A stretch of DNA of 64,000 bases from Micromonospora sp. WMMA1363 (GTDB lineage: Bacteria > Actinomycetota > Actinomycetes > Mycobacteriales > Micromonosporaceae): positions 1,359,001 to 1,423,000 of the forward strand of contig NZ_JAUALB010000001.1 of NCBI RefSeq assembly GCF_030345795.1, written 5' to 3'. Made by a program: the position numbers and the translations under genes. How positions within the stretch are numbered: position 1 is the stretch's first letter; each line of letters opens with the position of its first letter. The notes beneath the pieces are model-generated. The model saw only the letters and a program-made list of their open reading frames with translations, made no database searches and was not told the origin of the DNA. Positions 1-64,000 of the stretch are shown one piece after another.

Positions 1-245
1 TCGCCGCGCTGGACGACCCGGACTCGGGCTTCGCACCCGGGCTACGGACGAAACTCGCCGCCGCGCGGGACTACCTGACGGTCGCACCGAAGGTGGTTAG
101 GGTCGCCCTCGACGTGCCGCTGCCGGACCTGCCCACCGACCTGCCCGCTGCCCCGGCCAACCCGGAACGACTGCTCGAACTCGCCGAACGGTGGAACCTC
201 GCCGGATCCGCCCGCCGCCTGGTCGACGCCATCGCCACCCGGTAG
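1..245 (+). CDS. 5'-3' exonuclease, C-terminal end (partial)
   Basis: The window opens inside a plus-strand gene whose last 80 codons end at a TAG at 243-245. The translation contains LDDPDSGF, KLAAARDYL and KVVRVALDVPLPDL, and ends with ELAERWNLAGSARRLVDAI. I recognise this as the tail of the stand-alone 5'-3' exonuclease family (related to the N-terminal domain of DNA polymerase I), which acts on flap or gapped DNA in the cytoplasm. The catalytic acidic residues lie upstream, outside the window, so activity cannot be judged. The assignment rests on resemblance of the C-terminal tail only. Confidence 0.6.
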   Translation, partial: AALDDPDSGFAPGLRTKLAAARDYLTVAPKVVRVALDVPLPDLPTDLPAAPANPERLLELAERWNLAGSARRLVDAIATR

Positions 246-306
246 GCCACCACGCGGCCCCACCGGTCACCGCCCGGCGGCTGCCGGGCGGTGACAACGA
301 CCGCGG

Positions 307-1344
307 TCAGGTGGTGACCTTCTTCGCGCCCTTGATCGCGGTGGCCAGGTTCTCCAGCAGCGGCGCGGCGCCGGAGTACGAGAAACGCGGTACGGCGTCC
401 CACGGGGTGACCTGGCCGGCCCGCACCGCGGGCAGTTGGGTCCAGGTGGGCTTGGTGGCGAGATCCGCGGGCTGCAGCGCGGTGCTCCGGTTGTCCAGCA
501 GGATCAGGTCGGCCGGGAACTTGCCGGCGTTCTCCCAGCTGAGCGCCTCGAAGTAGTCGCCCGCCTCGAGTTTGGTGGGCACCACGATGTCGACGCCCAA
601 CTCGGCGAAGTACATCAGGTCGGTGCTGACCTTCGGGTTGGACACGTAGAACACGTCGGGGCTGCCGGAACAGGCCATCACCCTGAGGCCCGGGTTGGCC
701 CGCACCGCCTGGCGGACCGACTCGGCGGCGGCCTCGAAGCGGGCCTTGGCGTCGGTGACCCTCGCGGCCGAGAGGTCGGCGCCGAGGGACTCGGCGAGCT
801 GCGCGTACCGCTCGATGGGCGTGGTCATCGGCACCCGGGCGGTGGTGATCGCGGCGACCGGGGCGAGGGGAACGATCTTGTCCTTGCTCTCGTCCGGCAC
901 GTACCAGAGGGCACCCGGGTCGTACATGTGGGTGACCAGCAGTTGCGGGTCGAGAGCGGCGTACTTCTCCAGGTTGAACTCACCCCAGACGTTGCCGAGG
1001 ATCTCGACGCCGGCCACGTCCAGGTCGCCGGCCTGCGGATCCTTGCTGCCGTCGGAGCGCGTCGTCTCGCCGAACACGCCGACGATTTCCTTGTCGAGGC
1101 CGAAGTCGACCAGTGCGGCGGCCACGCCGGTGAAGGCGACCACCTTGCTCGGGCGGGCGGCGGCAGAGAGCTTCTCGCCCCGGTCGTCGGTAAAGGACCA
1201 GGGGCCGCCGGAGCTACCGCCGGTGGACGGTGCTGCGGTGTCGTCGCGGCCGCAGCCGGCGAGGAGGGCGGCCACGCCGGCGCCACCTGCGGCGGCGAGC
1301 AGGCCACGACGGGAGAGTCGGCGGGCGGAGACGGGATGCGACAT
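307..1344 (-). CDS. Iron-siderophore ABC transporter substrate-binding lipoprotein
   Basis: The 345-residue protein begins with a twin-arginine signal (SRRGLLAAAG, R12-R13) and a lipobox LLAGC with the lipidated cysteine at position 31. It should therefore be exported by Tat and anchored to the outer face of the membrane. The rest matches the periplasmic-binding-protein family that captures ferric siderophores (FecB/FhuD type), with recognisable segments such as RPSKVVAFTGVAAALVDFG near residue 60. It is divergent from the permease/ATPase operon and shares the iron box at 1390-1408, so iron repression is expected. The exact siderophore cannot be read from sequence. Confidence 0.9.
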   Translation of the reverse strand: MSHPVSARRLSRRGLLAAAGGAGVAALLAGCGRDDTAAPSTGGSSGGPWSFTDDRGEKLSAAARPSKVVAFTGVAAALVDFGLDKEIVGVFGETTRSDGSKDPQAGDLDVAGVEILGNVWGEFNLEKYAALDPQLLVTHMYDPGALWYVPDESKDKIVPLAPVAAITTARVPMTTPIERYAQLAESLGADLSAARVTDAKARFEAAAESVRQAVRANPGLRVMACSGSPDVFYVSNPKVSTDLMYFAELGVDIVVPTKLEAGDYFEALSWENAGKFPADLILLDNRSTALQPADLATKPTWTQLPAVRAGQVTPWDAVPRFSYSGAAPLLENLATAIKGAKKVTT

Positions 1345-1389
1345 GGCAGGGTCTTTCGTCGGGGTCGCAGATGACCATGGACAGCGCGG

Positions 1390-1408
1390 TTAGGTTAACC
1401 TAGCCTAA
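1390..1408. promoter_or_regulatory. Iron box (IdeR/DmdR-type operator)
   Basis: The 19 bases TTAGGTTAACCTAGCCTAA nearly match the actinobacterial iron-box consensus TTAGGTTAGGCTAACCTAA. The site lies 45 bp upstream of the binding-protein start and 80 bp upstream of the first permease start. One DtxR/IdeR/DmdR-type repressor site could therefore control both divergent transcripts. Confidence 0.9.
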
Positions 1409-1488
1409 GATGCTGTCAAGTCCGGCTTGCGCACCGCACCACCTCGGAGCTCACCCTGTCCGTCACGCACCCACCCCGGTCCGACCTC

Positions 1489-2511
1489 GTGGCGGCGAGC
1501 CCGGCCGCGCCGCCACGCCGAGATCGCGTCGCCGCCCGCACCGCCGGGCTCGCCGCCGCCGGGCTCCTACTCGGCGCGGTCGTGGCGCTCAGCATCGCCG
1601 TCGGCGCGAAGGCGCTACCCCTCGCCGAGGTGTGGCGCGGCCTGCTCGACCCCGCCGCCGCCGAGTACCCCGTGGTGCACCGCATGCGGCTCCCCCGCAC
1701 GCTGCTCGGCCTACTCGCCGGCGTCGCGCTCGGCGTGGCCGGCGCGGTCATGCAGGCGCTCACCCGCAACCCGCTCGCCGATCCCGGACTACTCGGTATC
1801 AACGCCGGGGCCTCAGCGGCGGTCGCCACCGGCGCGGCCGTGGTCGGCGTCGCGGGTGTCCGTGGGCAGGTGTGGTTCGCGCTGCTCGGCGCCGCCACCG
1901 TCACCGCCGCCGTCTACCTGATCGGCGGCGGTCGGGGCGCCACCCCCGCCCGGCTGGCCCTTGCCGGAGCGGCGCTCAACGCCACCCTCTACTCGTACGT
2001 GAGCGGTGTCATGCTGCTCAACACCGCCTCACTGGAACGGCTGCGGTTCTGGACCGTGGGGTCCCTGGCCAACGCCGAACCCGCCACGGTCGCCACGGTG
2101 ACCCCGTTCATCGCGGCCGGGCTGCTGGTCGCGCTCGCCGCCGCCCGGCCGCTCAACGCGCTCGCGCTCGGCGACGACACGGCGCGGGCGCTCGGCGCCC
2201 GGCCCGCCCTGATCCGGGGCGCGGTCGTCGTGGCGGTCACGCTGCTCTGCGGTGCCGCCACCGCCGCCTGTGGACCCATCGTCTTCGTCGGGCTGCTCGT
2301 GCCGCACCTGGTGCGCGCGCTCACCGGGCCGGACCTGCGCTGGCTGCTGCCGTACTGCGCGGTGCTCGCGCCGGTGCTTCTGCTCGGCGCCGACGTCCTC
2401 GGTCGGGTGCTGAGCCGGCCCGGCGAGCTCCAGGTCGGCATGGTGACCGCGGTGCTCGGCGGGCCGCTCTTCCTCTGGCTGGTGCTCCGCCGGCGGGTGG
2501 CACACCCGTGA
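1489..2511 (+). CDS. FecCD-family siderophore ABC transporter permease (1)
   Basis: This 340-residue polytopic protein belongs to the FecCD/BtuC permease family. It has about nine to ten hydrophobic helices and family motifs such as LPRTLLGLLAGVALGVAGAV near residue 70 and NPLADPGLLGINAGA just after. It forms half of the membrane channel for ferric siderophore import. GTG at 1489 is the first usable start in frame and has no obvious ribosome-binding site, so the 5' end is less certain. Its stop overlaps the GTG of the second permease by four bases (GTGA), showing translational coupling. Confidence 0.88.
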   Translation: MAASPAAPPRRDRVAARTAGLAAAGLLLGAVVALSIAVGAKALPLAEVWRGLLDPAAAEYPVVHRMRLPRTLLGLLAGVALGVAGAVMQALTRNPLADPGLLGINAGASAAVATGAAVVGVAGVRGQVWFALLGAATVTAAVYLIGGGRGATPARLALAGAALNATLYSYVSGVMLLNTASLERLRFWTVGSLANAEPATVATVTPFIAAGLLVALAAARPLNALALGDDTARALGARPALIRGAVVVAVTLLCGAATAACGPIVFVGLLVPHLVRALTGPDLRWLLPYCAVLAPVLLLGADVLGRVLSRPGELQVGMVTAVLGGPLFLWLVLRRRVAHP

Positions 2512-3533
2512 TCGTTCTGCGTACCCCCGGCGGCTGGTCGCTGCGCCTGCGGCCCCGTGCCCTCGCTGTCGGCACCACCTGCGCACTGCTCACCGTCGCG
2601 GTGGGCGTGCTGGCGCTCGGTTACGGCGACTACCCGATGAGCGCCGCCGACGTGCTGCGCACCCTGGCGGGAAACGGCACCCCCGCCGAGGACTTCGTCG
2701 TTCACGAGCTGCGGCTGCCCCGCCTGGTCACGGCTGCCGCCGTGGGCGCCGCGCTGGCGCTGGCCGGCGCGGTCTTCCAGTCACTGGTCCGCAACCCGCT
2801 CGGCAGCCCCGACATCCTCGGCTTCACCCAGGGCGCGGCCACCGGCGCGCTGCTGGTGGTCGTCGCCGGCGGGAGCAGCGCACTGCTGTCCGGCGCCGCC
2901 GTGGCCGGCGGGCTCGGCACCGGCGTGCTGGTGTACGCGCTCGCCTGGCGGCGCGGCGTGCACGGATACCGGCTGGTCCTGGTCGGCATCGGGGTCGCCG
3001 CGATCCTCACCGGCGTCAACGGGTGGCTGCTCACCCGCGCCCCGCTGATGGACGCCGCCCGCGCCGTGCTCTGGCTCACCGGCAGCCTGGACGGACGCGG
3101 CTGGTCGCACGGCGTACCGGTCGCCCTGGCCGTGCTCGGGACGGCCGTCGTGCTCGCCGGCGCCGGGCCGGCGCTGCGGCTGGTCGAACTGGGCGACGAC
3201 GCCGCCACCGCCCTCGGCGTCCAGGTGCGGCGGCTGCGGCTCGCCCTGCTCGCCACGGCCGTGCTGTTGGTCTCCCTCGCCGCGGCCGCCGCCGGCCCGG
3301 TCAACTTCGTCGCGCTCACCGCGCCGCAGCTGGCTCGGCGGCTCACCCGCGCCCCCGGGCCGAACCTGCTGCCCTCGGCGGCCCTCGGGGCGCTGCTGTT
3401 GGTCTCCGCCGACCAGGTGGCGCAGCGCGCCTTCGCCGGCCACCAGCTGCCGGTGGGCGTGGTGACCGGGATACTCGGCGGCGGGTATCTGATCTGGTTG
3501 CTCGCCAGCGAGCGCCGGGCCGGCCGGTTGTGA
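2508..3533 (+). CDS. FecCD-family siderophore ABC transporter permease (2)
   Basis: This is the second FecCD permease (341 aa), carrying RLPRLVTAAAVGAALALAGA and NPLGSPDILGFTQGA at the family positions and about nine hydrophobic helices. It pairs with the preceding permease to form the heterodimeric inner-membrane pore. The GTG start at 2508 overlaps the upstream stop, and its own TGA overlaps the GTG of the ATPase gene. The four-gene order permease-permease-ATPase-acylase is thus one coupled transcript downstream of the iron box. Confidence 0.88.
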   Translation: MIVLRTPGGWSLRLRPRALAVGTTCALLTVAVGVLALGYGDYPMSAADVLRTLAGNGTPAEDFVVHELRLPRLVTAAAVGAALALAGAVFQSLVRNPLGSPDILGFTQGAATGALLVVVAGGSSALLSGAAVAGGLGTGVLVYALAWRRGVHGYRLVLVGIGVAAILTGVNGWLLTRAPLMDAARAVLWLTGSLDGRGWSHGVPVALAVLGTAVVLAGAGPALRLVELGDDAATALGVQVRRLRLALLATAVLLVSLAAAAAGPVNFVALTAPQLARRLTRAPGPNLLPSAALGALLLVSADQVAQRAFAGHQLPVGVVTGILGGGYLIWLLASERRAGRL

Positions 3534-4372
3534 CGGCACCGAACGAGAACGGAGCACCGAGCATGCAGTCCCGGTTGCGCGGCACCGCGATGACCCTCGC
3601 CTACGAACGGCGGACCATCGCCCGCGACCTGACCGTCGACATCCCGGACCAGTCCTTCACCGTGGTCATCGGGCCGAACGCGTGCGGCAAGTCGACGCTG
3701 CTGCGGGCCCTGTCACGGTTGCTCAGGCCGGCCGCCGGCGCGGTGCTGCTGGACGGAGAGGACATCCAGCGGCGACCGGGGCGGGCCGTGGCCCGCGCCC
3801 TCGGCCTGCTGCCGCAGTCGTCGATCGCGCCGGACGGCATCGGCGTCGCCGAGTTGGTCGCCCGGGGCCGCTACCCGCACCAGGGACTGCTGCGGCAGTG
3901 GTCCCGCGAGGACGAGCGGGTGGTTACCGAGTCAATGGCCGCCACCGGCGTCACCGACCTCGCCGACCGCCCGGTCGACGAGCTCTCCGGCGGGCAGCGG
4001 CAGCGGGTGTGGCTCGCGATGGCCCTCGCCCAGCAGACCCCGCTGCTGCTGCTGGACGAGCCGACGACCTATCTGGACATCGCCCACCAGATCGAGATCC
4101 TCGACCTGTGTGCGCGGCTGCACGAGGAGCAGGGCCGCACGCTGGTCGCCGTGCTGCACGACCTGAACCACGCCGCCCGGTACGCCACTCATCTGATCGC
4201 GATGCGCGACGGGCGGGTGGTCGCCGCCGGAGCGCCCCACGAGGTGGTGACCGCCACCCTCGTCGGGGAGGTGTTCGGACTGTCCTGCCGCGTCATCGAC
4301 GACCCGGAGACGGGCACTCCGCTGGTCGTCCCGGCGGCCCGGCGCCGCGTCGCGGACGAGGTCACGGCGTGA
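3530..4372 (+). CDS. Siderophore ABC transporter ATP-binding protein
   Basis: This cytoplasmic ATPase of the FepC/FhuC family powers the two permeases. With the overlapping GTG start it is 280 residues. The Walker A motif GPNACGKST has its lysine at residue 54, the ABC signature is LSGGQRQR, and the Walker B is LLLLDEPTTYLD, followed by the switch histidine in VLHDLNHAARY. An alternative ATG at 3563 sits about eight bases after a GGAG and would remove 11 residues. The GTGA overlap with the preceding permease favours the start given. Confidence 0.9.
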   Translation: MTAPNENGAPSMQSRLRGTAMTLAYERRTIARDLTVDIPDQSFTVVIGPNACGKSTLLRALSRLLRPAAGAVLLDGEDIQRRPGRAVARALGLLPQSSIAPDGIGVAELVARGRYPHQGLLRQWSREDERVVTESMAATGVTDLADRPVDELSGGQRQRVWLAMALAQQTPLLLLDEPTTYLDIAHQIEILDLCARLHEEQGRTLVAVLHDLNHAARYATHLIAMRDGRVVAAGAPHEVVTATLVGEVFGLSCRVIDDPETGTPLVVPAARRRVADEVTA

Positions 4373-6531
4373 CCGCCCGGGTGTTCCGGGACCGGTGGGG
4401 GGTGCCGCACCTGCGGGCCGACGACCCCGCCGAGCTGGCCTTCGCACAGGGCCGGGTCACCGGGCACGACCGGGCCTGGCAGATCGAGGTCGAACGGCAC
4501 CGGTCGCTCGGCACCAGCGCCGCGTTCCTCGGCGCGGACGCGGTGCCGTGGGACCGTTTCGCCCGCCGGACCCGCCTGGACGACACCGCCCGACGGTGCC
4601 ACGCCCGGCTCGACGCGGCGACCGCCGCCTGGGTGGGGCGATACGTCGACGGGGTCAACGCCGGGCTCGCCGACGGCGCGGCCCGCGACCCCCGGTTCGG
4701 CGCCGTCGCGCTCCCTCCCGGCCGGTGGGAACCATGGACGCCGCTGGCGATCTGGCTGACCCACCACGTGCTCTTCGCCGGTTTCCCCGGCAAACTCTGG
4801 CGCGAGCACGTCGCCCGCCGGCTCGGCCCGGCCGCCGTGCCACTGTTCCACGCGGACGGGCCGGCCAGTTCCGGCAGCAACGGCTGGCTGCTCGCCGGTT
4901 CGCGGACCGCCACCGGCGCCGCGTTGCTGGCCGGCGATCCGCACCGGTACATCGAGGACCCCGGGATCTACCAGCAGATCCGCCTGGCCTGCCCGGAGTA
5001 CGACGTGGTCGGCCTGGCCGTGCCCGGGGTGCCGGGCATCGCCCACTTCGGACACACCGGTGCCGTCGCCTGGGCGATCACCAACGCGATGGCCGACTAC
5101 CAGGATCTGTACGCCGAACGGCTGCGCCGCCACGGCGGCGGTGTCGAGGCGTACGGGCCGGACGGCTGGCGGCCCGCGCGGACGCACACCGAGCCGATCG
5201 AGGTGGCCGGCGGCGACCCGGTCGAGGTGGAGGTCGTGGAGACGGATCGGGGACCGGTGGTGGTCGGCGGACCCGACTCGTCCGAGGCGATCAGCCTGCG
5301 CTACCCGTCCCGGGCCACCGGTGAACTGGGGTTCGCCGCGCTACCGGCGCTGCTGCGCGCCCGGACGGTCGCCGACGTGGACGCGGCGGTGGACCGCTGG
5401 GTCGAGCCGGTCAACGTCGTCCTCGCGGCGGACACCGCGGGCGGTCTGCTGCACCGCGTCGCCGGTGCGGTACCCGACCGGCACACCGACAACCGGCTTG
5501 GCGTCGTGCCGGCGTGGGCGCCCGCGTACGCCTGGCGGGGCTGGCACCCGATGCCGCGGGCCGACGTCCGGGACGTCGCGGTGATGGCCAACGAGTGCGG
5601 CGTCTCCGCTCCGCTCGGCGTGGAGTTCGCGCCCCCGCACCGGGCCCGGCGGATCCGGGAACTCCTCGACGCCTCGTCCGGCTGGAGTGCCGGGCGGATG
5701 GGCGAGGTGCACACCGACACGTACCTGGCCCCGGCCGAGCCGCTGCTCGCGCTCCTGGCCGACCTGGCCGACCTTCCGCCGGAGGCCGCCACGCTGCGGG
5801 ACCGGCTGCTGCGCTGGGACCGTCGGATGGCCGCCGCCAGCGGCGACGCGGGAGCGTTCGCCGCCCTCCGGTCGGCCCTGGTCCGGCGGATCGCCACGCA
5901 TCCCGCCCTGGCCGCGCTCGCCGAGCCGCCGGCGTACCCGGAGGTGTTCGCGCCCTGGCTGGCGGTATCGCCCCGGGTGGCGATTGCGCTCAACACGCTG
6001 CTGGTTCCCGGCGCGCTACCCGGACTGGACGCGTCGGCGCTGACCCGGGACGCGCTGCTGGAGGTCGCCGGCAGCGACCAGGACCCCGCCGTCGGCGGGA
6101 CGGGCGCCCGGTGGGGTGCGCGGCACCGGCTCGCACCGTGGCGGGCCCTGCCCGATCCCGGGCCGGGCGACCCGCCGTCGGATGCGGACACCGGGCCGGA
6201 CGCGGAGACCGGGCCGGAGCTGCCGGTCGGGCCCGACCGCGGCGCCGCCGGCGGGCCGGAGCTGGACGGAGACCACGACTGCGTGCTAGCCACGTCCAGC
6301 GTGCCCGGGTTCACCGACCTGTGCCTGCGTGGGCCGGCGGCGCGGTACGCCTGGGACCTGGCCCGACGCGAGGACAGCCGCTGGGTGGTGCCGCTCGGCG
6401 CGGACGGCGTGCCCGGCACCGCGCACCACGACGACCAGCTGGCGGCGTGGCGGCGCGGGGAGCTGCTGGCGGTGGTCACCGACTGGGCCGAGCTGACCGA
6501 GGAACGTGGCACCGACGAGGGCCGTGACTGA
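4369..6531 (+). CDS. Penicillin-acylase-family Ntn hydrolase, DesG-like
   Basis: The 720-residue product belongs to the penicillin acylase/AHL acylase family, whose members self-cleave to expose an N-terminal Ser nucleophile and then hydrolyse or transfer acyl groups of amides. The predicted cleavage is between Gly169 and Ser170 in SSGSNGW. No signal peptide is visible, unlike classical secreted acylases, so it probably works in the cytoplasm. It starts by GTGA overlap with the transporter ATPase and precedes an IucB-like acyltransferase. The context suggests acyl editing of a hydroxamate siderophore, as proposed for DesG near desferrioxamine genes. A low-complexity acidic insert (residues about 600-630) is unusual. 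The substrate is inferred. Confidence 0.8.
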   Translation: MTARVFRDRWGVPHLRADDPAELAFAQGRVTGHDRAWQIEVERHRSLGTSAAFLGADAVPWDRFARRTRLDDTARRCHARLDAATAAWVGRYVDGVNAGLADGAARDPRFGAVALPPGRWEPWTPLAIWLTHHVLFAGFPGKLWREHVARRLGPAAVPLFHADGPASSGSNGWLLAGSRTATGAALLAGDPHRYIEDPGIYQQIRLACPEYDVVGLAVPGVPGIAHFGHTGAVAWAITNAMADYQDLYAERLRRHGGGVEAYGPDGWRPARTHTEPIEVAGGDPVEVEVVETDRGPVVVGGPDSSEAISLRYPSRATGELGFAALPALLRARTVADVDAAVDRWVEPVNVVLAADTAGGLLHRVAGAVPDRHTDNRLGVVPAWAPAYAWRGWHPMPRADVRDVAVMANECGVSAPLGVEFAPPHRARRIRELLDASSGWSAGRMGEVHTDTYLAPAEPLLALLADLADLPPEAATLRDRLLRWDRRMAAASGDAGAFAALRSALVRRIATHPALAALAEPPAYPEVFAPWLAVSPRVAIALNTLLVPGALPGLDASALTRDALLEVAGSDQDPAVGGTGARWGARHRLAPWRALPDPGPGDPPSDADTGPDAETGPELPVGPDRGAAGGPELDGDHDCVLATSSVPGFTDLCLRGPAARYAWDLARREDSRWVVPLGADGVPGTAHHDDQLAAWRRGELLAVVTDWAELTEERGTDEGRD

Positions 6532-6569
6532 GCGGCACGGGCCGAGGAACACGACGCGTGAGGAGTGAC

Positions 6570-7160
6570 ATGGGTGCCCCGGCGGTGTTCGGGCGGGATG
6601 TCGCCGGCTTCGGCCGAATCGAGCTGCGGGCGGTGGACCCGGGTCGCGACGCGGACCTGATCCACGGCTGGGTGAGCCAGGAGCGGGCGCGTTTCTGGGG
6701 CATGCGCGACGCCGGCCGGGACCGGGTCGCGGAAATCTACCGGCACGTCGACTCGCTGCCCACCCACCACGCGTGGCTCGCGTACCGGAACGGGATGCCG
6801 GCGGCGCTGTTCCAGACGTACGAGCCGGCCGCCGACCCGGTCGGCGAGGTCTACGACGTCCAGCCCGGCGACCACGGCGTACACCTGATGATCGGCCCCC
6901 CGGTTCGCCCGGAGCGCGGCTTCACCGGCCAGCTACTCGGCGTGCTCGTCTCGTTCGTCTTCGCCGACCCGGAGCACCGGCGGATCATCGCCGAACCGGA
7001 CGCGCGCAACGATCGAGCGGTGACCCGCCTGCGCCGAACCGGCTTCGTCGACGGGCCGCTGGTCGACCTGCCCGACAAGCAGGCCCGCCTGATGTTCCTC
7101 GACCGTCCGAGCCGAGCATCGGCGGATGCGTCGCACCGTCGGAGCGCGGCGGTGCGCTGA
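6570..7160 (+). CDS. GNAT acyltransferase, IucB/AlcB-like (DesH-like)
   Basis: This 196-residue protein fits the siderophore acetyltransferase branch of the GNAT fold (IucB/RhbD/AlcB type): an N-terminal FGRIELRAVDPGRDADLIHGW, a WGM strand, and the acyl-CoA-binding segment RGFTGQLLGVLVSFVF near residue 115. Such enzymes acylate hydroxylamines of lysine- or cadaverine-derived siderophore precursors. ATG at 6570 follows AGGAG at 6561-6565; a GTG at 6558 is the alternative. It ends the iron-regulated operon behind the acylase. Whether it modifies a home-made or an imported siderophore is unknown, since no siderophore synthetase is in the window. Confidence 0.75.
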   Translation: MGAPAVFGRDVAGFGRIELRAVDPGRDADLIHGWVSQERARFWGMRDAGRDRVAEIYRHVDSLPTHHAWLAYRNGMPAALFQTYEPAADPVGEVYDVQPGDHGVHLMIGPPVRPERGFTGQLLGVLVSFVFADPEHRRIIAEPDARNDRAVTRLRRTGFVDGPLVDLPDKQARLMFLDRPSRASADASHRRSAAVR

Positions 7161-7165
7161 CGCCA

Positions 7166-7183
7166 GGCAGGAGACGGCCTGCC
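7166..7183. terminator. Possible bidirectional terminator hairpin
   Basis: GGCAGG and CCTGCC form a 6-bp stem around a 6-nt loop in the 42-bp gap between the converging acyltransferase and reductase genes. There is no T-run, which is common for actinobacterial terminators. The position between convergent genes is the main support. Confidence 0.4.
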
Positions 7184-7202
7184 CGGGGGGACGAAACTCA
7201 CA

Positions 7203-7892
7203 CTAGCCGGTGCAGCGGTCGGAGAGCGCGTAGCGGACCAGCGCGACGTCGCCGATCTGGCGGACCTCGGCGACGCGGGCGCGGCGCCGGGCATGCCAGG
7301 GGAAGCGGCCGTCGCCGACGAACCGGGGGGCGCGGCTGTCCCCGACGAAGAACGGCGCCACCACCAGATGCAGCTCGTCGGCGAGCCCAGCGGTGAGGAA
7401 CTGCGCGTGCACGCTGGCGCCGCCCTCCACCATCAGCCGCCGCACGCCCCGGCCGGCCAGGTCGGACAGTGCCCAGGCCAGGTCGGCCGGCTCCCCGGCA
7501 TCGACCACGGTAGCCCGGCCGCCGATCCGCTCCCGGGTCTTCTCGGTCGTCGCGGTCGTGCAGTAGACGATCCGGTCGGTGTCGCCGACGGTGAAGAACC
7601 GGGCTCCCGGATCGAGGTCGCCGCAGCCGGTGAGGGTCACCCGGGCCGGCGAGGCGGGCAGCCCCCGGGCGACCCGGGCGGCGCGGCGGGCGGCGGAGCG
7701 CACCAGCAGGCGCGGGTCGTCCCGCCGGACCGTGCCCGCCCCGACCAGGATGGCGTCACACCCGGCCCGCACCTGGTCGATCCGGTCCAGGTCGGCGTCG
7801 TTGGACAGCAGCAGTCGGTCCGCGGTGGCGTCGTCGATGTACCCGTCGATCGACGCAGCGCAGCTGAGCAGGACGTACGGGCGCTCAGTCAT
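7203..7892 (-). CDS. RibD C-terminal-type pyrimidine reductase
   Basis: The 229-residue protein is a stand-alone RibD_C/dihydrofolate-reductase-fold enzyme. Motifs include SCAASIDGYIDDATADR at the N-terminus, GAGTVRRDDPRL near residue 50, and VEGGASVHAQFL near residue 155. In riboflavin biosynthesis this fold reduces the ribosylaminopyrimidine made from GTP. It lacks a deaminase domain. Its ATG lies inside the end of the GTP cyclohydrolase II gene (8-nt overlap), so the two are co-translated and probably act in sequence. It is the last gene of a seven-gene operon that does not look like a riboflavin operon, so the product is probably a different GTP-derived compound. Confidence 0.8.
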   Translation of the reverse strand: MTERPYVLLSCAASIDGYIDDATADRLLLSNDADLDRIDQVRAGCDAILVGAGTVRRDDPRLLVRSAARRAARVARGLPASPARVTLTGCGDLDPGARFFTVGDTDRIVYCTTATTEKTRERIGGRATVVDAGEPADLAWALSDLAGRGVRRLMVEGGASVHAQFLTAGLADELHLVVAPFFVGDSRAPRFVGDGRFPWHARRRARVAEVRQIGDVALVRYALSDRCTG

Positions 7893-8544
7893 GGACGAAA
7901 GGCAGATCGAGGGCGTGGTCGCCGCGGGTGACCTTCGCCGCGAGGTATCCGGCGTTCACCGGTGAGAGGAACACGCCGGTGGGCACCCGGTCGGCGACGG
8001 CGACCCCGAGCCCGCTCAGCTGGCTGGCCTTGTCCGGGTTGTTGCTGAGCAGGGCGATCCGGTCCACGCCGAGCGCGGCGAGCATCTGCGCCGCGACCGT
8101 GTAGTCCCGCTCGTCCTCGCGGTGGCCGAGCGCGAGGTTCGCCTCGTACGTGTCGAGTCCGGCGTCCTGCAGCGCGTACGCCTCCAGCTTCGCGTACAGG
8201 CCGATGCCCCGCCCTTCCTGCCGCAGGTAGAGCAGATAGCCGCCGGTGGCGGCGATGCGTTCGACCGCCTCCCGAAGTTGCGGGCCGCAGTCGCAGCGCT
8301 GGCTGCCGAACACGTCCCCGGTGAGGCACTCGCTGTGCGGCCGAACCAGCGGCACCGACCGGTCCGCCTGTGCCGTCGCCTCGGTCGTGCGGGCCCGGTC
8401 GCCGAGCCCGAAGGCCAGATGCTCCCGCCCGTCGGTCAGGCCGTCGAAGGAGAAGACCCGGGCCGCGGCGACGTAGCCGTCGGAGAAGCGCAGTGGGACG
8501 GTGACCTGCGTACGGATGGTGGTGGCGGGCAAAGCTGGAAGCAT
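7885..8544 (-). CDS. ribA: GTP cyclohydrolase II
   Basis: The 219-residue protein has the complete GTP cyclohydrolase II core. Zinc ligands are Cys73, Cys84 and Cys86 (HSECLTGD and QRCDCG), the catalytic region is RQEGRGIGLYAKL, and Tyr123 lies in LEAYALQ. GTP is opened to a 2,5-diaminopyrimidinone with loss of formate and pyrophosphate. Tyr123 aligns with the position that is Met in Streptomyces SCO6655, a homologue reported to stop at the formylated intermediate, so this enzyme should complete deformylation. There is no DHBP synthase fusion (RibB). The start at 8544 is 11 bp after the preceding gene. Dedicated use in this operon rather than in riboflavin synthesis is inferred. Confidence 0.9.
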   Translation of the reverse strand: MLPALPATTIRTQVTVPLRFSDGYVAAARVFSFDGLTDGREHLAFGLGDRARTTEATAQADRSVPLVRPHSECLTGDVFGSQRCDCGPQLREAVERIAATGGYLLYLRQEGRGIGLYAKLEAYALQDAGLDTYEANLALGHREDERDYTVAAQMLAALGVDRIALLSNNPDKASQLSGLGVAVADRVPTGVFLSPVNAGYLAAKVTRGDHALDLPFVHD

Positions 8545-8555
8545 CGGACTCCTCG

Positions 8556-9506
8556 TCAGACGGTGCCGGCCGGCACGCGGACACGACGGGCCACCAGGAC
8601 GGCGGCACCGGGAAGGCTCGCGACGAGCACCAGTGCCCCGTAGACCATGGCCGCCGCGACGCCCTCGGCGGCGGAGAGGCCGGCGGCACCGAACGCCCAT
8701 GCGGCCACCCCCTCCCGGGGCCCGAATCCGGCAACGTTCGCCGGCACGCCCATCGCGAGCAGGGCGAGCAGGGTCAGGGGTACCAGCAGGGACAACGGCG
8801 CCGTGGAGCCGGCCGTGCGGGCGGCGAGCACGAAGGTGGCCAGGTGCCCGGCAACCGCGACGGCCGAGGCGACCAGCACGCCGAGCCAGGTACGGCGAGC
8901 GAGCAGGCCGGCGCGGACGTCGGCGACCGCGGCGCGCACGGCCCGCGCCCGACGGGACGGGCCCGTCACCGGCAGCACCCGAGCCAGCAGGAGGGTGCCG
9001 AGGCCAACCGCCACCACCGCCGCCGCGACGGCCGGCAGGTACGGCCGGACCGGGGACGGGAACGCGGCCAGCACGACCGCCGCCACCGCGGCCAGGACCA
9101 CCTGCCCGGCGGCGCGCTCCCAGACCACGGCCCGGATGCCCCGGCCGACGTCGCCGGAGTCCCGGCCGTGGCGGACCGCCCGGTGCACGTCGCCAAGGAT
9201 CCCGCCGGGCAGAGTCGCGTTGAGGAAGATCGCCCGGTAGCAGTGCGCCACGGCGGTGCGCAGCGGCAACCGCACCCCCAGGCCTCCGGCGACCAGGCTC
9301 CACCGCCACGCGCAGCAGACCGTCGTGAGCACGCCGATGGCCAGCGCCACGGCCAGCGCTGGAACGTCGATCAGGCGCAGCCCGTCGAGGAACGGGCCGG
9401 CCCCGACCCAGCACAGGAGCGCGGCGAGCACGCTGACGCCGCCCAGCATCCGGGCCCACGCCCAGGCCCGCCGGTACGCCGGTACGCCGGTCGCCTCCGA
9501 GTCCAT
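8556..9506 (-). CDS. Flippase-like membrane protein (LPG synthase TM family)
   Basis: The 316-residue polytopic membrane protein belongs to the UPF0104/lysylphosphatidylglycerol synthase transmembrane family (AglD2/MprF flippase-like). Family segments include FLNATLPGGILGDVHRAVRH near residue 85 and GVPANVAGFGPREGVAAWAF near residue 240. Members are thought to move lipid-linked or glycosylated compounds across the membrane. ATG 9506 was chosen because GAGGAGG lies about six bases upstream; a frame opening at 9542 lacks such a site. Sitting among glycosyltransferase, methyltransferase and cyclohydrolase genes, it may export the pathway product. Confidence 0.78.
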   Translation of the reverse strand: MDSEATGVPAYRRAWAWARMLGGVSVLAALLCWVGAGPFLDGLRLIDVPALAVALAIGVLTTVCCAWRWSLVAGGLGVRLPLRTAVAHCYRAIFLNATLPGGILGDVHRAVRHGRDSGDVGRGIRAVVWERAAGQVVLAAVAAVVLAAFPSPVRPYLPAVAAAVVAVGLGTLLLARVLPVTGPSRRARAVRAAVADVRAGLLARRTWLGVLVASAVAVAGHLATFVLAARTAGSTAPLSLLVPLTLLALLAMGVPANVAGFGPREGVAAWAFGAAGLSAAEGVAAAMVYGALVLVASLPGAAVLVARRVRVPAGTV

Positions 9507-9554
9507 CCGGACCTCCTCACGATCTTTCTCGTGAGTAGGCACGCACCGGAGCGG

Positions 9555-10382
9555 TCACGGGTTCACCGCAGGCACGGCAAGCAGGTCGCGGTGATCGATC
9601 AGCACGTGGAGCCGACCCGCGGCGAGGTCCGCACGGCGGCGCACGGCGTACGCCGTGACCGGGCCGGCCAGGTCCGGTCGCTGCTCGCAGGCGGCGGTGA
9701 GCCAGCCGCCGAACCACTCGTCGACGAGGCCCGCGTCCGCCGGGCCGAGCCGCCACGGGCTGGACCGCAGCGCCACGTCGGCGCCGTGCCGGTCGAAGGC
9801 GACGGCGGCCGCGTCGACGGCGTCCGGTCCGAGCAGGGTACGGCCGGCTACGGCCCGGCGCTGGTGGTCGTCGAACGCCGCGGCGATCTCCGCGTCGAGC
9901 GGGTCGGCGGGAGCGAACCGGACGTGGCCGGCCACGGACAGGGCGAACAGGGTGGGCCGACCGGCACAGGCCGCGGCGAGCCGGTCCACCTCGTCCGCGG
10001 TCAACATGTCCAGCAAAGCGGAGGCGGTGACCAAAGACGCGCCGGCCAGGTCGGCAGCGGTGAGCCGGGTCAGGTCACCGGGACGGGTCTCGACGGTCAC
10101 CGGGCTGCCGTCGCCGGCCGCCGGGGGCGGGTCGGCGGCGGCGCGGGCGAGCAGGTCGGCGTCCCCGTCGTGCAGGATCCAGTGCTGCGGGCCGGGCAGC
10201 CGCGGGGCGAGCCAGCGCCCCATCGAGCCGGTGCCGCTGCCGAGGTCGTGCACGACCAGCGGGGTGGCGCCCGCGAGCCGGGCCCGGACCAGGTCGACCA
10301 GGTCCGTCGCGCGGGCCGCGGCGTCGGCCGGCTCGCGCAGGGTGAGCCAGTCCGCGAAGCCGACCGGCAGGTCCACTGTCAT
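9555..10382 (-). CDS. SAM-dependent class I methyltransferase
   Basis: This 275-residue protein carries the class I SAM-binding motif VVHDLGSGTGSMGRWLA around residue 45, with an acidic residue (HDGDADLLARA) at the end of the second strand and VTASALLDMLT at motif IV. It lacks membrane segments. The ATG at 10382 overlaps the stop of the glycosyltransferase (ATGA), placing it in the seven-gene operon. It probably methylates an intermediate of the GTP-derived compound made there, but the acceptor cannot be told from sequence. Confidence 0.78.
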   Translation of the reverse strand: MTVDLPVGFADWLTLREPADAAARATDLVDLVRARLAGATPLVVHDLGSGTGSMGRWLAPRLPGPQHWILHDGDADLLARAAADPPPAAGDGSPVTVETRPGDLTRLTAADLAGASLVTASALLDMLTADEVDRLAAACAGRPTLFALSVAGHVRFAPADPLDAEIAAAFDDHQRRAVAGRTLLGPDAVDAAAVAFDRHGADVALRSSPWRLGPADAGLVDEWFGGWLTAACEQRPDLAGPVTAYAVRRRADLAAGRLHVLIDHRDLLAVPAVNP

Positions 10383-11413
10383 GCCGTTCCTTCCAGCGCC
10401 GTCGCCAGCGCGGTGGTGGTGGTCGTCCAGTCGGTCAGGGCCGCTCGACGGTGGTGGGCGGCCCGGCGGAGCCGTCCGCGCAGGGCCGGGTCGGTGAGCC
10501 AGCGCCGCAGCGCGCCGGCCAGCGCCGCCGGGTCGCCGGGGGGCACAAGCAGCCCCGGCGGCGTGCCGTCCGGGGCGCGGCCCAGGGTGTCCGGCAGCCC
10601 GCCGGCGGCGGTGGCGAGCACCGGCACAGCCCGGGCAAGGGCCTCGGTCACCACCATGCCGTACGTCTCGACGCGCGAGGCGAGCAGCAGCAGGTCGGCG
10701 GCGGCGTACGCGGCGTCCAGCGCGGGCCCGGCACGCGGCCCGGCCAGCCGCACCCGCCCGGCGAGCCCGTTGCCGGCGATCCGCCGCCGCAGCCGGTCGA
10801 CGAACCCCGGGTCCCGGCTGAGCGAACCCACCCAGACGCAGCGCCAGGGCAGGTCGGCCACCAGGGCGAGGGCGTCGACGAGGGTGTCGTGTCCCTTGAG
10901 CGGGGTGACCGCCGCGACGCAGAGCAGCTGCCCGCCGGCCGGAGACCCGGGCGCCGGCGGCGCCGGGTCGACGCCGGGCGCGGCGACGCGCACCCGGCCG
11001 ACGGGCAGCGCGTACCGGTCGAGCAGCCACCGCCGGGTCCAGCCGCTGGTGGTCACGACCAGCGTCGCGCACCGCAGGGCCGCGGACTCCGCGGCGTGGT
11101 CCAGCGGCAAGTGCACCAGCACGACCAGGCGCAGCCGCGTGGCCCGCGGGCCGAGCACCTCCGGCACCGTCGAGGCGACGAGGCCGTCGAGCAGGACGAC
11201 CGCCCCGTCCGGCAGGGCGTCGAGCAGCCCGGCGAGGCCGACCCGGTCGACGGGTTCCGGGTGCGGCCAGCCGCCGGGCACCGGGTGCTCGTGGACGACC
11301 CAGCCGCCGGCGGCGAGGCCGTCGAGGACCCGGCGGTCGTAGCGGTTGCCGCCGCTCGGCGTGGCCGGATCGTCGACGTCGCCCGGCAGCACCGCGTGGA
11401 CGGTGCCCGTCAC
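10379..11413 (-). CDS. GT4-family glycosyltransferase
   Basis: The 344-residue protein is a GT-B fold, family 4 glycosyltransferase. The C-terminal half has [18 protein letters not shown], a [11 protein letters not shown] strand and the donor-binding [16 protein letters not shown] (the EX7E-type signature, residues about 255-270). It should transfer a sugar from a nucleotide donor in the cytoplasm. The start is coupled to the PTPS-like gene (4-nt overlap) and the stop overlaps the methyltransferase start. Together they suggest a glycosylated and methylated product. Donor and acceptor are unknown. Confidence 0.8.
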
Positions 11414-11808
11414 AGCGACCGTTCGTAGCTGGCCCAGGCGACGTGTGACTCGTGCAGGGTCACCGTGATGCCGGCCAGGTCCCGCGCCCCCGAGCCGAGG
11501 TCACCGGCGTGGGCGCGGTCGGCGAGCCGGTCGGCGATGGTGCGGGCGAGCACCTCGGTGGTGGTGTTCACGCCCGCGAAGTCCGGCTCGTCGTCCAGGT
11601 TGCGGTAGGTCAGCTCGCCGAGGACCGCCCGCAGCTGCTCGGTGGCCCGGCCGATGTCCACCACGATCCCGTCGGAGTCGAGGTCGGGACGACGGAAGGT
11701 CGCGTCGACGACGAAGGTGGCGCCGTGCAGGCGCTGCGCCGGGCCGAACACCTCGCCCCGGAAACTGTGGGCGACCATCATGTGGTCACGGACGGTCACG
11801 CTGAACAT
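11410..11808 (-). CDS. Degenerate 6-pyruvoyl/6-carboxy-tetrahydropterin synthase-like protein
   Basis: The 132-residue T-fold protein resembles QueD/PTPS. It keeps His14 (VAHSF) and His28 (RLHGATF), the strand GIVVDIG, the TTTEVLA helix and a C-terminal Glu in TLHESHVAW. Against the family pattern it differs at key positions: the third zinc histidine of the HGH motif is Ala30, no cysteine precedes the HG motif, and the catalytic LDH triad region reads LTY. It may bind a pterin-like ligand but catalyse something different or nothing. ATG 11808 follows a GAGGAG; an upstream frame to 11844 has no good site. A homologue, SCO6650 of Streptomyces, is known from similar context. Confidence 0.78.
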
Positions 11809-11813
11809 GGTTC

Positions 11814-12794
11814 TCACTCCTCGTCGTACGTGATGAGGTGACACAGGGCCGGCAGCCGCCCGTCGGCCAGCCGGGGCAGCACGTCGGGCAGGTCGGCGAA
11901 CCGGGACTCCCCGGTGAGCAGGGCGTCGAACACCGGGTCGGCGAGCAGGTCCAGGGCCAGCGCGAGCCGGTCGTGGTAGCCGCGGCTGCTCCGCCGGGAC
12001 GGCGCCACCCGGCCCACCTGGCTGCTGCGCAGCGTGAGGCGCCCGGAGTGGAACTCAGCCCCGAGGGGCAGCGTCACCTCGCGGTCGCCGTACCAGCTCA
12101 GCTCCAGCACGGTGCCCTCCGGCGCCACCAGCTCCAGGCACCGTCGCAGACCGGCCGAGGTGGCGCTGGCGTGCACCACCAGATCGCGCCCGGTCGCCGC
12201 GTCGGCCGGCGGGGCGAATCCGACGCCGAGGGCATCGGCCAGTACCGCCCGCCCCGGGTCGACGTCGACGAGCTGCACCCGCACGCCGGGGAACCGGGCC
12301 AGCAGGGCCGCGACGGCGGCCCCGACCATACCGGCACCGACCACGGTGACCCGGTCGCCGACCAGCGGTGGGACGTCCCACAGCGCGTTCACCGCTGTCT
12401 CCACCGTGCCGGCGAGCACCGCGCGGGCAGCCGGCACCTCGTCGGGTACGACCGCCACGGCGTCCGCGGGGACCACGTACCCGGTCTGGTGCGGGTGCAG
12501 GCAGAACACGGTGCGACCACGCAGGTGGGGTGGGCCGTCCTCGACCGTGCCCACGCTCAGGTAGCCGTACTTCACCGGGGCCGGGAAGTCGCCCTCCTGG
12601 TGGGGGGCGCGCATCACGGCGTACTGGCTGGTGGGGACGCCGCCGGTGAACACCAGCGTCTCGGTGCCACGGCTCACCCCGGAGAAGCGGGCGCGGACGA
12701 GCACGTCGTCGGGGCCGGGGGCAGACAGCGGCGCCGGTCGGATCTCCCCCTCGCCGGGTGTCCGCAGCCAGAAGGCCCGGGCCGTCCACGTCAC
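11814..12794 (-). CDS. Zinc-type alcohol dehydrogenase-like (MDR) oxidoreductase
   Basis: The 326-residue protein has the MDR architecture: an N-terminal GroES-like part with [15 protein letters not shown] and GYLSVGTV, and a Rossmann domain with [18 protein letters not shown] near residue 150 and [11 protein letters not shown]. The usual catalytic-zinc Cys/His ligands are not obvious, so it may be a non-canonical or zinc-free reductase. GTG 12794 lies nine bases after AAAGGAG. It is the first gene of the operon running to 7203 and probably oxidises or reduces a sugar or side-chain intermediate of that pathway. Confidence 0.72.
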
Positions 12795-12885
12795 CGGCTG
12801 CTCCTTTCCGCGCCCCGGCGAACCGGACCGCCGTTTCCTGCGTAGTTCCCTGGCAGAAGCTGTCGATCATAAACACGGAGGCACG

Positions 12886-13737
12886 GTGGCCACGGTTCGA
12901 AACGGTCCGCTAGTCGGGCTGGGTGTCCAGATTGTTCTTCTTGCTGGGCTCGCCGGGACGGCCGGTCTCGGGCGTGCCGGCTGGCTCGCCGGCCTCGTGT
13001 ACGGGCTGGTGGTGTTCCTGGCGCTCAGCCGAGGCCTACACCGGGCGGGTAGCCGCACCCTCGGACCGGCCGACCGGGTGACCCTCGCCCGGGCGGTGCT
13101 CGTCGGCGCCGTCACCGCGCTGGTGGCCGACGGGCTCGCCGGGCGCTCCGTGCCGGTCGGGCTGCTCGCCGGCCTCACCGCGGTGGCGCTGGCGCTGGAC
13201 GGGGTGGACGGCTACGTGGCAAGGCGCACCGGTACCACCAGCGCGCTCGGTGCGCGGTTCGACATGGAGATCGACAGCGTTCTCGTCGCCGTGTTGAGCC
13301 TGCATGTGGCGCCGGCGGTCGGGCCCTGGGTGCTCACCGTCGGCGCGATGCGGTACGCGTTCGTCGCCGCCGGCCAGGTGCTGCCATGGCTGCGTCGACC
13401 GCTGCCGCCACGGTACTGGCGTAAGGTCACCGCGGCGGCGCTGGGCGTGCTGCTGCTGGTCGCCGCGTCGCAGGTGCTGCCGCCGCCGGTCGCGGCGGCA
13501 CTGCTGTCGGGGGTCCTCGCGATGCAACTGGAGTCGTTCGGTCGGGACGTGCTCTGGCTCTGGCGGCGCCGCTGCGCGCCGCCCGTCTCCGAGCCGGTTG
13601 TGGGAACGCGGGCGACGGGCAGGCCGGTCGTCACCGCGCCGGTCGCGGCCAGGCCACGACCGGCCGCCGCCGGTCTGCCGGATGCCGATCCGGACCGCCC
13701 GGCCGCCCGCCGGGAACTCGTCGCCGTCCACGACTGA
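12886..13737 (+). CDS. CDP-alcohol phosphatidyltransferase family protein
   Basis: The 283-residue membrane protein contains the full CDP-OH-P transferase signature: LDGVDGYVAR followed by GARFDMEID, matching DGxxAR...GxxxDxxxD. Such enzymes move a phospho-lipid (or phospho-polyol) group from a CDP-linked donor to an alcohol. Five to six hydrophobic helices surround the motif and a basic, Ala/Pro-rich tail follows residue 230. GTG 12886 was taken as the start after CGGAGG. The gene is divergent from the pterin-like operon and leads straight to an LtaS-like gene, suggesting phospholipid or polymer head-group work. Confidence 0.82.
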   Translation: MATVRNGPLVGLGVQIVLLAGLAGTAGLGRAGWLAGLVYGLVVFLALSRGLHRAGSRTLGPADRVTLARAVLVGAVTALVADGLAGRSVPVGLLAGLTAVALALDGVDGYVARRTGTTSALGARFDMEIDSVLVAVLSLHVAPAVGPWVLTVGAMRYAFVAAGQVLPWLRRPLPPRYWRKVTAAALGVLLLVAASQVLPPPVAAALLSGVLAMQLESFGRDVLWLWRRRCAPPVSEPVVGTRATGRPVVTAPVAARPRPAAAGLPDADPDRPAARRELVAVHD

Positions 13738-13770
13738 TTCGTCGCCGTCCACGACAGGTCAAGGAGCACC

Positions 13771-15471
13771 GTGCAACAGAACGCAGACTCCGTTCCGTCC
13801 CCCGGACCGGACCCGGGGCGTACCCCGGAGGAGGCGGTCCGGCCGGCGCGGTGGCGGCGGGGCGCCGGGTGGCTGGCCACCAGCGTGGCCGTGCTGGTGG
13901 TGCTGGTCGCCCTGGGCGCGCCGCACCGGCCCGGTCAGTTCACCTGGACCACGCTCGTCCGACTCCCCCTGGAGGGCCTGGTGCTGGCGGCGGTCCTGCT
14001 CGCGCTGCCCGTACGGGCCCGTCGCCCGGTAGCGGTGCTGGCCGGGGTGACGCTCGGGCTGCTGGTGGTCCTCAAGGCCGCCGATCTCGGCTTCGGGTCG
14101 ACGCTCGGCCGTCCGTTCGACCTCGTGCTCGACTGGGCGCTCGTCGACGAGACGTTCTTTCTCGTGAGCGGTTCGGTCGGGCGGGCCGGCGCGGTCGCCG
14201 TCGCCGTCGGCGCGGTGCTGCTGGCCGGCGGACTGCTCGCGACCCTGACCTGGGCGGTGCTGCGACTGGCCCGGCTGCTGGCCGACCATCCGGGCCGGGC
14301 CCGGCGGACGCTGGCCGCGCTGGTGGTGGTGTGGCTGGTCACCGCCGCGACCGGGTTCAGGATCGTTCCCGGCGTGCCGGTGGCCGACGCGGCGGCGAGC
14401 ACCCTGGTCGGTGCCCACGCCGCGCAGGTGCAGGCGCGCCTGCGGGACCGGGCGGTGTTCGCCGGCGAGGTCGACGCCGACCCGTACCGGAACGCGTCGG
14501 GTGACGAGCTGCTGACCGCGCTGCGCGGCCGGGACGTCGTGGTCGCCTTCGTGGAGAGCTACGGGCGCGACGCGGTGCAGGAGGAGGAGTTCGCCAACGT
14601 CGGCGTGGTGCTCGACCAGGGGCAGCGGCGGTTGACCGGCGCGGGCTACGGCACCCGTAGCGCGTTTCTCACCTCCCCCACCACCGGCGGCGGCAGCTGG
14701 CTCGCGCACGCCACGTTGCTCTCCGGCCTGTGGATCGACAACGACCAGCGGCACCGCGCCCTGCTGGCCAGCGACCGCACCACCCTCGGCGGTGCCTTCC
14801 GCCGGGCGGGCTGGCGGACCGTGGGCGTCATGCCGGCCGCCAACCAGCCCTGGCCGGAGGGGTCGTTCTACGGCTACGAGCAGTTCTACGACGAGTACAG
14901 CCTCGGCTACCGGGGCCCACGGTTCGGTTTCGCTCCGATGCCTGACCAGTACACCCTGTCGGTCTTCCAGCAGCGGGAACGGACCGACCGGGACCGCCGC
15001 CCGGTGATGGCCGAACTGGCCCTGGTCTCCAGCCACTCGCCGTGGACGCACATCCCCCGGCTGGTCGACTGGGACGCCCTCGGTGACGGCCGGGTGTTCC
15101 GCGACGCCACCGAGCGCAACTCGTCGAAGCAGCCCCGCGCCGGCTACCGCCGCTCGATCGAGTACACCCTCGGCGCCCTCATCTCGTACGTTCAACGGTA
15201 CGGCGACGACGACCTGGTGCTGATCCTGGTCGGCGACCACCAACCCGCACCGGTCGTCATCGGCCAGGACGCCAGCCGGGACGTGCCGATCAGCATCGTC
15301 ACCCGGGACCCGGCCGTGCTCGACCGGATCACAGGGTGGGGCTGGCCGGACGGGTTGCGGCCGGCACCCGACGCGCCGGTCTGGCGGATGGACACCTTCC
15401 GAGACCGCTTCCTCGCCGCCTTCTCCCCCGGCCTCGACCCGCCGGCTGCGGTCGCCGAACCGGCCCGCTGA
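13771..15471 (+). CDS. LtaS-like sulfatase-fold membrane enzyme
   Basis: This 566-residue protein has four to five N-terminal membrane helices (residues about 30-210) followed by an extracytoplasmic alkaline-phosphatase/sulfatase-fold domain. Visible landmarks are VVVAFVESYGRDAVQ near residue 255, a Thr-rich FLTSPTTGGGSW where the nucleophile is expected, VSSHSPW, and the metal-binding VGDHQPAP near residue 490. The layout is that of phosphoglycerol/lipoteichoic acid synthase-type transferases, which act outside the membrane on lipid head groups. GTG 13771 follows AAGGAG. It is likely co-transcribed with the CDP-alcohol phosphatidyltransferase 33 bp upstream. Substrate unknown. Confidence 0.8.
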   Translation: MQQNADSVPSPGPDPGRTPEEAVRPARWRRGAGWLATSVAVLVVLVALGAPHRPGQFTWTTLVRLPLEGLVLAAVLLALPVRARRPVAVLAGVTLGLLVVLKAADLGFGSTLGRPFDLVLDWALVDETFFLVSGSVGRAGAVAVAVGAVLLAGGLLATLTWAVLRLARLLADHPGRARRTLAALVVVWLVTAATGFRIVPGVPVADAAASTLVGAHAAQVQARLRDRAVFAGEVDADPYRNASGDELLTALRGRDVVVAFVESYGRDAVQEEEFANVGVVLDQGQRRLTGAGYGTRSAFLTSPTTGGGSWLAHATLLSGLWIDNDQRHRALLASDRTTLGGAFRRAGWRTVGVMPAANQPWPEGSFYGYEQFYDEYSLGYRGPRFGFAPMPDQYTLSVFQQRERTDRDRRPVMAELALVSSHSPWTHIPRLVDWDALGDGRVFRDATERNSSKQPRAGYRRSIEYTLGALISYVQRYGDDDLVLILVGDHQPAPVVIGQDASRDVPISIVTRDPAVLDRITGWGWPDGLRPAPDAPVWRMDTFRDRFLAAFSPGLDPPAAVAEPAR

Positions 15472-15584
15472 CCGCGGCGCGCCACGTGTCGCACACCGCC
15501 CACCCCTCGGCGACCAGGCACGGGCGGTCCGATCGGCGTCGCCCGGGCCGACGCGATGCGCCGGCGGTGGGGACGCGGCGCCGG

Positions 15585-16358
15585 TCAGGACCGGCCGAGG
15601 ACGCCGAACCACCGGCCGTCCCGGTCAAGCAGATCACGCACCACGAGGCCGACCGTGGCGGCGACGCCGGGCAGTGCCAGCTGGTCGAGGCGGGCCCACC
15701 GGAACCACGGGCCACACCGCAGGACGCCGTCGGTGGTCCGGTAGGCGACGTGGCTCTCACCACGCCACAGGCCGGGCCCGGACGGTTCCACCTCGACCAG
15801 GATGGTGCCGTGTGGGTGGACCAGCTCCCGGCACCGGCGCAGCAGGGCGGCCGGGTCACCGCCGATCCCGATGTTGCCGTCGATGAGTAGCGCGTGCCCC
15901 CAGCGGCCCTCGCCGGGCAGCGGGTCGAACACGTCCCGTCGCAGGGCGACCGCCCCCCGCGCCCGGGTACGGCGGACCGCCTCCGCGCAGACGTCCACCC
16001 CGACGGTGGTGACGCCAGCCGCCATCAGCGCGCGGGTGACCCGGCCCGGCCCGCAACCGACGTCCAGGGTGGGGCCGCCGCACCGGCGCAGAACCGCCCG
16101 CAGCGCTGGCTCCGCCGTCGCGTGCCAACGATCGGTCGGGAGGCGGATCCACGAGCCGTCGTTGCCGGCCAGCCAGTGTGCACCGGACGTGGTGGCCAGC
16201 GCCGCCGCGAAGCCGTCACGGACCGGTTCCGCCGCACGGCCGTCGACCGTGCGGCCCCCCGGAACGACCGTGGCCCCGCCGGCCTCGACCGGGCCGATCA
16301 ACGGTTGGCCGGCGGTGGCCGACTCGGTCGCGGGTTGACCGGCGGCGAGCAGGGTCAC
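15585..16358 (-). CDS. SAM-dependent methyltransferase
   Basis: The 257-residue class I methyltransferase shows TLDVGCGPGRVTRALMAAG at motif I, GVDVCAEAVRRTRARG at motif II, and DGNIGIGGDPAALLRRCREL. The GTG at 16358 overlaps the TGA of the DUF2064 gene (GTGA), so it is coupled to the two glycosyltransferase genes upstream. It may methylate the glycan or lipid made by this three-gene set. The acceptor is not identifiable. Confidence 0.8.
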   Translation of the reverse strand: MTLLAAGQPATESATAGQPLIGPVEAGGATVVPGGRTVDGRAAEPVRDGFAAALATTSGAHWLAGNDGSWIRLPTDRWHATAEPALRAVLRRCGGPTLDVGCGPGRVTRALMAAGVTTVGVDVCAEAVRRTRARGAVALRRDVFDPLPGEGRWGHALLIDGNIGIGGDPAALLRRCRELVHPHGTILVEVEPSGPGLWRGESHVAYRTTDGVLRCGPWFRWARLDQLALPGVAATVGLVVRDLLDRDGRWFGVLGRS

Positions 16359-17059
16359 CGCGAACCGCCCGGAAGCAGCACCGGCCGGACGGCCGCGACC
16401 TGACGCGCGAACCGGCTGTCCGGCACGGTCGCGGCCACGGCCAACGCGTCGGCCCACTCGTCGACGTCGCGGACCACCGGCAGTGGCTGCACCCGCAGGC
16501 CCCGGCCGGACAGCGCCACGGCGGTGCGTCGCCCGGTCTCCGGGGTGGACATCGGCACGCCGCGCAGGACGGCGGCGTGCCGGGGCTCACGCAGCCCCAG
16601 CGCCCACCACCCGCCGTCCGCGGCGCGGCCGAGCAGGGCGTCCGCGTCGGCCAGCCGCCGCGCCGCCGCGCCGAGCAGGGCCGGGGTCAGCTGCGGCGTG
16701 TCCATGCCGATCTGGAGCACCGGCTGACCGGGATAGGCGACGGCGACGTCCGCGTACGCGGCGGCGAGCCGGTCACCCAGGCTGACGCCGCGCTGCGGCA
16801 GGACCACCCAGCCGGTGGTGACGGCGCACAGCACGGCCGCGTCCTCGGCATCGGCATCGGCATCGGCATCGGCATCGGCAAACCGTCCGTGCAGGGCGAG
16901 CACGGGAGTCACGCCCGGAGTCGCCGCGACCGTGTCGAGCGTGTCACGCAACGCGGCGGCGGCCACCCGCGCCGCCTGCGCGGGGGTGGCGGGTGGGCAC
17001 AGCCGGGTCTTCACCGCCCCGGGCACCGGGGACTTCGCCACCACGAGCAGGACGGTCAC
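16355..17059 (-). CDS. DUF2064 (TIGR04282-type) glycosyltransferase
   Basis: The 234-residue protein belongs to DUF2064, a small GT-A-like nucleotidyl/glycosyl transferase family. Motifs are VAKSPVPGAVKTRL at the N-terminus, QIGMDTPQLTPALL near residue 120 and LGRAADGGWWALGL near residue 145. It commonly sits next to a GT2 protein, as here. A run of five GGCATC hexamers in the coding strand complement encodes an Ala-Asp repeat at residues about 60-70, an unusual surface-loop insertion. The start overlaps the GT2 stop, and the stop overlaps the methyltransferase start. Confidence 0.78.
   Translation of the reverse strand: MTVLLVVAKSPVPGAVKTRLCPPATPAQAARVAAAALRDTLDTVAATPGVTPVLALHGRFADADADADADAEDAAVLCAVTTGWVVLPQRGVSLGDRLAAAYADVAVAYPGQPVLQIGMDTPQLTPALLGAAARRLADADALLGRAADGGWWALGLREPRHAAVLRGVPMSTPETGRRTAVALSGRGLRVQPLPVVRDVDEWADALAVAATVPDSRFARQVAAVRPVLLPGGSR
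16848..16881. repeat. Hexanucleotide tandem repeat (GGCATC, 5.6 copies)
   Basis: Five perfect GGCATC units at 16848-16877 and a partial sixth lie inside the DUF2064 gene and encode alternating Ala-Asp. The unit keeps the reading frame, so copy-number change would alter loop length without frameshift. Confidence 0.95.
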
Positions 17060-17730
17060 CGGGTGCCGCCCATGGTGCGCAGCACTCCGGCAAAGTCCCG
17101 GGTCGCCCGCAGGGTGCCGCGGAGCGACCCGGAGACCTTCGACCGGGTGCCGGCGGCGCGGTGGGCGTACGTGACGTCCACCTCGCGGATGCGCCAACCG
17201 GCGGCGGCCGCCCGAATCAGCAGTTCGAGCGGGTAGCCGAAAGCCCGGTCGGTCACCCCGAGGTCGAGCAGCGCATCCCGCCGGGCCACCCGGATGGGGC
17301 TCAGATCGCGTAACGGAACCCCGCGCTGACGCAGCAGCGCCGCGATCAGTGCGGTCCCGGCCCGGGCGTGCCACGGCCAGGCGCCGGCCGACACCGGGCG
17401 ACGGCGCCCGACCGCGAGGTCCGCCGAGTCGTCCGCGACCGGGGCGACCAGGGCCGGCAACTCCGCCGGGTCGAAGGAGCCGTCGGCGTCCAGAACGCAC
17501 ACCAGCTCGGTCTCGGCGGCGACGATGCCGGTGTGGACGGCGGCGCCGTAGCCACGGCGGGGTTCGCGCACCACTCGGGCGCCATGCCGGGCGGCCACCT
17601 CCGGCGACCCGTCGCGCGACCCGTTGTCCACCACGACGGCCCGGTACCCGGGCGGCAGCGCGGTGAGGACGCCGGGCAGCGCCGCCGCCTCGTCGAGGCA
17701 GGGCAGGACGACGTCGATCTGTGTGGGCAT
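17056..17730 (-). CDS. GT2-family glycosyltransferase (polyprenyl-phosphate type)
   Basis: The 224-residue GT-A enzyme has the family 2 hallmarks: VVLPCLDEAAALPGVL at the N-terminus, VVDNGSRDGSPEVAA, and the metal-binding VLDADGSFDP near residue 90, followed by RDLSPIRVARRDALLDLG. It resembles dolichyl/polyprenyl-phosphate sugar transferases but has no C-terminal membrane anchor. It heads a coupled trio with DUF2064 and a methyltransferase, and is divergent from a GT-C-like membrane protein that could use its lipid-linked sugar. Donor unknown. Confidence 0.82.
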   Translation of the reverse strand: MPTQIDVVLPCLDEAAALPGVLTALPPGYRAVVVDNGSRDGSPEVAARHGARVVREPRRGYGAAVHTGIVAAETELVCVLDADGSFDPAELPALVAPVADDSADLAVGRRRPVSAGAWPWHARAGTALIAALLRQRGVPLRDLSPIRVARRDALLDLGVTDRAFGYPLELLIRAAAAGWRIREVDVTYAHRAAGTRSKVSGSLRGTLRATRDFAGVLRTMGGTR

Positions 17731-17875
17731 GCGTCCGACGCTAGGACCGCGTCGGGTCCAAGGCGGTCGAAACGTGCTTACGGATCGCTTACCGGGCGAC
17801 GGATTCTTACCGACCGGTGACGGGATGGCGCTTCGCCGGCGCCGCGGCAGCCGGGACCCGTACCGTGCGGTCGTC

Positions 17876-19276
17876 ATGACGTCCACTCCGACGCGGCCCA
17901 CCGCCCGTTCCGTGCCGCCCGCCCGCCGAGGCCGGGCCGATCTGGTGGTACTCACCGTCGAGGTGGCGCTGGTGGCGGCCGCCGTGGCGGTCGGGGCGCT
18001 GCTCAACGCCCGGGATGCCGGCCTGCACGCCGACGCGGCCCCGCTCTACGCCACGTGGCAGCCGCACGTCGGCTGGGGTACGCCCGCGGCGGTGCTGGTC
18101 GCGGCCGTCGTCCTCAGCCGGGGCGTGCGGTGGGCGCAGGTTGCCCCCTGGGGTCGGCTGCTCGCCGTGGGCTATCTCGCGGCGGTCGCGTGGACGCTGT
18201 CCCTGGCCCTGGTCGACGGCTGGTCGGCCGGTCTCACCGAGCGGCTGACCCCGCAGGCCGAATACCTGCACGAGGTTCCCCGGGTCACCGACGTGGCGAC
18301 GATGCTGGCCGGCTTCACGGGGCGGATCCTCGACTTCCAGCCCGGCTCGTGGTCCACCCACACGGCCGGACACCCACCCGGCGCGCTGCTGGTCTTCGTG
18401 GGGTTGGACCGGGTCGGGCTGGGCGGCGGCGCCGCGGCCGGGTTGGCCTGCGTGCTGGTCGGCGCCACCGTCGCCGTGTCGGTGCCGGTGACCCTGCGGG
18501 CGCTGGGGGCGGCCGAGGCCGCGCGGGCCGTGCTGCCGTTCCTGGTGCTGCTGCCGGGAGCTGTCTGGGTGGGAGCGTCGGCGGACGGCCTGTTCGCCGG
18601 CGTGGTCGCCGCCGGATTGGCGCTGCTCGCGGCGGGCGGCCGGTGGGTCGCCACTGTCGGTGGGCTGGTGCTGGGCTTCGCGCTGCATCTGTCGTACGGC
18701 TTCGCGCTGGTCGCGCTGCTGGCGGTGGCCGTGCTGGCCCTTCGGGGCCGACCTGGCTGGGGGGCGTTGGCTGCCGCCATCGCCGGGGTCGCCGTCGTCG
18801 TCGCGGCGTTCACCGCCGCCGGATTCTGGTGGTGGGACGGCTACCACCTGGTGGTCGAGCGCTACTACCAGGGCTGGGCGGCCGACCGGCCGTACGGGTA
18901 CTGGGTGTGGGCGAACCTGGCGGCGTTGCTCCTGTCCGCCGGCCCGGTGGTCGGCCCGGCGCTGCGCCACGCGTCGCGGGCCGCGACCCGGTCGGCGCGC
19001 GCCGCGTTCGTCGGGCGGCCGTGGCCGGCGGTGGTGGTCGGCGCGGTGCGGGGTGCCGGACCGACCACCGTGCTTCCGGCCGCCGCGGCGCTGGCGGTCC
19101 TGGCGGCGGACCTGTCCGGTCTCAGCAAGGCCGAGGTGGAACGGATCTGGCTACCGTTCGCGGTGTGGCTGCTGGTCGCCGCCGCGCACCTGCCGGCGAG
19201 CACCCGCCGCTGGTGGCTCGGCGGCCAGGCGATCACCGCGCTGGCCGTCAATCACCTGCTATGGACGGTCAGCTGA
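17876..19276 (+). CDS. Polytopic membrane protein, GT-C-like
   Basis: The 466-residue protein has about ten hydrophobic helices. A conserved-looking extracytoplasmic loop after the third helix contains WSTHTAGHPPGALL near residue 165, and another contains WWWDGYHLVVERYYQGW near residue 325. Length and loop pattern resemble GT-C lipid-linked-sugar transferases (mannosyltransferase-like), but I cannot assign a named family. ATG 17876 has no clear ribosome-binding site, and a TACCGT lies about 10 bp upstream, so a leaderless transcript is possible; ATG 17825 in the same frame is an alternative. Divergent from the GT2 gene. Confidence 0.65.
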   Translation: MTSTPTRPTARSVPPARRGRADLVVLTVEVALVAAAVAVGALLNARDAGLHADAAPLYATWQPHVGWGTPAAVLVAAVVLSRGVRWAQVAPWGRLLAVGYLAAVAWTLSLALVDGWSAGLTERLTPQAEYLHEVPRVTDVATMLAGFTGRILDFQPGSWSTHTAGHPPGALLVFVGLDRVGLGGGAAAGLACVLVGATVAVSVPVTLRALGAAEAARAVLPFLVLLPGAVWVGASADGLFAGVVAAGLALLAAGGRWVATVGGLVLGFALHLSYGFALVALLAVAVLALRGRPGWGALAAAIAGVAVVVAAFTAAGFWWWDGYHLVVERYYQGWAADRPYGYWVWANLAALLLSAGPVVGPALRHASRAATRSARAAFVGRPWPAVVVGAVRGAGPTTVLPAAAALAVLAADLSGLSKAEVERIWLPFAVWLLVAAAHLPASTRRWWLGGQAITALAVNHLLWTVS

Positions 19277-19346
19277 CCGGCTGCCGATCCGACGTGCTCC
19301 GCGCCACGCGCCGACCGCGCCTCCGGATGCCGGCCCGACCGGTCGT

Positions 19347-20474
19347 TCAGGCCGGCAGCGCGGTCGGCTCGGCGGACACGGCGGACACGGCCGGGGCCGG
19401 CAGGGGCGGGCCCGCGGCGGGCCGGGCGGCCGGTTCCCGCAGCGGATCGTGGGCGAACGCGACCACGCCCTCGGCGAACCCGACCCGCGCGGTGTAGCCG
19501 AGCAGGTCGGCGGCGCGACGCGGGTCGGCGACGACGTGGCGTACGTCGGCGGCGCGGGCACCGCCGACCACCAGGGGCGCCGGCCCGCCCATCGCCGCGG
19601 CGAGCGTGTCGGCCAGTTCGCCGACGGTGTGCGGCTGGCCAGAGCAGACGTTGACCGGCACCAGGCCATCCGGGGGCGGGGCGGCCAGCGCCAGCAGGTT
19701 CGCCCGTGCCACGTCGGTGACGTGCACGAAGTCGCGACGCTGGCGGCCGTCCTCCAGCACCCGGGGCGGCCGGCCGGCGGCCAGGGCGGAACGGAAGATC
19801 GCGGCCACGCCCGCGTACGGGGTGTCTCGGGGCATCCGAGGGCCGTAGACGTTGTGGTATCGCAGGGCCCACACTCCGCCGCCGGTCTGGCGGGCCCAGG
19901 CAGCGGCCAGGTGCTCCTGCGCCAGCTTGCTGGCCGCGTACGTGCTGCGCGGCTCCAGCGGCGCGTCCTCGGGCACCAGGGTCGGGGTGAGCGGAGAGTG
20001 GCAGGCCGGGCAGGTTGGCTCGTACCGGCCGGCGGTCAGGTCGGCGGGGCGGCGCGGGGCCGGGCGCACGGCGCCGTGGGTCGCACACCGGTATCCGCCC
20101 TCCCCATAGACGACCATGGAGCTGGCCAGCACCAGCCGGGTCACCCCGGCCCGGTACATGGCCGCCAGCAGCACCGCGGTGCCGTAGTCGTTGTGGCTGG
20201 CGTAGGCCGGCGCGTCGGACGGATCGTGCCCGTGACCGACCATGGCCGCCTGGTGACAGACCGCGTCCACGCCGGGCAGCAGCCGGTCCAGCAGCCCCGC
20301 GTCCCGGATGTCACCGACCTCCGGCCGGTGGGTGCGCGACCAGGCGGGCAGCGCACCGCCGTGCGCCTCAGGCAACAGCGCGTCCAGTCCGACCACCTCG
20401 TGCCCCTCGGCGACCGCCAGGTCGACGACGTGGGACCCGACGAAGCCGGCGGCGCCGGTGACGAGTAACCGCAT
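19347..20474 (-). CDS. NAD-dependent sugar-nucleotide epimerase/dehydratase
   Basis: The 375-residue extended SDR has the NAD-binding TGAAGFVGSHVVDLA, the active-site pair Tyr179-Lys183 (STYAASK) and Ser118/119 in LASSMVVYGEG, so it should act on a nucleotide-activated sugar. It carries an insert with Cys130, His133, Cys155 and Cys158 that could be a zinc knuckle; similar inserts occur in some actinobacterial relatives. Codon 3 is the rare leucine codon TTA, which in actinomycetes can tie translation to the bldA tRNA. A perfect 17-bp hairpin lies 13 bp upstream of the ATG. It converges on the GT-C-like gene and may supply its sugar donor. Confidence 0.85.
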   Translation of the reverse strand: MRLLVTGAAGFVGSHVVDLAVAEGHEVVGLDALLPEAHGGALPAWSRTHRPEVGDIRDAGLLDRLLPGVDAVCHQAAMVGHGHDPSDAPAYASHNDYGTAVLLAAMYRAGVTRLVLASSMVVYGEGGYRCATHGAVRPAPRRPADLTAGRYEPTCPACHSPLTPTLVPEDAPLEPRSTYAASKLAQEHLAAAWARQTGGGVWALRYHNVYGPRMPRDTPYAGVAAIFRSALAAGRPPRVLEDGRQRRDFVHVTDVARANLLALAAPPPDGLVPVNVCSGQPHTVGELADTLAAAMGGPAPLVVGGARAADVRHVVADPRRAADLLGYTARVGFAEGVVAFAHDPLREPAARPAAGPPLPAPAVSAVSAEPTALPA

Positions 20475-20486
20475 CCGATCACGCTA

Positions 20487-20524
20487 GGCCGGCCGTGTCG
20501 GCCGGTCGGCCGACACGGCCGGCC
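20487..20524. promoter_or_regulatory. Perfect 17-bp inverted repeat upstream of epimerase
   Basis: GGCCGGCCGTGTCGGCC (20487-20503) and its exact complement (20508-20524) flank a 4-nt loop GGTC. The hairpin ends 13 bp before the epimerase start codon and lies in the divergent promoter region with the MsrP-like gene. It cannot be a terminator for convergent genes. It may be an operator, an attenuator or a translation-blocking leader structure. Confidence 0.75.
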
Positions 20525-20719
20525 CGTCACGACTTCGTAAGAAGTCACCCCGGACGGCGGACACCCGACCACCTCGACGCCGCCCGGCCCTGGTCGGCGC
20601 CGGGCAGGATCCCGGCGCGGCTGCGGTAAGCGGCTCGTAATGACGTAACCGGGACCGAGCCGCCCGGGCCGGGTCTAGCGTCGCGGATGGAGCCACCAGG
20701 CGAACGTGAGGAGCGAACC

Positions 20720-22057
20720 ATGTCCGGTCGAGGCTACGGCGATCGGCCCGCGGGGTACGGCTTCCCGGCCTCGTTGTGGCGCGCACTCGCCCGACACCGC
20801 CCGCCGGGCACCGACGCCGCCGCACGGGGCTGGCGCAGCCCGCTGCGCGGGCCGTGGCTCACCTCCGTGTACGGGGTCGTCCTCCTCGTCGCGCTGCCCG
20901 TGGTGTTCCTCACCGGCCTACTGGACCACCTGGCCTACGGGCCGCAGTTCGGCCAAGCGTTCCCGCGCGACGTGGGCTGGCTGCGGCTGCCGCCGTTGGA
21001 CTGGCCGACCCACCCGTCCTGGCTGTTCCGCTTCACCCAGGGGCTACACGTGACCCTCGGGATCATGCTGGTCCCGGTGGTGCTGGCGAAGCTGTGGTCG
21101 GTGATCCCGAAGCTGTTCGACTGGCCGCCGGCGCGCTCGCCCGCGCAGGTGCTGGAGCGGCTCTCGCTGCTCCTGCTCGTCGGCGGGATCCTCTTCGAGA
21201 TCGCCACCGGCCTGCTCAACGTCCAGTACGCCTACCTGTTCGGCTTCGACTTCTACACGGCGCACTACTTCGGTGCGTGGGTGTTCACGGCGGCGCTGGT
21301 GGCGCACGTGTCGCTGAAGCTGCGACGGATGCTCTCCGCGTTGCGGGCCCGGCCCGCGGCCGCCGAGGCGCGGACGGGCACGGCGACGACCGTGCCGGAG
21401 CCTCCCGACCCGGATGGACTGGTTGCCGCACGACCCGGGCCACCGACGGTGAGCCGACGCGGCGCGGTCACTCTGGTCGGCGGCGGCGCCCTGCTGCTCG
21501 GGGCGCTCACGGTGGGGCAGAGCCTGGACGGGCCGCTGCGGCGCACCGCCCTGCTCCTGCCCCGGGGCCAGGATCCGGGGAGCGGTCCGAACGGCTTCCC
21601 GGTCAACCGTACCGCTGCGGCAGCGGGAATCTCCGCCAGCGACACCGGCCCCGGCTGGCGGTTGGGGCTGCGAGGCGGCGGACGCGAGGTCACCGTCGAC
21701 CGACCGGCTCTGCTCGCCATGGCACAACACACCGCACGGCTGCCGATCGCCTGCGTGGAGGGCTGGTCGACGCGGCAGACGTGGACCGGCGTCCGGCTGA
21801 GGGACCTCGCCGCCCTGGTCGGGGTGACCGACCCGGTGTCGGCCCAGGTGCGTTCCCTGGAGCGGGCCGGCCTGTTCAACCAGGCCACCCTTCAGGCCAA
21901 CCAGGTCCTCGACGCGGACTCGCTGCTGGCGCTGCGGGTCAACGGCGCCGACCTGTCGGCGGACCACGGGTACCCGGCCCGGGTCATCGTACCGGCCCTA
22001 CCCGGCGTGCACTGCACGAAATGGGTGGCCACGATCGACTTCCGGTCCGATGGTTGA
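20720..22057 (+). CDS. Cytochrome b-like membrane domain fused to MsrP/YedY-like molybdopterin domain
   Basis: The 445-residue protein has four helices (residues about 45-225) with histidines suited to heme b (GLHVTLG, AHYFGAW, LVAHVSLK). A twin-arginine segment SRRGAVTLVGGG (R246-R247) leads into a fifth helix, followed by an oxidoreductase molybdopterin domain with the molybdenum-ligand cysteine 345 in IACVEGWS. That motif is closer to YedY/MsrP than to animal sulfite oxidase. The layout matches actinobacterial proteins reported to need both Sec and Tat (Streptomyces SCO3746 type), placing the Mo domain outside. ATG 20720 follows GTGAGGAG. It heads a five-gene redox set ending in a Rieske lipoprotein. 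Substrate unknown. Confidence 0.85.
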   Translation: MSGRGYGDRPAGYGFPASLWRALARHRPPGTDAAARGWRSPLRGPWLTSVYGVVLLVALPVVFLTGLLDHLAYGPQFGQAFPRDVGWLRLPPLDWPTHPSWLFRFTQGLHVTLGIMLVPVVLAKLWSVIPKLFDWPPARSPAQVLERLSLLLLVGGILFEIATGLLNVQYAYLFGFDFYTAHYFGAWVFTAALVAHVSLKLRRMLSALRARPAAAEARTGTATTVPEPPDPDGLVAARPGPPTVSRRGAVTLVGGGALLLGALTVGQSLDGPLRRTALLLPRGQDPGSGPNGFPVNRTAAAAGISASDTGPGWRLGLRGGGREVTVDRPALLAMAQHTARLPIACVEGWSTRQTWTGVRLRDLAALVGVTDPVSAQVRSLERAGLFNQATLQANQVLDADSLLALRVNGADLSADHGYPARVIVPALPGVHCTKWVATIDFRSDG

Positions 22058-22520
22058 GCGCGCGTCCCGGTTCCGGACGGCGTACGGGGCCGGGCCGGCG
22101 CACCTGCTGGTCCTGCTGGCCTGCTTCACCCTCACCGGTTGGGTGGCGCTGCGGCTGTCCGGCGAGGCGGATGCCATTCGGATGCTGCTCTGGTTCCTCG
22201 GCGCGGTGGTCGCCCACGACCTGGTTCTCTTTCCGGTCTACGCCACGATGGACCGCGGGCTGCGGCGGTTCGCCCACCGGCCGGCGGTGGTCAACCACAT
22301 CCGGGTCCCGGCCCTCGCGTCAGCGCTGCTGTTCCTCGTCTACCTGCCCGGGATCCTCGGTCTCGGGGGGTCGACGCACACGTCGGCGACGGGCCGGGAG
22401 CCGACCCCGCTGGTTGGTCGCTGGCTGGTGCTCAGCGCGCTGTTCTTCGCGCTGGGCGCGATCACGTACCTCGTGCGGCGGCGCCGCGGGCCGTCGGCGG
22501 GCGACCGGACCCGGCGCTGA
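22050..22520 (+). CDS. Small membrane protein of the redox module
   Basis: The 156-residue protein has about four hydrophobic helices and conserved-looking FLGAVVAHDLVLFPVY near residue 55 and HRPAVVNHIRVPAL near residue 80. The histidines could coordinate heme or be structural. Its ATG overlaps the end of the Mo-enzyme gene by 8 nt, so it is translationally coupled. I do not recognise a characterised family; it may help anchor or mature the Mo subunit. Confidence 0.65.
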   Translation: MVERASRFRTAYGAGPAHLLVLLACFTLTGWVALRLSGEADAIRMLLWFLGAVVAHDLVLFPVYATMDRGLRRFAHRPAVVNHIRVPALASALLFLVYLPGILGLGGSTHTSATGREPTPLVGRWLVLSALFFALGAITYLVRRRRGPSAGDRTRR

Positions 22521-22656
22521 CCTCACCCGCCGCGCCCACGGCTGGTTGGCGGCCCGGGTCGGGACCCGGATGGGCGGACGCATCCGCACCGGATCTCCGC
22601 GGTGGATTGAACGACCCGGGCCAGGCAACCGTACGTCCGGGTGGAGGGAGATGCCC

Positions 22657-23400
22657 ATGAAGCGGATGACCCCGATGCTCACCCTGGCGTCCGGAACCGC
22701 GCTCGCGGCCGGGCTGTTCACGATGAGCGCCCAGGCCGCGCCACCGGCTCCGACCCCGGCCGCGGACGCGGGACAGGCGAGCCCCACCCCACCGGCCGCC
22801 GACGCGGCGGCGCCGACGGCCACCGGCTCGGCCGAGGAGTCGACCGGTGCGCCCGCGCTGCCCGGCGCCCAGCCGGGTGCGACGTCGCCACCGCCCTCCA
22901 CGCCCGGCCCCACGCCGGGAACCACTGCGGGGGACGGCACCTGGACCGGCCGTCTGGGCACAGGGGCCACCATCGCGCTGACGGTCCGGCAGGGCCGGGC
23001 GGTGGCGTACGTCTGCGACGGCAGGCACCTGGAAATCTGGCTGCGGGGCGCGGTCACCGACGGCGAACTGGCTCTCCGCGGCGCCGACGGCGCGCGGCTG
23101 ACCGGCACGATCGACGGTGACCGGGTCAGCGGCGAGGTACGCGCCGCCGACGAGCGGTGGGCGTTCACCGCCACCGAGGGCACGTCCCCGGCGCTGTACC
23201 GGGCCACGGCGCAGGTCCGCGACGCGGGCGTGGACGGTGGCTGGATCCTGCTCGCCGACGGCACCCAGGTCGGGGTGGTGACCTGGAACCGGAAGCCGGT
23301 CCAGGCGCCACCGCTCGACCCGGCCTTCGGTACCACGGTCGTCAACGGAATCGCCATCACCGCCGTACCGGTCGTCCCCGAGCCCGGGCCCGGCCGGTGA
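22657..23400 (+). CDS. Secreted protein with Ala/Pro-rich linker
   Basis: The 247-residue protein has a signal peptide ending at AQA (about residue 25) and a low-complexity Ala/Pro/Thr-rich linker to about residue 90. A compact domain with WTGRLGTGATIALTVRQG and AYVCDGRHLEIWLRG follows, which looks like a small beta-rich fold with repeated strand motifs. ATG 22657 suits the GGAGGGAG at 22643-22650 better than the ATG directly abutting it at 22651. It shares a TGATG overlap with the next membrane protein, so it belongs to the redox operon. Function unknown. Confidence 0.65.
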   Translation: MKRMTPMLTLASGTALAAGLFTMSAQAAPPAPTPAADAGQASPTPPAADAAAPTATGSAEESTGAPALPGAQPGATSPPPSTPGPTPGTTAGDGTWTGRLGTGATIALTVRQGRAVAYVCDGRHLEIWLRGAVTDGELALRGADGARLTGTIDGDRVSGEVRAADERWAFTATEGTSPALYRATAQVRDAGVDGGWILLADGTQVGVVTWNRKPVQAPPLDPAFGTTVVNGIAITAVPVVPEPGPGR

Positions 23401-24026
23401 TGGTGGAGCACCACCGGGGCGACAGCCACGGGCTGCCCGACCTCGGCGCGGCACCGACCGGCCAGGTGTTGCCGGATCCCCTCGCCGACCCACCCGCCGC
23501 CCCGCGCGCGTCCATCGTCGTGCCACTGCTGGTGGGTGCGGCGGTCGCGGTGACGCTCGGCGCCTACGGCCGTACGCACACCCCGACCGGGGTCGCGGTC
23601 AACCTGGCCGGCTTCTCCGGGCCGCAGACGGTGAAGGTCTGGCTGGGAACCGGCGCGGCGTTCCTCGCCGTGGTGCAGCTGCTGTCAGCACGGGCCATGT
23701 GGGGTCGGCTCGGTGCCGTCCCGCCGTCCTGGGCCGCCACCGCACACCGCTGGTCGGGTCGGGTCGCCTTCCTGCTGGCGGTGCCGGTCGGGGTGCACTG
23801 CCTCTATGCGCTCGGCTTCGCCGAGACCGACCTGCGGACACTCGCGCACTCGGTGTTCGGCTGCTTCTTCTTCGGCGCGTTCACCACCAAGATGCTCGCG
23901 CTGCCCCGCCGGGGGCTGGCCGACTGGGTCCTGCCGGTCGTCGGCGGGGTGGTCTTCGCCGTGCTGATGCTGGTCTGGCTGACCTCGTCGGTCTGGTACT
24001 TCACGACGTTCGGGTTCCGGTGGTGA
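23400..24026 (+). CDS. DUF6529-like heme-type membrane protein
   Basis: The 208-residue protein has four hydrophobic helices and histidines placed for heme: ATAHRWSGRVAF and VGVHCLYALGF near residues 115-140, and TLAHSVFGCFFFG near residue 155. The family, as far as I recall, is annotated DUF6529 and lies beside Rieske proteins. The start overlaps the secreted-protein stop by one base, and the Rieske gene follows after 28 bp, so it is probably the membrane electron carrier between quinone and the Rieske/Mo components. Biochemical role inferred. Confidence 0.65.
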   Translation: MVEHHRGDSHGLPDLGAAPTGQVLPDPLADPPAAPRASIVVPLLVGAAVAVTLGAYGRTHTPTGVAVNLAGFSGPQTVKVWLGTGAAFLAVVQLLSARAMWGRLGAVPPSWAATAHRWSGRVAFLLAVPVGVHCLYALGFAETDLRTLAHSVFGCFFFGAFTTKMLALPRRGLADWVLPVVGGVVFAVLMLVWLTSSVWYFTTFGFRW

Positions 24027-24054
24027 CGTTGCCCCGTCTGGAAAGGACACACGG

Positions 24055-24516
24055 ATGACGGAGGACAGGGGCACGGCGACGCGCCGGGCGCTGCTGGCCG
24101 GGACCGGGGCGGCAGGGGTAACCACCCTGTTGACCGGCTGCCAGACCTACGGTGCGCCCCCGGCGGCGCCCGGGACTGCCGGACCGGCCACGGCGATCGG
24201 GGACGGTGCCGCCGAAGGGGCGGCCGACGCTCCGGCGCTGGCGAGCCTCGCCGACATCCCGGTCGGCGGGGGTCGCGTCTTCCCCGACCGGGGGGTGGTG
24301 CTGACCCAGCCCACGGCGGGCATGGTCAGGGCGTTCTCCGCCCGGTGCACGCACCAGGGCTGCACGGTCACCTCGGTGGCCGACGGCACCATCCTGTGTG
24401 CCTGCCACAACAGCCGGTTCGACATCGCCGACGGGTCGGTGCGCGGGGGTCCGGCCGAGCAGCCGCTGCCACCGACCGCGGTGAGCATCGACGGCGGCAC
24501 CATCCGCATCCCGTGA
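24055..24516 (+). CDS. Rieske (2Fe-2S) lipoprotein, Tat-exported
   Basis: The 153-residue protein has a twin-arginine signal (TRRALLAG, R10-R11) and lipobox LLTGC with the lipid-modified Cys29, then a Rieske domain. The cluster ligands are in CTHQGC (Cys98, His100) and CACHNSRF (Cys115, His118), with Cys103 and Cys117 positioned for the stabilising disulfide. It is a membrane-anchored, extracytoplasmic electron carrier. As the last gene of the redox operon it probably relays electrons to or from the molybdopterin domain at 20720-22057. Confidence 0.88.
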   Translation: MTEDRGTATRRALLAGTGAAGVTTLLTGCQTYGAPPAAPGTAGPATAIGDGAAEGAADAPALASLADIPVGGGRVFPDRGVVLTQPTAGMVRAFSARCTHQGCTVTSVADGTILCACHNSRFDIADGSVRGGPAEQPLPPTAVSIDGGTIRIP

Positions 24517-24612
24517 CTCCTCCCTACCCGCCCCACCGTTCTTGCGCTCTGTCCGTTCTGCGCGGCTCAGCCGGTTCGTCCGGACAGGATGTGCGGGCTC
24601 GGCGGAGTGCGG

Positions 24613-25512
24613 TCAGGCGGGGTCGGCGCGGCCGAGGCGCCAGTAGCCCATGAAGGCCACCGCCCGCCGGTCCACGCCGCACTTCCCGACCAGGTGCCGG
24701 CGCAGGGTACGGATCACGCCGGCCTCGCCGGCCAGCCAGGTGTACACCGGCACGGGCGCGGTCGTAGCCGGCACCTCCCAGAGGATCTCGGTGTCGACGT
24801 CGACGACCTGCTCCCCGGCTCGGCCGGGCGCGCCGGAGAGCAGGTCCGCCGCGGCGGCCGAGACCGCCGGCACCAGCCGGGCGCCGTGCGCGTCACCGCC
24901 GCGGGCGAACCAGCTCACCGCGACTCCCGGCGGCGCCGCCGTCGGCAGCACGTCGTCAGCCTCCGGGACTTCCAGCAGCGCCCGGCCGCGGGCGGTCGCC
25001 GGGAGCCGGTCCAGGATGGCACAGATCGCCGGCGCCGCCGTCTCGTCGCCGGCCAGCAACAACTTGCCTGCGCCTTGCGGCCGAAACTCGACACCACCGT
25101 GGTCGCCGTCGAAGCCGGCGTCTGGCCCGAGCATCACGATCCCGTCGCCGGGGCGGGCCCGCCGCGCCCAGCGGGTGGCCGGGCCGCCGTCGCCGTGCAG
25201 GACGAGATCGACGTCCACCTCGGACCGCTCCGGCCGGACCAACCGTACGGTGTACGTGCGGATCGGGTTGCGGTCCCGCTCGGGCAGGGCCCGCCACCGC
25301 GGGTACCAGTCCGGGCCTTCCGGCAGCCGCGCCCCACGCTCGCCCGGCAGCGGGAACGCCAATTTGATCCGTTGGTCGTAGCCGTTGTCGGCGAACCGGT
25401 GAAGGTCCGGCCCGGTGAAGGTGACCCGCACGAACGACGGGCTGAGCCGGCGTACCGCGCCCACCTCGACGGTGAACAGCCGCCAGGGGGCGACGGGCAG
25501 GGTCTGGGTCAT
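24613..25512 (-). CDS. Siderophore-interacting protein (FAD-dependent ferric-siderophore reductase)
   Basis: This 299-residue protein belongs to the SIP/ViuB family, with the FAD-binding RNPIRTYTVR near residue 80 and the GDETAAPAICAIL and VYTWLAGEAGVIRTLRRHL motifs. It reduces ferric siderophores in the cytoplasm to release iron. It is preceded by an iron box 34 bp from its start, so it should be iron-repressed like the transporter at 0.3-7.2 kb. It is transcribed alone and convergent with the Rieske operon. Confidence 0.9.
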   Translation of the reverse strand: MTQTLPVAPWRLFTVEVGAVRRLSPSFVRVTFTGPDLHRFADNGYDQRIKLAFPLPGERGARLPEGPDWYPRWRALPERDRNPIRTYTVRLVRPERSEVDVDLVLHGDGGPATRWARRARPGDGIVMLGPDAGFDGDHGGVEFRPQGAGKLLLAGDETAAPAICAILDRLPATARGRALLEVPEADDVLPTAAPPGVAVSWFARGGDAHGARLVPAVSAAAADLLSGAPGRAGEQVVDVDTEILWEVPATTAPVPVYTWLAGEAGVIRTLRRHLVGKCGVDRRAVAFMGYWRLGRADPA

Positions 25513-25545
25513 GGGCCTCTCCGGGTGTCAGGCAGACGGCAGTGA

Positions 25546-25564
25546 TTAGGTTAGCCTTACCTGA
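25546..25564. promoter_or_regulatory. Iron box (IdeR/DmdR-type operator)
   Basis: TTAGGTTAGCCTTACCTGA agrees with the iron-box consensus at most positions, with both TTAGGTTA and CCT half-site cores kept. It lies just upstream of the siderophore-interacting protein, which supports function. Confidence 0.85.
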
Positions 25565-25745
25565 AGCTGAACGCGACGCGGGTCCGGACGTCCGAGCCGG
25601 ACCGGCCGCTTGGCCACCTCTGCTTGCGACTGACGGGGCAGGGCTTCAACCCACACCCCGGCGGCGGTAGCGTGTCGCCACATCGTCGCCCGCGGGGCCG
25701 CACCTGTCCCCGCGTGGCGCTCGCGATCCTACGGAGGATTCCAGC

Positions 25746-27218
25746 ATGTCCCACGGCGACGAGCCGTTCGCGGTTCGCGGCGACAACCCGTCGCGCCCGA
25801 GCTTCGACCTCATGCTGCGCGGCTACGACAAGCGGCAGGTGGACCGGCACCTCGACCAGCTCGAAGGCGGCCTGTCCCGCGCCGCGACCGACCGCGCCGA
25901 GGCGCGCACCCGGGTCGAGGAGTTGACCGCGCAGGTCGCACAGCTCGAGGCGGAGGTCACCGAGCTGCGCGAGCGACCCCCACGGGTCGACCGGGCCGCC
26001 TTCCGCGACCTGGGTCCGATGGTCGAGCAGATCCTGGCCCTGGCCGAGCGGCAGGCCGAGGCGATCGGCGAGGCGGCCAGCGAGCGGGCAGCCGAGCTGG
26101 AGGCCCGGGCGGAGAACTCGCTCACCGACGCCCGCGAGCGCGCGGAGCGGATGACGCGCGAGTTCGAGGAGGAACTGGCCGCCCGCCGCGCCGAGCAGGA
26201 GAAGGTCGACGAGGAACGGCGCGCAGCGGCCAAGACCGAGTTGACCGAGATCCGCGCCGCCGCCGAACAGCTACGGGAGGCCGGCGAGGCCGCCCACGAG
26301 CGGGCCCGGCAGGAGGCCAGCCGGATCGAGGAGCAGAGCGCCCAACGGATCGAGCAGGCCCGGGCCGAGGCCGAGGCGTTCCTGACCTCGGCGCGGACCC
26401 AGATCCAGCAGGAGGTGCAGGCGGCCCGCACCCGTACGCAGGAGGACCTGACGCGCTGGCAGACCACCGTGGAGCGGGAGCTGAGCGATCGCCGCGCCGC
26501 CGCCGAGCAGGAGCTGACCGAGCAGCGCGGCGCGGTCGAGCGGGAGTTGGCCGGCCAGCGCAGCGCCGCGGAGCAGGAGATCGGCGCGCTGATCGCCGAG
26601 GCGCAGCAGTACGCCGCGAAAGTACGTCAGCGTGCCGACGAGCAGGCCGCCGCCCACCAACAGCAGCTCAACACGGTACAGCAGGGGATCCGGGACCGGC
26701 GGGAAACACTCACCCGGCTCCAGTCCGAACTGGAGGGCACGCAGCAGCAGCTCGAGCAGGTCAAGCAGGAGGGGGGCGTGACCGAGCGCGAGCTGGCAAC
26801 GGTCCGCCAGCGCCTCGGCGAGACCCGTCGGGAACTGGCCGACCAGTCGCACCGGCTCGAGGAGGCCCGACGCTCGGCGGATTCCGCCGAGAAACACGCC
26901 AAGGAGGTGCGGGCACGGGTCAAACGGGAGGCGAAGCGGGTGGCCGACCTGGCCGCGGCGGCAGTGATGGCGGCCGCCGCGGGCGGCGCCGAGACGGCCG
27001 AGTACCCGCAGGTGGTCGCACGCACCGGCGGTGACGGCACGGGCGACGGGCGAGCGGAGCCGGATCCGCAGACCCGCGATGGTGCCCACCGGACGTCGAA
27101 CGGGGCATCCGAGCAGCCCGGTGAGGACACCGCCGACGAGCGCCAGTCCGACGCGGAGCCGCGGGCGTCGGCGGCGGACCCGGCCGGGGAGGTAGCGACG
27201 GTTCCGGCCGGCGGATGA
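25746..27218 (+). CDS. DivIVA-domain long coiled-coil protein
   Basis: The 490-residue protein starts with a DivIVA-type membrane/curvature-sensing segment (FDLMLRGYDKRQVDRHLDQL, residues about 20-40). A nearly unbroken coiled coil runs from about residue 45 to 400, rich in Glu, Arg and Ala heptads, then a disordered acidic tail. Such proteins (DivIVA, FilP and Scy-like scaffolds) organise polar growth in actinomycetes. The ATG at 25746 follows GGAGG. It is monocistronic between the siderophore-interacting protein and a repeat-containing gap. Cytoskeletal or scaffold function is inferred from architecture. Confidence 0.8.
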   Translation: MSHGDEPFAVRGDNPSRPSFDLMLRGYDKRQVDRHLDQLEGGLSRAATDRAEARTRVEELTAQVAQLEAEVTELRERPPRVDRAAFRDLGPMVEQILALAERQAEAIGEAASERAAELEARAENSLTDARERAERMTREFEEELAARRAEQEKVDEERRAAAKTELTEIRAAAEQLREAGEAAHERARQEASRIEEQSAQRIEQARAEAEAFLTSARTQIQQEVQAARTRTQEDLTRWQTTVERELSDRRAAAEQELTEQRGAVERELAGQRSAAEQEIGALIAEAQQYAAKVRQRADEQAAAHQQQLNTVQQGIRDRRETLTRLQSELEGTQQQLEQVKQEGGVTERELATVRQRLGETRRELADQSHRLEEARRSADSAEKHAKEVRARVKREAKRVADLAAAAVMAAAAGGAETAEYPQVVARTGGDGTGDGRAEPDPQTRDGAHRTSNGASEQPGEDTADERQSDAEPRASAADPAGEVATVPAGG

Positions 27219-27259
27219 TCGCCCCGACCACGACGACGCGGACGGGTGCGGAGCGGCCA

Positions 27260-27449
27260 GGCCGAACGGCTATTTGGCGGTCCTTTTCCGCCGACACCGC
27301 TCGGCCGGCGAGAATCGCCATCGGCTGGCGTGGAAGTTTCACGATCGCCCGGTCGCACCCGGCCGAACGGATATTCAACGGTCCCTTTCGCCGACACCGC
27401 TCGGCCGGTAAGAATCCCAACGGCTGGCGCGGAAGTTTCGCGTTCGCCG
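27260..27449. repeat. Two tandem imperfect ~90-bp direct repeats, period 101 bp
   Basis: Both units begin GGCCGAACGG, share the identical core CGCCGACACCGCTCGGCCGG, and continue with GGCTGGCG.GGAAGTTTC. They lie downstream of the coiled-coil gene and outside any convincing reading frame. They may be a dispersed repeat family of this genome or a duplicated regulatory site. Confidence 0.85.
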
Positions 27450-27479
27450 ACGCCGAATGCCGGGGCATTCCCTAGCCGT

Positions 27480-27512
27480 CCCGTCGCCCAGACACCCCGA
27501 CGGGGCGACGGG
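27480..27512. terminator. Hairpin, likely bidirectional terminator
   Basis: CCCGTCGCCC and GGGCGACGGG form a perfect 10-bp stem with a 13-nt loop. The structure lies between the convergent coiled-coil and MerR genes and has no T-run, as is usual in high-GC actinobacteria. Confidence 0.6.
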
Positions 27513-27666
27513 GGCGAGCCCACGGGCAATCCCCGACCCCGGAGGTATCACGAAAAGCGACTTCCCGCGCACAGGACGTGGTGGCAGGGCCACCCGGACG
27601 TCTCTCGGGTGTCGCAGTCGAGCTTCGCTGAGGTGGTGCGACTGACTCAAGGACGAACACGCTCCG

Positions 27667-28299
27667 CTATGGAACTTGCGACTCCGAGCGATGGCGGCTA
27701 CCGACATGATGGGTCAGCGCCATCCGGCGCAGCGCGGTGAGCGCCACATCCAGCAGCACCAACCGTGCTGTCAGACGCATGCGCGCCTCCACGTCGGGCG
27801 GCTCGGCCGGCAGTTCCCCGGCCTCGGACGCGCCCAGTTCGCGCGCGGCCGACGCGTAGGCGTCGAACACCTCAACCCCGTCCGACCAGCCCAGCCCACG
27901 CAGCATGACCAGCACCTGGGCCAGGGTCTGCCGCTCCGCCGCGTCGGTGTCCACCTGCCAGCCGAGCCGGTCGACGTACTCGTCGACCTCCCGGCGCACC
28001 TCGTCCTCACCGACCACAGTGGGCATCGACGTCACCGTGACATTGATCACAGTGCATAGCCCATGCAGCGGCCATCCCCGCGAGTCGATCGCGGCCAGGA
28101 CCTCGCGCACATCCGAGATCCCGAGCCGCCCTGGTCCAGTGAGCACCTGGATGAACCGCAGCCGGGCAAGGTGCTCCTCGGCGTACTCCGCCTGGTTGCG
28201 ACCTGTTCGAACGCCCGGCTGGAGCAGCCCCTCACGCAGGTAGAACTTGATTGTCGGGACCGACAGACCGCTCTGCTTGCTGAGCTCCGAAATGCGCAT
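27667..28299 (-). CDS. MerR-family transcriptional regulator
   Basis: The 210-residue protein has an N-terminal winged helix of MerR type (MRISELSKQSGLSVPTIKFY, then LLQPGVRTGRNQAEY) and a helical region to about residue 110. An effector domain of unclear ligand follows, without the Cys ligands of metal sensors. The two half-sites ACACT and AGTGT upstream of its start (28311-28343) are spaced like an operator and may be its own target, but this is weak. No divergent target gene is adjacent, so its regulon is unknown. Confidence 0.8.
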   Translation of the reverse strand: MRISELSKQSGLSVPTIKFYLREGLLQPGVRTGRNQAEYAEEHLARLRFIQVLTGPGRLGISDVREVLAAIDSRGWPLHGLCTVINVTVTSMPTVVGEDEVRREVDEYVDRLGWQVDTDAAERQTLAQVLVMLRGLGWSDGVEVFDAYASAARELGASEAGELPAEPPDVEARMRLTARLVLLDVALTALRRMALTHHVGSRHRSESQVP

Positions 28300-30305
28300 C
28301 GAATTCCATTACACTCGCTGCCGACCTCGTACGCCATAGTGTCCCACAACGACTCACCGCCAGCGAGAGCATCGATCGGACAGAAACTCCTCAGCCGCCG
28401 CTACTCCGGTGACTCCCACTGTCCGTCCACCCATCCCGCTCCACTGGGATTCTCATTTCCCACGGTTACGAAGCGTCACCGCGGGCGGGCGAGAGGCAGT
28501 CCACCGTCGCCACCCACAATCACGTCCACTAATACAATCCGTGCCGACCCACCAGTCCACCCCTCACGAGTCGAATCGACCGGGAACCGACCGGGGACGA
28601 AGGATGAGGGATCACGCACCGGCTGAACGAACACGACGACCACCCGTTGACGATTCGGCCCGGCCGGCGAACCGAATGTCGTCACGAAGCGCCCACCGCA
28701 CACCAACCTCGGGAACGGTCAGCAATCGAGCTGAATCGCAATATCGGCCACAGTGCCATAGAACTGACAGATCAGCGTCGGATTCGGCTAGCAGCCGAGC
28801 ACGGCGACCTTCATCACAGAAACCACATCGCGGAGACGAAGCGACGGCATCCGCCACCAGGCGCATTTCGTTCGACGTCCGGCCGCCGAAAGGGCGCCGA
28901 CGCGGGACGGCCGCCGCTGGCCTGAGGCCTGGGCGACGTCGGCGACACCGGCCAGGCGAAGCAAGCTGATCGCGTTCCTGCTCAGGTCGGGCTCGGGTAC
29001 GCGAGGGCGGGACCGCGGCGCGTCCTGTCGCTCCCGCGACCCAGTCTCCGGCACCGCTGCCCGCCGCTGGTTTCGCCCCCACCTCCGGACGGACCCGACC
29101 GGGTCATCACGACGACCTGGCAGCCGCCGGGACGCCGCCGGCCGGGCCACCTGACGGCGATTCAACGCGCGCCGGGCCCGAACCCAGCAGCCCCGGGCTG
29201 ACCCGCGACGCTCACCGCCGAACAGGTCGGAGCGCGCCCTGTCACCGCTCACCGCCTGCTTCTTCCACGTTGCTCTGCCTCCGACCCGACGTCACGTTCG
29301 GTGAGCACCGGCAGCCTCACCCCACCCAGAGGAGGATCTGGCGATCCCCGCCGTGGCGGGCCAGAGCGTTCCGGCGCCACGTCGACCTTGACACTCTGCG
29401 CGGTTCGCCGTCCGGGGTACGTACATCGTCGAGATCGTTGGACAGCCGAGCCGCGCGCCGCCAGCCGCCGCGCGGCTCGGCTGCGTCGGCGGAGCGCCGA
29501 CCGGGAGCCCGCCGACGCACCGCGGCGCACTCCGCACCGACGCCAGGCTGGTGCCGGTCGACCCGCAGCACCCGGTCGACGCCGGGTGCGCGTCGACTCG
29601 GCCCGGTCTGTTTCGCCGCGGACTTCGCGTCCGGCCGCGGTGGGGAAACCGTGCCCATTTATGTGCGGACGGAGTCCCTGTTCGGGGCGTCCGCGATCGT
29701 CGGTCGCGCGGGATCCTCGGACGCCGAAGCCAGCACAAGGCTCATACGACGTGAACGCCTCAAGGCGGCAGGCCTCCCACCGGGAGAACCTGACGGTCGC
29801 CACCGACGTACCACACCGTTTGGTCGGCCCGGTATCCACATTCAGCCCCTAGCCGGGATCACCGTTTGTTTCGCACGGGTGTGCTAGAGGTCACACCAAT
29901 CGCACCTCATGGATAGCAGTTATATCCGGTATCGACCAACGCCAGTCAAAGCCGCCCACGGACCAGAAAAACGGATAGCAGGGATAACCACTGCTCGCAA
30001 GCCGCAGGCCGCAGCAGCAAGCCTGCGCAACGGCCACAACGGACGGTAGCGGCGTCGTCACGTGGATATTGCACGGGCGGCGCAGCTTGGGCTAGCATCC
30101 TCGCATCATTAGAGCGACGATTGCGGGTGCAATTAGTAGGCCGGGACGTTGCGCGTCACAGGCATCCCCTCTGCCACGTTGACCGTTAGGTAACGAGACG
30201 CCACGAAGCGACCCGGCGACCTATGGGTCGAACAGCCTGCGGGCAATAGATTCATAGGCATGCATTGGCGTCCATGATTGTTGCTCATATCGTAAGGGGG
30301 ACGAG
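28300..30305. other. 2-kb gene-poor, less GC-rich region
   Basis: No open frame here has a good start, a recognisable domain or the codon bias of the neighbours; the frames present read as arginine- or serine-rich shadow peptides. The parts at about 28300-28900 and 29880-30300 are visibly richer in A and T than the rest of the window. I found no tRNA-like T-loop and no transposase. It may be a decayed insertion or a boundary of the enediyne locus. Confidence 0.55.
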
Positions 30306-31121
30306 TTGCTGGATCCAGGCACTAGGGCCGCCGAACGTGTCATCGCCTTCATGCATGACAATCTCGGGGAGCAACTGACCATCGATGACATGGCTCGGGC
30401 AGCATTCTTCAGCAAGTTCCACTTCTCGAGGATCTTCCAGCGAGCCACGGGGATCTCGCCCGGACGGTTCCTCTCCGCACTGCGGCTCCAGCGGGCCAAG
30501 CAGTTGTTGGTGTCCACCTCGCTGAACGTCGCGGACGTCAGCCTGCGGGTCGGCTACGCCAGCGTCGGCACGTTCAGTTCACGATTCACCCGCAGCGTCG
30601 GGCTCTCCCCGACCACGTACCGGCGCCTGGGCGGTTACACCTCCCACGTCCCGGTGGCCGACACGCACTCGGTGACCAGCCGGCCAACCGGCAGCCTGCG
30701 GGGCCGGGTGGTGCCGGCGTCGAATGTCCTGGTCGACCGCGTGTTCGTCGGCGTCTTTCCCGACCGCATTCCGGAGGGCCGACCGGTGCAGTGCTGCGTC
30801 CTCAACGAGCCGGGCGAGTTCGTGCTGGACCGGGTGCCCGTCGGAGTGTGGCACGTGCTGGCGCACTCGGTGGGACCGGACCTACTCGGTCAGCCCTCGG
30901 CGGAGGTCGGCGCCGTGGGTAGCAGCGGGCCGATTTTGATCAGACGGGACGGCGTGGTGGAGCTGCAGCTGTCCCTGCAACCGATGCGGATTCTGGATCC
31001 GCCGGTCCTGCTCGTGCTCGAGGACGTGCGCCGCTCGGCGATGCAGCGGACGGAGACGCGACACGGTCCCGCCGCGGCCGACCGGGACGTGCGGGAGCCG
31101 GTAGGCGCGGGGCTGCGCTGA
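30306..31121 (+). CDS. AraC-family regulator with N-terminal HTH
   Basis: The 271-residue protein carries a complete AraC/XylS double helix-turn-helix at residues about 8-105 (FMHDNLGEQLTIDDMARAAF, FHFSRIFQRATGISP, SLRVGYASVGTFSSRF). The DNA-binding domain is thus at the N-terminus, unlike most AraC proteins. The C-terminal 150 residues contain beta-rich segments I cannot assign. The TTG start is preceded by AAGGGGGA. It is the only regulator next to the enediyne locus and is a candidate pathway-specific activator. Its ligand is unknown. Confidence 0.82.
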   Translation: MLDPGTRAAERVIAFMHDNLGEQLTIDDMARAAFFSKFHFSRIFQRATGISPGRFLSALRLQRAKQLLVSTSLNVADVSLRVGYASVGTFSSRFTRSVGLSPTTYRRLGGYTSHVPVADTHSVTSRPTGSLRGRVVPASNVLVDRVFVGVFPDRIPEGRPVQCCVLNEPGEFVLDRVPVGVWHVLAHSVGPDLLGQPSAEVGAVGSSGPILIRRDGVVELQLSLQPMRILDPPVLLVLEDVRRSAMQRTETRHGPAAADRDVREPVGAGLR

Positions 31122-31787
31122 CCGGCGACGCCTCCTCGACCGGCGCGGGATCGGCAGGCTGCCGCTGACCCCGCGCCGGTACTGCGCACGTCGAAGAACG
31201 AAACCACCGCCGAGACCACTCTGCTGCTCGCGAAGATGGTCCGCCACAACGGTCTCGGCCTCGATGGCTTCGTCAGCATCTGCACCACGGCCCCACCTGA
31301 TCAGCTGCTTCCGGCGGTGGCAGCCGCTGGCCCGCCGCCGCGCTGCCCGGTGCGGCTCGCCCCGCTCGCCCGGGTCCCCACCGCGCCGCTCGCCACCGGC
31401 CCCGTACCGCCGTGGCGCTCGGCCCGATCGCAGGGTTCCCGTGCCGGACGGCCGCCGAGGGTGGTACCCGGAACACAGCCCGACCGGCCGCCAAAAATGC
31501 GCTCGACGGCCGGTGGAACCATCACGGCTGCGGCCCGCACGGAACTCGCCGGCAAGTCGGCGAGGTCCTGCCGCGGTTGCACAGGCGGCCCCAGCGACAG
31601 GCGGAGAGCCGACGCCTCCACCGACGAGGTCGCCGAGGCTCTCGCCACGCGGGGCATCCCGCGGATGCGGATGGCCGCCCGGTACGGCGGCCATGAATCC
31701 GACCCGGCGCCGTCGTCGACGTGCTGTCCCAACTCGGCCGGGCGACGGCTCGACCGGCTGCGCACCAGCCCGCCTCCCGGTGCTGGT
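31122..31787. other. 666-bp region without a supported gene
   Basis: All six frames give low-complexity Arg/Pro/Ala-rich peptides with no recognisable domain and no good start site. It separates the AraC gene from the end of the P450 gene. I see no terminator hairpin that stands out; a decayed gene cannot be excluded. Confidence 0.5.
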
Positions 31788-33146
31788 TCAGCTGATCGTC
31801 CGTACCGTCATCGACAGACCGTCACGGACCCGCAACGACAGCATCGGCTCGGCGATCACCTGTTGGCCGGCCGACGCCACGAGCTCGAACTCGCGCGACA
31901 CCATCGCCACCACGAACACCGCTTCCATCAGGCCCAAGTGGTTGCCGACGCAGAACCGCGGCCCGGCGCCGAACGGGACGTAGGCGTACCGGGGCCGGGC
32001 CGTGGTCACCTCCGGGTCGAACCGCCCCGGGTCGAACCGCTCCGGCTCGGGCCAGAACGCCGGGTGCCGGTGCAGGGTGTACGGGCAGATCAGCACATCC
32101 GCTCCGGCGGGCACCGGATACCCGTCCACCACGTCGACGTCGCGCGCCCGGCGGGACAGCATCCACACCGGCGGGTACAGGCGCATGGCCTCGCTGACCA
32201 CCATCTTCGTGTACGTGAGCCGCCCCAGGTCGGCGTACTCGGGCAGCCGGTCACCGAGCACCTCCACAGCCTCCTCGCGCAGCCGGCGCCGCACCCAGGG
32301 GTTCCGGTCGACCAGATGGAAGGTCCACCCGAGCGTGCTCGCCGTGGTCTCGTGCCCGGCCAGCAACAGCGTCACCAGCTCGTCGCGCATCCGCTGACGG
32401 GCCACCCGGGAGTCCGCCTCGTCCCCGGTGGAGGCGATCAACCGGGACAGCGCGTCGTCGGCCTCCGCCACGTCGCCACGGGTGGTCCGGTCGGCCACCA
32501 GCCGCTCGACGATCCGCTCCAGTTCCCGGCGGGCCCGCCGGAACCGCAGCTGCTGCGGCAGCGGCACCCACATCGGCAGCACGCTCATCGAGGCCATCTC
32601 GAACATGGCCTGGTTCTGCATCTCTTCGAATGCCTCCCCGACGGTGGTGAAGGCGTCGAGGTCGGCGTCGAGCAGCGTCCGGCCGAGGACACCGAGGGTC
32701 AGCGCGGTGAACTCGTCGGTCAGGTTCACCGGGCCGTCGCCTCGGCGCCCGCGCAGCCGGGTGAGAAGCCGGTCAGCCTCTTCCGCCACCGCGCCGGCCT
32801 GGCCGGCGATCCGCTTGGCCTGGAACACCGGCTGGATCACCCGCCGCTGCTTGCGCCACAGCTCACCCTCGCTGGTCAGCAGGCCGTCGCCGAGCGCCCG
32901 CCGGGCGTGTACCAGGCCCAGCCCCTTGACGTAGTTCTGGCTGTTGTCGGCCAGCACGTGCTTGGCGTGGTCGGGATGGTTGAAGAAGTACAGCGCTCGG
33001 GGCCCGACCCCGAGCCGGACGGCGTCGCCGTAGCGGGCGGCGGAGGTCATCAGGCCGAGCCGGTCCCGACCAAGCTGCCACAGCGAACGGAGCAGGGCAG
33101 CACCGGTCGGACCGGGATACCTCCGGCCGGCCGCCACCAGCGTCAT
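31788..33146 (-). CDS. Cytochrome P450 (enediyne E7-like)
   Basis: The 452-residue P450 has the oxygen-activation helix LLAGHETTAS, the EAMR of the ExxR motif in SEAMRLYPP, and the heme loop FGAGPRFCVGNH with the thiolate Cys399. Its ATG overlaps the flavin-reductase stop (ATGA), so it ends the PKSE transcript. Nine-membered enediyne cassettes carry a P450 (E7, for example in C-1027) that should oxidise the polyene/enediyne core. The position after thioesterase and flavin reductase fits that role. The exact reaction is not known. Confidence 0.85.
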   Translation of the reverse strand: MTLVAAGRRYPGPTGAALLRSLWQLGRDRLGLMTSAARYGDAVRLGVGPRALYFFNHPDHAKHVLADNSQNYVKGLGLVHARRALGDGLLTSEGELWRKQRRVIQPVFQAKRIAGQAGAVAEEADRLLTRLRGRRGDGPVNLTDEFTALTLGVLGRTLLDADLDAFTTVGEAFEEMQNQAMFEMASMSVLPMWVPLPQQLRFRRARRELERIVERLVADRTTRGDVAEADDALSRLIASTGDEADSRVARQRMRDELVTLLLAGHETTASTLGWTFHLVDRNPWVRRRLREEAVEVLGDRLPEYADLGRLTYTKMVVSEAMRLYPPVWMLSRRARDVDVVDGYPVPAGADVLICPYTLHRHPAFWPEPERFDPGRFDPEVTTARPRYAYVPFGAGPRFCVGNHLGLMEAVFVVAMVSREFELVASAGQQVIAEPMLSLRVRDGLSMTVRTIS

Positions 33147-33700
33147 GTCGCCACCCCACTCCGCTCGGCCACCCCACTCCGCTCGGCCGCCACCCGACGG
33201 AACCGGCCACGGAAGAACACCACGGGGTCGTCCTCGCCACGCCGCTCGACCGACAGCAGCCGGCCGGTGAAGATGCTGTGGTCGCCCCCGTCGTACACCT
33301 GCCAGACAGCACACTCGAACCGGGTCAACGCCCCGTCGATCAGCGGCGCCCCGGTCACCCGGCCCGGCGTCCACTTCACCGCCTCGAACTGCGCGGCGCC
33401 CAGCGGGCGCCGGCGGTCGGCGAAGTGCCTCGCCACCGGCTCCTGGCCCTCGGCGAGCACGGAGACGCCGAAGACCCCGACGGCGAGAAGCCGGTCGTGC
33501 ATCACGGCCCCACGATCCACGCAGACCAGCACCAGCGGCGGATCCAGGGAGACCGAGGTGAACGAGTTGGCGGTCATGCCGTGGGGCAGCGAGCCACCGA
33601 CCGACATCACCGTCACCCCGGTCGCGAACGTCCCGAATGCCCCGCGCAGCGCATCCGGGTCAGTCGTCGTGACGGACGCCAGATGATCAATGCTCATCAT
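33143..33700 (-). CDS. Flavin reductase (enediyne E6-like)
   Basis: This 185-residue protein is of the HpaC/flavin reductase-like FMN-binding family, with FGTFATGVTVMSV, HGMTANSFTSVSLDPPLV and VFFRGRFRR. It uses NAD(P)H to supply reduced flavin to a partner oxygenase. In C-1027, SgcE6 has this role. No two-component flavin monooxygenase is visible nearby, so the partner is open. Tandem ATGs at 33700 and 33697 both follow AGGAGG; the second has the better spacing (5 nt). The C-terminus carries a duplicated ERSGVA hexapeptide from an 18-bp repeat. Confidence 0.85.
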   Translation of the reverse strand: MMSIDHLASVTTTDPDALRGAFGTFATGVTVMSVGGSLPHGMTANSFTSVSLDPPLVLVCVDRGAVMHDRLLAVGVFGVSVLAEGQEPVARHFADRRRPLGAAQFEAVKWTPGRVTGAPLIDGALTRFECAVWQVYDGGDHSIFTGRLLSVERRGEDDPVVFFRGRFRRVAAERSGVAERSGVAT

Positions 33701-34158
33701 GTCCTCCTGGTTCCCGCCAGCTGCGGCCCACCCGGGGCGCGGTACGGGCGCAGCGCCCGCACCAGCGCCTCCGGGACGCGGGTCGGCTGCGTGCGGGTGT
33801 TCGGTCCCCGCATGCAGGCCACCCGCTGCCGGCCCCGAGCGACGAGCGTGCCGCCGCCCGGGTCAAGCCGGACGTAGTCGAAGCTGAACTCCAGCTGGGT
33901 CTGTGCCAGGTCGACCAGCCGCATCCGGATCGACAGCTCGTCGAAGGCGGTGATCTCAGCGAAGAACTCGCAGTCGACCTTCAAGGTGAACAGCTTCAGG
34001 TCGTCGCGGACGTCGGCGAGCACCTCCGGAGCGCGCTCGAACAGGAACATCTCCCGGCAGCGGCCCTGCCAGCGCAGGTAGTTGACGTAGTAGACGTTGC
34101 CGACCAGGTTCGTCTCCTCGAACCCGACGGTGTGCCGGTACTCGAAGTAGTCCTGCAC
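33697..34158 (-). CDS. Enediyne hotdog thioesterase (E10/TEBC)
   Basis: The 153-residue protein is a single hotdog-fold acyl-ACP thioesterase, matching the enediyne TEBC family: FEETNLVGNVYYVNYLRWQG near residue 13 and REMFLFERAPEVLADV after it. It hydrolyses the linear polyene from the PKSE acyl carrier domain. The GTG start at 34158 is 4 bp after the PKSE stop, preceded by GAGG. The Glu/Asn-rich active-site region is intact. This is the obligate partner of PKSE, and its presence supports a working enediyne pathway. Confidence 0.92.
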   Translation of the reverse strand: MQDYFEYRHTVGFEETNLVGNVYYVNYLRWQGRCREMFLFERAPEVLADVRDDLKLFTLKVDCEFFAEITAFDELSIRMRLVDLAQTQLEFSFDYVRLDPGGGTLVARGRQRVACMRGPNTRTQPTRVPEALVRALRPYRAPGGPQLAGTRRT

Positions 34159-34162
34159 CGCC

Positions 34163-37100
34163 TCAGCCGTCCTTCCCGGTCAGCACCGCGAAGACCACCG
34201 GTTCGGTGTGGTCACGCAGGGTCACTGGCGCCGTGGCGATCCGCAGGTCCCCGGAGGCGAGCAGCACCCGTCCGTCCCGGCCGCCGGAGAGCAGCGACAG
34301 CGGGGAGCGCTGCGGCAACCCCACCTTCTGCAGGCACTCGGTCGCCGTCCAGACCCGGGTCGCCGCGACGGCGAGGTCCTCGCCGGTCTCGGCGGCGATC
34401 AGGTCGGCCAGGCCACGGTTCGGGCCCAGCAGCCCGTCCCACTCGGGCGCCGGAAGCGCCACCACCGGCTCGACGTCACAGCCGAGCGGGCCGACGCCCA
34501 GCACACACAGGGTGAGCCCCGCGCCGTGCGCGGCGGACACCTGCCGCTCGCCGTCGAGCTCGGGTCGCCCGTCGGGCCGGTACCGGACGTCGACCGCCCG
34601 GCCCAGCGTCCGGCCGGCCGCCCGGGCGGTGCGGCCCCGCCCGGCGACACCGGCGCCGCCGTCGGTGGGGGCGTCGGGCTCGACCGTCACCGCGATCGGG
34701 GTGCCGAGCAGATCACCGAACTCCCGTTCCAGGTACGGTCCGAGCAGGGTCGGCACCCAGCGCAGGTCGCTCCGCTTACGGACGGCCTGCAACCGCAGCC
34801 CGTCCCAGCGCTCCAGGACCCGGCCGGCGCCGTCCCGGACGGCGATGTCGTAGATGTAGGTGTCCCCGTCGCGGCTGCGTTCGCGGGCGCAGTAGCGCAC
34901 CTCTCCCGCTGCCGCCAGGGCTGCCCCACCCGGGTGGACCCGCTCGATGCCGGCGGGCAGCAGCGTGGCGTGCGGCACGCAGACCTGGTTGCCGTGCATC
35001 AGCGCGTCCCGCATGCCAGGGTCGCCGAGGATCAGCTCCGCCGGCAGGAAACCGGCGAACCAGTCCGTGTCGCCGCGCACCGCGAGGTCCGCATCGACGT
35101 CCCGGGCGGAGGCCCGGTGGTAGCGGCGAAGCCGCTGGAACCGGTCACCCTGGAACAGGATGTCGCCGTAGAGGTCGCGGTCCGGGGCGAGTGGTACCTC
35201 CGGTAGGCCGGGCCCGACCTGCTCGGGCGGACCGTCCGGCGTCGGGGCGTCGACGAAGCGCAGGCGGGCACGGAAGTGGTCGGCGGCGAAGCCGGTCTCC
35301 GCGCTGCGGATGCTCACCTGCACCGTGTCGTCGTCGGTCACCACCGCCGCCACCCGGATCGTGGTGCTGCCGTCGGGCGGCACCACGATCGGCCGGGCGA
35401 ACTCGACGTTCTCGATCAGCGGGACCGACCGCCGGCCGGTCAGCGCGGTCGCGACCTGGGACATCGCCTCCATCCCGAAGACCGCAGGGAACAGCAGGTT
35501 GCCGTCGAGCAGGTGGTCGGGCAGATAACGGTCGATGTCCGGGCTGAGGGTGGTTTCGGAGACCAGTTCGACGCCCGGATAGTGAACCGGCAGCCGGTCG
35601 ACGAAGCGCAGCAGGGGTAGGTCGGGGATGTTGTACCGAACGGTGTCGATGTCCTGCGTGCGACCGCTGATGACCACGACCGTCGGCGCGGCGGCGTCCA
35701 CCAGCAAGCGCCGCATGATCTCCACGCCCTGGTCCAGGGTGATCGGCGTGACACCGTCGCGTTCCAGAGCCTCCACGACGGACAGCCGCTCCCCCATTCC
35801 CGTTCCGGACCAGACCGACCACTCGAGACAGAGCGCGCGGCATTCTGGGTGGCGGCGGCCGAACTCCGCGGTCAGCTCCGCGAGCCAGTCGTTGGCCATC
35901 GCGTAGTGCGCCTCGCCGCGCAGTCCGCTGCGGCCGATGATGCTGCCGAACGTGACGAGAGCCTTCAGCCGATCCGCGTCGACCGCGTTCAGGACCGCCC
36001 GCAGGCCGTCGATCTTCGGCGCGAACGTCCGCCGCACGGCCGCCTGGTCGAGGCTGGCCAGCGCCGTCGGCTCGTTGCGACCGGCGCCGTGCAGCACGCC
36101 GGTGACCGGGCCGAGCGCATCGGTCACCTCAGCCACCGCCGCCCGGACCTGTTCGGCGTCGGTGACGTCGGCACGGGCGTAGTGCACGGTGAGCCCCTGC
36201 TCGGTCATCCGCCGCAGGTTCGCCGCCAGCTCCTCGTCGCCGGCCGGGTCGGAGCGGCCCAGCACGGCCAGCCGGGCCCCCGTGTCGCGTCCGATCACGA
36301 TCGCGCACTCGGCGGTGATGCCCTTGCCCCCACCGGTGACCAGCAGGACGTCGTCCGAGCCCAACGGTGACACGGGCCGCGCCGGCCGCACCGGCATGGC
36401 CCGCAGGGTCGGCACCAGCCGACGTCCCTGCTCGTCATAGTGGACCTCGGCGAACTCCTGGGTCGCGGCGATCTCGGCCAGCACCCGCTCGACGGCCGGC
36501 CCGGCTGCCGGAGTCCGCACTATGGTCACCCGGACCTGCGGCGCCTCCAGCCGGAGGGTCTTGGCCAGGCCGGCCGCCCCCCGACCCGGCTGGACGAGAA
36601 CGAATCGGTCGCCGAGCTGGCCGCCGAGGACGGCCCGGGCGCCCTGGCGGGCGAGGTCCAGATGCTCCTCGGCGCAGTCGGCGGGCAGACAGACCAGCAC
36701 ACCGGAGCCGAGTTGCCCGCGTTCGAGGCCGCGCCGCAGCTCCTCGGCCAGCGGATCGTCCGCCGCGGCGTACACCCGCCAGTGGCCGTTCTCCTCGGCC
36801 GGCCCGCGGGCCGGCAGCGGGACCGGGTCCAGATCCAGCCGGAACGGCCGGGACCAGGGGGCTGCCCCGACAACCGCCGGCTCCCGCTCGGTGTCGATCG
36901 GAAGGGCGGTCCGGTGTAACTCGCCGAACGCCTCCGCGAGCTCCCGCAGGGTGGCGGTGGCGAAGTTCGTCGGCGTCTCGGCGGCCCCGATGCCGAGACG
37001 CTGGGCGGCCTGGTTGACCACCTGGCCGACAGTGATCGAGCTGAGGTGCAGGTCGTCGAGGAGCCGACTGTCGTCGCGCACCATCTCCAGCGGCAGTTCG

Positions 37101-39937
37101 GCACGTTCGGCGGCCAGCCGCCGGAGCAGTTCCAGGCCGGATTCCCCGCTCTCGGCGGAAGCGGCGGGCGGCGTGGCGACCGGTGGCCCCGCCGCGGTCG
37201 GGACCGCGCGGACGTCAACGGCGGGAGCCGCCTCGCAGGGGCTGGCGAAGAAGCTGAACTCCTGCCCGAGCTGCACCGGCCGGATCAGCCGGCCGTGGAA
37301 CAGACCCGGGTGGACGTCGGCGGCACCGATGACGTACGCGGCGGCGACGACCCGCAGCACGCTGGTCAGCGACTCGTCGTCGGTGTCCAGCGCCACGGCC
37401 GGCACCTCGGTCACCGCGGCGGCCAGACCACTGAGCACCCGCCCGGGCCCGACCTCAACGATCAGGTCGATGTCCTTGGCGGCGAGGGCCACGGCTTGGG
37501 CGAAGAGCACCGGGTCGGTGATCTGCCGGTGCAGGAGCGCCGGGATGTCGGTGTCCGGGGCGAGAACCTCACCGGTGACGGTGGAGACCACCGGTTCGCG
37601 GAGCGGTCCGAAGCGCTCGCCGGCCAACCGGTCGCCGAAGGCCGCTGCCGCCGGGGCCACCAGCGGAGAGTGGAACGCGTGCGACACCGACAGCCGGGTG
37701 GCTCCGATCCCGGCCTCCCGGGCGGCCCGACTCACCGCCTCGACGGCGTCGACCGGGCCGGCGACGACCGTCTGCTGGGGGCCGTTGTAGCCGGCGACAA
37801 CCACCGGCTGCCCGGCCAGCAGGCCTGCCACCGGGTCTGGCGCGGCGGCCAGGCTGGCCATGGTGCCGGAGGCGCTGTGCTCGGCCATGGTCCGGCCGCG
37901 TACCGCAGCGACCCGCAGCAGGGTCTCACCGTCCATCGCGCCCGCCCAGTGCAGCGCGGACAGCTCGCCGAGGCTGTGCCCGACGGCTACCTGCGCGCCG
38001 ATCCCGAGGTCGCACAGCACCCGCAGGCCAGCCATGGATCCGGTGACGATACGGGGCTGGGCGACGGCGGTGGCGACCATGTCGCCGGTGGTCGGCAGGG
38101 CAGCCCGCTCGTACACCTCCTCGGCCCGGCCGAACCGGCGGCGCAGCGCGCCGCCGCTGGTTCCGCGACCCGAGCCCTGGCCGGGGAAGAGGAAGCCAAT
38201 GCGCCCCTCCTCCACCACGTGCCCGCACAGGGCGCGCCCGTCGGCGGTGAGGAGCCGGGTCTCACCGGCGTCCAGCGCCTCCCGGACGCGCAGTAGCTGG
38301 TGCTCCGCGTCCTCCGGGGAGGACACGACCAGCGCCGCCCGCCAGGGCCGGTCCTGCTGTTCCCGGTGCAGGGTGGCGGCCAGATCGGCGAGCTGGGCGT
38401 ACGCGAGCTGGGGAACGAACTCGATCAGCTGCTGTACCCGCTCGCGCAGGAGGCCGGCCGAGTCGGCGTCGACCACCAGCAGCTCCATGTCCTGCACCGA
38501 GCGGCGCAGGTTACGGCTGCGGCTGTCCAGCCGGACACGCCGCTTCGGCTCCCGCTTGTCCAGCACCACGTGGGTGTTGATGCCGCCGAAGCCCATCGCG
38601 GTGATGCCGGCGCGCACCGGGGTTTCCGCCGGCCACGGCTCCGCCTGCCGCAACACCCGCAACGCGGCGTCGTCGGCGGTGAGCAGCTCGTGCGGGTCGA
38701 CACAGCCGATCGCCGGCGGAAGCAGCTCGTGGTGCACCGCCATGGCGGCTTTGATCAGACCCGCGACCCCGGCCGCCGCCTTGGTGTGCCCGATCATGCC
38801 CTTCACGGAGCTGATCGCGGCCTTCGGCGCCCGGGGGTCGGCCGACCGGCGGGCCATCGAGAGGGCCCTGAGCTCGGTGGCGTCCCCGACGGCGGTGCCG
38901 GTGCCGTGGCCCTCGAACAGTCCGACGGTGTCGATCCCGAAGCCCGCCCGCTCGTACGCCCGACGCAGCGCCAGCTGGTAGCCGTTGACCTCGGGACGGG
39001 TGATGCCGCCCTTACCGTCCGAGGAGATACCCCAGCCGGCGACGGTGGCGTACACGCGGTGCCCGGCCTCGAGGGCGTCCCGCTCGCGCATCAGGACGAT
39101 CATCCCGCAGCCTTCGCCGGGCCAGAAGCCGTTGGACTTGCGGTCGTAGACGCGCATCTCCGTCCGGGCCAGCGCACCGGTCTTGGCGAAACCGATGATC
39201 TCGAAGGGGTCGATGGAAATGTCCACCCCCCCGGCCACCGCGACGTCCACCTCGCCGTCGAGCAGCGTCTTGCACGCGGTGGCGACGGAGAGCAGCGAGG
39301 ACGAGCAGGCGCCGTCGACGGTGTACCCGCCGCCCTTGAGATCGAAGTGGTTGCAGATCCGGCCGGCGATGGTGTTGGACAGGCCACCGGCCAGGGTGTC
39401 CTCGTCGATGCCGGGGAACGGCGCCTTGTAGCGGGCCTCGAAGTCGGCGAGGAAGGTGGCCAGTTGGTCGTCGTCCCAGTCCTGTTCCTTGAGCGCGGCG
39501 GCCACCATCCGCTGCACGTACGGCCACCGCAGCCGCATCTGGTTGGCGCGGGAGAACTCCCCGGTGAGGCTGTTGCCGACCACCACGCAGGTGCGCTCGC
39601 GGGGCAGTCCCTCGGCCATCGGGAAGCCGGCGTCGGCCAGGGCCGTGGCGGCGACGTCCAGCGCCAGCCAGTGGGTGAGGTCGGTGGACCGGTACGTGCT
39701 GCCGGCGATCTTGTAGGCGATCCGGTCGAACTCGTAGCCCTCGATGACGGCGGCGGTCCGGGCGTAGAAGCGGTCCGGGGCGGCCGGATCAGGGTCCCAG
39801 TAGTCGTCGAGCCGCATCCGCACGTCCGGAAGGCGGCGGAAGGCGCGCCGTCCGGCGACGGCGTTCTCCCACAGCTCGCCGGGCGAGGTGGCGTCGGGAT
39901 AGCGGTTGGCCATCCCGACGATGGCGATCCTGCTCAT
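34163..39937 (-). CDS. Iterative enediyne polyketide synthase PKSE
   Basis: The 1924-residue enzyme has the full enediyne PKS order. KS: active Cys211 in DGACSSSLLS, His in EGHGTGTAVGD and MIGHTKAAAG. AT: Ser655 in GHSLGELSAL. ACP: LHLSSITVG, Ser967 the likely pantetheine site. KR: TGGGKGITAEC near residue 1200. DH: His1475 in DHLLDGNLLFP. A C-terminal 4'-phosphopantetheinyl transferase follows (GCDVEP, Asp1821 and Glu1823; WTATECLQKVG). Length and active-site spacing match known PKSEs such as CalE8. It builds the heptaene precursor iteratively and self-activates its ACP. The start overlaps the UnbU gene (ATGA), so E5-E-E10-E6-E7 are one transcript. Confidence 0.95.
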   Translation of the reverse strand: MSRIAIVGMANRYPDATSPGELWENAVAGRRAFRRLPDVRMRLDDYWDPDPAAPDRFYARTAAVIEGYEFDRIAYKIAGSTYRSTDLTHWLALDVAATALADAGFPMAEGLPRERTCVVVGNSLTGEFSRANQMRLRWPYVQRMVAAALKEQDWDDDQLATFLADFEARYKAPFPGIDEDTLAGGLSNTIAGRICNHFDLKGGGYTVDGACSSSLLSVATACKTLLDGEVDVAVAGGVDISIDPFEIIGFAKTGALARTEMRVYDRKSNGFWPGEGCGMIVLMRERDALEAGHRVYATVAGWGISSDGKGGITRPEVNGYQLALRRAYERAGFGIDTVGLFEGHGTGTAVGDATELRALSMARRSADPRAPKAAISSVKGMIGHTKAAAGVAGLIKAAMAVHHELLPPAIGCVDPHELLTADDAALRVLRQAEPWPAETPVRAGITAMGFGGINTHVVLDKREPKRRVRLDSRSRNLRRSVQDMELLVVDADSAGLLRERVQQLIEFVPQLAYAQLADLAATLHREQQDRPWRAALVVSSPEDAEHQLLRVREALDAGETRLLTADGRALCGHVVEEGRIGFLFPGQGSGRGTSGGALRRRFGRAEEVYERAALPTTGDMVATAVAQPRIVTGSMAGLRVLCDLGIGAQVAVGHSLGELSALHWAGAMDGETLLRVAAVRGRTMAEHSASGTMASLAAAPDPVAGLLAGQPVVVAGYNGPQQTVVAGPVDAVEAVSRAAREAGIGATRLSVSHAFHSPLVAPAAAAFGDRLAGERFGPLREPVVSTVTGEVLAPDTDIPALLHRQITDPVLFAQAVALAAKDIDLIVEVGPGRVLSGLAAAVTEVPAVALDTDDESLTSVLRVVAAAYVIGAADVHPGLFHGRLIRPVQLGQEFSFFASPCEAAPAVDVRAVPTAAGPPVATPPAASAESGESGLELLRRLAAERAELPLEMVRDDSRLLDDLHLSSITVGQVVNQAAQRLGIGAAETPTNFATATLRELAEAFGELHRTALPIDTEREPAVVGAAPWSRPFRLDLDPVPLPARGPAEENGHWRVYAAADDPLAEELRRGLERGQLGSGVLVCLPADCAEEHLDLARQGARAVLGGQLGDRFVLVQPGRGAAGLAKTLRLEAPQVRVTIVRTPAAGPAVERVLAEIAATQEFAEVHYDEQGRRLVPTLRAMPVRPARPVSPLGSDDVLLVTGGGKGITAECAIVIGRDTGARLAVLGRSDPAGDEELAANLRRMTEQGLTVHYARADVTDAEQVRAAVAEVTDALGPVTGVLHGAGRNEPTALASLDQAAVRRTFAPKIDGLRAVLNAVDADRLKALVTFGSIIGRSGLRGEAHYAMANDWLAELTAEFGRRHPECRALCLEWSVWSGTGMGERLSVVEALERDGVTPITLDQGVEIMRRLLVDAAAPTVVVISGRTQDIDTVRYNIPDLPLLRFVDRLPVHYPGVELVSETTLSPDIDRYLPDHLLDGNLLFPAVFGMEAMSQVATALTGRRSVPLIENVEFARPIVVPPDGSTTIRVAAVVTDDDTVQVSIRSAETGFAADHFRARLRFVDAPTPDGPPEQVGPGLPEVPLAPDRDLYGDILFQGDRFQRLRRYHRASARDVDADLAVRGDTDWFAGFLPAELILGDPGMRDALMHGNQVCVPHATLLPAGIERVHPGGAALAAAGEVRYCARERSRDGDTYIYDIAVRDGAGRVLERWDGLRLQAVRKRSDLRWVPTLLGPYLEREFGDLLGTPIAVTVEPDAPTDGGAGVAGRGRTARAAGRTLGRAVDVRYRPDGRPELDGERQVSAAHGAGLTLCVLGVGPLGCDVEPVVALPAPEWDGLLGPNRGLADLIAAETGEDLAVAATRVWTATECLQKVGLPQRSPLSLLSGGRDGRVLLASGDLRIATAPVTLRDHTEPVVFAVLTGKDG

Positions 39938-40923
39938 GCCGGCACACGCTCCTTGCCGGATTCGGGGGCGACGACCACGGGAACGGCCGACGTCCGGGCG
40001 AGCGACGGTGCCGCCTGGGCCTCGCGCCGCTCGCGGGCCTGGTTGACGAAGTGCAGCGCCCAGTGGAAGCCGCCGCGGGAGGCGCAGACCAGGGCGGTGG
40101 CGAAGAAGATCCCGTACGCGATGCCCGCGCCGGTGAGGAAGCCGTAGACGACCGCGACGCCGGCGCCGAAGGCGAACTGCGCGGCGGGCGGGGACGGGCT
40201 GGTCCCCGGGTCGGTGACCATGTAGTTGGTGAACAGCACGAAGGCGGTGCCGGTCATCATGGCCAACGCGCCGGGGATCGAGGTGTCCAGGACCATGCCG
40301 CGGACGACGGCCTGGAGCACGAAGAACGACGTCCAGCCGAGGATGAGCCACATCCGGCCGGTCAGCTTCCCGTTGATCATGGTGCCGCCGACGATGATGA
40401 TCGCCGGGACGAACCAGTCCCAGAAGCCGGTGATGTGCTCGGTGAAGTGGTACGGCGGGGCGATGCTGGCCCACGGAAAGAGCAGCAGGATCATCGCGAT
40501 GCCGAAGTTCGACGGGTTCATGTAGTGCCGCATCCGGCCCCTGAGCGGTGCGCGCAGCACCCACTTCGCGCCGATCGCCACGGCCACGCCGAACATCAGC
40601 ACCAGGATCTGGTCGTTGACGTAGATCAGCATGTTCACCGCGAGGCTGGTGATGTGGGCCGGATAGAGGAACTCGACGAGCCCACGCAGTCCGTTGCCGA
40701 GGTAGCGGGGGGTGCGGCCCTCTGCCCGGGCGCCCACCGTCTCCAGGACGATCTCCAGCGTGTAGCCGGTGGCGAGCGCCACGAACGGCCACAGCCATGG
40801 CTGCTCGAAGCCCAGCACCGTGTAGCCGACGATGTTGAACACCGTGATCGAGATCGCGAAGTTGCGCAGCGCCTTGATAACCTTGGGATCGTGGCGGGGG
40901 CCAGAGGGCGTGGTCGCGGCCAT
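39934..40923 (-). CDS. Enediyne UnbU (E5) membrane protein, RnfD/NqrB-like
   Basis: The 329-residue protein has about eight to nine helices and is the conserved UnbU/E5 of enediyne loci. Segments MNPSNFGIAMILLLFPWASI (residue about 140) and VTDPGTSPSPPAAQFAFGAG (residue about 235) resemble the RnfD/NqrB subunit of flavin-containing electron pumps, although no canonical flavin-Thr motif is visible. The family is required for enediyne core formation but its reaction is unproven. ATG 40923 sits eight bases after AGGAAAGG; a GTG at 40932 overlapping the previous stop is an alternative. Confidence 0.9.
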   Translation of the reverse strand: MAATTPSGPRHDPKVIKALRNFAISITVFNIVGYTVLGFEQPWLWPFVALATGYTLEIVLETVGARAEGRTPRYLGNGLRGLVEFLYPAHITSLAVNMLIYVNDQILVLMFGVAVAIGAKWVLRAPLRGRMRHYMNPSNFGIAMILLLFPWASIAPPYHFTEHITGFWDWFVPAIIIVGGTMINGKLTGRMWLILGWTSFFVLQAVVRGMVLDTSIPGALAMMTGTAFVLFTNYMVTDPGTSPSPPAAQFAFGAGVAVVYGFLTGAGIAYGIFFATALVCASRGGFHWALHFVNQARERREAQAAPSLARTSAVPVVVAPESGKERVPA

Positions 40924-40928
40924 GTCGC

Positions 40929-42893
40929 TCACCTTTCCTGGGCCTGGGAGCCGAGCCGCAGCGTGTGCCAGCCCGGGGCCAACCGAATTTCCTGCTGCCG
41001 GACCTCGCCGGCGCGGTCGCGCCACCGCAGGTCCACCCGGACCGGGCCGGTGATGTCACGGCCCAGGCCGACATGCGCCTCGTGGCTGCGCTTGCCGGAA
41101 TGGCCGCTGCCACCGTCGACGCGGGTGACGAAGGTGCGCCCGTCGGCGGTGGTGACCCGAACCTGGGCGCCGACCACCGGGGAACCCGGCGCCGGCCGGC
41201 CAGCCTCGGACACGGCCGGACCGTCGTGGACCAGCCGGAGCCCGAGGAAGGCCCCCGGCGACGGGCTCTGGTTGTGATAGAAGACCGGCTCGTCCCACTG
41301 CCGGGCCACGGCGAAGTCCAGCCGGCCGTCGCCGTCGGCGTCACCGGTGGCGATGCCGCGGGTCGGCACCGGGATGTCGAGGCCCAGCTCACCGGCGAGA
41401 TTCACGTAGCGGCCGCCCGGATCCTTGACGAAGAAGTGCAGCCGCTGACTGCCGCCGATGTCGTCGCCGGAGTTGACGTGCGGCCACCACAGCGGGTGGC
41501 GCAGCAGCTCGTCGTTGGCGGTGGCCAGTTCCTGGAGCTGCGGCCAGCGGTTCACCTCACCCTTGACGAAACCGGTGGCCTGTGCGACGACCAGGGTGCC
41601 ACCGTTGTCGAAGTCGGCCAGCTTGGCGTCCCAGCCCCAGCCCGACCAGGCGAGGCCGAGCGGCGCGCTGCGGTCGGCGTACGGGGCGCGACCCTCGGCG
41701 AACTGCCTACGCAGGTCGGCGTTGTCCGTCGCGGTGTCGATGAACGCGAAGTGGCTTTCTTCGATGCCGAACGACGTGGTGATGTTGCTGACGAACATGT
41801 CGTACCGGCCGTCGCCGTCGAGGTCACCGAAGTCGACGCCCATGCCCTTGAACGAGTCCAGGCCGACCCGCTTGGACTTGGGCACCAGCGCGCGGCCGAC
41901 AGCGCTCTCCACCAGCGCGAACTTCAGCTCGCCGGGGGTGGAGCGGTTGTGCAGCAGCCGGTCCGGGCCGAAGTCGTGCGCGATGTAGAGCTCGGGCAGA
42001 TGGTCGCCGTCGAGGTCGTTGGCGCCGGCCGCGAGCGCCCAGCCCTTGGACACCGCGCGGGGCAGGACGTCGTCGATCTGTTCGAAGGTGGCTGTCGGTT
42101 CGGGGCCGCCGCTGCCGCCGGTGAAGCGGAAGAAGTAGTCCTCGCCACCGTTGATGCCGTGGGACATCGAGTCGTTCATCTCGACCCCGCCGCTGACGGT
42201 GTCGTCGAGGACCGCGCTGTGCGGGAAGTAGTTGCCGACGTAGATGTCGACGTGGCCGTCGCCGTCGAAGTCGTCGACAGCGACGGTGTTGGTGTTCCAC
42301 AGCGGGCCCTCGTACCGGTCGGCGGCGCCGGGCACCAGCTCGGTCGGCTGGTACGCCGCGGCGCTCAGTCCGGTGACGCCGGCCTTCGTCAGGTAGAGGA
42401 TCGGCGTCCGGCCCCAGAGGTAGACCAGAAGGTCCATCCGGCCGTCCTCGTTGAAGTCGCCGGGCACGCAGCCCATCGGCGCCATCGGTGTGGTCATCGG
42501 CAGTGGGTCCGGGCGCAGCGCGAAGGGGGTGTACCGGTCGCCGCTCGAACCGGGCACCGGGGTGATGCTGACCTGGTCGGTGCGGGGGTCGGTGACGCAG
42601 AGGTCGTTGGCCAGCCCGTCGCCGTCCAGGTCGTTCATCGCGATGGCGGAGCCGACCGACGAAATCCAGGCGTCGATCTGCTGGTAGTCCTGATTGACCC
42701 GGCGGATGGTCTGCTGCGGGAACCCGCCCGGCAGCGCGATCGCCGTCGGCGTGAACCGGTAGCGGTCCGCCAGCTCCGACCGCTCGTCGGCCGAGGCGTA
42801 CGGCAGCCGGGAGGCGAGGAACAGGCCCACCATCAGCACGAGAGCCAGCGCCCCGGCCAGTTGGCGGCGCAGCCATCTCACTGTCATCGACAT
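40929..42893 (-). CDS. Enediyne UnbV (E4), FG-GAP/ASPIC repeat protein
   Basis: This 654-residue protein has an N-terminal signal/anchor helix (LAGALALVLMVGLFLASRLP). At least six calcium-loop FG-GAP repeats follow (DLDGDGLANDL, DFNEDGRMDLL, DFDGDGHVDIY, DLDGDHLPELY, DLDGDGRYDMF, DADGDGRLDFA), then a C-terminal ASPIC/UnbV domain. It should form a seven-bladed integrin-like propeller outside the membrane. UnbV is part of every minimal enediyne cassette. It starts 4 bp after the E3 stop and has AAGGAA upstream. Its biochemical role is unknown. Confidence 0.9.
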   Translation of the reverse strand: MSMTVRWLRRQLAGALALVLMVGLFLASRLPYASADERSELADRYRFTPTAIALPGGFPQQTIRRVNQDYQQIDAWISSVGSAIAMNDLDGDGLANDLCVTDPRTDQVSITPVPGSSGDRYTPFALRPDPLPMTTPMAPMGCVPGDFNEDGRMDLLVYLWGRTPILYLTKAGVTGLSAAAYQPTELVPGAADRYEGPLWNTNTVAVDDFDGDGHVDIYVGNYFPHSAVLDDTVSGGVEMNDSMSHGINGGEDYFFRFTGGSGGPEPTATFEQIDDVLPRAVSKGWALAAGANDLDGDHLPELYIAHDFGPDRLLHNRSTPGELKFALVESAVGRALVPKSKRVGLDSFKGMGVDFGDLDGDGRYDMFVSNITTSFGIEESHFAFIDTATDNADLRRQFAEGRAPYADRSAPLGLAWSGWGWDAKLADFDNGGTLVVAQATGFVKGEVNRWPQLQELATANDELLRHPLWWPHVNSGDDIGGSQRLHFFVKDPGGRYVNLAGELGLDIPVPTRGIATGDADGDGRLDFAVARQWDEPVFYHNQSPSPGAFLGLRLVHDGPAVSEAGRPAPGSPVVGAQVRVTTADGRTFVTRVDGGSGHSGKRSHEAHVGLGRDITGPVRVDLRWRDRAGEVRQQEIRLAPGWHTLRLGSQAQER

Positions 42894-42897
42894 CTTG

Positions 42898-43872
42898 TCA
42901 GTTCCTTCCGATCACGACGAACTCGTCCGCCACGGCCCGCCGCCAGACCTCGTAGCCGGGCGGCCCGCCCGGCGTGTCGCCTCGCGGCCGGCGGCGTTCG
43001 GCCAGGTCGGCGGCTTCGACCACGGTCATCCCGCACAGTGCCCGGGTCGCCACCTCGTTGTGCGGGACCACGAGCCCCGCCCGGACGCGGGCCGAGGCGG
43101 CGAAGACACTGCCCTGGGAGACGTGCGTGTGGTACGCACCGGCGCGCCGCCGGAACGCCCGCAGTTCCTCCTCGTCGGCCCCGCCCGCGTACGTGGCCGC
43201 CAGTCCGGCGCCGCTGTACAGGTCCGCCCGCCGGCCGGGGGCGAAGCCCTCGATGGTCTCGGCGACCCGCTCGGCGTCGGTACCGCAGACGAACCAGAGC
43301 GCCCGGCCGATGCCTTGGTCGATGGCGTGGTCGGCGTAGCCGCGGTGGGCGTCGCCCGGTGGCCATGGGAAGGCGGCCTCCCGGTACTGGCCGTACACGT
43401 ACCGGTCGGTGGCGAAGTACGCCTGGTGGAAGCCGAGACCGTCCAGCACCAACCAGCGCACCAGCGGGTCGGGGGCGGTCAGCGTCCACCAGCGGAACCG
43501 CGGTAGCCGGGCCATCGCCCAGCCCACCCCGACGTACGCCATGTAGATGTGGGCGTCGCCGGGTCCGGCGAGAAACCGGGCCACGTGACGACGTGGACCG
43601 GGTAACGCGTCGAGCACCGCCAGGGCCATCGCCGCACCCTCGTACGCGAACCCGCGGAATCGCGTCGGGGTCACGTCGAGTCGCCGCGACAATGGGTCGG
43701 GCGATGGCGTCTCCGCCGCGTAGGAATATCCGGTCAGGAACGTGCGCCCTACGGTTTCGAGCATTTCCCGCGCGGCTGGATTCTTGGCTTTGAATCCACG
43801 CACGTCGAGGTTCGTGGCCGACATGTCGGGTGTGAGAATGCGACGTCTGAGCGTCCGCCAGGCACTGGTCAC
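42898..43872 (-). CDS. Enediyne UnbL/E3 (DUF1702)
   Basis: This 324-residue DUF1702 protein has RGFAYEGAAMALAVLD, YMAYVGVGWAMARLPRF, the DQGIGRALWFVCGTD region and a C-terminal PGYEVWRRAVADEFV, matching UnbL proteins of the enediyne cassette. It is soluble with no cofactor motif. GTG 43872 was chosen because it follows GGGGGAG and aligns exactly with the start of its paralogue at 45041; an upstream TTG at 43884 has no ribosome-binding site. First gene of the E3-E4-E5-PKSE-E10-E6-E7 transcript. Reaction unknown. Confidence 0.88.
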   Translation of the reverse strand: MTSAWRTLRRRILTPDMSATNLDVRGFKAKNPAAREMLETVGRTFLTGYSYAAETPSPDPLSRRLDVTPTRFRGFAYEGAAMALAVLDALPGPRRHVARFLAGPGDAHIYMAYVGVGWAMARLPRFRWWTLTAPDPLVRWLVLDGLGFHQAYFATDRYVYGQYREAAFPWPPGDAHRGYADHAIDQGIGRALWFVCGTDAERVAETIEGFAPGRRADLYSGAGLAATYAGGADEEELRAFRRRAGAYHTHVSQGSVFAASARVRAGLVVPHNEVATRALCGMTVVEAADLAERRRPRGDTPGGPPGYEVWRRAVADEFVVIGRN

Positions 43873-43953
43873 GGTCTCCCCCAAACGAGGACACGCTAGC
43901 CCTCTGACAACTGTGGATGAAACGGTGCCAGCGGCCGGTACGTCGCGTCTTCT

Positions 43954-43970
43954 TCGATTGTGCTAATCGA
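43954..43970. promoter_or_regulatory. Inverted repeat in the E3 promoter region
   Basis: TCGATT and AATCGA flank GTGCT 82 bp upstream of the E3 start, in an AT-richer 191-bp spacer between the two DUF1702 genes. The spacer is the only gap in the minus-strand core and probably holds the promoter for the PKSE transcript. The palindrome could be an operator; this is weak. Confidence 0.3.
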
Positions 43971-44063
43971 GGAAAAGATTATCGACGACAACGACGGAAG
44001 CGGATAGTGCCAGTACCCACGAATGCATAAGCCTCATTGCCGAATGGGCTGGGAGCGACGGGA

Positions 44064-45041
44064 TCAACCGGGGGTCGCCGCCGCGTGGAACCGCGCCCGC
44101 ACCCGGTTGCGCCAGATCTCGTACGGCGGCACGTGTCCGCCCACGGCGTCGGGGACGGCGACCTCGTCGGCGAACTCGGCGGCGGCCTCCACCGTCATCC
44201 CGGTGAGCCCGGCCAGGGCCGATCGGGTGTGCTCCGGGACGCACCCGGACCAGGAGCGGGCCTTGGCCGCGAACACCGCGCCCTGGGCCAGGTCCGAAGC
44301 GTGCTCGCCGGCGGCGCGGCGCAGCGGCTCGGCGGCGCAACCGCCGGCGAAGGTGGCGGCGAGCCCAACCCCGCTCCACAGGTCCGGATGCCGGTCGGCG
44401 GCGAACCGGCCGACCGCCGCCGCCACGTCCGGAACCCGCCCCCCGTGGACGAACCACAGGGCCCGGCCGACGCCCTGGTCCACCGCCCGGGGGAAGTAGC
44501 CCGCCGCCCCCTGCCAGGGGTACCGGGCGAGCCGCTCCTGCCGGTCGACGACGCGCTCGGTGTCGAAGTAGGCCCGGTCGAAGCCATACCCGTCCACCGC
44601 CAGCCAGCTCATCGTCGGGTGGTAGGGGATCCCGCTCAGGTCGGGCAACACCTTCCGCCAGAGGAGCCGTGGGAGCCGGGCCATCGCGAAACCGATGCCG
44701 ATGTACGCGAGGAAGACGTGCGGCCGACCCGGACCGAGGAGCAGCGCGCGGGTCCGGTTCGAGCGACCCGGCATGACGTCCAGCACGGTGCAGGCCATGG
44801 TGGCACCCTCGTACGCGAAGCCGCGCAGATCCTCCTCGACCAGTTCCAGCCGCCGTTCGAGCTCCCATTGGTCGCGGGTGTCGATGCCCCACTCGAAGCC
44901 GCAGATCACCGCGCGCGGCACCGACTCGAGCCGATCGGTGGTCGCCGACGGCGTCGCCGGGAAGTTCCGCCGCCGGAAGGAGACATCGGCCAGGGACGGC
45001 GCCAGCAGCATCCGGCGCACCGAGCCCACCGCGCTTGCCAT
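44064..45041 (-). CDS. Second DUF1702 protein (E2-like)
   Basis: The 325-residue protein is a paralogue of the E3 protein, sharing RGFAYEGATMACTVLDVMP, FLAYIGIGFAMARLPRLLW, VDQGVGRALWFVHGG and PPYEIWRNRVR at equal positions. Nine-membered enediyne loci often hold a second unknown protein (E2) beside E3, and this gene probably fills that slot. ATG 45041 follows GGAGG. It lies 61 bp after the AhpD-like gene upstream and could share its promoter. Whether the two DUF1702 proteins form a complex is not known. Confidence 0.82.
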   Translation of the reverse strand: MASAVGSVRRMLLAPSLADVSFRRRNFPATPSATTDRLESVPRAVICGFEWGIDTRDQWELERRLELVEEDLRGFAYEGATMACTVLDVMPGRSNRTRALLLGPGRPHVFLAYIGIGFAMARLPRLLWRKVLPDLSGIPYHPTMSWLAVDGYGFDRAYFDTERVVDRQERLARYPWQGAAGYFPRAVDQGVGRALWFVHGGRVPDVAAAVGRFAADRHPDLWSGVGLAATFAGGCAAEPLRRAAGEHASDLAQGAVFAAKARSWSGCVPEHTRSALAGLTGMTVEAAAEFADEVAVPDAVGGHVPPYEIWRNRVRARFHAAATPG

Positions 45042-45102
45042 GAATCCTCCCCAGATTCGGTGGCGGGTGGCGCCCGGGGCCGCCCGCGAGAATCGAAGCC
45101 GC

Positions 45103-46179
45103 TCAACGGTGGAGCAGGTACGACCGTGGCACATGGTGGCTGCCCACCCGGCGGGCGGCGGCGAAGCTCGACCAGGCGGCGGCCTCCACCAGGCTGCGGT
45201 CGTCGGGATGGTGGGCGCGAAACTCGTCCACCACCTCCTCGTCGACCTGGTAGGAGGCGAACGCGGTGAGCAGGGCGAGCCGACCGGCGGCGCGATCGGC
45301 GGGGGACAGGTCGACGACCGAGTCCTCGCACCACTGCCGGCTGATGCCGGTCTCCTCGCCCCGCCAATCCGCCAGCCGGCGGAGCACCCGCTCGCGGACC
45401 GCCGGCGTAAGCGTCCGTTTGCCGGCCGCTTCGAAGGCAGCGTATGAGCGGGCCACGGCCGCGGCCACGGCCGGGTTGCCGGCGGCCCACCGGGCATCGG
45501 CGGGCAGGTCCGCCGGCGGCAGCAGGGACAGCGCGCGGCCCGGCGGATACGGCTCGCGCAGCGTCGGGCGCAGCAGCCGGCTGATGCCGAACTTGAGCCG
45601 GCGGCGGGCGCTCGACCCCAGACCAGGAGGCAGCAGGAAGTTCGCCAGGAAGACGTTGACCATGCGGGTCAGGTAGTGGAAGGCGACCAGGACACCGACC
45701 AGCTCGGGACGGTCCGCCTCGCCGAACGGGGCGTCGGCGACCCCCGGCAGGTCGGCCAGGTGCGCCGAGCGGGCCCAGCCCGCCACCTGCCGGACCGCCT
45801 CGTCGCGCACCTGCTCGACCCGGTCGGCGACGATCGCCTCCGCGTCGCCGGCGTCGCCCAGCTCGTACATCCCGGTGCTGTGCATGTCGGCGCAGTACGG
45901 GCAGATGTTGGCCACCGAGACGGCGGCGGCCACCGCCTCCTTTGCCAGCCGGCCGGCGTTGCCGGTGGCCAGCAGCGGTTCCCGCATGAGCATCCAGTAC
46001 GCGGCCAGGACCGGCGGCGCCGACGAGTGCAGCAGCACCGGCGGATTGACGATCCGCATCTCCTCGGCGGCTTGGCCGTAGACCGCACCCACCACCCCCG
46101 CGGCCGTCGGGACCGGCACCGGCCGGACGTACCTGACCTGGCGCTGGACGACCGACGAGACTACCCGTCCGGCAACCAT
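45103..46179 (-). CDS. AhpD/carboxymuconolactone decarboxylase-like protein (1)
   Basis: This 358-residue protein carries the AhpD-type redox motif CPYCADMH in its first third (residue about 98). A second helical region ends with TAFASYQVDEEVVDEFR, so it looks like a duplicated, two-lobed version of the fold. Such proteins use the CxxC pair for peroxide or disulfide chemistry. ATG 46179 was chosen: GGGGAGG lies seven bases upstream and the start aligns with that of its paralogue; a GTG at 46260 is weaker. It begins the transcript leading to the DUF1702 gene. A role in enediyne core oxidation or protection is inferred. Confidence 0.78.
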   Translation of the reverse strand: MVAGRVVSSVVQRQVRYVRPVPVPTAAGVVGAVYGQAAEEMRIVNPPVLLHSSAPPVLAAYWMLMREPLLATGNAGRLAKEAVAAAVSVANICPYCADMHSTGMYELGDAGDAEAIVADRVEQVRDEAVRQVAGWARSAHLADLPGVADAPFGEADRPELVGVLVAFHYLTRMVNVFLANFLLPPGLGSSARRRLKFGISRLLRPTLREPYPPGRALSLLPPADLPADARWAAGNPAVAAAVARSYAAFEAAGKRTLTPAVRERVLRRLADWRGEETGISRQWCEDSVVDLSPADRAAGRLALLTAFASYQVDEEVVDEFRAHHPDDRSLVEAAAWSSFAAARRVGSHHVPRSYLLHR

Positions 46180-46419
46180 TGCCCGCCTCCCCTGGAACAT
46201 CGCCGGAGGTGACGGCACGGCGGCCGACGACACGGCGATGGTGTGTAGCTGTTCGCTCACAAGGATGCCTCGGTCGCCGTCAGCTGGGATATTCCAGATT
46301 GCGCAGCCACTCGCGGTCGGACCGTCGCCCCTGGACGGCGCACGTCACGAGAAGAGCCAACCCCGCCGGCCGCCGATAATCGCCGCACGGGCCCGTGAAC
46401 CGACAGGAGTGTCTTCGCG

Positions 46420-47484
46420 ATGACGGTGCTGGTGACCGGTGGTACGGGGTTCCTCGGGTCGCACTCGGTGGCGGCGCTGGTCGCGGCGGGGCATCCGGTG
46501 CGCCTGCTCGTCCGGGACCCGACGCGGGTGCCGGTGGCGTTGCGGCCGCTGGGGGTGCAGCCCGCCGCGGTCGAGGTGGTCACGGGCGAGGTGACCGACC
46601 CGGCCGCCGTGTCCGCCGCCGTCCACGGATGCACGGCGGCTCTGCACGCCGCGTCGGTGTACAGCTTCGACACCCGCGACCACGCCCGCTTGCGGGCGGT
46701 CAACGTGCGCGGCGCCGAGCTGGTGCTCGGCGCCGCCGTCGCCGCCGGGCTCGACCCGGTCGTGCACGTCTCCACCTTCGGCGCGCTGGTGCCAGCGCGG
46801 CGGAGCCCGATCACTGCCGAGGCGGAGGTGGGCGAGCCCCGGGAGACGTACCTGGCCAGCAAGGCGAGTGCCGAGCGGGTGGCCCGGCGGCATCAGGCCG
46901 CGGGCGCGCCGGTCGTCGTGACGTACCCGCTGGCGGCGCTCGGACCGCACGACCCACACCTGGGTGACCAAACCGCCCGGCTGCGCAACGCCTTACGTGG
47001 GCTGATGCCGATCTGGCCGCGCGGTGGCTTTCCGGTCGGTGACGTACGGGACGTGGCCCGCCTGCACGCCATGGTGCTCGAGCCGGGGCGCGGCCCCCGC
47101 CGGTACCTGGGGCCGGGTCGCTACGTGGACACCCGGGAGTACCTGGACGTGCTTCGCCGGGTGACCGGGCGGGCGCTGCCCGCGGTACGTCTGCCGGCCG
47201 CCGCGATGCTGCCGGTCGGCGCGGTGACCGGGCTGGTGCAACGCGTCACACCCGTGCACCTACCGGCCGAGTACGGCGCCATCTACACCTGCGCGGTGGC
47301 CGGGCCGGTGGACACCTCGGCCACCGACCGGCTGCTGGACGGGTCGCCCGTGCCGTTCGAGCGCACCGTCGCCGACACGGTGGCCTGGTTGGCGGCTACC
47401 GGCCGGGTCAGCCCCCGCCAGGCCGGTCGGCTGGCCGCCGGGCGTCCCGGGCCAGCCGGGCGCCCAGCTGCCGGGCCGCGGTGA
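46420..47484 (+). CDS. NAD-dependent epimerase/dehydratase (extended or atypical SDR)
   Basis: The 354-residue SDR has TGGTGFLGSHSVAALVAAGH at the N-terminus, VVHVSTFGALVP, and the catalytic YLASK near residue 147. It resembles NAD(P)-dependent reductases acting on flavonoid-like or steroid-like substrates more than sugar epimerases. It contains one TTA leucine codon (46993-46995, residue 192), hinting at bldA-type control. It is divergent from AhpD-like gene 1 and overlaps AhpD-like gene 2 tail-to-tail by 77 bp. It could reduce a keto group of the warhead. Confidence 0.75.
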   Translation: MTVLVTGGTGFLGSHSVAALVAAGHPVRLLVRDPTRVPVALRPLGVQPAAVEVVTGEVTDPAAVSAAVHGCTAALHAASVYSFDTRDHARLRAVNVRGAELVLGAAVAAGLDPVVHVSTFGALVPARRSPITAEAEVGEPRETYLASKASAERVARRHQAAGAPVVVTYPLAALGPHDPHLGDQTARLRNALRGLMPIWPRGGFPVGDVRDVARLHAMVLEPGRGPRRYLGPGRYVDTREYLDVLRRVTGRALPAVRLPAAAMLPVGAVTGLVQRVTPVHLPAEYGAIYTCAVAGPVDTSATDRLLDGSPVPFERTVADTVAWLAATGRVSPRQAGRLAAGRPGPAGRPAAGPR

Positions 47485-48496
47485 GGCTGGCCCAAGCGGT
47501 CACAGCCACCAGGTCCGCGTCGCCGGGCGCACGGCGCCGATGGTCGTCGACCACCGCGTCGTCGACCTGGTAGGAGGCCATCGCGGTGAGCAGCGCCAGC
47601 CGCGCGGTGGCCCGGTGCCCCGGGGGCAGCGCGGCCACGGCGTCGGCGGCCCAGGCCCGGCTGAGGCCGGGCGGGCTGCCGTCCCAGGCGGCGATGCGCT
47701 CCCCCACCAGATCCCGCACCGGCGTCGGCACGACCGCGTCGGCCAGCTCGTCCACCGTCGCCGACGCTCGTGCGAACGCGGCGGCGACGGTGGGGGTGCC
47801 GGTGGCCCAGCCAAGGTCCGGTGGGAGCGGCGCGGTCGGAAGCAGATCCAGGGCGTCACCGGGCGCAGCCGCCCGGCGGGCCGCCGGGCGCAGCAGCACG
47901 CCGAGGAGCCGGCGGGCCCCGCCACGCAGCCGACCGGGCAGAACCGCCGGCATCGGCGAGGCGTCGAGGAAGACGTTCACCATCCGGTTCAGGTAGTGGA
48001 AGGTCACCGCCACGCCGATCACTTCGGAAGCCGCCTCGGCCGGGAACGGCGGCGCGTCGCCGGTGGCCGAGGCGTCGTCGCGTAGCCAACGCACCAGTTC
48101 GCGGACCCCCGGGTCGCCGATCGAGTCGACGCGGTCGGCCGCAACGGCGGCGGCATCCGATCCCCGGACCAGGCCCTGCATGGTGGAGGCATGCACGTCC
48201 ACGCAGTACGGACACGCGTTGCCGACGGAGACAGCCGCGGCGACCGCCTCCCGGGCGGCACGGGTGCAGCGGCCCCGGGCGACCAGCGTCTCCCGCAGGA
48301 TCACCCACGCGGCGGCCAGCGCCCGCGGCGCCGGCGCGTGCAGCGCCACAGGCGGGGCGAGGACGCCGAACTCGCGCTCCAACGGGTCGTACACCCGGCG
48401 CACGGCCGGCGGCGCCGACGACGGGAAGACCGGGCGGAGGTACCGAACGCGCCCCAGCGAGCGGCGGACGGCAGCCCGGGCGAACCTGTTGACCAC
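47408..48496 (-). CDS. AhpD/carboxymuconolactone decarboxylase-like protein (2)
   Basis: The 362-residue paralogue of the protein at 45103-46179 shares VRYLRPV near the N-terminus, AAVSVGNACPYCVDVH (CxxCxxxH motif intact), FHYLNRMVNVFLDASPMP and MASYQVDDAVVDDHRR at equivalent positions. GTG 48496 follows GAGGAGG. Its last 77 bp lie antisense to the end of the SDR gene, which is unusual in this compact but otherwise orderly locus. It probably shares a redox or protective task with its paralogue. Confidence 0.78.
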   Translation of the reverse strand: MVNRFARAAVRRSLGRVRYLRPVFPSSAPPAVRRVYDPLEREFGVLAPPVALHAPAPRALAAAWVILRETLVARGRCTRAAREAVAAAVSVGNACPYCVDVHASTMQGLVRGSDAAAVAADRVDSIGDPGVRELVRWLRDDASATGDAPPFPAEAASEVIGVAVTFHYLNRMVNVFLDASPMPAVLPGRLRGGARRLLGVLLRPAARRAAAPGDALDLLPTAPLPPDLGWATGTPTVAAAFARASATVDELADAVVPTPVRDLVGERIAAWDGSPPGLSRAWAADAVAALPPGHRATARLALLTAMASYQVDDAVVDDHRRRAPGDADLVAVTAWASLTAARQLGARLARDARRPADRPGGG

Positions 48497-48595
48497 GGTG
48501 CCTCCTCGATACGGTCGTCGGAGCGGCGCGCCGCCGGTGTGAGCCGGTGCCGGGATACGTCCGGCGGGGCGGCGAACGACCCCGCCGGAAGACGG

Positions 48596-50251
48596 CTACC
48601 GACGTGTCGCGCCGCCCACCAGAGGCAGCACCGCGTCCCGGCCGGCCGTCGCGCCGTCCGGCGCGGGTGCGCCGTAGCGCACCGGGACACCGCGCTGCCG
48701 GGCGGCCTCGACGATGCCGGGGACCGCCCGTTCGGCCAGCGCCGCGATGGTCATCGCCGGGTTGACCGTCAGCGCGCCCGGCACCGCCGAGCCGTCGGTG
48801 ACGAAGATGCCCGGGTTGCCACGCAGCTCGTGCCGGTCGTCCAGCGCCGAGGTAGCCGGGTCGTCGCCGATGCGGCAGGACGCAAGCGGATGCACGGTGT
48901 ACGCCCCGACCACGTCGTTGGTCCACGGCATGACCCGGGCCAGACCGTCGCGTTCCAGAATGTCCCGCACCTCCGCGTCCGAGGCGGCCCAGCCACGCAG
49001 CGTGTTCTCGGTGGGCCGGTAGCGCAGTGACCCCCGCCCGAGCATCTGCTGGGAAACCCGGACCGAGTTACCGGTGGGCGGGGGCGGTCCGAAGACGCCC
49101 TCGTTGTCGTCCTCGCTCATCGTGAAGACGGTCAACCAGGACTTCCAGTGCCGGAGCAGTTCCTTCTTCGCCACGCCGAACCAGGCCGGCCCGGTCGGGT
49201 CGGGCACCTGGGCGAGGATGGTGCCGAACCCGGGTGGGAAGTAGAGCTGCTCCAGCGAGTAGCGCAGGTACTCCGGTAGCGACCCGTCCAGTCGGTCCCA
49301 ACTGGCCACGCAGGGTCCCTTGCCGATCTGGTACGCCTCGTACGGCACCCCGTCGGAGCGACTGAGCCCCAGCACGTCACGCACCCGCTCCTCGTCGATG
49401 ACCGCGGTGTTCAACCGCTCCCCGTTTCCGGAGAAGTAACGTCCCACCGCGGCCGGCATCGGACCGAGGGTGTCGGCGGAGCGTTGCAGGATCACCGGCG
49501 TCGCCCCGGCGCCGGCGGCCAGCACGACGATCTTCGCGTCGATCACGCCGCAGCCCGCCTCGACCCGGTAGTCGACGTCGTCGATCACGGTGTAGTGCAG
49601 CCGGTAGCCACCGTCGTCGGTCCTGGTCAGCTTCTGCACCTCGTGCAGCGGCCGGATCTGCGCGTTGTGGGCCAACGCGGCCGGCAGGTAGTTGAGCAGC
49701 AGCGAACGCTTGGCGTCGAAGCGGCAGCCGGACATCATCCAGTTGCAGTTGACGCACTTCTCGTTGTCGATCGCCACCGGCACCGGGTTCGCGGTGCGTC
49801 CGGCGTGGTGGCAGGCCGCGGCCCACAGGCCGCCCGCGTACGGCACCTCCGACCACTCCTGCCGGGTGACGGGCAGCGCCTCGGCGACCCGGTCGTACCA
49901 GGGATCCAGGGCGTTGCGGCTGATGACGGCCGGCCACATCCGGCGGCCGATGCTGCCGTGCCGCTCGAAGACGAACCGCGGCGCACGCGGCATCGCGGCG
50001 AAGTAGACCACGCTGCCACCACCGACGCAGTTGCCGGCCAGCACGCTCATACCGTCGGCGACGGTGAAGTCGAAGGCCCGGGTGGACGACGCGCCGAACT
50101 TGAAGTCCTGGTCGAAGTCCTGCCCGGTGAGCCACGGTCCGCGCTCCAGCACCACGACCCGGGCGCCGCCAGCCGCCAGGTGGTAGGCGGCAATCGCGCC
50201 GCCGAACCCGCTGCCGACCACCACGACGTCAGTGCTCTCGATGGCCGTCAT
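48596..50251 (-). CDS. GMC-family flavin oxidoreductase (E9-like)
   Basis: The 551-residue protein has an N-terminal FAD Rossmann motif (VVVVGSGFGGAIAAYHLA), a Cys-rich loop CVNCNWMMSGCRFDAKRS near residue 160, and the C-terminal GMC end HPLASCRIG...VTDGSAVPGALTVNPAMTIA with the active His and Asn. This matches cholesterol-oxidase-like GMC enzymes and the E9 oxidoreductase of nine-membered enediyne loci. The ATG overlaps the stop of the small protein upstream (ATGA), suggesting a two-subunit dehydrogenase. It probably oxidises a hydroxyl group during core formation. Confidence 0.82.
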   Translation of the reverse strand: MTAIESTDVVVVGSGFGGAIAAYHLAAGGARVVVLERGPWLTGQDFDQDFKFGASSTRAFDFTVADGMSVLAGNCVGGGSVVYFAAMPRAPRFVFERHGSIGRRMWPAVISRNALDPWYDRVAEALPVTRQEWSEVPYAGGLWAAACHHAGRTANPVPVAIDNEKCVNCNWMMSGCRFDAKRSLLLNYLPAALAHNAQIRPLHEVQKLTRTDDGGYRLHYTVIDDVDYRVEAGCGVIDAKIVVLAAGAGATPVILQRSADTLGPMPAAVGRYFSGNGERLNTAVIDEERVRDVLGLSRSDGVPYEAYQIGKGPCVASWDRLDGSLPEYLRYSLEQLYFPPGFGTILAQVPDPTGPAWFGVAKKELLRHWKSWLTVFTMSEDDNEGVFGPPPPTGNSVRVSQQMLGRGSLRYRPTENTLRGWAASDAEVRDILERDGLARVMPWTNDVVGAYTVHPLASCRIGDDPATSALDDRHELRGNPGIFVTDGSAVPGALTVNPAMTIAALAERAVPGIVEAARQRGVPVRYGAPAPDGATAGRDAVLPLVGGATRR

Positions 50252-50811
50252 GCCGGACTCCCTGAGGGTGTCGTGTCGGGGTGGGGGCGGGCGAGCTGCC
50301 GGCCGTAGGAGAACTCCGGGAAACGCCACAGGTTGTCGGCCCCCGGCGGCTTGAACCCCATCGTGGTCATTCCCGGATGCCCGGCGGCGAGGGCCTCGGT
50401 GGTGTGCAGATGCGCGGCGGCGTCGAAGGCGATCGTGCTGAACATCGCCACGCTCACCCAGACGTCTCGCTGCGGGTGGGCCGGGTCGGTCAACCGCGTC
50501 ACCAGGTCGGTGCGATCGGTGAAGGAGAGGGCGACGAACGGCGGCACCGTCGAGTCGAGACGCAGGCCGCGCTCGGCCGCGTACCCGCCGGCGTGCCCGT
50601 TGAGCGCCTCGGCGAGGTTGTCCAGCGCGGGAGCCATGCCGCCCTCGTCGGTTCGGAGCACGGCGACGGCGCCGGAGGCGACCGCGCCGCCACCGTCGGC
50701 CGCGCCGGCCACCGCGACGTCGTCGGGGAAGCGTTTCTCCCCTGGAAGAATGGTGTCGGCAAACGCTTCGAGCGTCATTGTCGTCACGTCGTGCTGGGCG
50801 CTGTCGTGCAC
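50248..50811 (-). CDS. DUF5987/gluconate 2-dehydrogenase subunit 3-like small subunit (E8-like)
   Basis: This 187-residue protein begins with TMTLEAFADTILPGEKRFPDD, the ADTILPG motif of small subunits that accompany GMC dehydrogenases, and ends with FPEFSYGRQLARP. No Tat signal is visible. GTG 50811 follows AAAGGAGGG, and the stop overlaps the GMC start, so the pair is co-translated. In nine-membered enediyne loci an unknown small protein (E8) precedes the E9 oxidoreductase; this is the likely equivalent. DUF naming is from memory. Confidence 0.72.
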   Translation of the reverse strand: MHDSAQHDVTTMTLEAFADTILPGEKRFPDDVAVAGAADGGGAVASGAVAVLRTDEGGMAPALDNLAEALNGHAGGYAAERGLRLDSTVPPFVALSFTDRTDLVTRLTDPAHPQRDVWVSVAMFSTIAFDAAAHLHTTEALAAGHPGMTTMGFKPPGADNLWRFPEFSYGRQLARPHPDTTPSGSPA

Positions 50812-51178
50812 GGGTCATCCCTCCTTTCACATGCGCGTCGGGATTAAATGACGGGAAGCCGGGCCGGCTGGCCGGACGAGGTCGACTCGAAAGTCTCTCC
50901 GGCCGCGTCCACCACGGCCGGATTTCGCATCCACGGCGCCGGTCTCCGCCGCTACAGCTTGCGTCGACCACCGTTCCAACGCATCTTCGGACGTGCGCAG
51001 CCGACGCTCGCGCCCCGGCAGTGGCACACGGCGCGGGCCGTGGCCGGGAAGCGCCGTCAATGCGGGCGGGAATTGCACACACAGCATCGCGGACAACTGC
51101 GCAAAATTGAAGACGAACGGGATCGGGTGCACCGTTAGCCTGGCCGGGAGAGCACTAGCCAGGAGGGACGGAATCCGC
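50812..51178. promoter_or_regulatory. 367-bp divergent promoter region
   Basis: The gap separates the start of the minus-strand GMC pair from the plus-strand membrane protein. It contains an AAAGGAGGG on the left and an AGGAGGG on the right as ribosome-binding sites. I see no gene and no clear operator. It is the likely right edge of the enediyne locus. Confidence 0.5.
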
Positions 51179-51775
51179 ATGGCAACCGTCGTCAGTACAC
51201 CGCGCCGAAACGGTCTCGTCCGCCGGCTCAACGGGCGACACCACCGGTCGGCGCTCATCGCGTACCTGGTCGTGGTGCTCGCGCACTGGGCCGAACACCT
51301 GGTGCAGGCGTACCAGATCTGGGTGCTGGGAATGCCCCGACCGCAGGCGCGGGGCGTCCTCGGGCAGTGGTTCCCCGGGCTGGTGACCTCGGAGTGGCTG
51401 CACTACGGCTACGCGCTGGTCATGCTGATCGGTCTGTTTCTGCTGCGGCCCGGCTTCACCGGCCGCTCACGCACCTGGTGGACGGTGGCGTTGCTGTTCC
51501 AGTTCTGGCACCACATCGAGCACCTGCTGCTGTTCGCGCAGGCGCAGACCGGGGTGTTCCTGTTCGGGCGGACGGTGCCCACCAGCATCATCGAGGTACT
51601 GGTCGGCCGGGTCGAGCTGCACCTGTTCTACAACAGCGTGGTCTTCATACCGATGGTCATCGCGATGTACCGGCACCTGCGTCCGTCCGACCCGGAGTTG
51701 CACGCGGCGTCGTGCAGCTGCCTGGCAGCGCAGCAGCGCGCTCTCGGCCAGCCGGCTACGCCGGCCCCGGTCTGA
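51179..51775 (+). CDS. His-rich integral membrane protein
   Basis: The 198-residue protein has about four helices carrying regularly placed histidines: LAHWAEHLVQAY, WLHYGYAL, FWHHIEHLLLF and RVELHLFYNS. The paired HxxEH and HHxEH patterns look like ligands for metal or heme within the membrane. A short Cys pair (CSC) is near the C-terminus. ATG 51179 follows AGGAGGG. The gene is immediately followed, after one base, by a CopC-like gene, so a copper or metal role is likely but unproven. I do not recognise a named family. Confidence 0.65.
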   Translation: MATVVSTPRRNGLVRRLNGRHHRSALIAYLVVVLAHWAEHLVQAYQIWVLGMPRPQARGVLGQWFPGLVTSEWLHYGYALVMLIGLFLLRPGFTGRSRTWWTVALLFQFWHHIEHLLLFAQAQTGVFLFGRTVPTSIIEVLVGRVELHLFYNSVVFIPMVIAMYRHLRPSDPELHAASCSCLAAQQRALGQPATPAPV

Positions 51776-51776
51776 G

Positions 51777-52433
51777 ATGGCCCGCGCGGCGTACGCCCTC
51801 GCCGTGCTGTCCGTGGCCGCGCTCGTCGTCCTGGCGGGACCGCGCGCGGCCCACGCGGACGAGCGGCTCACCACCAGCGACCCGGCCGCCGACGCGACGC
51901 TCGCGACGACGCCGGCGGCGGTTGAGCTGACCTTCACCGGGGAGCCGGAGCTCACCGACTCGCACGTCGTGGTGCTGGACGCCCGGGCGGCGGAGGTGAG
52001 CACCGGGGAGCCGCGGCGGGCGGACCGGTGGACGCTACGGCAACCGGTCACCCCCGGGGTCACCGGGGACCTGACCGTGGCCTGGCACGTCAGCTTTCAC
52101 GACGGCGGCGAAAGCCGCGGCACGCTGCGGTTCAGCGTCGGGACCGGCCGCCCGCCCGCACCGGCCGGGCCGGCGTTGGACCGAGCCGCCACCGATCTCC
52201 TCGACTCCCATCTGCACACCGTCGATCCGCTCAGCGCGGTACTGCTCCTCGTCAACGGGGTGGTGGTACTGGGCGCCGCCACCCTGCTCGCGGTCCGCGA
52301 TCCGCGCCGCCCGCGGCCATGGCGCCTGCCGGCCGATTTCGGCGGGCCCGGGCCACCGACCATCCTCCCGCGGACCGGCGATCCCAACCCGGCCCGCGCC
52401 GACGACCAGACAACCGGAAGGGGTACGACGTGA
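51777..52433 (+). CDS. CopC-domain protein with C-terminal membrane anchor (atypical copper site)
   Basis: The 218-residue protein has a signal peptide ending near AHA, a CopC-like beta domain (LTTSDPAADATLATTPAAVE and LTVAWHVSFHDGG) and a C-terminal helix (VLLLVNGVVVLGAATLLAV). Classical CopC binds Cu(II) through an N-terminal His and a DGH motif. Here the mature start would be DERL and the motif reads HDGGE, so the canonical site is not intact. It is coupled to the His-rich membrane protein and overlaps the next gene by 4 nt. Copper handling is therefore uncertain. Confidence 0.75.
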   Translation: MARAAYALAVLSVAALVVLAGPRAAHADERLTTSDPAADATLATTPAAVELTFTGEPELTDSHVVVLDARAAEVSTGEPRRADRWTLRQPVTPGVTGDLTVAWHVSFHDGGESRGTLRFSVGTGRPPAPAGPALDRAATDLLDSHLHTVDPLSAVLLLVNGVVVLGAATLLAVRDPRRPRPWRLPADFGGPGPPTILPRTGDPNPARADDQTTGRGTT

Positions 52434-53236
52434 CCGATCAGCAGGACGTGATGGCCGCCCTGGTGGCCGAGGGCAACGAGGTCGACGGGCTGGTGGCCGG
52501 GTTGGCCCCGGAACAGTGGGCGCTGCCGACCCCGGCACCAGGATGGACGATCGCCCACCAGATCGCCCACCTGACGGCCACGTTCCGCATCGCCGGGATG
52601 GCGGCAGCGCAGCCGGACGCCTTCACGGCGATGCTCTCCCGGCTCAGCGGCGACTTCAACGGCAACGTGGAGGCCGCCCTGTCGGAGTACCTCGACGACC
52701 CGCCGGAGGTGTTGCTGCAGCGGTGGCGGGCCGAGCGGACCGCCGCCGTGAAGGCGCTCGTCGCGGTGCCGTCCACCCAGTTGGTGCCGTGGCTGGTGCG
52801 CCCACTGCCGCCGGGTGTCCTCGCCGCCGCCGGGATGCTGGAGCTGTTCGGGCACGGGCAGGACATCGCCGACGCACTCAAGGTCCGCCGGACGCCGACC
52901 GACCGGGTCGGGCACCTGGTCGGCTTCGCCGCCCGCACCTGGGACTTCGGCTATTTGGCTCGGGGCCTGACGCCACCGGACGCCGAGCTGCGTTTCGAGC
53001 TGACCGCCCCGTCGGGCCGGGTGTGGACCTTCGGTCCGCAGGATTCGCCGGCGACGGTGACCGGCTCCGCGTGGGACTTCTGTCTGTTGGTCTCCCGCCG
53101 CCGCCACCGCGACGACCTGGCCCTGCAGGCCACCGGTGAGATCGCCGATCGCTGGCTCGACATCGCCCAGGCCTACCGGGGCCCGGCCGGCCCGGGCCGG
53201 AGCCCGGGCCAGTTCGCCGAACTGGACGGCCGCTGA
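52430..53236 (+). CDS. TIGR03084/DinB-like maleylpyruvate isomerase-type protein
   Basis: The 268-residue protein resembles the actinobacterial TIGR03084 family (DinB/mycothiol-dependent isomerase N-terminal fold): WALPTPAPGWTIAHQIAHLT, with metal-binding His in HQIAHL, and a third His in LELFGHGQDIADAL. Such proteins often use mycothiol and a divalent metal, but this family has no proven reaction. GTG 52430 overlaps the CopC-like stop. It ends the three-gene transcript. Mycothiol dependence is inferred from the fold. Confidence 0.75.
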   Translation: MTDQQDVMAALVAEGNEVDGLVAGLAPEQWALPTPAPGWTIAHQIAHLTATFRIAGMAAAQPDAFTAMLSRLSGDFNGNVEAALSEYLDDPPEVLLQRWRAERTAAVKALVAVPSTQLVPWLVRPLPPGVLAAAGMLELFGHGQDIADALKVRRTPTDRVGHLVGFAARTWDFGYLARGLTPPDAELRFELTAPSGRVWTFGPQDSPATVTGSAWDFCLLVSRRRHRDDLALQATGEIADRWLDIAQAYRGPAGPGRSPGQFAELDGR

Positions 53237-53371
53237 CCAGGCCCCAGCCACCGGGGTTGCGGCGCCGTCGGCCGGCTGAACTGGCCGGCGGAGCCGCACC
53301 CCAGGTCGGGGAGCCTCCAGCGCGCCCGCCGAAGGCCGTACGCGTGACGGCCGCGGACGCTGCCGATGCCG

Positions 53372-53935
53372 TCAACCGGGGCGGGTGAGCTCGGCGTAGT
53401 CAGCGGCGACGAGGGGCACCTGGGACAGCGACCCGTCGGCGCGGGGCACCCCGAGTGGCTGGCCGTCCCGGATGAACGACACCGCGTCGACCTCCGCGTG
53501 GGCGGTCAGGGTGCAGACGATCTGCCCGAACGCGAGGACCTCATCGCTGCGGCCGGTCTCGTCACCCGTCGCGGGGAGGTCGATCTCGGCCCGCGTACCG
53601 GCGAGCCGAACGCCCGCAGCGGCCACGGCCCCGGGCAGCGCGGTGATCAGCCCGGAGTCACGCTCGGCCGGGCTCGGCCCGGCGAGCAGGTGCTCGAGCT
53701 GCTGGTCGACCGTCGGCGGGGTGTCGATGCGCCGGACGACCTTGACGAGGTGGTCGTCGCGCACGAAGCAGAGCGCCTCGTCTACCTGGCCGGTCGGGAC
53801 GGTGGAGGTGGTCGCACCGGGGGTGGGGAACACGCCGGGCGGCGCCTCCACGGCGCGCGGCCGGTCGTCGGTGGGGACGCCGCAACCGGCGAGGAACAGG
53901 ACGAGCAGCACGGCCCCCGCCGCCCGGGCGGTCAC
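53372..53935 (-). CDS. GerMN-domain lipoprotein, LpqB/CseA-like
   Basis: This 187-residue lipoprotein has a signal ending in the lipobox LFLAGC (Cys18) and a GerMN-like domain with VDEALCFVRDDHLVKVVRR and EHLLAGPSPAERDSGLITAL. It is the third gene of a response regulator-kinase-lipoprotein transcript; its GTG overlaps the kinase stop. The order resembles MtrA-MtrB-LpqB and the Streptomyces CseABC cell-envelope stress system, in which the lipoprotein tunes the kinase. It should face outside the membrane. Confidence 0.82.
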   Translation of the reverse strand: MTARAAGAVLLVLFLAGCGVPTDDRPRAVEAPPGVFPTPGATTSTVPTGQVDEALCFVRDDHLVKVVRRIDTPPTVDQQLEHLLAGPSPAERDSGLITALPGAVAAAGVRLAGTRAEIDLPATGDETGRSDEVLAFGQIVCTLTAHAEVDAVSFIRDGQPLGVPRADGSLSQVPLVAADYAELTRPG

Positions 53936-55284
53936 TCGACACTCCCGGGCAGTTCCACCCGGAAGCGGGCGCCGCCGCCGGGCCGGTCGTCGACCGTGGC
54001 GCGTCCGCCGTGCGCCGCGGCGTGCTGCGCGACGATGGCCAGACCGAGCCCGGTGCCGTCGGTGGCGGCGCGGGCGTGCGCGGCGCGCCCGCGGACGAAC
54101 CGGTCGAAGATGGCCTCCCGGTCCTCGACCGGTACGCCCGCGCCCGCATCGTCCACTTCGATCACGCCGGCGCCGCGGGCGGCCGACAGGCGCACCGCGA
54201 TCGGGCCGCCGCCGTACCGGACCGCGTTCTCCAGCAGATTCACCAGCAGCTGCTCGATCCGCCGCCGGTCGACCCGCCAGTCGGTTGGCGTGCCGGGTTC
54301 GACGTCCACCAGGTCCGCCGGCAGCGCGCGGCCGCGGCACAGTTCGCGGGCCAGCGCCGCCACGTCCACAGGCTCCCGCTGGGCGGGCTGGTCGGCGCGG
54401 GCCAGCTCGATGAGGTCGTTGACGAGCTGCTGGAAGCGGTCGATCTCGTCGACGACCAGTCCCGCCGCGGTCGCTGTTCGCTCATCGTGGTGTTCACGCC
54501 GGCGGGTGAGCACGCTCGCGGCGGCGGCGAGGGTCTGCAGCGGGGAGCGCAGCTCGTGGCTCACGTCGGCGGCGAAGCGCCGGTCCCGTTCGATCCGCCG
54601 GGCCAGTTGGTCGACCATGTCGTTGAACGAGGTCGACAGGCGGGTCAGGTCGGAGTCGGTGGTCGGGGCCAGCCGGATGGTGAAATCGCCGCCGGCGATC
54701 TTCTCGGCGGCGTCCGCAACCGCGGTCAGCGGGCGGAGGCTGTGCCGCGTCGCGTACCAGCCGAAGGCCGCGCCGGAGCCCGCGACCATGATCGCCACGG
54801 CGGTCAGCGCCAGCGCGAGCACCTGGAAGGTCTCCTCCAGTTCCCGCAACGAGGTCAGCTCGTAGTAGGTCGCCCGGTCCGACAGGGGCACGCCCACCAG
54901 CAGGGTGAGCTGCCCGGCCAGCCGAACCCGCTGCACGGCGGGCCGGCCGCCGCGGACCCACTCGTGCAGCGCGTCCGGCACGCCGGTCGCCGCAGCCTCG
55001 GCGGTGCGCGCGTACCAGGCACCGTCGAGGTGCAGCAGCGGCCGCCGGGTGCTGCCGGTGTCCAGCGACCGCAACACCTCGACGACGTCGGGGTGATCGG
55101 TGTCCAGCCCGGTGCGCACCACGGCCGCGTCGAAGTACGCCACGCGTACGGCGGTGTGTTCCCGTTCGTCGAGCAGGGAGCGCCGGGTCAGGTCGTACGA
55201 GATCAGCGCCATCGACGACGCCAGCAGCGCGGCGCCGACGGCGAACCCGGCCGTCACCCGCGCGCGGAGCCCGAGCCGTCTCAT
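53932..55284 (-). CDS. Sensor histidine kinase
   Basis: This 450-residue kinase has two transmembrane helices (residues about 10-30 and 165-190) around an extracytoplasmic sensor domain. A HAMP-type linker (RHSLRPLTAVADAAEKIAGG), an H-box FAADVSHELRSPL, an N-box LVNLLENAVRYG, and the G-boxes DDAGAGVPVEDREAIFDRF and DGTGLGLAIV follow. It resembles CseC/MtrB-type envelope stress kinases. ATG 55284 overlaps the response-regulator stop, and the lipoprotein gene overlaps its own end. The stimulus is unknown. Confidence 0.9.
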   Translation of the reverse strand: MRRLGLRARVTAGFAVGAALLASSMALISYDLTRRSLLDEREHTAVRVAYFDAAVVRTGLDTDHPDVVEVLRSLDTGSTRRPLLHLDGAWYARTAEAAATGVPDALHEWVRGGRPAVQRVRLAGQLTLLVGVPLSDRATYYELTSLRELEETFQVLALALTAVAIMVAGSGAAFGWYATRHSLRPLTAVADAAEKIAGGDFTIRLAPTTDSDLTRLSTSFNDMVDQLARRIERDRRFAADVSHELRSPLQTLAAAASVLTRRREHHDERTATAAGLVVDEIDRFQQLVNDLIELARADQPAQREPVDVAALARELCRGRALPADLVDVEPGTPTDWRVDRRRIEQLLVNLLENAVRYGGGPIAVRLSAARGAGVIEVDDAGAGVPVEDREAIFDRFVRGRAAHARAATDGTGLGLAIVAQHAAAHGGRATVDDRPGGGARFRVELPGSVE

Positions 55285-55955
55285 CGTTGCAGCTTGTAGC
55301 CGAGGCCGCGCAGGGTGACCAGGTATCGCGGGTTGCCCGGCTCCGCCTCGATCTTCTGGCGCAGCCGCCCGACGTGGACGTCGACCAGGCGCTCGTCGCC
55401 GGTGTCGTACCCCCAGACCCGCTGGAGCAGCTGCTGCCGGGACAGGACCCGCCCGGCGTGCTCCGCCAGTTCGCAGAGCAGCCGGAACTCCGTGCGGGTC
55501 AACGACACCGGCTGTCCGGCCCGGCGTACCTCCCCGGCGTCGGGACTGATCTCCAGGTCTCCGATGACCTGCACGGCGACCGGGCCCGACCGGGTCCGCC
55601 CTCGGCGACGCAGGGCCCGCAGCCGCGCCGACAGCTCCTTGATGGCGACCGGCTTGACCACGTAGTCGTCGGCGCCGGCCTCCAGCGCCGCGACGATGTC
55701 GTGCGTGTCGTCGCGTGCGCTGATCACCACGATCGGGACGTCGTCGTCCCGGCGCAACTGTCGGATGCACTCGAACCCGTCCAGCCCCGGCAGCATGAGG
55801 TCGACCAGCACGTAGTCGGCCGGCTCCGACCGCTGGGACCGCAGCCCCTCCTCGGCGGTCGCCGCGCCGCGCGCGGCGTACCCCTCCTCCTCCAGCGCGA
55901 GCAGCAGCGCCAGCCGGATTCGGTCGTCATCCTCGATCACCAGTACGGCTGTCAT
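55281..55955 (-). CDS. OmpR-family response regulator
   Basis: The 224-residue regulator has a receiver domain with the acidic cluster EDDDR, phospho-acceptor Asp52 in LVDLMLPGLDG and Lys in VVKPVA. A winged-helix DNA-binding domain follows (LTRTEFRLLCELAEHAGRVL, VDVHVGRLRQKIE). It is closest in pattern to CseB/MtrA. ATG 55955 follows GGGAGGA. It heads the operon with the kinase and lipoprotein. Targets are unknown; the STAS-domain genes start on the other strand 155 bp away. Confidence 0.9.
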   Translation of the reverse strand: MTAVLVIEDDDRIRLALLLALEEEGYAARGAATAEEGLRSQRSEPADYVLVDLMLPGLDGFECIRQLRRDDDVPIVVISARDDTHDIVAALEAGADDYVVKPVAIKELSARLRALRRRGRTRSGPVAVQVIGDLEISPDAGEVRRAGQPVSLTRTEFRLLCELAEHAGRVLSRQQLLQRVWGYDTGDERLVDVHVGRLRQKIEAEPGNPRYLVTLRGLGYKLQR

Positions 55956-56110
55956 AACGGCATCCTCCCTGCCTGTGCTCCAGGCGCCCAGCCGCGGTCC
56001 CCCGCCGCAGGATTTGTCACGCGACTGTCATCCAACCGCGCCGGCCGCGACAAGATCCACTTAGAGGGTGTAATGCGGGCCTGGACAACCGTGACGCAAG
56101 GAGGGCAGGT

Positions 56111-56539
56111 ATGACCGCGCCGCAGGCCGTCCCGCCGGAGTGCACGGTACCCCGGGTCGAGGTGGGCATCACCGAGGACCTACACCTGGACACGCTCCCA
56201 GAGGTCGGTGCCGTCTTCGACCGGATCCTGTCGCTGGATCCGCACGAGGTGGTGGTCGATCTGTCCGGATGCCGGCACATCGACGCCGCCGCCATCAGCC
56301 TGCTGCTCGACGTGCACCGACGGCTGACCCGCCGCCGCGCCGTTCTCGTCCTCCGCGATCCCAACCCCCGGATCCGCAGCATCCTGCACACCGCCCGCGT
56401 GGACGCCGCGCTCCCGATCGTCAGCTCCAGCCCCGATGGAGCGACAGCGCCCCCACGCCCCGCCGGAGCACCCAGCCGGACCCTCTCCACGGTCCACGGT
56501 CGCGCGCGAGTCGCCGTACCGCCCCGGGCCGCCAGCTGA
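56111..56539 (+). CDS. STAS-domain protein (anti-sigma-factor antagonist type)
   Basis: The 142-residue protein holds a STAS domain with EVVVDLSGCRHIDAAAISLL (residues about 46-65) and LVLRDPNPRIRSILHTARV. The serine usually phosphorylated in SpoIIAA-type antagonists sits in a different context (DLSGC / AAAIS), so regulation by phosphorylation is uncertain. A disordered tail follows residue 110. It starts a small gene set with a second STAS protein and other stress-type genes. Role in partner switching is inferred. Confidence 0.75.
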   Translation: MTAPQAVPPECTVPRVEVGITEDLHLDTLPEVGAVFDRILSLDPHEVVVDLSGCRHIDAAAISLLLDVHRRLTRRRAVLVLRDPNPRIRSILHTARVDAALPIVSSSPDGATAPPRPAGAPSRTLSTVHGRARVAVPPRAAS

Positions 56540-56551
56540 GAGGAGGCAGCC

Positions 56552-56896
56552 GTGACCGGCAACGCACTCATCCACGCCCTCGTCGTCGGCCTCGCCGTCG
56601 GGGCACTCGGACGGCTCGTCCTCCCGGGACGGCCGGCCGCACCGGTCTGGCTGACTCTCGCGGTGGGCGTCGGCGCCGCACTGCTCGGCACCATCAGCGC
56701 CCGCGTCGCCGGGCTCGACGTCGCCGGGCCCAGCCTGCTCCGGCTGGGCGTCCAGGCCGGCTTCGCCGGTGCCGCAGTCGTCCTCGCCGTCGCCACCGCG
56801 GGGCGGGCACCGCGCACCGCGGAGGGTGCCACGACCCGGTGGCGGACCGCCACCGACCCGACCGCGCCGACGGACCAGGAAGGGAAGCACCCATGA
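56552..56896 (+). CDS. Small membrane protein, GlsB/YeaQ-like
   Basis: The 114-residue protein has three hydrophobic helices (IHALVVGLAVGALGRLVLPG, VWLTLAVGVGAALLGTISAR, LGVQAGFAGAAVVLAVATAG) with the glycine-rich pattern of the GlsB/YeaQ/YmgE transglycosylase-associated family, often linked to envelope or general stress. GTG 56552 follows GAGGAGG. Its stop overlaps the next gene's ATG (ATGA). Molecular function is unknown. Confidence 0.7.
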   Translation: MTGNALIHALVVGLAVGALGRLVLPGRPAAPVWLTLAVGVGAALLGTISARVAGLDVAGPSLLRLGVQAGFAGAAVVLAVATAGRAPRTAEGATTRWRTATDPTAPTDQEGKHP

Positions 56897-57441
56897 CCGT
56901 CGTGCCGGACGAGAACACGATGACCCTGATCTGCGACGGTTGCGGCGACACCGCCGCGAGCACCGCCGTCGTCCTGCCCGACGCCGAGGTGGTTTGGACC
57001 CTGGTGTCGGAACACGGGTGGAGCGGCTCCCCCTTCGCGACCGGCCCGCACCGGTGCCCGCGTTGCACCCCGCTCCCCGCCCCTGGAGAGGCGGCGGCCG
57101 GCACGCACCCCCTCGGGGCCGAGGATCTCGAAGAGATCGGCGACCCGGTGCCGGCCGCCGCCGAACCGGACACCGGGGCGTTGCAGGCGGCACTCGCAGC
57201 CGTGGAGGAACACGACGGCCGGGTGACGGTGGACCTCTCCGCCGTCGAACAGATCGACTCGGTCGGTCTCGGCCTGCTGGTCCGCGCCCGGCAGGAGGCG
57301 CGCCAGCGGGGCGCGGTGCTGTGCCTCCGCGCCCCGTCCCGGTTCGTGTTGACCGTGCTGCACACGATGCGCCTGGAGACCGCGTTCCCGGTCGTCGCGG
57401 CCCGGTCCGGAACCGCGTCCGAGCCCGAGGTGCTCGTCTGA
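56893..57441 (+). CDS. Zinc-ribbon plus STAS-domain protein
   Basis: The 182-residue protein joins an N-terminal four-cysteine zinc ribbon (LICDGCGDT and HRCPRCTPL) to a C-terminal STAS domain (VTVDLSAVEQIDSVGLGLLV, residues about 106-125). The STAS half parallels the protein at 56111-56539, so the two are probably related partners. The DS of QIDSVG is where antagonists are phosphorylated. It is coupled to the small membrane protein upstream. The fusion suggests metal- or redox-sensitive control of a sigma-factor pathway. Confidence 0.75.
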   Translation: MTVVPDENTMTLICDGCGDTAASTAVVLPDAEVVWTLVSEHGWSGSPFATGPHRCPRCTPLPAPGEAAAGTHPLGAEDLEEIGDPVPAAAEPDTGALQAALAAVEEHDGRVTVDLSAVEQIDSVGLGLLVRARQEARQRGAVLCLRAPSRFVLTVLHTMRLETAFPVVAARSGTASEPEVLV

Positions 57442-57515
57442 GCGGACCGCGTCACACGGTTGACGACCGCGCCTATCCGCTCCCCCGCGAACCCGCCCGA
57501 GATGAGGACGCCGAC

Positions 57516-57812
57516 ATGGTCATGCCCTGGTCCACGCCCGAGAACGACCCCTTCCACCCCACCTGGGACCCGCCGCAGCCGGATGACGAGGACACCCGGC
57601 TGGCGGCGCTCGCCGCGCAGCGGCTCAGCATCGACTGGACGACGCGACGCCAGCAGATCACGGTGACGGTGCAGAACCGGGTGGTCATCCTCGCCGGCAA
57701 GGTCGCCCACGTCGACGCGCGGACGGCGGCCGGGGAACTCGCCTGGGACGTTCCGGGCGTCGCCGACGTCTGCAACACCCTCCGCGTGGTGGAACGAGGC
57801 CGAAGGCGCTGA
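57516..57812 (+). CDS. BON-domain protein
   Basis: This 98-residue protein is mostly a BON domain: QITVTVQNRVVILAGKVAH, TAAGELAWDVPGVADVCNTL. BON domains bind membranes or lipids and occur in osmotic-stress proteins such as OsmY. No signal peptide is seen, so it is probably cytoplasmic and membrane-associated. ATG 57516 follows a GAGGA; ATG 57522 is possible. It follows the STAS genes and fits the same stress group. Confidence 0.75.
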   Translation: MVMPWSTPENDPFHPTWDPPQPDDEDTRLAALAAQRLSIDWTTRRQQITVTVQNRVVILAGKVAHVDARTAAGELAWDVPGVADVCNTLRVVERGRRR

Positions 57813-58070
57813 CCCCGCCGCGGCCAACCCGGCCCGGCGGAGCGCGGGCCCGCGTGTGGACCGGTGGATCGGGACGGCGGGGCGGCGATCGATCAGGCCG
57901 CCCGGGACTTCGTCCACCAGGGTTGATCCGGCACCAGAGTTTGATCCGGTCGCCCGGCCGGCACGTACCGGTGGAGGGAGCGGACGACAGCGCGTACGGT
58001 ACGCTACCGCCCGATCACTACGACGACTCGTCGAGGCCGCCGTCGGGCCGCGGCGGACGCGGAGGTTCCG

Positions 58071-58634
58071 GTGACGGACGACGACACGGAGGTCACGGCG
58101 TGGGCACTGGCCGCCGGCCGGGGTGACCGCGACGCCGCCACCCGGTTCGTGCGGGCGACACAGCTACAGGTCCGCCGTTTCCTCGCCGCACTGGTCTCGC
58201 CGTCGGAAGCCGACGACCTGGCGCAGGAGGTGTTCCTGCGGGCGGTACGGTCGTTGCCGTCGTTCGCCGGCCGGTCCACCGCTCGGACCTGGCTGTTCGC
58301 CATCGCCCGCCGGGTCGCCGTCGACCATGTCCGCGCCGCGACGGCTCGACCACGTACCGTACCGATGTCGGACTCGTTCGACGCTGCGGACGTGGCGCGC
58401 AGCGGCTTCGACCGGCAGGTCGCGCTGGAACACCTCGTCGCGGCGTTGCCGGCCGAGCGGCGGGAGGCGTTCGTCGCCACCCAGATCCTCGGCCTGTCCT
58501 ACGCCGAGGCGGCGCAGGTGTGCGAATGCCCGGTCGGCACGATCCGGTCACGAGTGGCGCGGGCCCGCGAGGATCTGCTCACCGCCGTCGATGATGCCCG
58601 GGACGTCCGGCGCGGTGGTGCTACGGCCGGCTGA
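58071..58634 (+). CDS. ECF-type RNA polymerase sigma factor
   Basis: The 187-residue protein has sigma region 2 (EADDLAQEVFLRAVRSLPSF, then TARTWLFAIARRVAVDHVR) and region 4 (ERREAFVATQILGLSYAEAA, CPVGTIRSRVARARED). It is a group-IV (ECF) sigma factor of the SigC/SigM-like type. No zinc-binding anti-sigma gene follows; instead a peroxidase remnant and a PepSY membrane protein do. GTG 58071 was taken from the first good frame. Its regulator is not identifiable. Confidence 0.85.
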   Translation: MTDDDTEVTAWALAAGRGDRDAATRFVRATQLQVRRFLAALVSPSEADDLAQEVFLRAVRSLPSFAGRSTARTWLFAIARRVAVDHVRAATARPRTVPMSDSFDAADVARSGFDRQVALEHLVAALPAERREAFVATQILGLSYAEAAQVCECPVGTIRSRVARAREDLLTAVDDARDVRRGGATAG

Positions 58635-59046
58635 GCCAGCCCGAGCCCGCTGGCCGGCCGAAACTGTCGGGCACCTGTTCGGCCACCTCGATGGCACGGC
58701 CAACCCGAAAGCCGGCACCCCTCGACAACGTATCGTCACCGCCCGGCCGCTCGCACCGGACGTCGCGACCGCGTCGTCGCCGGCCGCCGCGCGGGTGGGC
58801 CGGCCGGCGGCGGGCCTACCGGCGGTCGGTGTCGACGGCGTGGTCCCGCTCGCGCGGGTCGTGGCGGTCGGTCGCGCTCGACCGTCGACGGAACCGGTCA
58901 CGGTAGACGCCGAAGCCCAGGGAACCACCGGGACATCACACCCGACTATCCGACGGGAGATGGCGACCGGGCGCCGCCTGACACCACCGCTCCTCGAGGC
59001 GTGAGCCGGTCGACCCAATACTCTTCCACTCCGATCGGAGAAGTAG
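58635..59046. other. 412-bp region with peroxidase remnant
   Basis: No intact gene is present. The left part holds a dye-decolorizing-peroxidase fragment, listed separately; the right part, up to the PepSY gene, shows no clear motif. Confidence 0.6.
58640..59004 (+). pseudogene. DyP-type peroxidase remnant
   Basis: The plus-strand frame reads TVGHLFGHLDGTANPKAGTP (58660-58725). This is the signature of dye-decolorizing peroxidases (usually LFGFKDGTANP.GTP), which sits next to the catalytic Asp. Nothing before it belongs to the family, because the reading runs out of the sigma-factor gene's 3' end. After it the expected conserved strands are broken across frames; a WRSVALDRRRNR-like stretch in another frame may be the later motif. 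So only a fragment of a lost heme-peroxidase gene remains. No start or ribosome-binding site is visible. Confidence 0.5.
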
Positions 59047-60492
59047 ATGTCCATGATCAAGTTGTCCGGAGATTCCACCGCGGAATCCGGCGCCGACCGG
59101 AGCGCCGCCCCGCGACCGGCCCGGCCGAGCACACCCCTCGCGGCGCTGCTGGTCCGGCTGCACTTCTACACCGGCATCCTCGTCGCCCCGTTCCTGGTCA
59201 TCGCCGCCCTGACCGGCCTCGCATACACCGTCACACCGCAGTTGGACCAGGCACTGTACGGCGACAAGCTCACTGTCGCCGGCACCGGCGCCCAGCCGAG
59301 GACGCTGGCCGAACAGGTCACCGCCGCACGAACCGCGCACCCGGACGGCATCCTCGCCGCAGTGCAGCCCGGTGCCGACGGCAGGACCACCCAGGTGGTC
59401 TTCTCGCAGCCCGAGCTGGGCGATAAGCAGCACACGGTCTACGTCAACCCCTACACGGCCGAGGTGACGGGACAGCTAACCACGTGGTTCGGCGCCACCC
59501 CGGTCACCACCTGGCTGGACGACCTGCATCGCAACCTGCACCTCGGCGACGTCGGCCGGCACTATTCCGAGATCGCCGCGAGCTGGCTGTGGCTCCTCGT
59601 CCTCGGTGGCGTCGTCCTGTGGTGGCGCCGGCGAACCACCGGCCGTGCCCGGATCCGGCACCTGCTGCTGCCGGACCTGGCGTCCCACCGGGGGGTTCGC
59701 CGCACCCGGAGCTGGCATGCCACCATGGGCGTCTGGCTCGCCGTCGGCCTGCTCTTCCTGTCCATGACGGGCCTCACCTGGTCGAGATTCGCCGGCGCGA
59801 ACTTCGGCGCCGGCCTCGACGCCCTCGACGCCGGTCGGCCCGCGCTCGACACGAGCCTGGGCACCGGTCCAAGCGACAGCGGCGGGGAGCACCAGCACGG
59901 CTTACCCGGAGTGGGCGGACCGGCGGACCCGGCGACCTTCGACCGCGTCCTCACCGTCGCCCGCGACGCCGGGCTGTCCGGCCCGATCGAGATCGCCCCC
60001 GCCGAGGAGCCGGGGGCTGCCTGGACCGTCGCCCAGACCGACAACACCTGGCCCGTTGCCCGGGACCGCGTGGCCGTTGACCCCACCGACGGCGCCATCA
60101 CCGCCCGCAGCAACTTCGCTGACTGGCCGCTGCTCGCCCAGCTCAGCAGCCTCGGGATCCAGGCCCACATGGGGCTGCTCTTCGGGCCGGTCAACCAGGT
60201 CCTGCTCGCCGGGCTCGCCCTCGGCCTGCTCTGCGTCGTCGTCTGGGGCTACCGGATGTGGTGGCAGCGCCGTCCCACTCGGGCTGACCGACGCGCCCCG
60301 ACGGGCGCCCCACCCGCCCGGGGCGGCCTCCGTGGTCTGCCCGTCTGGGCGCTGCTGCTCGGCGTGCCGCTGACCGTCGCCGTCGGCTGGGCGCTGCCCT
60401 GGTTCGGCGGGCCGCTGCTGGCCTTTCTCGCCGTCGACGCCGCACTGGGGATCGCCGCCCAGCGGAGGTCGGCGGGCCCGGTCGACGGGTGA
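59047..60492 (+). CDS. PepSY-associated membrane protein (PiuB-like)
   Basis: The 481-residue protein has four to five helices. It begins with LVRLHFYTGILVAPFLVIAA, has an extracytoplasmic PepSY-type region (YVNPYTAEVTGQLTTW), LHRNLHLGDVGRHYSEIAA, and HATMGVWLAVGLLFLSMTGL. This is the PepSY_TM family, linked to iron uptake (PiuB) or ferric reduction. A central insert is rich in Gly/His (EHQHGLPGVGG) and contains a TTA leucine codon (59902-59904). ATG 59047 lies three bases after GGAGAAGTAG-type sequence. Function is inferred from family. Confidence 0.78.
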   Translation: MSMIKLSGDSTAESGADRSAAPRPARPSTPLAALLVRLHFYTGILVAPFLVIAALTGLAYTVTPQLDQALYGDKLTVAGTGAQPRTLAEQVTAARTAHPDGILAAVQPGADGRTTQVVFSQPELGDKQHTVYVNPYTAEVTGQLTTWFGATPVTTWLDDLHRNLHLGDVGRHYSEIAASWLWLLVLGGVVLWWRRRTTGRARIRHLLLPDLASHRGVRRTRSWHATMGVWLAVGLLFLSMTGLTWSRFAGANFGAGLDALDAGRPALDTSLGTGPSDSGGEHQHGLPGVGGPADPATFDRVLTVARDAGLSGPIEIAPAEEPGAAWTVAQTDNTWPVARDRVAVDPTDGAITARSNFADWPLLAQLSSLGIQAHMGLLFGPVNQVLLAGLALGLLCVVVWGYRMWWQRRPTRADRRAPTGAPPARGGLRGLPVWALLLGVPLTVAVGWALPWFGGPLLAFLAVDAALGIAAQRRSAGPVDG

Positions 60493-60543
60493 CCACGACA
60501 CGAACCACGGAGGGGCCAGGGCGTCAACCGGATTCCCTTCCGT

Positions 60544-60583
60544 TCAGACGTGGAGGCGACCGATCAGACGTGGAGGCGGCCGA
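60544..60583. repeat. 20-bp tandem duplication at the end of the MaoC gene
   Basis: TCAGACGTGGAGGCG occurs at 60544-60558 and again at 60564-60578, a 20-bp period. The duplicated block spans the stop codon region of the MaoC gene and looks like a recent slippage event. Confidence 0.85.
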
Positions 60584-61015
60584 CCGTCTCCGCTACGCAG
60601 ACCGGTTTGCCGCCGGCGTCACTGTCGACGGTGACCGTGGCAACGACCTGGACGGCATCGCCGACCGCGGTCACCTCGTTGATGGTGGCGGTGGCCCGCA
60701 CCGCGCCGCCGACCCTTACCGGCGCGGGAAACCGCACCCGGTTGAGCCCATAGTTCACCCCCATCCGCACGCCCTCGACCCCGTACAGGCGGGAGACCAA
60801 CACCGGCAGCAGGGACAGGGTCAGGTAGCCGTGCGCGACGGTGCCGCCGTACGGCCCGGCGGCGGCGCGCTCCGGGTCGAGGTGGATCCACTGGTGGTCG
60901 TCGGTGGCGTCGGCGAACAGGTCCACGCGGCGCTGGTCGACCGGGTACCACGCCCCGGGCCGAGGATCTCGCCAACCGCGCGGGCCAACTCGTCAACGGA
61001 GGAGAAAGTCCTCAT
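60564..61015 (-). pseudogene. MaoC-like enoyl-CoA hydratase, frameshifted
   Basis: The ATG at 61015 (overlapping the acyl-CoA dehydrogenase stop, ATGA) starts MRTFSSVDELARAVGEILGP. The frame is then lost near 60949-60960, and the family sequence resumes in the next frame as YPVDQRRVDLFADATDDHQW. The interval of 452 nt is one base short of a multiple of three, consistent with a single-base loss in the CCCGGGGCG tract. Downstream the MaoC hotdog core is intact (HQWIHLDPERAAAGPYGG, AHGYLTLSLLP). It is either a real pseudogene or a base-calling error in a GC run. A 20-bp tandem duplication covers its stop codon. Confidence 0.75.
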
Positions 61016-62184
61016 GCCAGCTGTGCCCCCACTTTCGTGTAACCGCGCAACAGGTCGCGAGCGATGATGAGCCGTTGCATCTCGTCGGTGCCCTCGAAGA
61101 TGCGGTAGAGACGCACCTGCCGGTACCAGCGCTCGATCGGCAACTCCCGGGTGTAGCCCATGCCACCGTGGATCTGGAGTACCCGGTCCACCACCCGGTT
61201 GACCATGCCCGCGCCGTAGAGCTTCGCCATGGAGGAGGCGTGCCGAGGGTCGAGGCCGGCGTCGACTGTCCAGGCGGCGCGCAGGACGAGCCAACGGGCT
61301 GCCTCCAGCTCGGTCTCCGAGTCGGCGATCATCCACTGGATCGCCTGGTTGGTACCGATCTTCGCGCCGAACGTCTCGCGGCTGTTGGCGTGGTCGATCG
61401 CCATCTGCAACGCCCGCTCGGCGATCCCCAGCGCGTGCGACGGGATGGTGTAGCGCCCCTTGCCGATCCACTCCATGCCGAGCGCGAAGCCCTGCCCGAC
61501 CTCGCCCAGGATGTTGCGGTGCGGCACCCGGACACCGTCGAAGAGCAACGACGCTGGCCCACCCTCGCCCATGGTCGGAATGAACTCCGACCGCCACCCC
61601 ATCGCCCGGTCCACCAGGAACGCGGTGGCGCCGCCGTCGCGTACGTCCTTCTCCCGGTCGGTCACCGCCACCACGATCGCGAAGTCCGCGTCGTTGCCGT
61701 TGGTGATGAAGGTCTTCTCACCGTCGAGAATCCAGTCGTCGCCGTCCCGCCGCGCGGAGAGTCGGATGTTCGCCGCGTCCGAACCGGCGCCCGGCTCGGT
61801 GATGGCGAAGCAGGAGATCCGCTCCCCCTCGATCGTCGGAACGAGGAACTCCTTCTGCTGCTCCGCCGTGGCGTGGAAGAGGATGTTGTCCGCCTCCCCG
61901 CCGAACCGGAACGGCACGAACGACCGGCCCAGCTCGGTCCAGATCAGCGACTGGGTGACCGCGGGCAGTTCCATCCCGCCGTACTCCGCCGGGGTGGCCA
62001 GCGCCCAGAAGCCGAACCGACGCGCCTTGAGCTGGAGTTCCCGCAGCTCGCCGCGTTCCAGGCCAGGCCGGTGGGCCCGCTCGCGGCGCAGCAGCTCCTG
62101 CTCCAGCGGCATCACCTCCCGCCGGATGAAGTCGCGGGCCGTGTCCCGGACGGCCCGCTGCTCGTCGGAGAGCGCGAAGTCCAT
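61012..62184 (-). CDS. Acyl-CoA dehydrogenase
   Basis: The 390-residue enzyme has the acyl-CoA dehydrogenase signature: CFAITEPGAGSDAANI near residue 126, ILDGEKTFITNGNDADF, GVRVPHRNILGEVGQGF, ERALQMAIDHANSRETFG, and the C-terminal RIFEGTDEMQRLIIARDLL with the base Glu. It oxidises acyl-CoA to enoyl-CoA using FAD. ATG 62184 follows GGAGGGG. It overlaps the frameshifted MaoC gene downstream and is divergent from a TetR regulator, so it is probably controlled by it. Chain-length preference is unknown. Confidence 0.9.
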   Translation of the reverse strand: MDFALSDEQRAVRDTARDFIRREVMPLEQELLRRERAHRPGLERGELRELQLKARRFGFWALATPAEYGGMELPAVTQSLIWTELGRSFVPFRFGGEADNILFHATAEQQKEFLVPTIEGERISCFAITEPGAGSDAANIRLSARRDGDDWILDGEKTFITNGNDADFAIVVAVTDREKDVRDGGATAFLVDRAMGWRSEFIPTMGEGGPASLLFDGVRVPHRNILGEVGQGFALGMEWIGKGRYTIPSHALGIAERALQMAIDHANSRETFGAKIGTNQAIQWMIADSETELEAARWLVLRAAWTVDAGLDPRHASSMAKLYGAGMVNRVVDRVLQIHGGMGYTRELPIERWYRQVRLYRIFEGTDEMQRLIIARDLLRGYTKVGAQLA

Positions 62185-62214
62185 GTCCCCTCCCGGTGCT
62201 CGTGGTGCGATGGG

Positions 62215-62400
62215 CGTCAGCGGAAGCCGCCGTTCGACGTACGGGCCCGCTGACGTACGGCATGTCGTCACTGCCCAGGAAGGCGATCGCCGCGGCGATG
62301 TCGGCCAGCTGGGCAACCCGGCGCAGCGGCGCCTGCTCGGCGGCCCGCCGCTGCGGCGAGCTGGCGGACCGCCGGCTGTTCGGCGAAGCGATGGAGGTCC
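62215..62400 (-). pseudogene. Short-chain dehydrogenase remnant
   Basis: In one minus-strand frame the sequence reads PLRRVAQLADIAAAIAFLGSD and then DMPYVSGPV (about 62241-62340). This is the C-terminal motif of SDR enzymes (PLGR...EIA..VAFLASDDA.YVTG). Nothing upstream in frame resembles the Rossmann domain, and the expected VDGG end is lost. It is the tail of a deleted fatty-acid or secondary SDR gene in the divergent gap. Family assignment rests on one block. Confidence 0.55.
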
Positions 62401-62489
62401 ATGCACAGTAAACTAGCGACGCAAGTTTTCGGCTGTCCAGACCTGAATCTGGCAGAGTTCGGGCGGACCACCCCGCAGAGGAGACCGAC

Positions 62490-63176
62490 ATGCCCCGCCC
62501 GAGACAGGCGCTACTCAGCCGGCAGCGGATCGTCGAGGCCGCCGCCGCGCTGATCGATGCGGAAGGGCTGGCGGGATTCTCCACCCGCCGGCTGGCCGCC
62601 GAGCTCGGCGTGCGCGGGCCGTCGCTGTACAACCACTTCGCCACCAAGGACGAGATCCTCGACGCCGTCGCCGACAGCATCACGGTGCGGGTGGACGTGT
62701 CGTTCTTCGGTGACGTCGACTGGCGGCAGGCACTGCGCCGGTGGGGCCACTCCTACCGGGCGGCACTCGCGGCCCATCCGCGCATCGTGCCGTACCTGGC
62801 CCAGGGGCCGGGTCGACGACCCGCCGCCCTGGCCATGGCGGACGCCGTCTACGGAGGCTTGGTCGACGCGGGCTGGCCGCCTGCCCGGGCGACCCACGTC
62901 GGGGCGCTCATGCGCTACTTCGTGGCCGGCTCGGCGCTGGGCTCGTTCGCCCGTGGCTTCGTCGAGGACCCGTCGGTCTATGCCGACCAGTATCCGCACC
63001 TGGCCCAGGCCCACCGCCTCGCCGAACACCAGCAACAGGTCGACGAGGGCGCCTTCGCCCTGGGCCTGGACGCGCTGATCGCCGGCCTGTCCGGCACGTA
63101 CGAGGAGACCGTCGGGCCGCTGCCGCCCCTGGCGAAGGAGACCGAGGCGGACGAGAGTCACGACCTACACCGCTAG
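62490..63176 (+). CDS. TetR-family transcriptional regulator
   Basis: The 228-residue regulator has the TetR helix-turn-helix at its N-terminus (RQRIVEAAAALIDAEGLAGF, LAAELGVRGPSLYNHFATKDEIL). A helical effector domain of TetR_C type follows, with no obvious ligand motif. ATG 62490 follows GAGGAG. It lies opposite the acyl-CoA dehydrogenase, with the SDR remnant between them, and is likely to repress that operon in response to an acyl-CoA. Confidence 0.88.
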   Translation: MPRPRQALLSRQRIVEAAAALIDAEGLAGFSTRRLAAELGVRGPSLYNHFATKDEILDAVADSITVRVDVSFFGDVDWRQALRRWGHSYRAALAAHPRIVPYLAQGPGRRPAALAMADAVYGGLVDAGWPPARATHVGALMRYFVAGSALGSFARGFVEDPSVYADQYPHLAQAHRLAEHQQQVDEGAFALGLDALIAGLSGTYEETVGPLPPLAKETEADESHDLHR

Positions 63177-63384
63177 TCTTGGCGACGTACACGGGGCATC
63201 CACGGATTGCCGGGGCCACGGCGTCCTCCGGCAGCCATCGAGGTGTACGACCCAATTGCCGAGGGGATGGCCGCTCCCGGCACGACTGCCGTCTGGTGGG
63301 TGGCGTCGACCGGCTGCTGCGGCCGCCCGCCCGGTGGACGTGCCGCCCGCGCCGGAGTGACGACGGATCCGGCGCACGAGCGGA

Positions 63385-64000
63385 TCAGTGGCCGCGGTAG
63401 AGGGATTCGATGTCCGCGCGGTAGCGCTGCTCGACGACATCGCGTTTGATCTTCAGGGTAGGGGTGAGTTCCCCGTCGGCCTCGGTGAAATCCCGGGGCA
63501 GAATGGCGAAGGTCTTGACCTGTTCCGCCCGCGACACCGTCCGGTTGGCCCGGTCGACGGCAGCCTGGATCTCGCCGCGCAGGGCGGGATCGTCGCGAGC
63601 CTGGTCGATCGAGCTGTCCGGCCGGCCGTGTGCGGACCGCCAGCGCTGCCAGACCTGCGGATCGATGGTGACCAGCGCGGTCACGTAGGGGCGGCCGTCG
63701 CCGACGAGCACGCACTGGCTGACCAGCGGGTGCGCCCGGATCGCCTCCTCAATCGGCCCGGGTGCGAGGTTCTGGCCGGCCGCGGTCACGATGATCTCTT
63801 TCGCGCGGCCGGTGATACGCAGGAAGCCGTCCGGGTCGAGGCGACCGAGGTCGCCGGTGCGCAGCCACCCGTCCGCGGTGAAGGCGGCCCGGGTGGCGTC
63901 CGGGTTGTTCCAGTAGCCCGGGAAGACGACGTCGCCGCGGGCGAGCACCTCGCCGTCGTCGGCGATGCGGATCTCCATCCCGGGCAGCGGCCGACCGACG
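63385..64000 (-). CDS. AMP-binding long-chain acyl-CoA ligase, C-terminal part (partial)
   Basis: The window ends inside a minus-strand gene encoding the C-terminal about 205 residues of an adenylate-forming enzyme of the FadD15 type. It contains VFPGYWNNPDATRAAF, the hinge GWLRTGDLGRLDPDGFL, RAKEIIVTAAGQNLAPGPIE and the TPTLKIKRDVVEQRY motif with the catalytic Lys. It activates fatty acids as CoA thioesters. The N-terminal ATP-binding part lies beyond 64000. It fits with the acyl-CoA dehydrogenase and MaoC genes as a fatty-acid degradation neighbourhood. Confidence 0.85.
   Translation of the reverse strand, partial: VGRPLPGMEIRIADDGEVLARGDVVFPGYWNNPDATRAAFTADGWLRTGDLGRLDPDGFLRITGRAKEIIVTAAGQNLAPGPIEEAIRAHPLVSQCVLVGDGRPYVTALVTIDPQVWQRWRSAHGRPDSSIDQARDDPALRGEIQAAVDRANRTVSRAEQVKTFAILPRDFTEADGELTPTLKIKRDVVEQRYRADIESLYRGH

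Follow-up and report, generated by a model that had tools for sequence, protein, structure and literature searches.

The window, a stretch of 64,000 nucleotides from Micromonospora sp. WMMA1363, contains a block of enediyne genes that spans positions 27667-53236 (Table 1). Within it DUF1702, UnbU, UnbV, PKS and thioesterase genes are contiguous, corresponding to the enediyne PKS cassette (E3/E4/E5/E/E10) as defined in PMC5181780. A sequence-only reading of the same DNA had listed two DUF1702 proteins, UnbV, PKS, thioesterase, flavin reductase, P450, GMC oxidoreductase, two CMD proteins and an SDR, all of which are recovered by Pfam, and the complete PKS of 1924 aa indeed occupies one open frame. 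Two further names need qualification: the UnbU gene is present, gives no match in Pfam and owes its name to position and synteny, and the supposed small subunit of the GMC enzyme is present as an adjacent partner that Pfam names DUF5987, not GMC subunit. The extent given earlier (30306..50811) was too narrow, as the genes for MerR, o51179, CopC and the MDMPI protein recur together with the core block and belong to it.

Table 1. Genes of the core block, with positions in the window.
Gene product	Position	Strand	Basis or remark
MerR-family regulator	27667..28299	-	left end of conserved block; Pfam MerR_1
AraC-family regulator	30306..31121	+	Pfam HTH_18
Cytochrome P450 of core	31788..33050	-	Pfam p450, 266 bits
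Flavin reductase, E6 type	33143..33700	-	Pfam Flavin_Reduct
Polyene thioesterase, E10 type	33697..34158	-	Pfam 4HBT_2; solved relatives
Iterative enediyne PKS, 1924 aa, single open frame	34163..39937	-	Pfam KS, AT, KR, DH
UnbU-type protein, 332 aa, E4 or E5 position	39934..40932	-	position and synteny
UnbV/ASPIC protein	40929..42893	-	Pfam UnbV_ASPIC, FG-GAP
DUF1702 protein, second copy	42898..43884	-	Pfam DUF1702, 438 bits
DUF1702 protein, first copy	44064..45029	-	Pfam DUF1702, 455 bits
CMD/AhpD-like protein b	45103..46260	-	Pfam CMD, 23.2 bits (cut-off 23)
Extended SDR	46420..47484	+	Pfam Epimerase
CMD/AhpD-like protein a	47408..48496	-	Pfam CMD
GMC oxidoreductase	48596..50251	-	Pfam GMC_oxred_N, GMC_oxred_C
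DUF5987, small partner of GMC enzyme by adjacency	50248..50811	-	Pfam DUF5987, 290 bits
o51179, membrane protein, invariant His/Glu	51179..51775	+	recurs with block
CopC-domain protein, paired with o51179	51777..52433	+	Pfam CopC
MDMPI/DinB-like protein, right end of core block	52430..53236	+	Pfam MDMPI_N

Class and surroundings of the core block

For recurrence in PKSE loci, homologues scoring more than 60 bits were counted within at most +-10 kb; the counts are lower bounds and refer to the best 80 of 179 relatives. Homologues are found for the UnbU-type protein in at least 70 of these 80 loci, for UnbV in at least 69, the GMC oxidoreductase in at least 62, DUF5987 in at least 57, CMD protein a in at least 54, the MDMPI protein in at least 46, o51179 in at least 23, MerR in at least 19 and the SDR in at least 9. 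The values for the P450 (67) and the AraC regulator (66) may include distant members of these families. In M. thermarum the MerR gene has a counterpart of 86% identity at the corresponding position. The o51179 protein has no match in Pfam, and a fold search of the PDB with its predicted model (mean pLDDT 79.7) gave no match at E <= 0.001. The CopC gene follows o51179 in many loci; the idea that both form an enediyne-specific protection pair was dropped because the o51179 family is very common (5931 homologues).

The closest solved relatives of the flavin reductase are 5cho (192 bits), 4r82 (188) and 4hx6 (185), of which we take the latter two to be SgcE6. The first DUF1702 copy has no relative of solved structure at E<=0.001. 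The thioesterase is closest to 4i4j, presumably SgcE10, with 255 bits, a small margin over CalE7 (231); 5vpj (142) and DynE7 (141) follow. In a PKS tree that holds no ten-membered PKS as control, the PKS falls into the clade of Salinispora PKSs and groups with S4WJ48 of S. pacifica, whose product we assume to be cyanosporaside-type. The accessory genes are likewise those of Salinispora loci. Together these features agree with the earlier assignment, and the core looks to be of the nine-membered type. A rule cited in PMC5181780 ties that type to the presence of E2 and the absence of R3; the window has two DUF1702 proteins, and the annotation names no sequence E2.

Core genes and their order are identical in M. 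thermarum (L021, L101) and strain WMMC415 (G115). The DNA is collinear with both over 21.5 kb at 88% identity, the PKS being 90% identical to that of M. thermarum and 91% to that of WMMC415, and collinearity with WMMC415 and M. thermarum stops at 53244/53242, the right edge of the MDMPI gene. The left flank is collinear with M. thermarum over positions 19355-28559, while the right-flank genes have neighbouring counterparts in M. matsumotoense. Unlike the window, both sister strains have tailoring genes some 9-17 kb beyond the MDMPI gene, in a block that encodes a DegT aminotransferase, a glycosyltransferase, a methyltransferase, SnoaL-type proteins, ACAD and GMC. The cyanosporaside-type locus of S. 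pacifica (L034), which shares one large Micromonosporaceae clade with the window, has the accessory core set of the window, but its PKS is only 68% identical and its core is arranged differently; its ACAD gene lies in cis, at a distance of about 16 kb from the thioesterase gene.

Tailoring genes had been described as absent. This holds locally: for 29 tailoring proteins, 22 from the distal block described below and 7 from loci of relatives, no orthologue exists in the window +-40 kb, and tblastn at E<=1e-5 gave only weak superfamily matches there, for three of the 29 queries (P450 22%; AMP-binding 32% and 26%). Neither an apoprotein nor a halogenase was seen in the annotated stretches. Tailoring genes do not lie just outside the window; they are found far outside instead.

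A coreless tailoring block 461 kb away

The same contig contains a coreless tailoring block at G000:C1:1873647-1900257, and 461 kb separate the MDMPI gene (C1:1412236) from its first gene, HpaB (C1:1873647). Gene calls outside the window rest on a simple GC-frame script, which overlooks or truncates genes, particularly those of Salinispora; key absences were rechecked by tblastn. The block includes genes for an HpaB hydroxylase, an epoxide hydrolase, an SgcJ homologue and a type II condensation enzyme, as well as a P450, acyl-CoA-dehydrogenase-like (ACAD) enzymes and an MFS exporter. The best solved relatives are 4oo2 for the hydroxylase (890 bits, next 626), 5f4z/4i19 for the epoxide hydrolase (497/478 bits, next 206), 4i4k (SgcJ) for the SgcJ homologue (160 bits) and 4znm for the condensation enzyme (367 bits, next 124). 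We take 4oo2, 5f4z/4i19 and 4znm to be SgcC-, SgcF/NcsF2- and SgcC5-like proteins, respectively. These relatives identify it as a block of the enediyne type. PKS, thioesterase and UnbV genes were sought in the distal 80 kb, including the tblastn recheck, and not found. The genome as a whole yielded one enediyne PKS (7 of 88 first-look candidates scored) and one thioesterase match at E<=1e-25 (20 of 20 candidates scored).

The SgcJ-, SgcC-, SgcF/NcsF2- and SgcC5-like enzymes resemble the decoration genes of C-1027 from Streptomyces globisporus, and an AraC-type regulator is common to both systems according to PMC2657911. The same paper places the C-1027 genes within one 75-kb region, in contrast to the two blocks here, and an orthologue of the aminomutase of the beta-amino acid branch was not found in the WMMA1363 genome. 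The nearest candidate, a 41% homologue of the MIO-type enzyme of S. oceanensis, is far from both blocks, and a scan of the distal region for carrier-protein motifs gave no match; the acyl branch may therefore lack parts or use others.

Apart from one luciferase-like gene that is split over two frames, the distal block has no visible decay. We note that transposase-like genes, recognized by eye, lie nearby. All 16 distal genes that were tested show purifying selection, with dN/dS values of 0.05-0.28 relative to S. mooreana; this set leaves out DUF2855, YCII, sigma, AraC, luciferase-like, 1902644, radical SAM and 1906165. In these genes 155 changes are private to WMMA1363 and 181 to S. mooreana. 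The test spans all time since the divergence from S. mooreana, and would overlook a function that was lost recently. Promoter words of 11-16 bases common to both blocks are within the shuffle range, and the idea of shared words was set aside; at 10 bases there is a slight excess (285, with shuffles reaching at most 260).

Ancestry and distribution of the two blocks

In S. mooreana DSM 45549 (G072) the tailoring block is the same as the distal block, but adjoins a core of its own. There the DNA match breaks off some 100 bp short of the MDMPI gene, the first gene of that core, so that this gene marks the edge both of the S. mooreana match and of the window's collinearity with the sister strains; collinearity of the distal block extends to at least 1919963. 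The distal genes are 80-95% identical to those of S. mooreana in protein and 82-86% in DNA, whereas the PKS is only 68% identical and UnbV/UnbU are placed elsewhere in the gene order. The two halves thus have different histories: the core belongs to the M. thermarum/WMMC415 lineage, and the tailoring block to the S. mooreana lineage. An intermediate state is seen in S. oceanensis, where a tailoring locus with an eroded core lies 488 kb from an intact core.

Erosion of such loci in S. oceanensis, together with the split luciferase-like gene and the transposase-like genes, would fit a pathway that is silent or dying after separation, both halves being remnants. We consider this improbable, as the core genes and the 16 tested distal genes are open frames with, for the latter, low dN/dS and no acceleration.

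Across all 151 genomes of the genus, the ACAD marker occurs in 61 of the 80 with an enediyne thioesterase and in none of the 71 without; it is kept in 61 of the 63 genomes whose thioesterase is at least 75% identical. Counting thioesterase matches of at least 70% identity only, the two markers lie within 80 kb in 45 of the 61 carriers, more than 170 kb apart on the same contig in 8 (8 of 53 with both on one contig) and on different contigs in 8. Split cases are a minority among carriers, and G125 and G177, which are among the eight with both markers on the same contig, have a second thioesterase that complicates their reading. A separate PKSE table of 37 genomes leaves out the PKSE-positive, ACAD-negative G001, G005, G017 and G018 and the weak-PKS G020 and G035.

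The assembly is a draft of 20 contigs, and misassembly could in principle have torn one cluster into two blocks. This is very improbable: both blocks lie within one 6.04 Mb contig without any N in the stretches read, the core's flanks have their counterparts in M. thermarum (left) and M. matsumotoense (right), comparable splits exist in the single-contig genomes G183 and G195, and the halves differ in ancestry.

The core block might instead act alone, giving an undecorated or cycloaromatised nine-membered product, with the distal block as a relic of another cluster. Its core genes are intact with no tailoring genes within 40 kb, and three S. pacifica strains keep sporolide PKS genes without the 45-kb NRPS part, a published precedent (PMC8609351) in which no product was detected. 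We regard this as unlikely, if slightly less so than two dead halves, given that purifying selection acts on the distal block, which changes no faster than in core-bearing S. mooreana, that the sister strains hold tailoring genes near the equivalent core, and that the ACAD marker is so regularly retained. The earlier proposal of an unadorned warhead with an unknown mode of protection finds no support, since the genome's only enediyne PKS and thioesterase coexist with a PKS-less tailoring block that includes an exporter.

A probable divided enediyne pathway

We favour, with a probability of roughly 70%, a split and recombined nine-membered enediyne pathway of which the window holds the core half; what looks like a bare cluster is probably only half of the pathway. 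We infer that the two blocks would cooperate in trans and that the product would be a decorated enediyne. The core block would synthesize the polyene, free it and convert it to a nine-membered warhead, and the coreless distal block would contribute tailoring and export. The HpaB-type oxygenase would hydroxylate an aryl unit, with the window's flavin reductase as its probable supplier, the epoxide would be opened by the distal epoxide hydrolase, an A-domain protein and an MbtH-condensation protein would load and attach an acyl group, and the MFS protein would export the product.

The literature searched holds no split nine-membered enediyne pathway; an earlier description in work on Salinispora/cyanosporaside or pentaene polyols is possible. 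In the accessible part of PMC12838356, a calicheamicin-like cluster of S. arenicola appears as two gene cluster families, an enediyne cluster in two halves as here, but of ten-membered type and with no trans pairing argued in that part, where most split clusters are attributed to contig breaks.

More generally, and with the odds about evenly poised, nine-membered enediynes of Micromonospora may be built from exchangeable modules at separate loci, one core with all its boundary genes serving a remote tailoring block of another lineage. Two clusters would meet in one genome, one core would erode and its tailoring block would survive on the other core; the outcome would be hybrid enediynes, of which cluster-based genome mining sees a bare core and an orphan.

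The enediyne core is the DNA-damaging part of the antibiotic, and here the genes for decoration and export probably lie some 460 kb off. Enediyne genome mining predicts products from the PKS neighbourhood. If cores and tailoring sets are indeed exchanged and kept apart in some Micromonospora genomes, such genomes would be misread when products are predicted, resistance genes sought or strains dereplicated by PKS clade. The paired loci also permit a direct genetic test of whether one enediyne core can feed a foreign tailoring set.

Content and extent of the core block

All genes listed in the sequence-only reading are present in the window (G000:C1:1359001-1423000; the genome assembly totals 6.48 Mb and comprises 20 contigs). 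The closest named relatives of its enediyne PKS are those of Micromonospora sp. WMMC415 (91%) and M. thermarum (90%), with which it groups in a FastTree tree of 90 PKSs, inside a Micromonosporaceae clade that also contains Salinispora pacifica S4WJ48. The solved relatives of the thioesterase are, in order, 4i4j (255 bits), CalE7 (231), 5vpj (142) and DynE7 (141); those closest to the flavin reductase are 5cho (192 bits) and 4r82/4hx6 (188/185 bits). We take the core to be of the nine-membered type; the PKS tree contains no known ten-membered control. An E2/R3 rule for enediynes is found in Yan et al. (PMC5181780).

Among the best 80 of 179 loci fetched by PKS, loci cut by contig ends included, the thioesterase recurs in 75, the flavin reductase in 74, two DUF1702 proteins in 73 and 63, UnbU in 70, UnbV in 69, P450 in 67, AraC in 66, GMC in 62, DUF5987 in 57, CMDa in 54, MDMPI in 46, the membrane protein o51179 in 23, CMDb in 20, MerR in 19 and SDR in 9. 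This recurrence indicates that the core block reaches at least from MerR (27667) to MDMPI (53236). Window positions 31758-53244 are collinear with WMMC415 and 31804-53242 with M. thermarum, each at 88% DNA identity, and both matches end at the end of MDMPI.

Several further features were noted. The product of o51179 (51179-51775) belongs to a very common actinobacterial family without a Pfam model (5931 homologues) that often precedes a CopC-domain gene, here at 51777-52433. Its invariant residues (H36, E39, H40, E72, H75, H112, E114, H115, E146, H148, N152) look like a putative membrane metal site; no PDB fold match was found at E <= 0.001. Between MerR and AraC lie 2 kb without a convincing gene (28300-30305); in M. 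thermarum this gap is ~0.6 kb, and its AraC is only 58% identical to that of the window, versus 86% for MerR. L089:6367-7269 and its relatives form a 300-aa family without Pfam match, located near the PKS in 20 of the 80 loci, and in Micromonospora sp. ALFpr18c (L060) the enediyne core is directly adjoined by an additional DUF1702 gene and by a gene that shares 41% identity with the PKS.

A distal tailoring block in the same genome

Neighbourhoods were compared for M. thermarum, KC213, M. chaiyaphumensis and M. matsumotoense. In M. thermarum, tailoring genes for a DegT aminotransferase, a glycosyltransferase, a methyltransferase, three SnoaL-type proteins, an acyl-CoA-dehydrogenase-like enzyme (ACAD) and GMC form a block ~9-17 kb beyond MDMPI, in the same gene order as in WMMC415, whereas the window core is locally bare: none of 29 tailoring proteins has an orthologue within 40 kb around the window. 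In G094, a relative with 86% PKS identity, ACAD, SgcJ, a FAD enzyme and an epoxide hydrolase directly follow MDMPI; in KC213 and M. chaiyaphumensis this place is taken by different tailoring genes.

Searching the window's own genome with the M. thermarum block returned an ACAD match (67% identical, C1:1890787-1891929) within the block tabulated below.

Genes of the distal tailoring block (contig C1)
Feature	Position	Strand	Remark
HpaB oxygenase	1873647-1875194	-	
Epoxide hydrolase	1875397-1876602	+	
Solute-binding protein	1876634-1877938	+	bacterial extracellular type
BBE-type FAD oxidoreductase	1877999-1879564	-	
196-aa protein	1879595-1880185	-	
DUF2855	1880355-1881416	-	
Class III aminotransferase	1881531-1882847	-	
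FAD_binding_4	1882886-1884217	-	
MFS	1884875-1886458	+	
YCII	1886626-1886943	+	
Sigma/DUF6596	1886940-1888190	+	
AraC	1888814-1889455	-	
Luciferase-like	1889781-1890527 and 1890404-1890655		two frames
ACAD	1890760-1891932	+	
SgcJ homologue	1891947-1892369	+	
FAD enzyme	1892454-1893719	+	
P450	1894497-1895741	-	
Second ACAD	1895782-1896945	-	
MbtH-condensation protein	1897044-1898579	-	
A-domain protein	1898542-1900257	-	assigned by eye and from NRPS homologues next to other enediyne loci

The block is followed by a gene that by eye resembles a transposase, a radical SAM/B12 protein and another MFS. Four distal proteins have best solved relatives (4oo2, 5f4z/4i19, 4i4k and 4znm) far above the next; 4i4k is named SgcJ in the structure table, and the others are C-1027 or neocarzinostatin proteins. 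In the distal 80 kb only two core proteins find a match: AraC (a homologue at 38%) and P450 (a generic match). Elsewhere in the genome, among 7 scored candidates out of 88, one further PKS match reaches E <= 1e-100, with 38% identity across less than half of the length; for the thioesterase the genome yields one match. Homologues of the solute-binding protein adjoin enediyne tailoring genes in KC213, Streptosporangium, Nonomuraea, Sphaerisporangium and S. oceanensis, where a binding or sequestration role is possible.

Measured against Salinispora mooreana, dN/dS is 0.05-0.28 in 16 of 16 distal genes tested, and their 155 private changes in this genome are not above the 181 in S. mooreana. The block is not visibly decaying by dN/dS, a test that recent loss of function would escape; the luciferase-like gene in two frames is a counter-sign.

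Ancestry and distribution of the two modules

The distal DNA matches S. mooreana at 82-86% identity in two runs: C1:1873647-1888187 (S. mooreana 4610584-4625075) and, inverted, C1:1888683-1919963 (4610479-4582096, where the fetched stretch ends). The first stops ~100 bp before the MDMPI gene that starts the S. mooreana core. The tailoring genes of S. mooreana are 80-95% identical to the distal block, whereas its core proteins share 45-85% identity with those of the window (PKS 68%, thioesterase 85%). Hence on both sides the split coincides with the module boundary. The window holds a core that lacks the tailoring block of its lineage, and the distal locus holds tailoring genes that lack the core of theirs.

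Across 151 genus genomes, evenly drawn from a larger group, 80 carry the thioesterase and 61 the ACAD marker, namely 61 of the 80 genomes with thioesterase and 0 of the 71 without (Fisher p 1e-25, uncorrected for relatedness). The ACAD marker is present in 61 of the 63 genomes whose thioesterase is at least 75% identical (exceptions G001 and G152). The nearest distance between both is 9-79 kb in 45 genomes; in eight they lie 173 kb to 3.65 Mb apart on one contig (G125, G195, G182, G177, G113, G000, G198, G183), and in eight on different contigs, contig breaks included. G125 and G177 are less clean cases, since both have a second thioesterase. For G195, G182, G177, G198, G183 and G125, ~40 kb around each marker were read: the core stretches gave no match at >=33% identity to any of the 29 tailoring proteins. 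The ACAD stretches contain additional tailoring genes, which in G177 are few and mostly weak, but lack an enediyne PKS, with PKS matches of 29-33% in G198 and G125. In G182 the ACAD stretch also contains a homologue of AraC and part of an MDMPI gene, shortened to 118 aa.

S. oceanensis (G113, identical to G073) shows an intermediate state: an intact core lies at 5.22 Mb, and 488 kb from it a tailoring locus with an eroded core of its own (L161-L163, C1:4712073-4755590). There the PKS is cut to its first 58 residues, followed in frame by flavin reductase residues 129-173; UnbV, UnbU and a CMD gene are in pieces, the latter with a stop in one alignment; no thioesterase was found; the frames of both DUF1702 genes, P450, GMC and DUF5987 are open. 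This state would be expected if a single core were able to supply a second set of tailoring genes, leaving the redundant core free to decay.

Proposed cooperation of the modules

The core block (PKS, thioesterase, UnbU/UnbV, DUF1702 proteins, GMC/DUF5987, P450 and CMD proteins) would build the warhead, whose core epoxide the distal epoxide hydrolase would open. The distal A-domain and condensation proteins would load and attach an acyl group, its aryl ring being hydroxylated by HpaB, to which the flavin reductase of the window would supply reduced flavin. Since no aminomutase orthologue was found in this genome, beta-tyrosine is probably not the acyl group. An MFS pump would export the product; export may also confer self-protection, for which the solute-binding protein is a candidate for sequestration. 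An unadorned warhead, as proposed earlier, is not the best reading of the product. We instead propose that a nine-membered enediyne pathway is divided here between two recombined chromosomal modules, which may cooperate.
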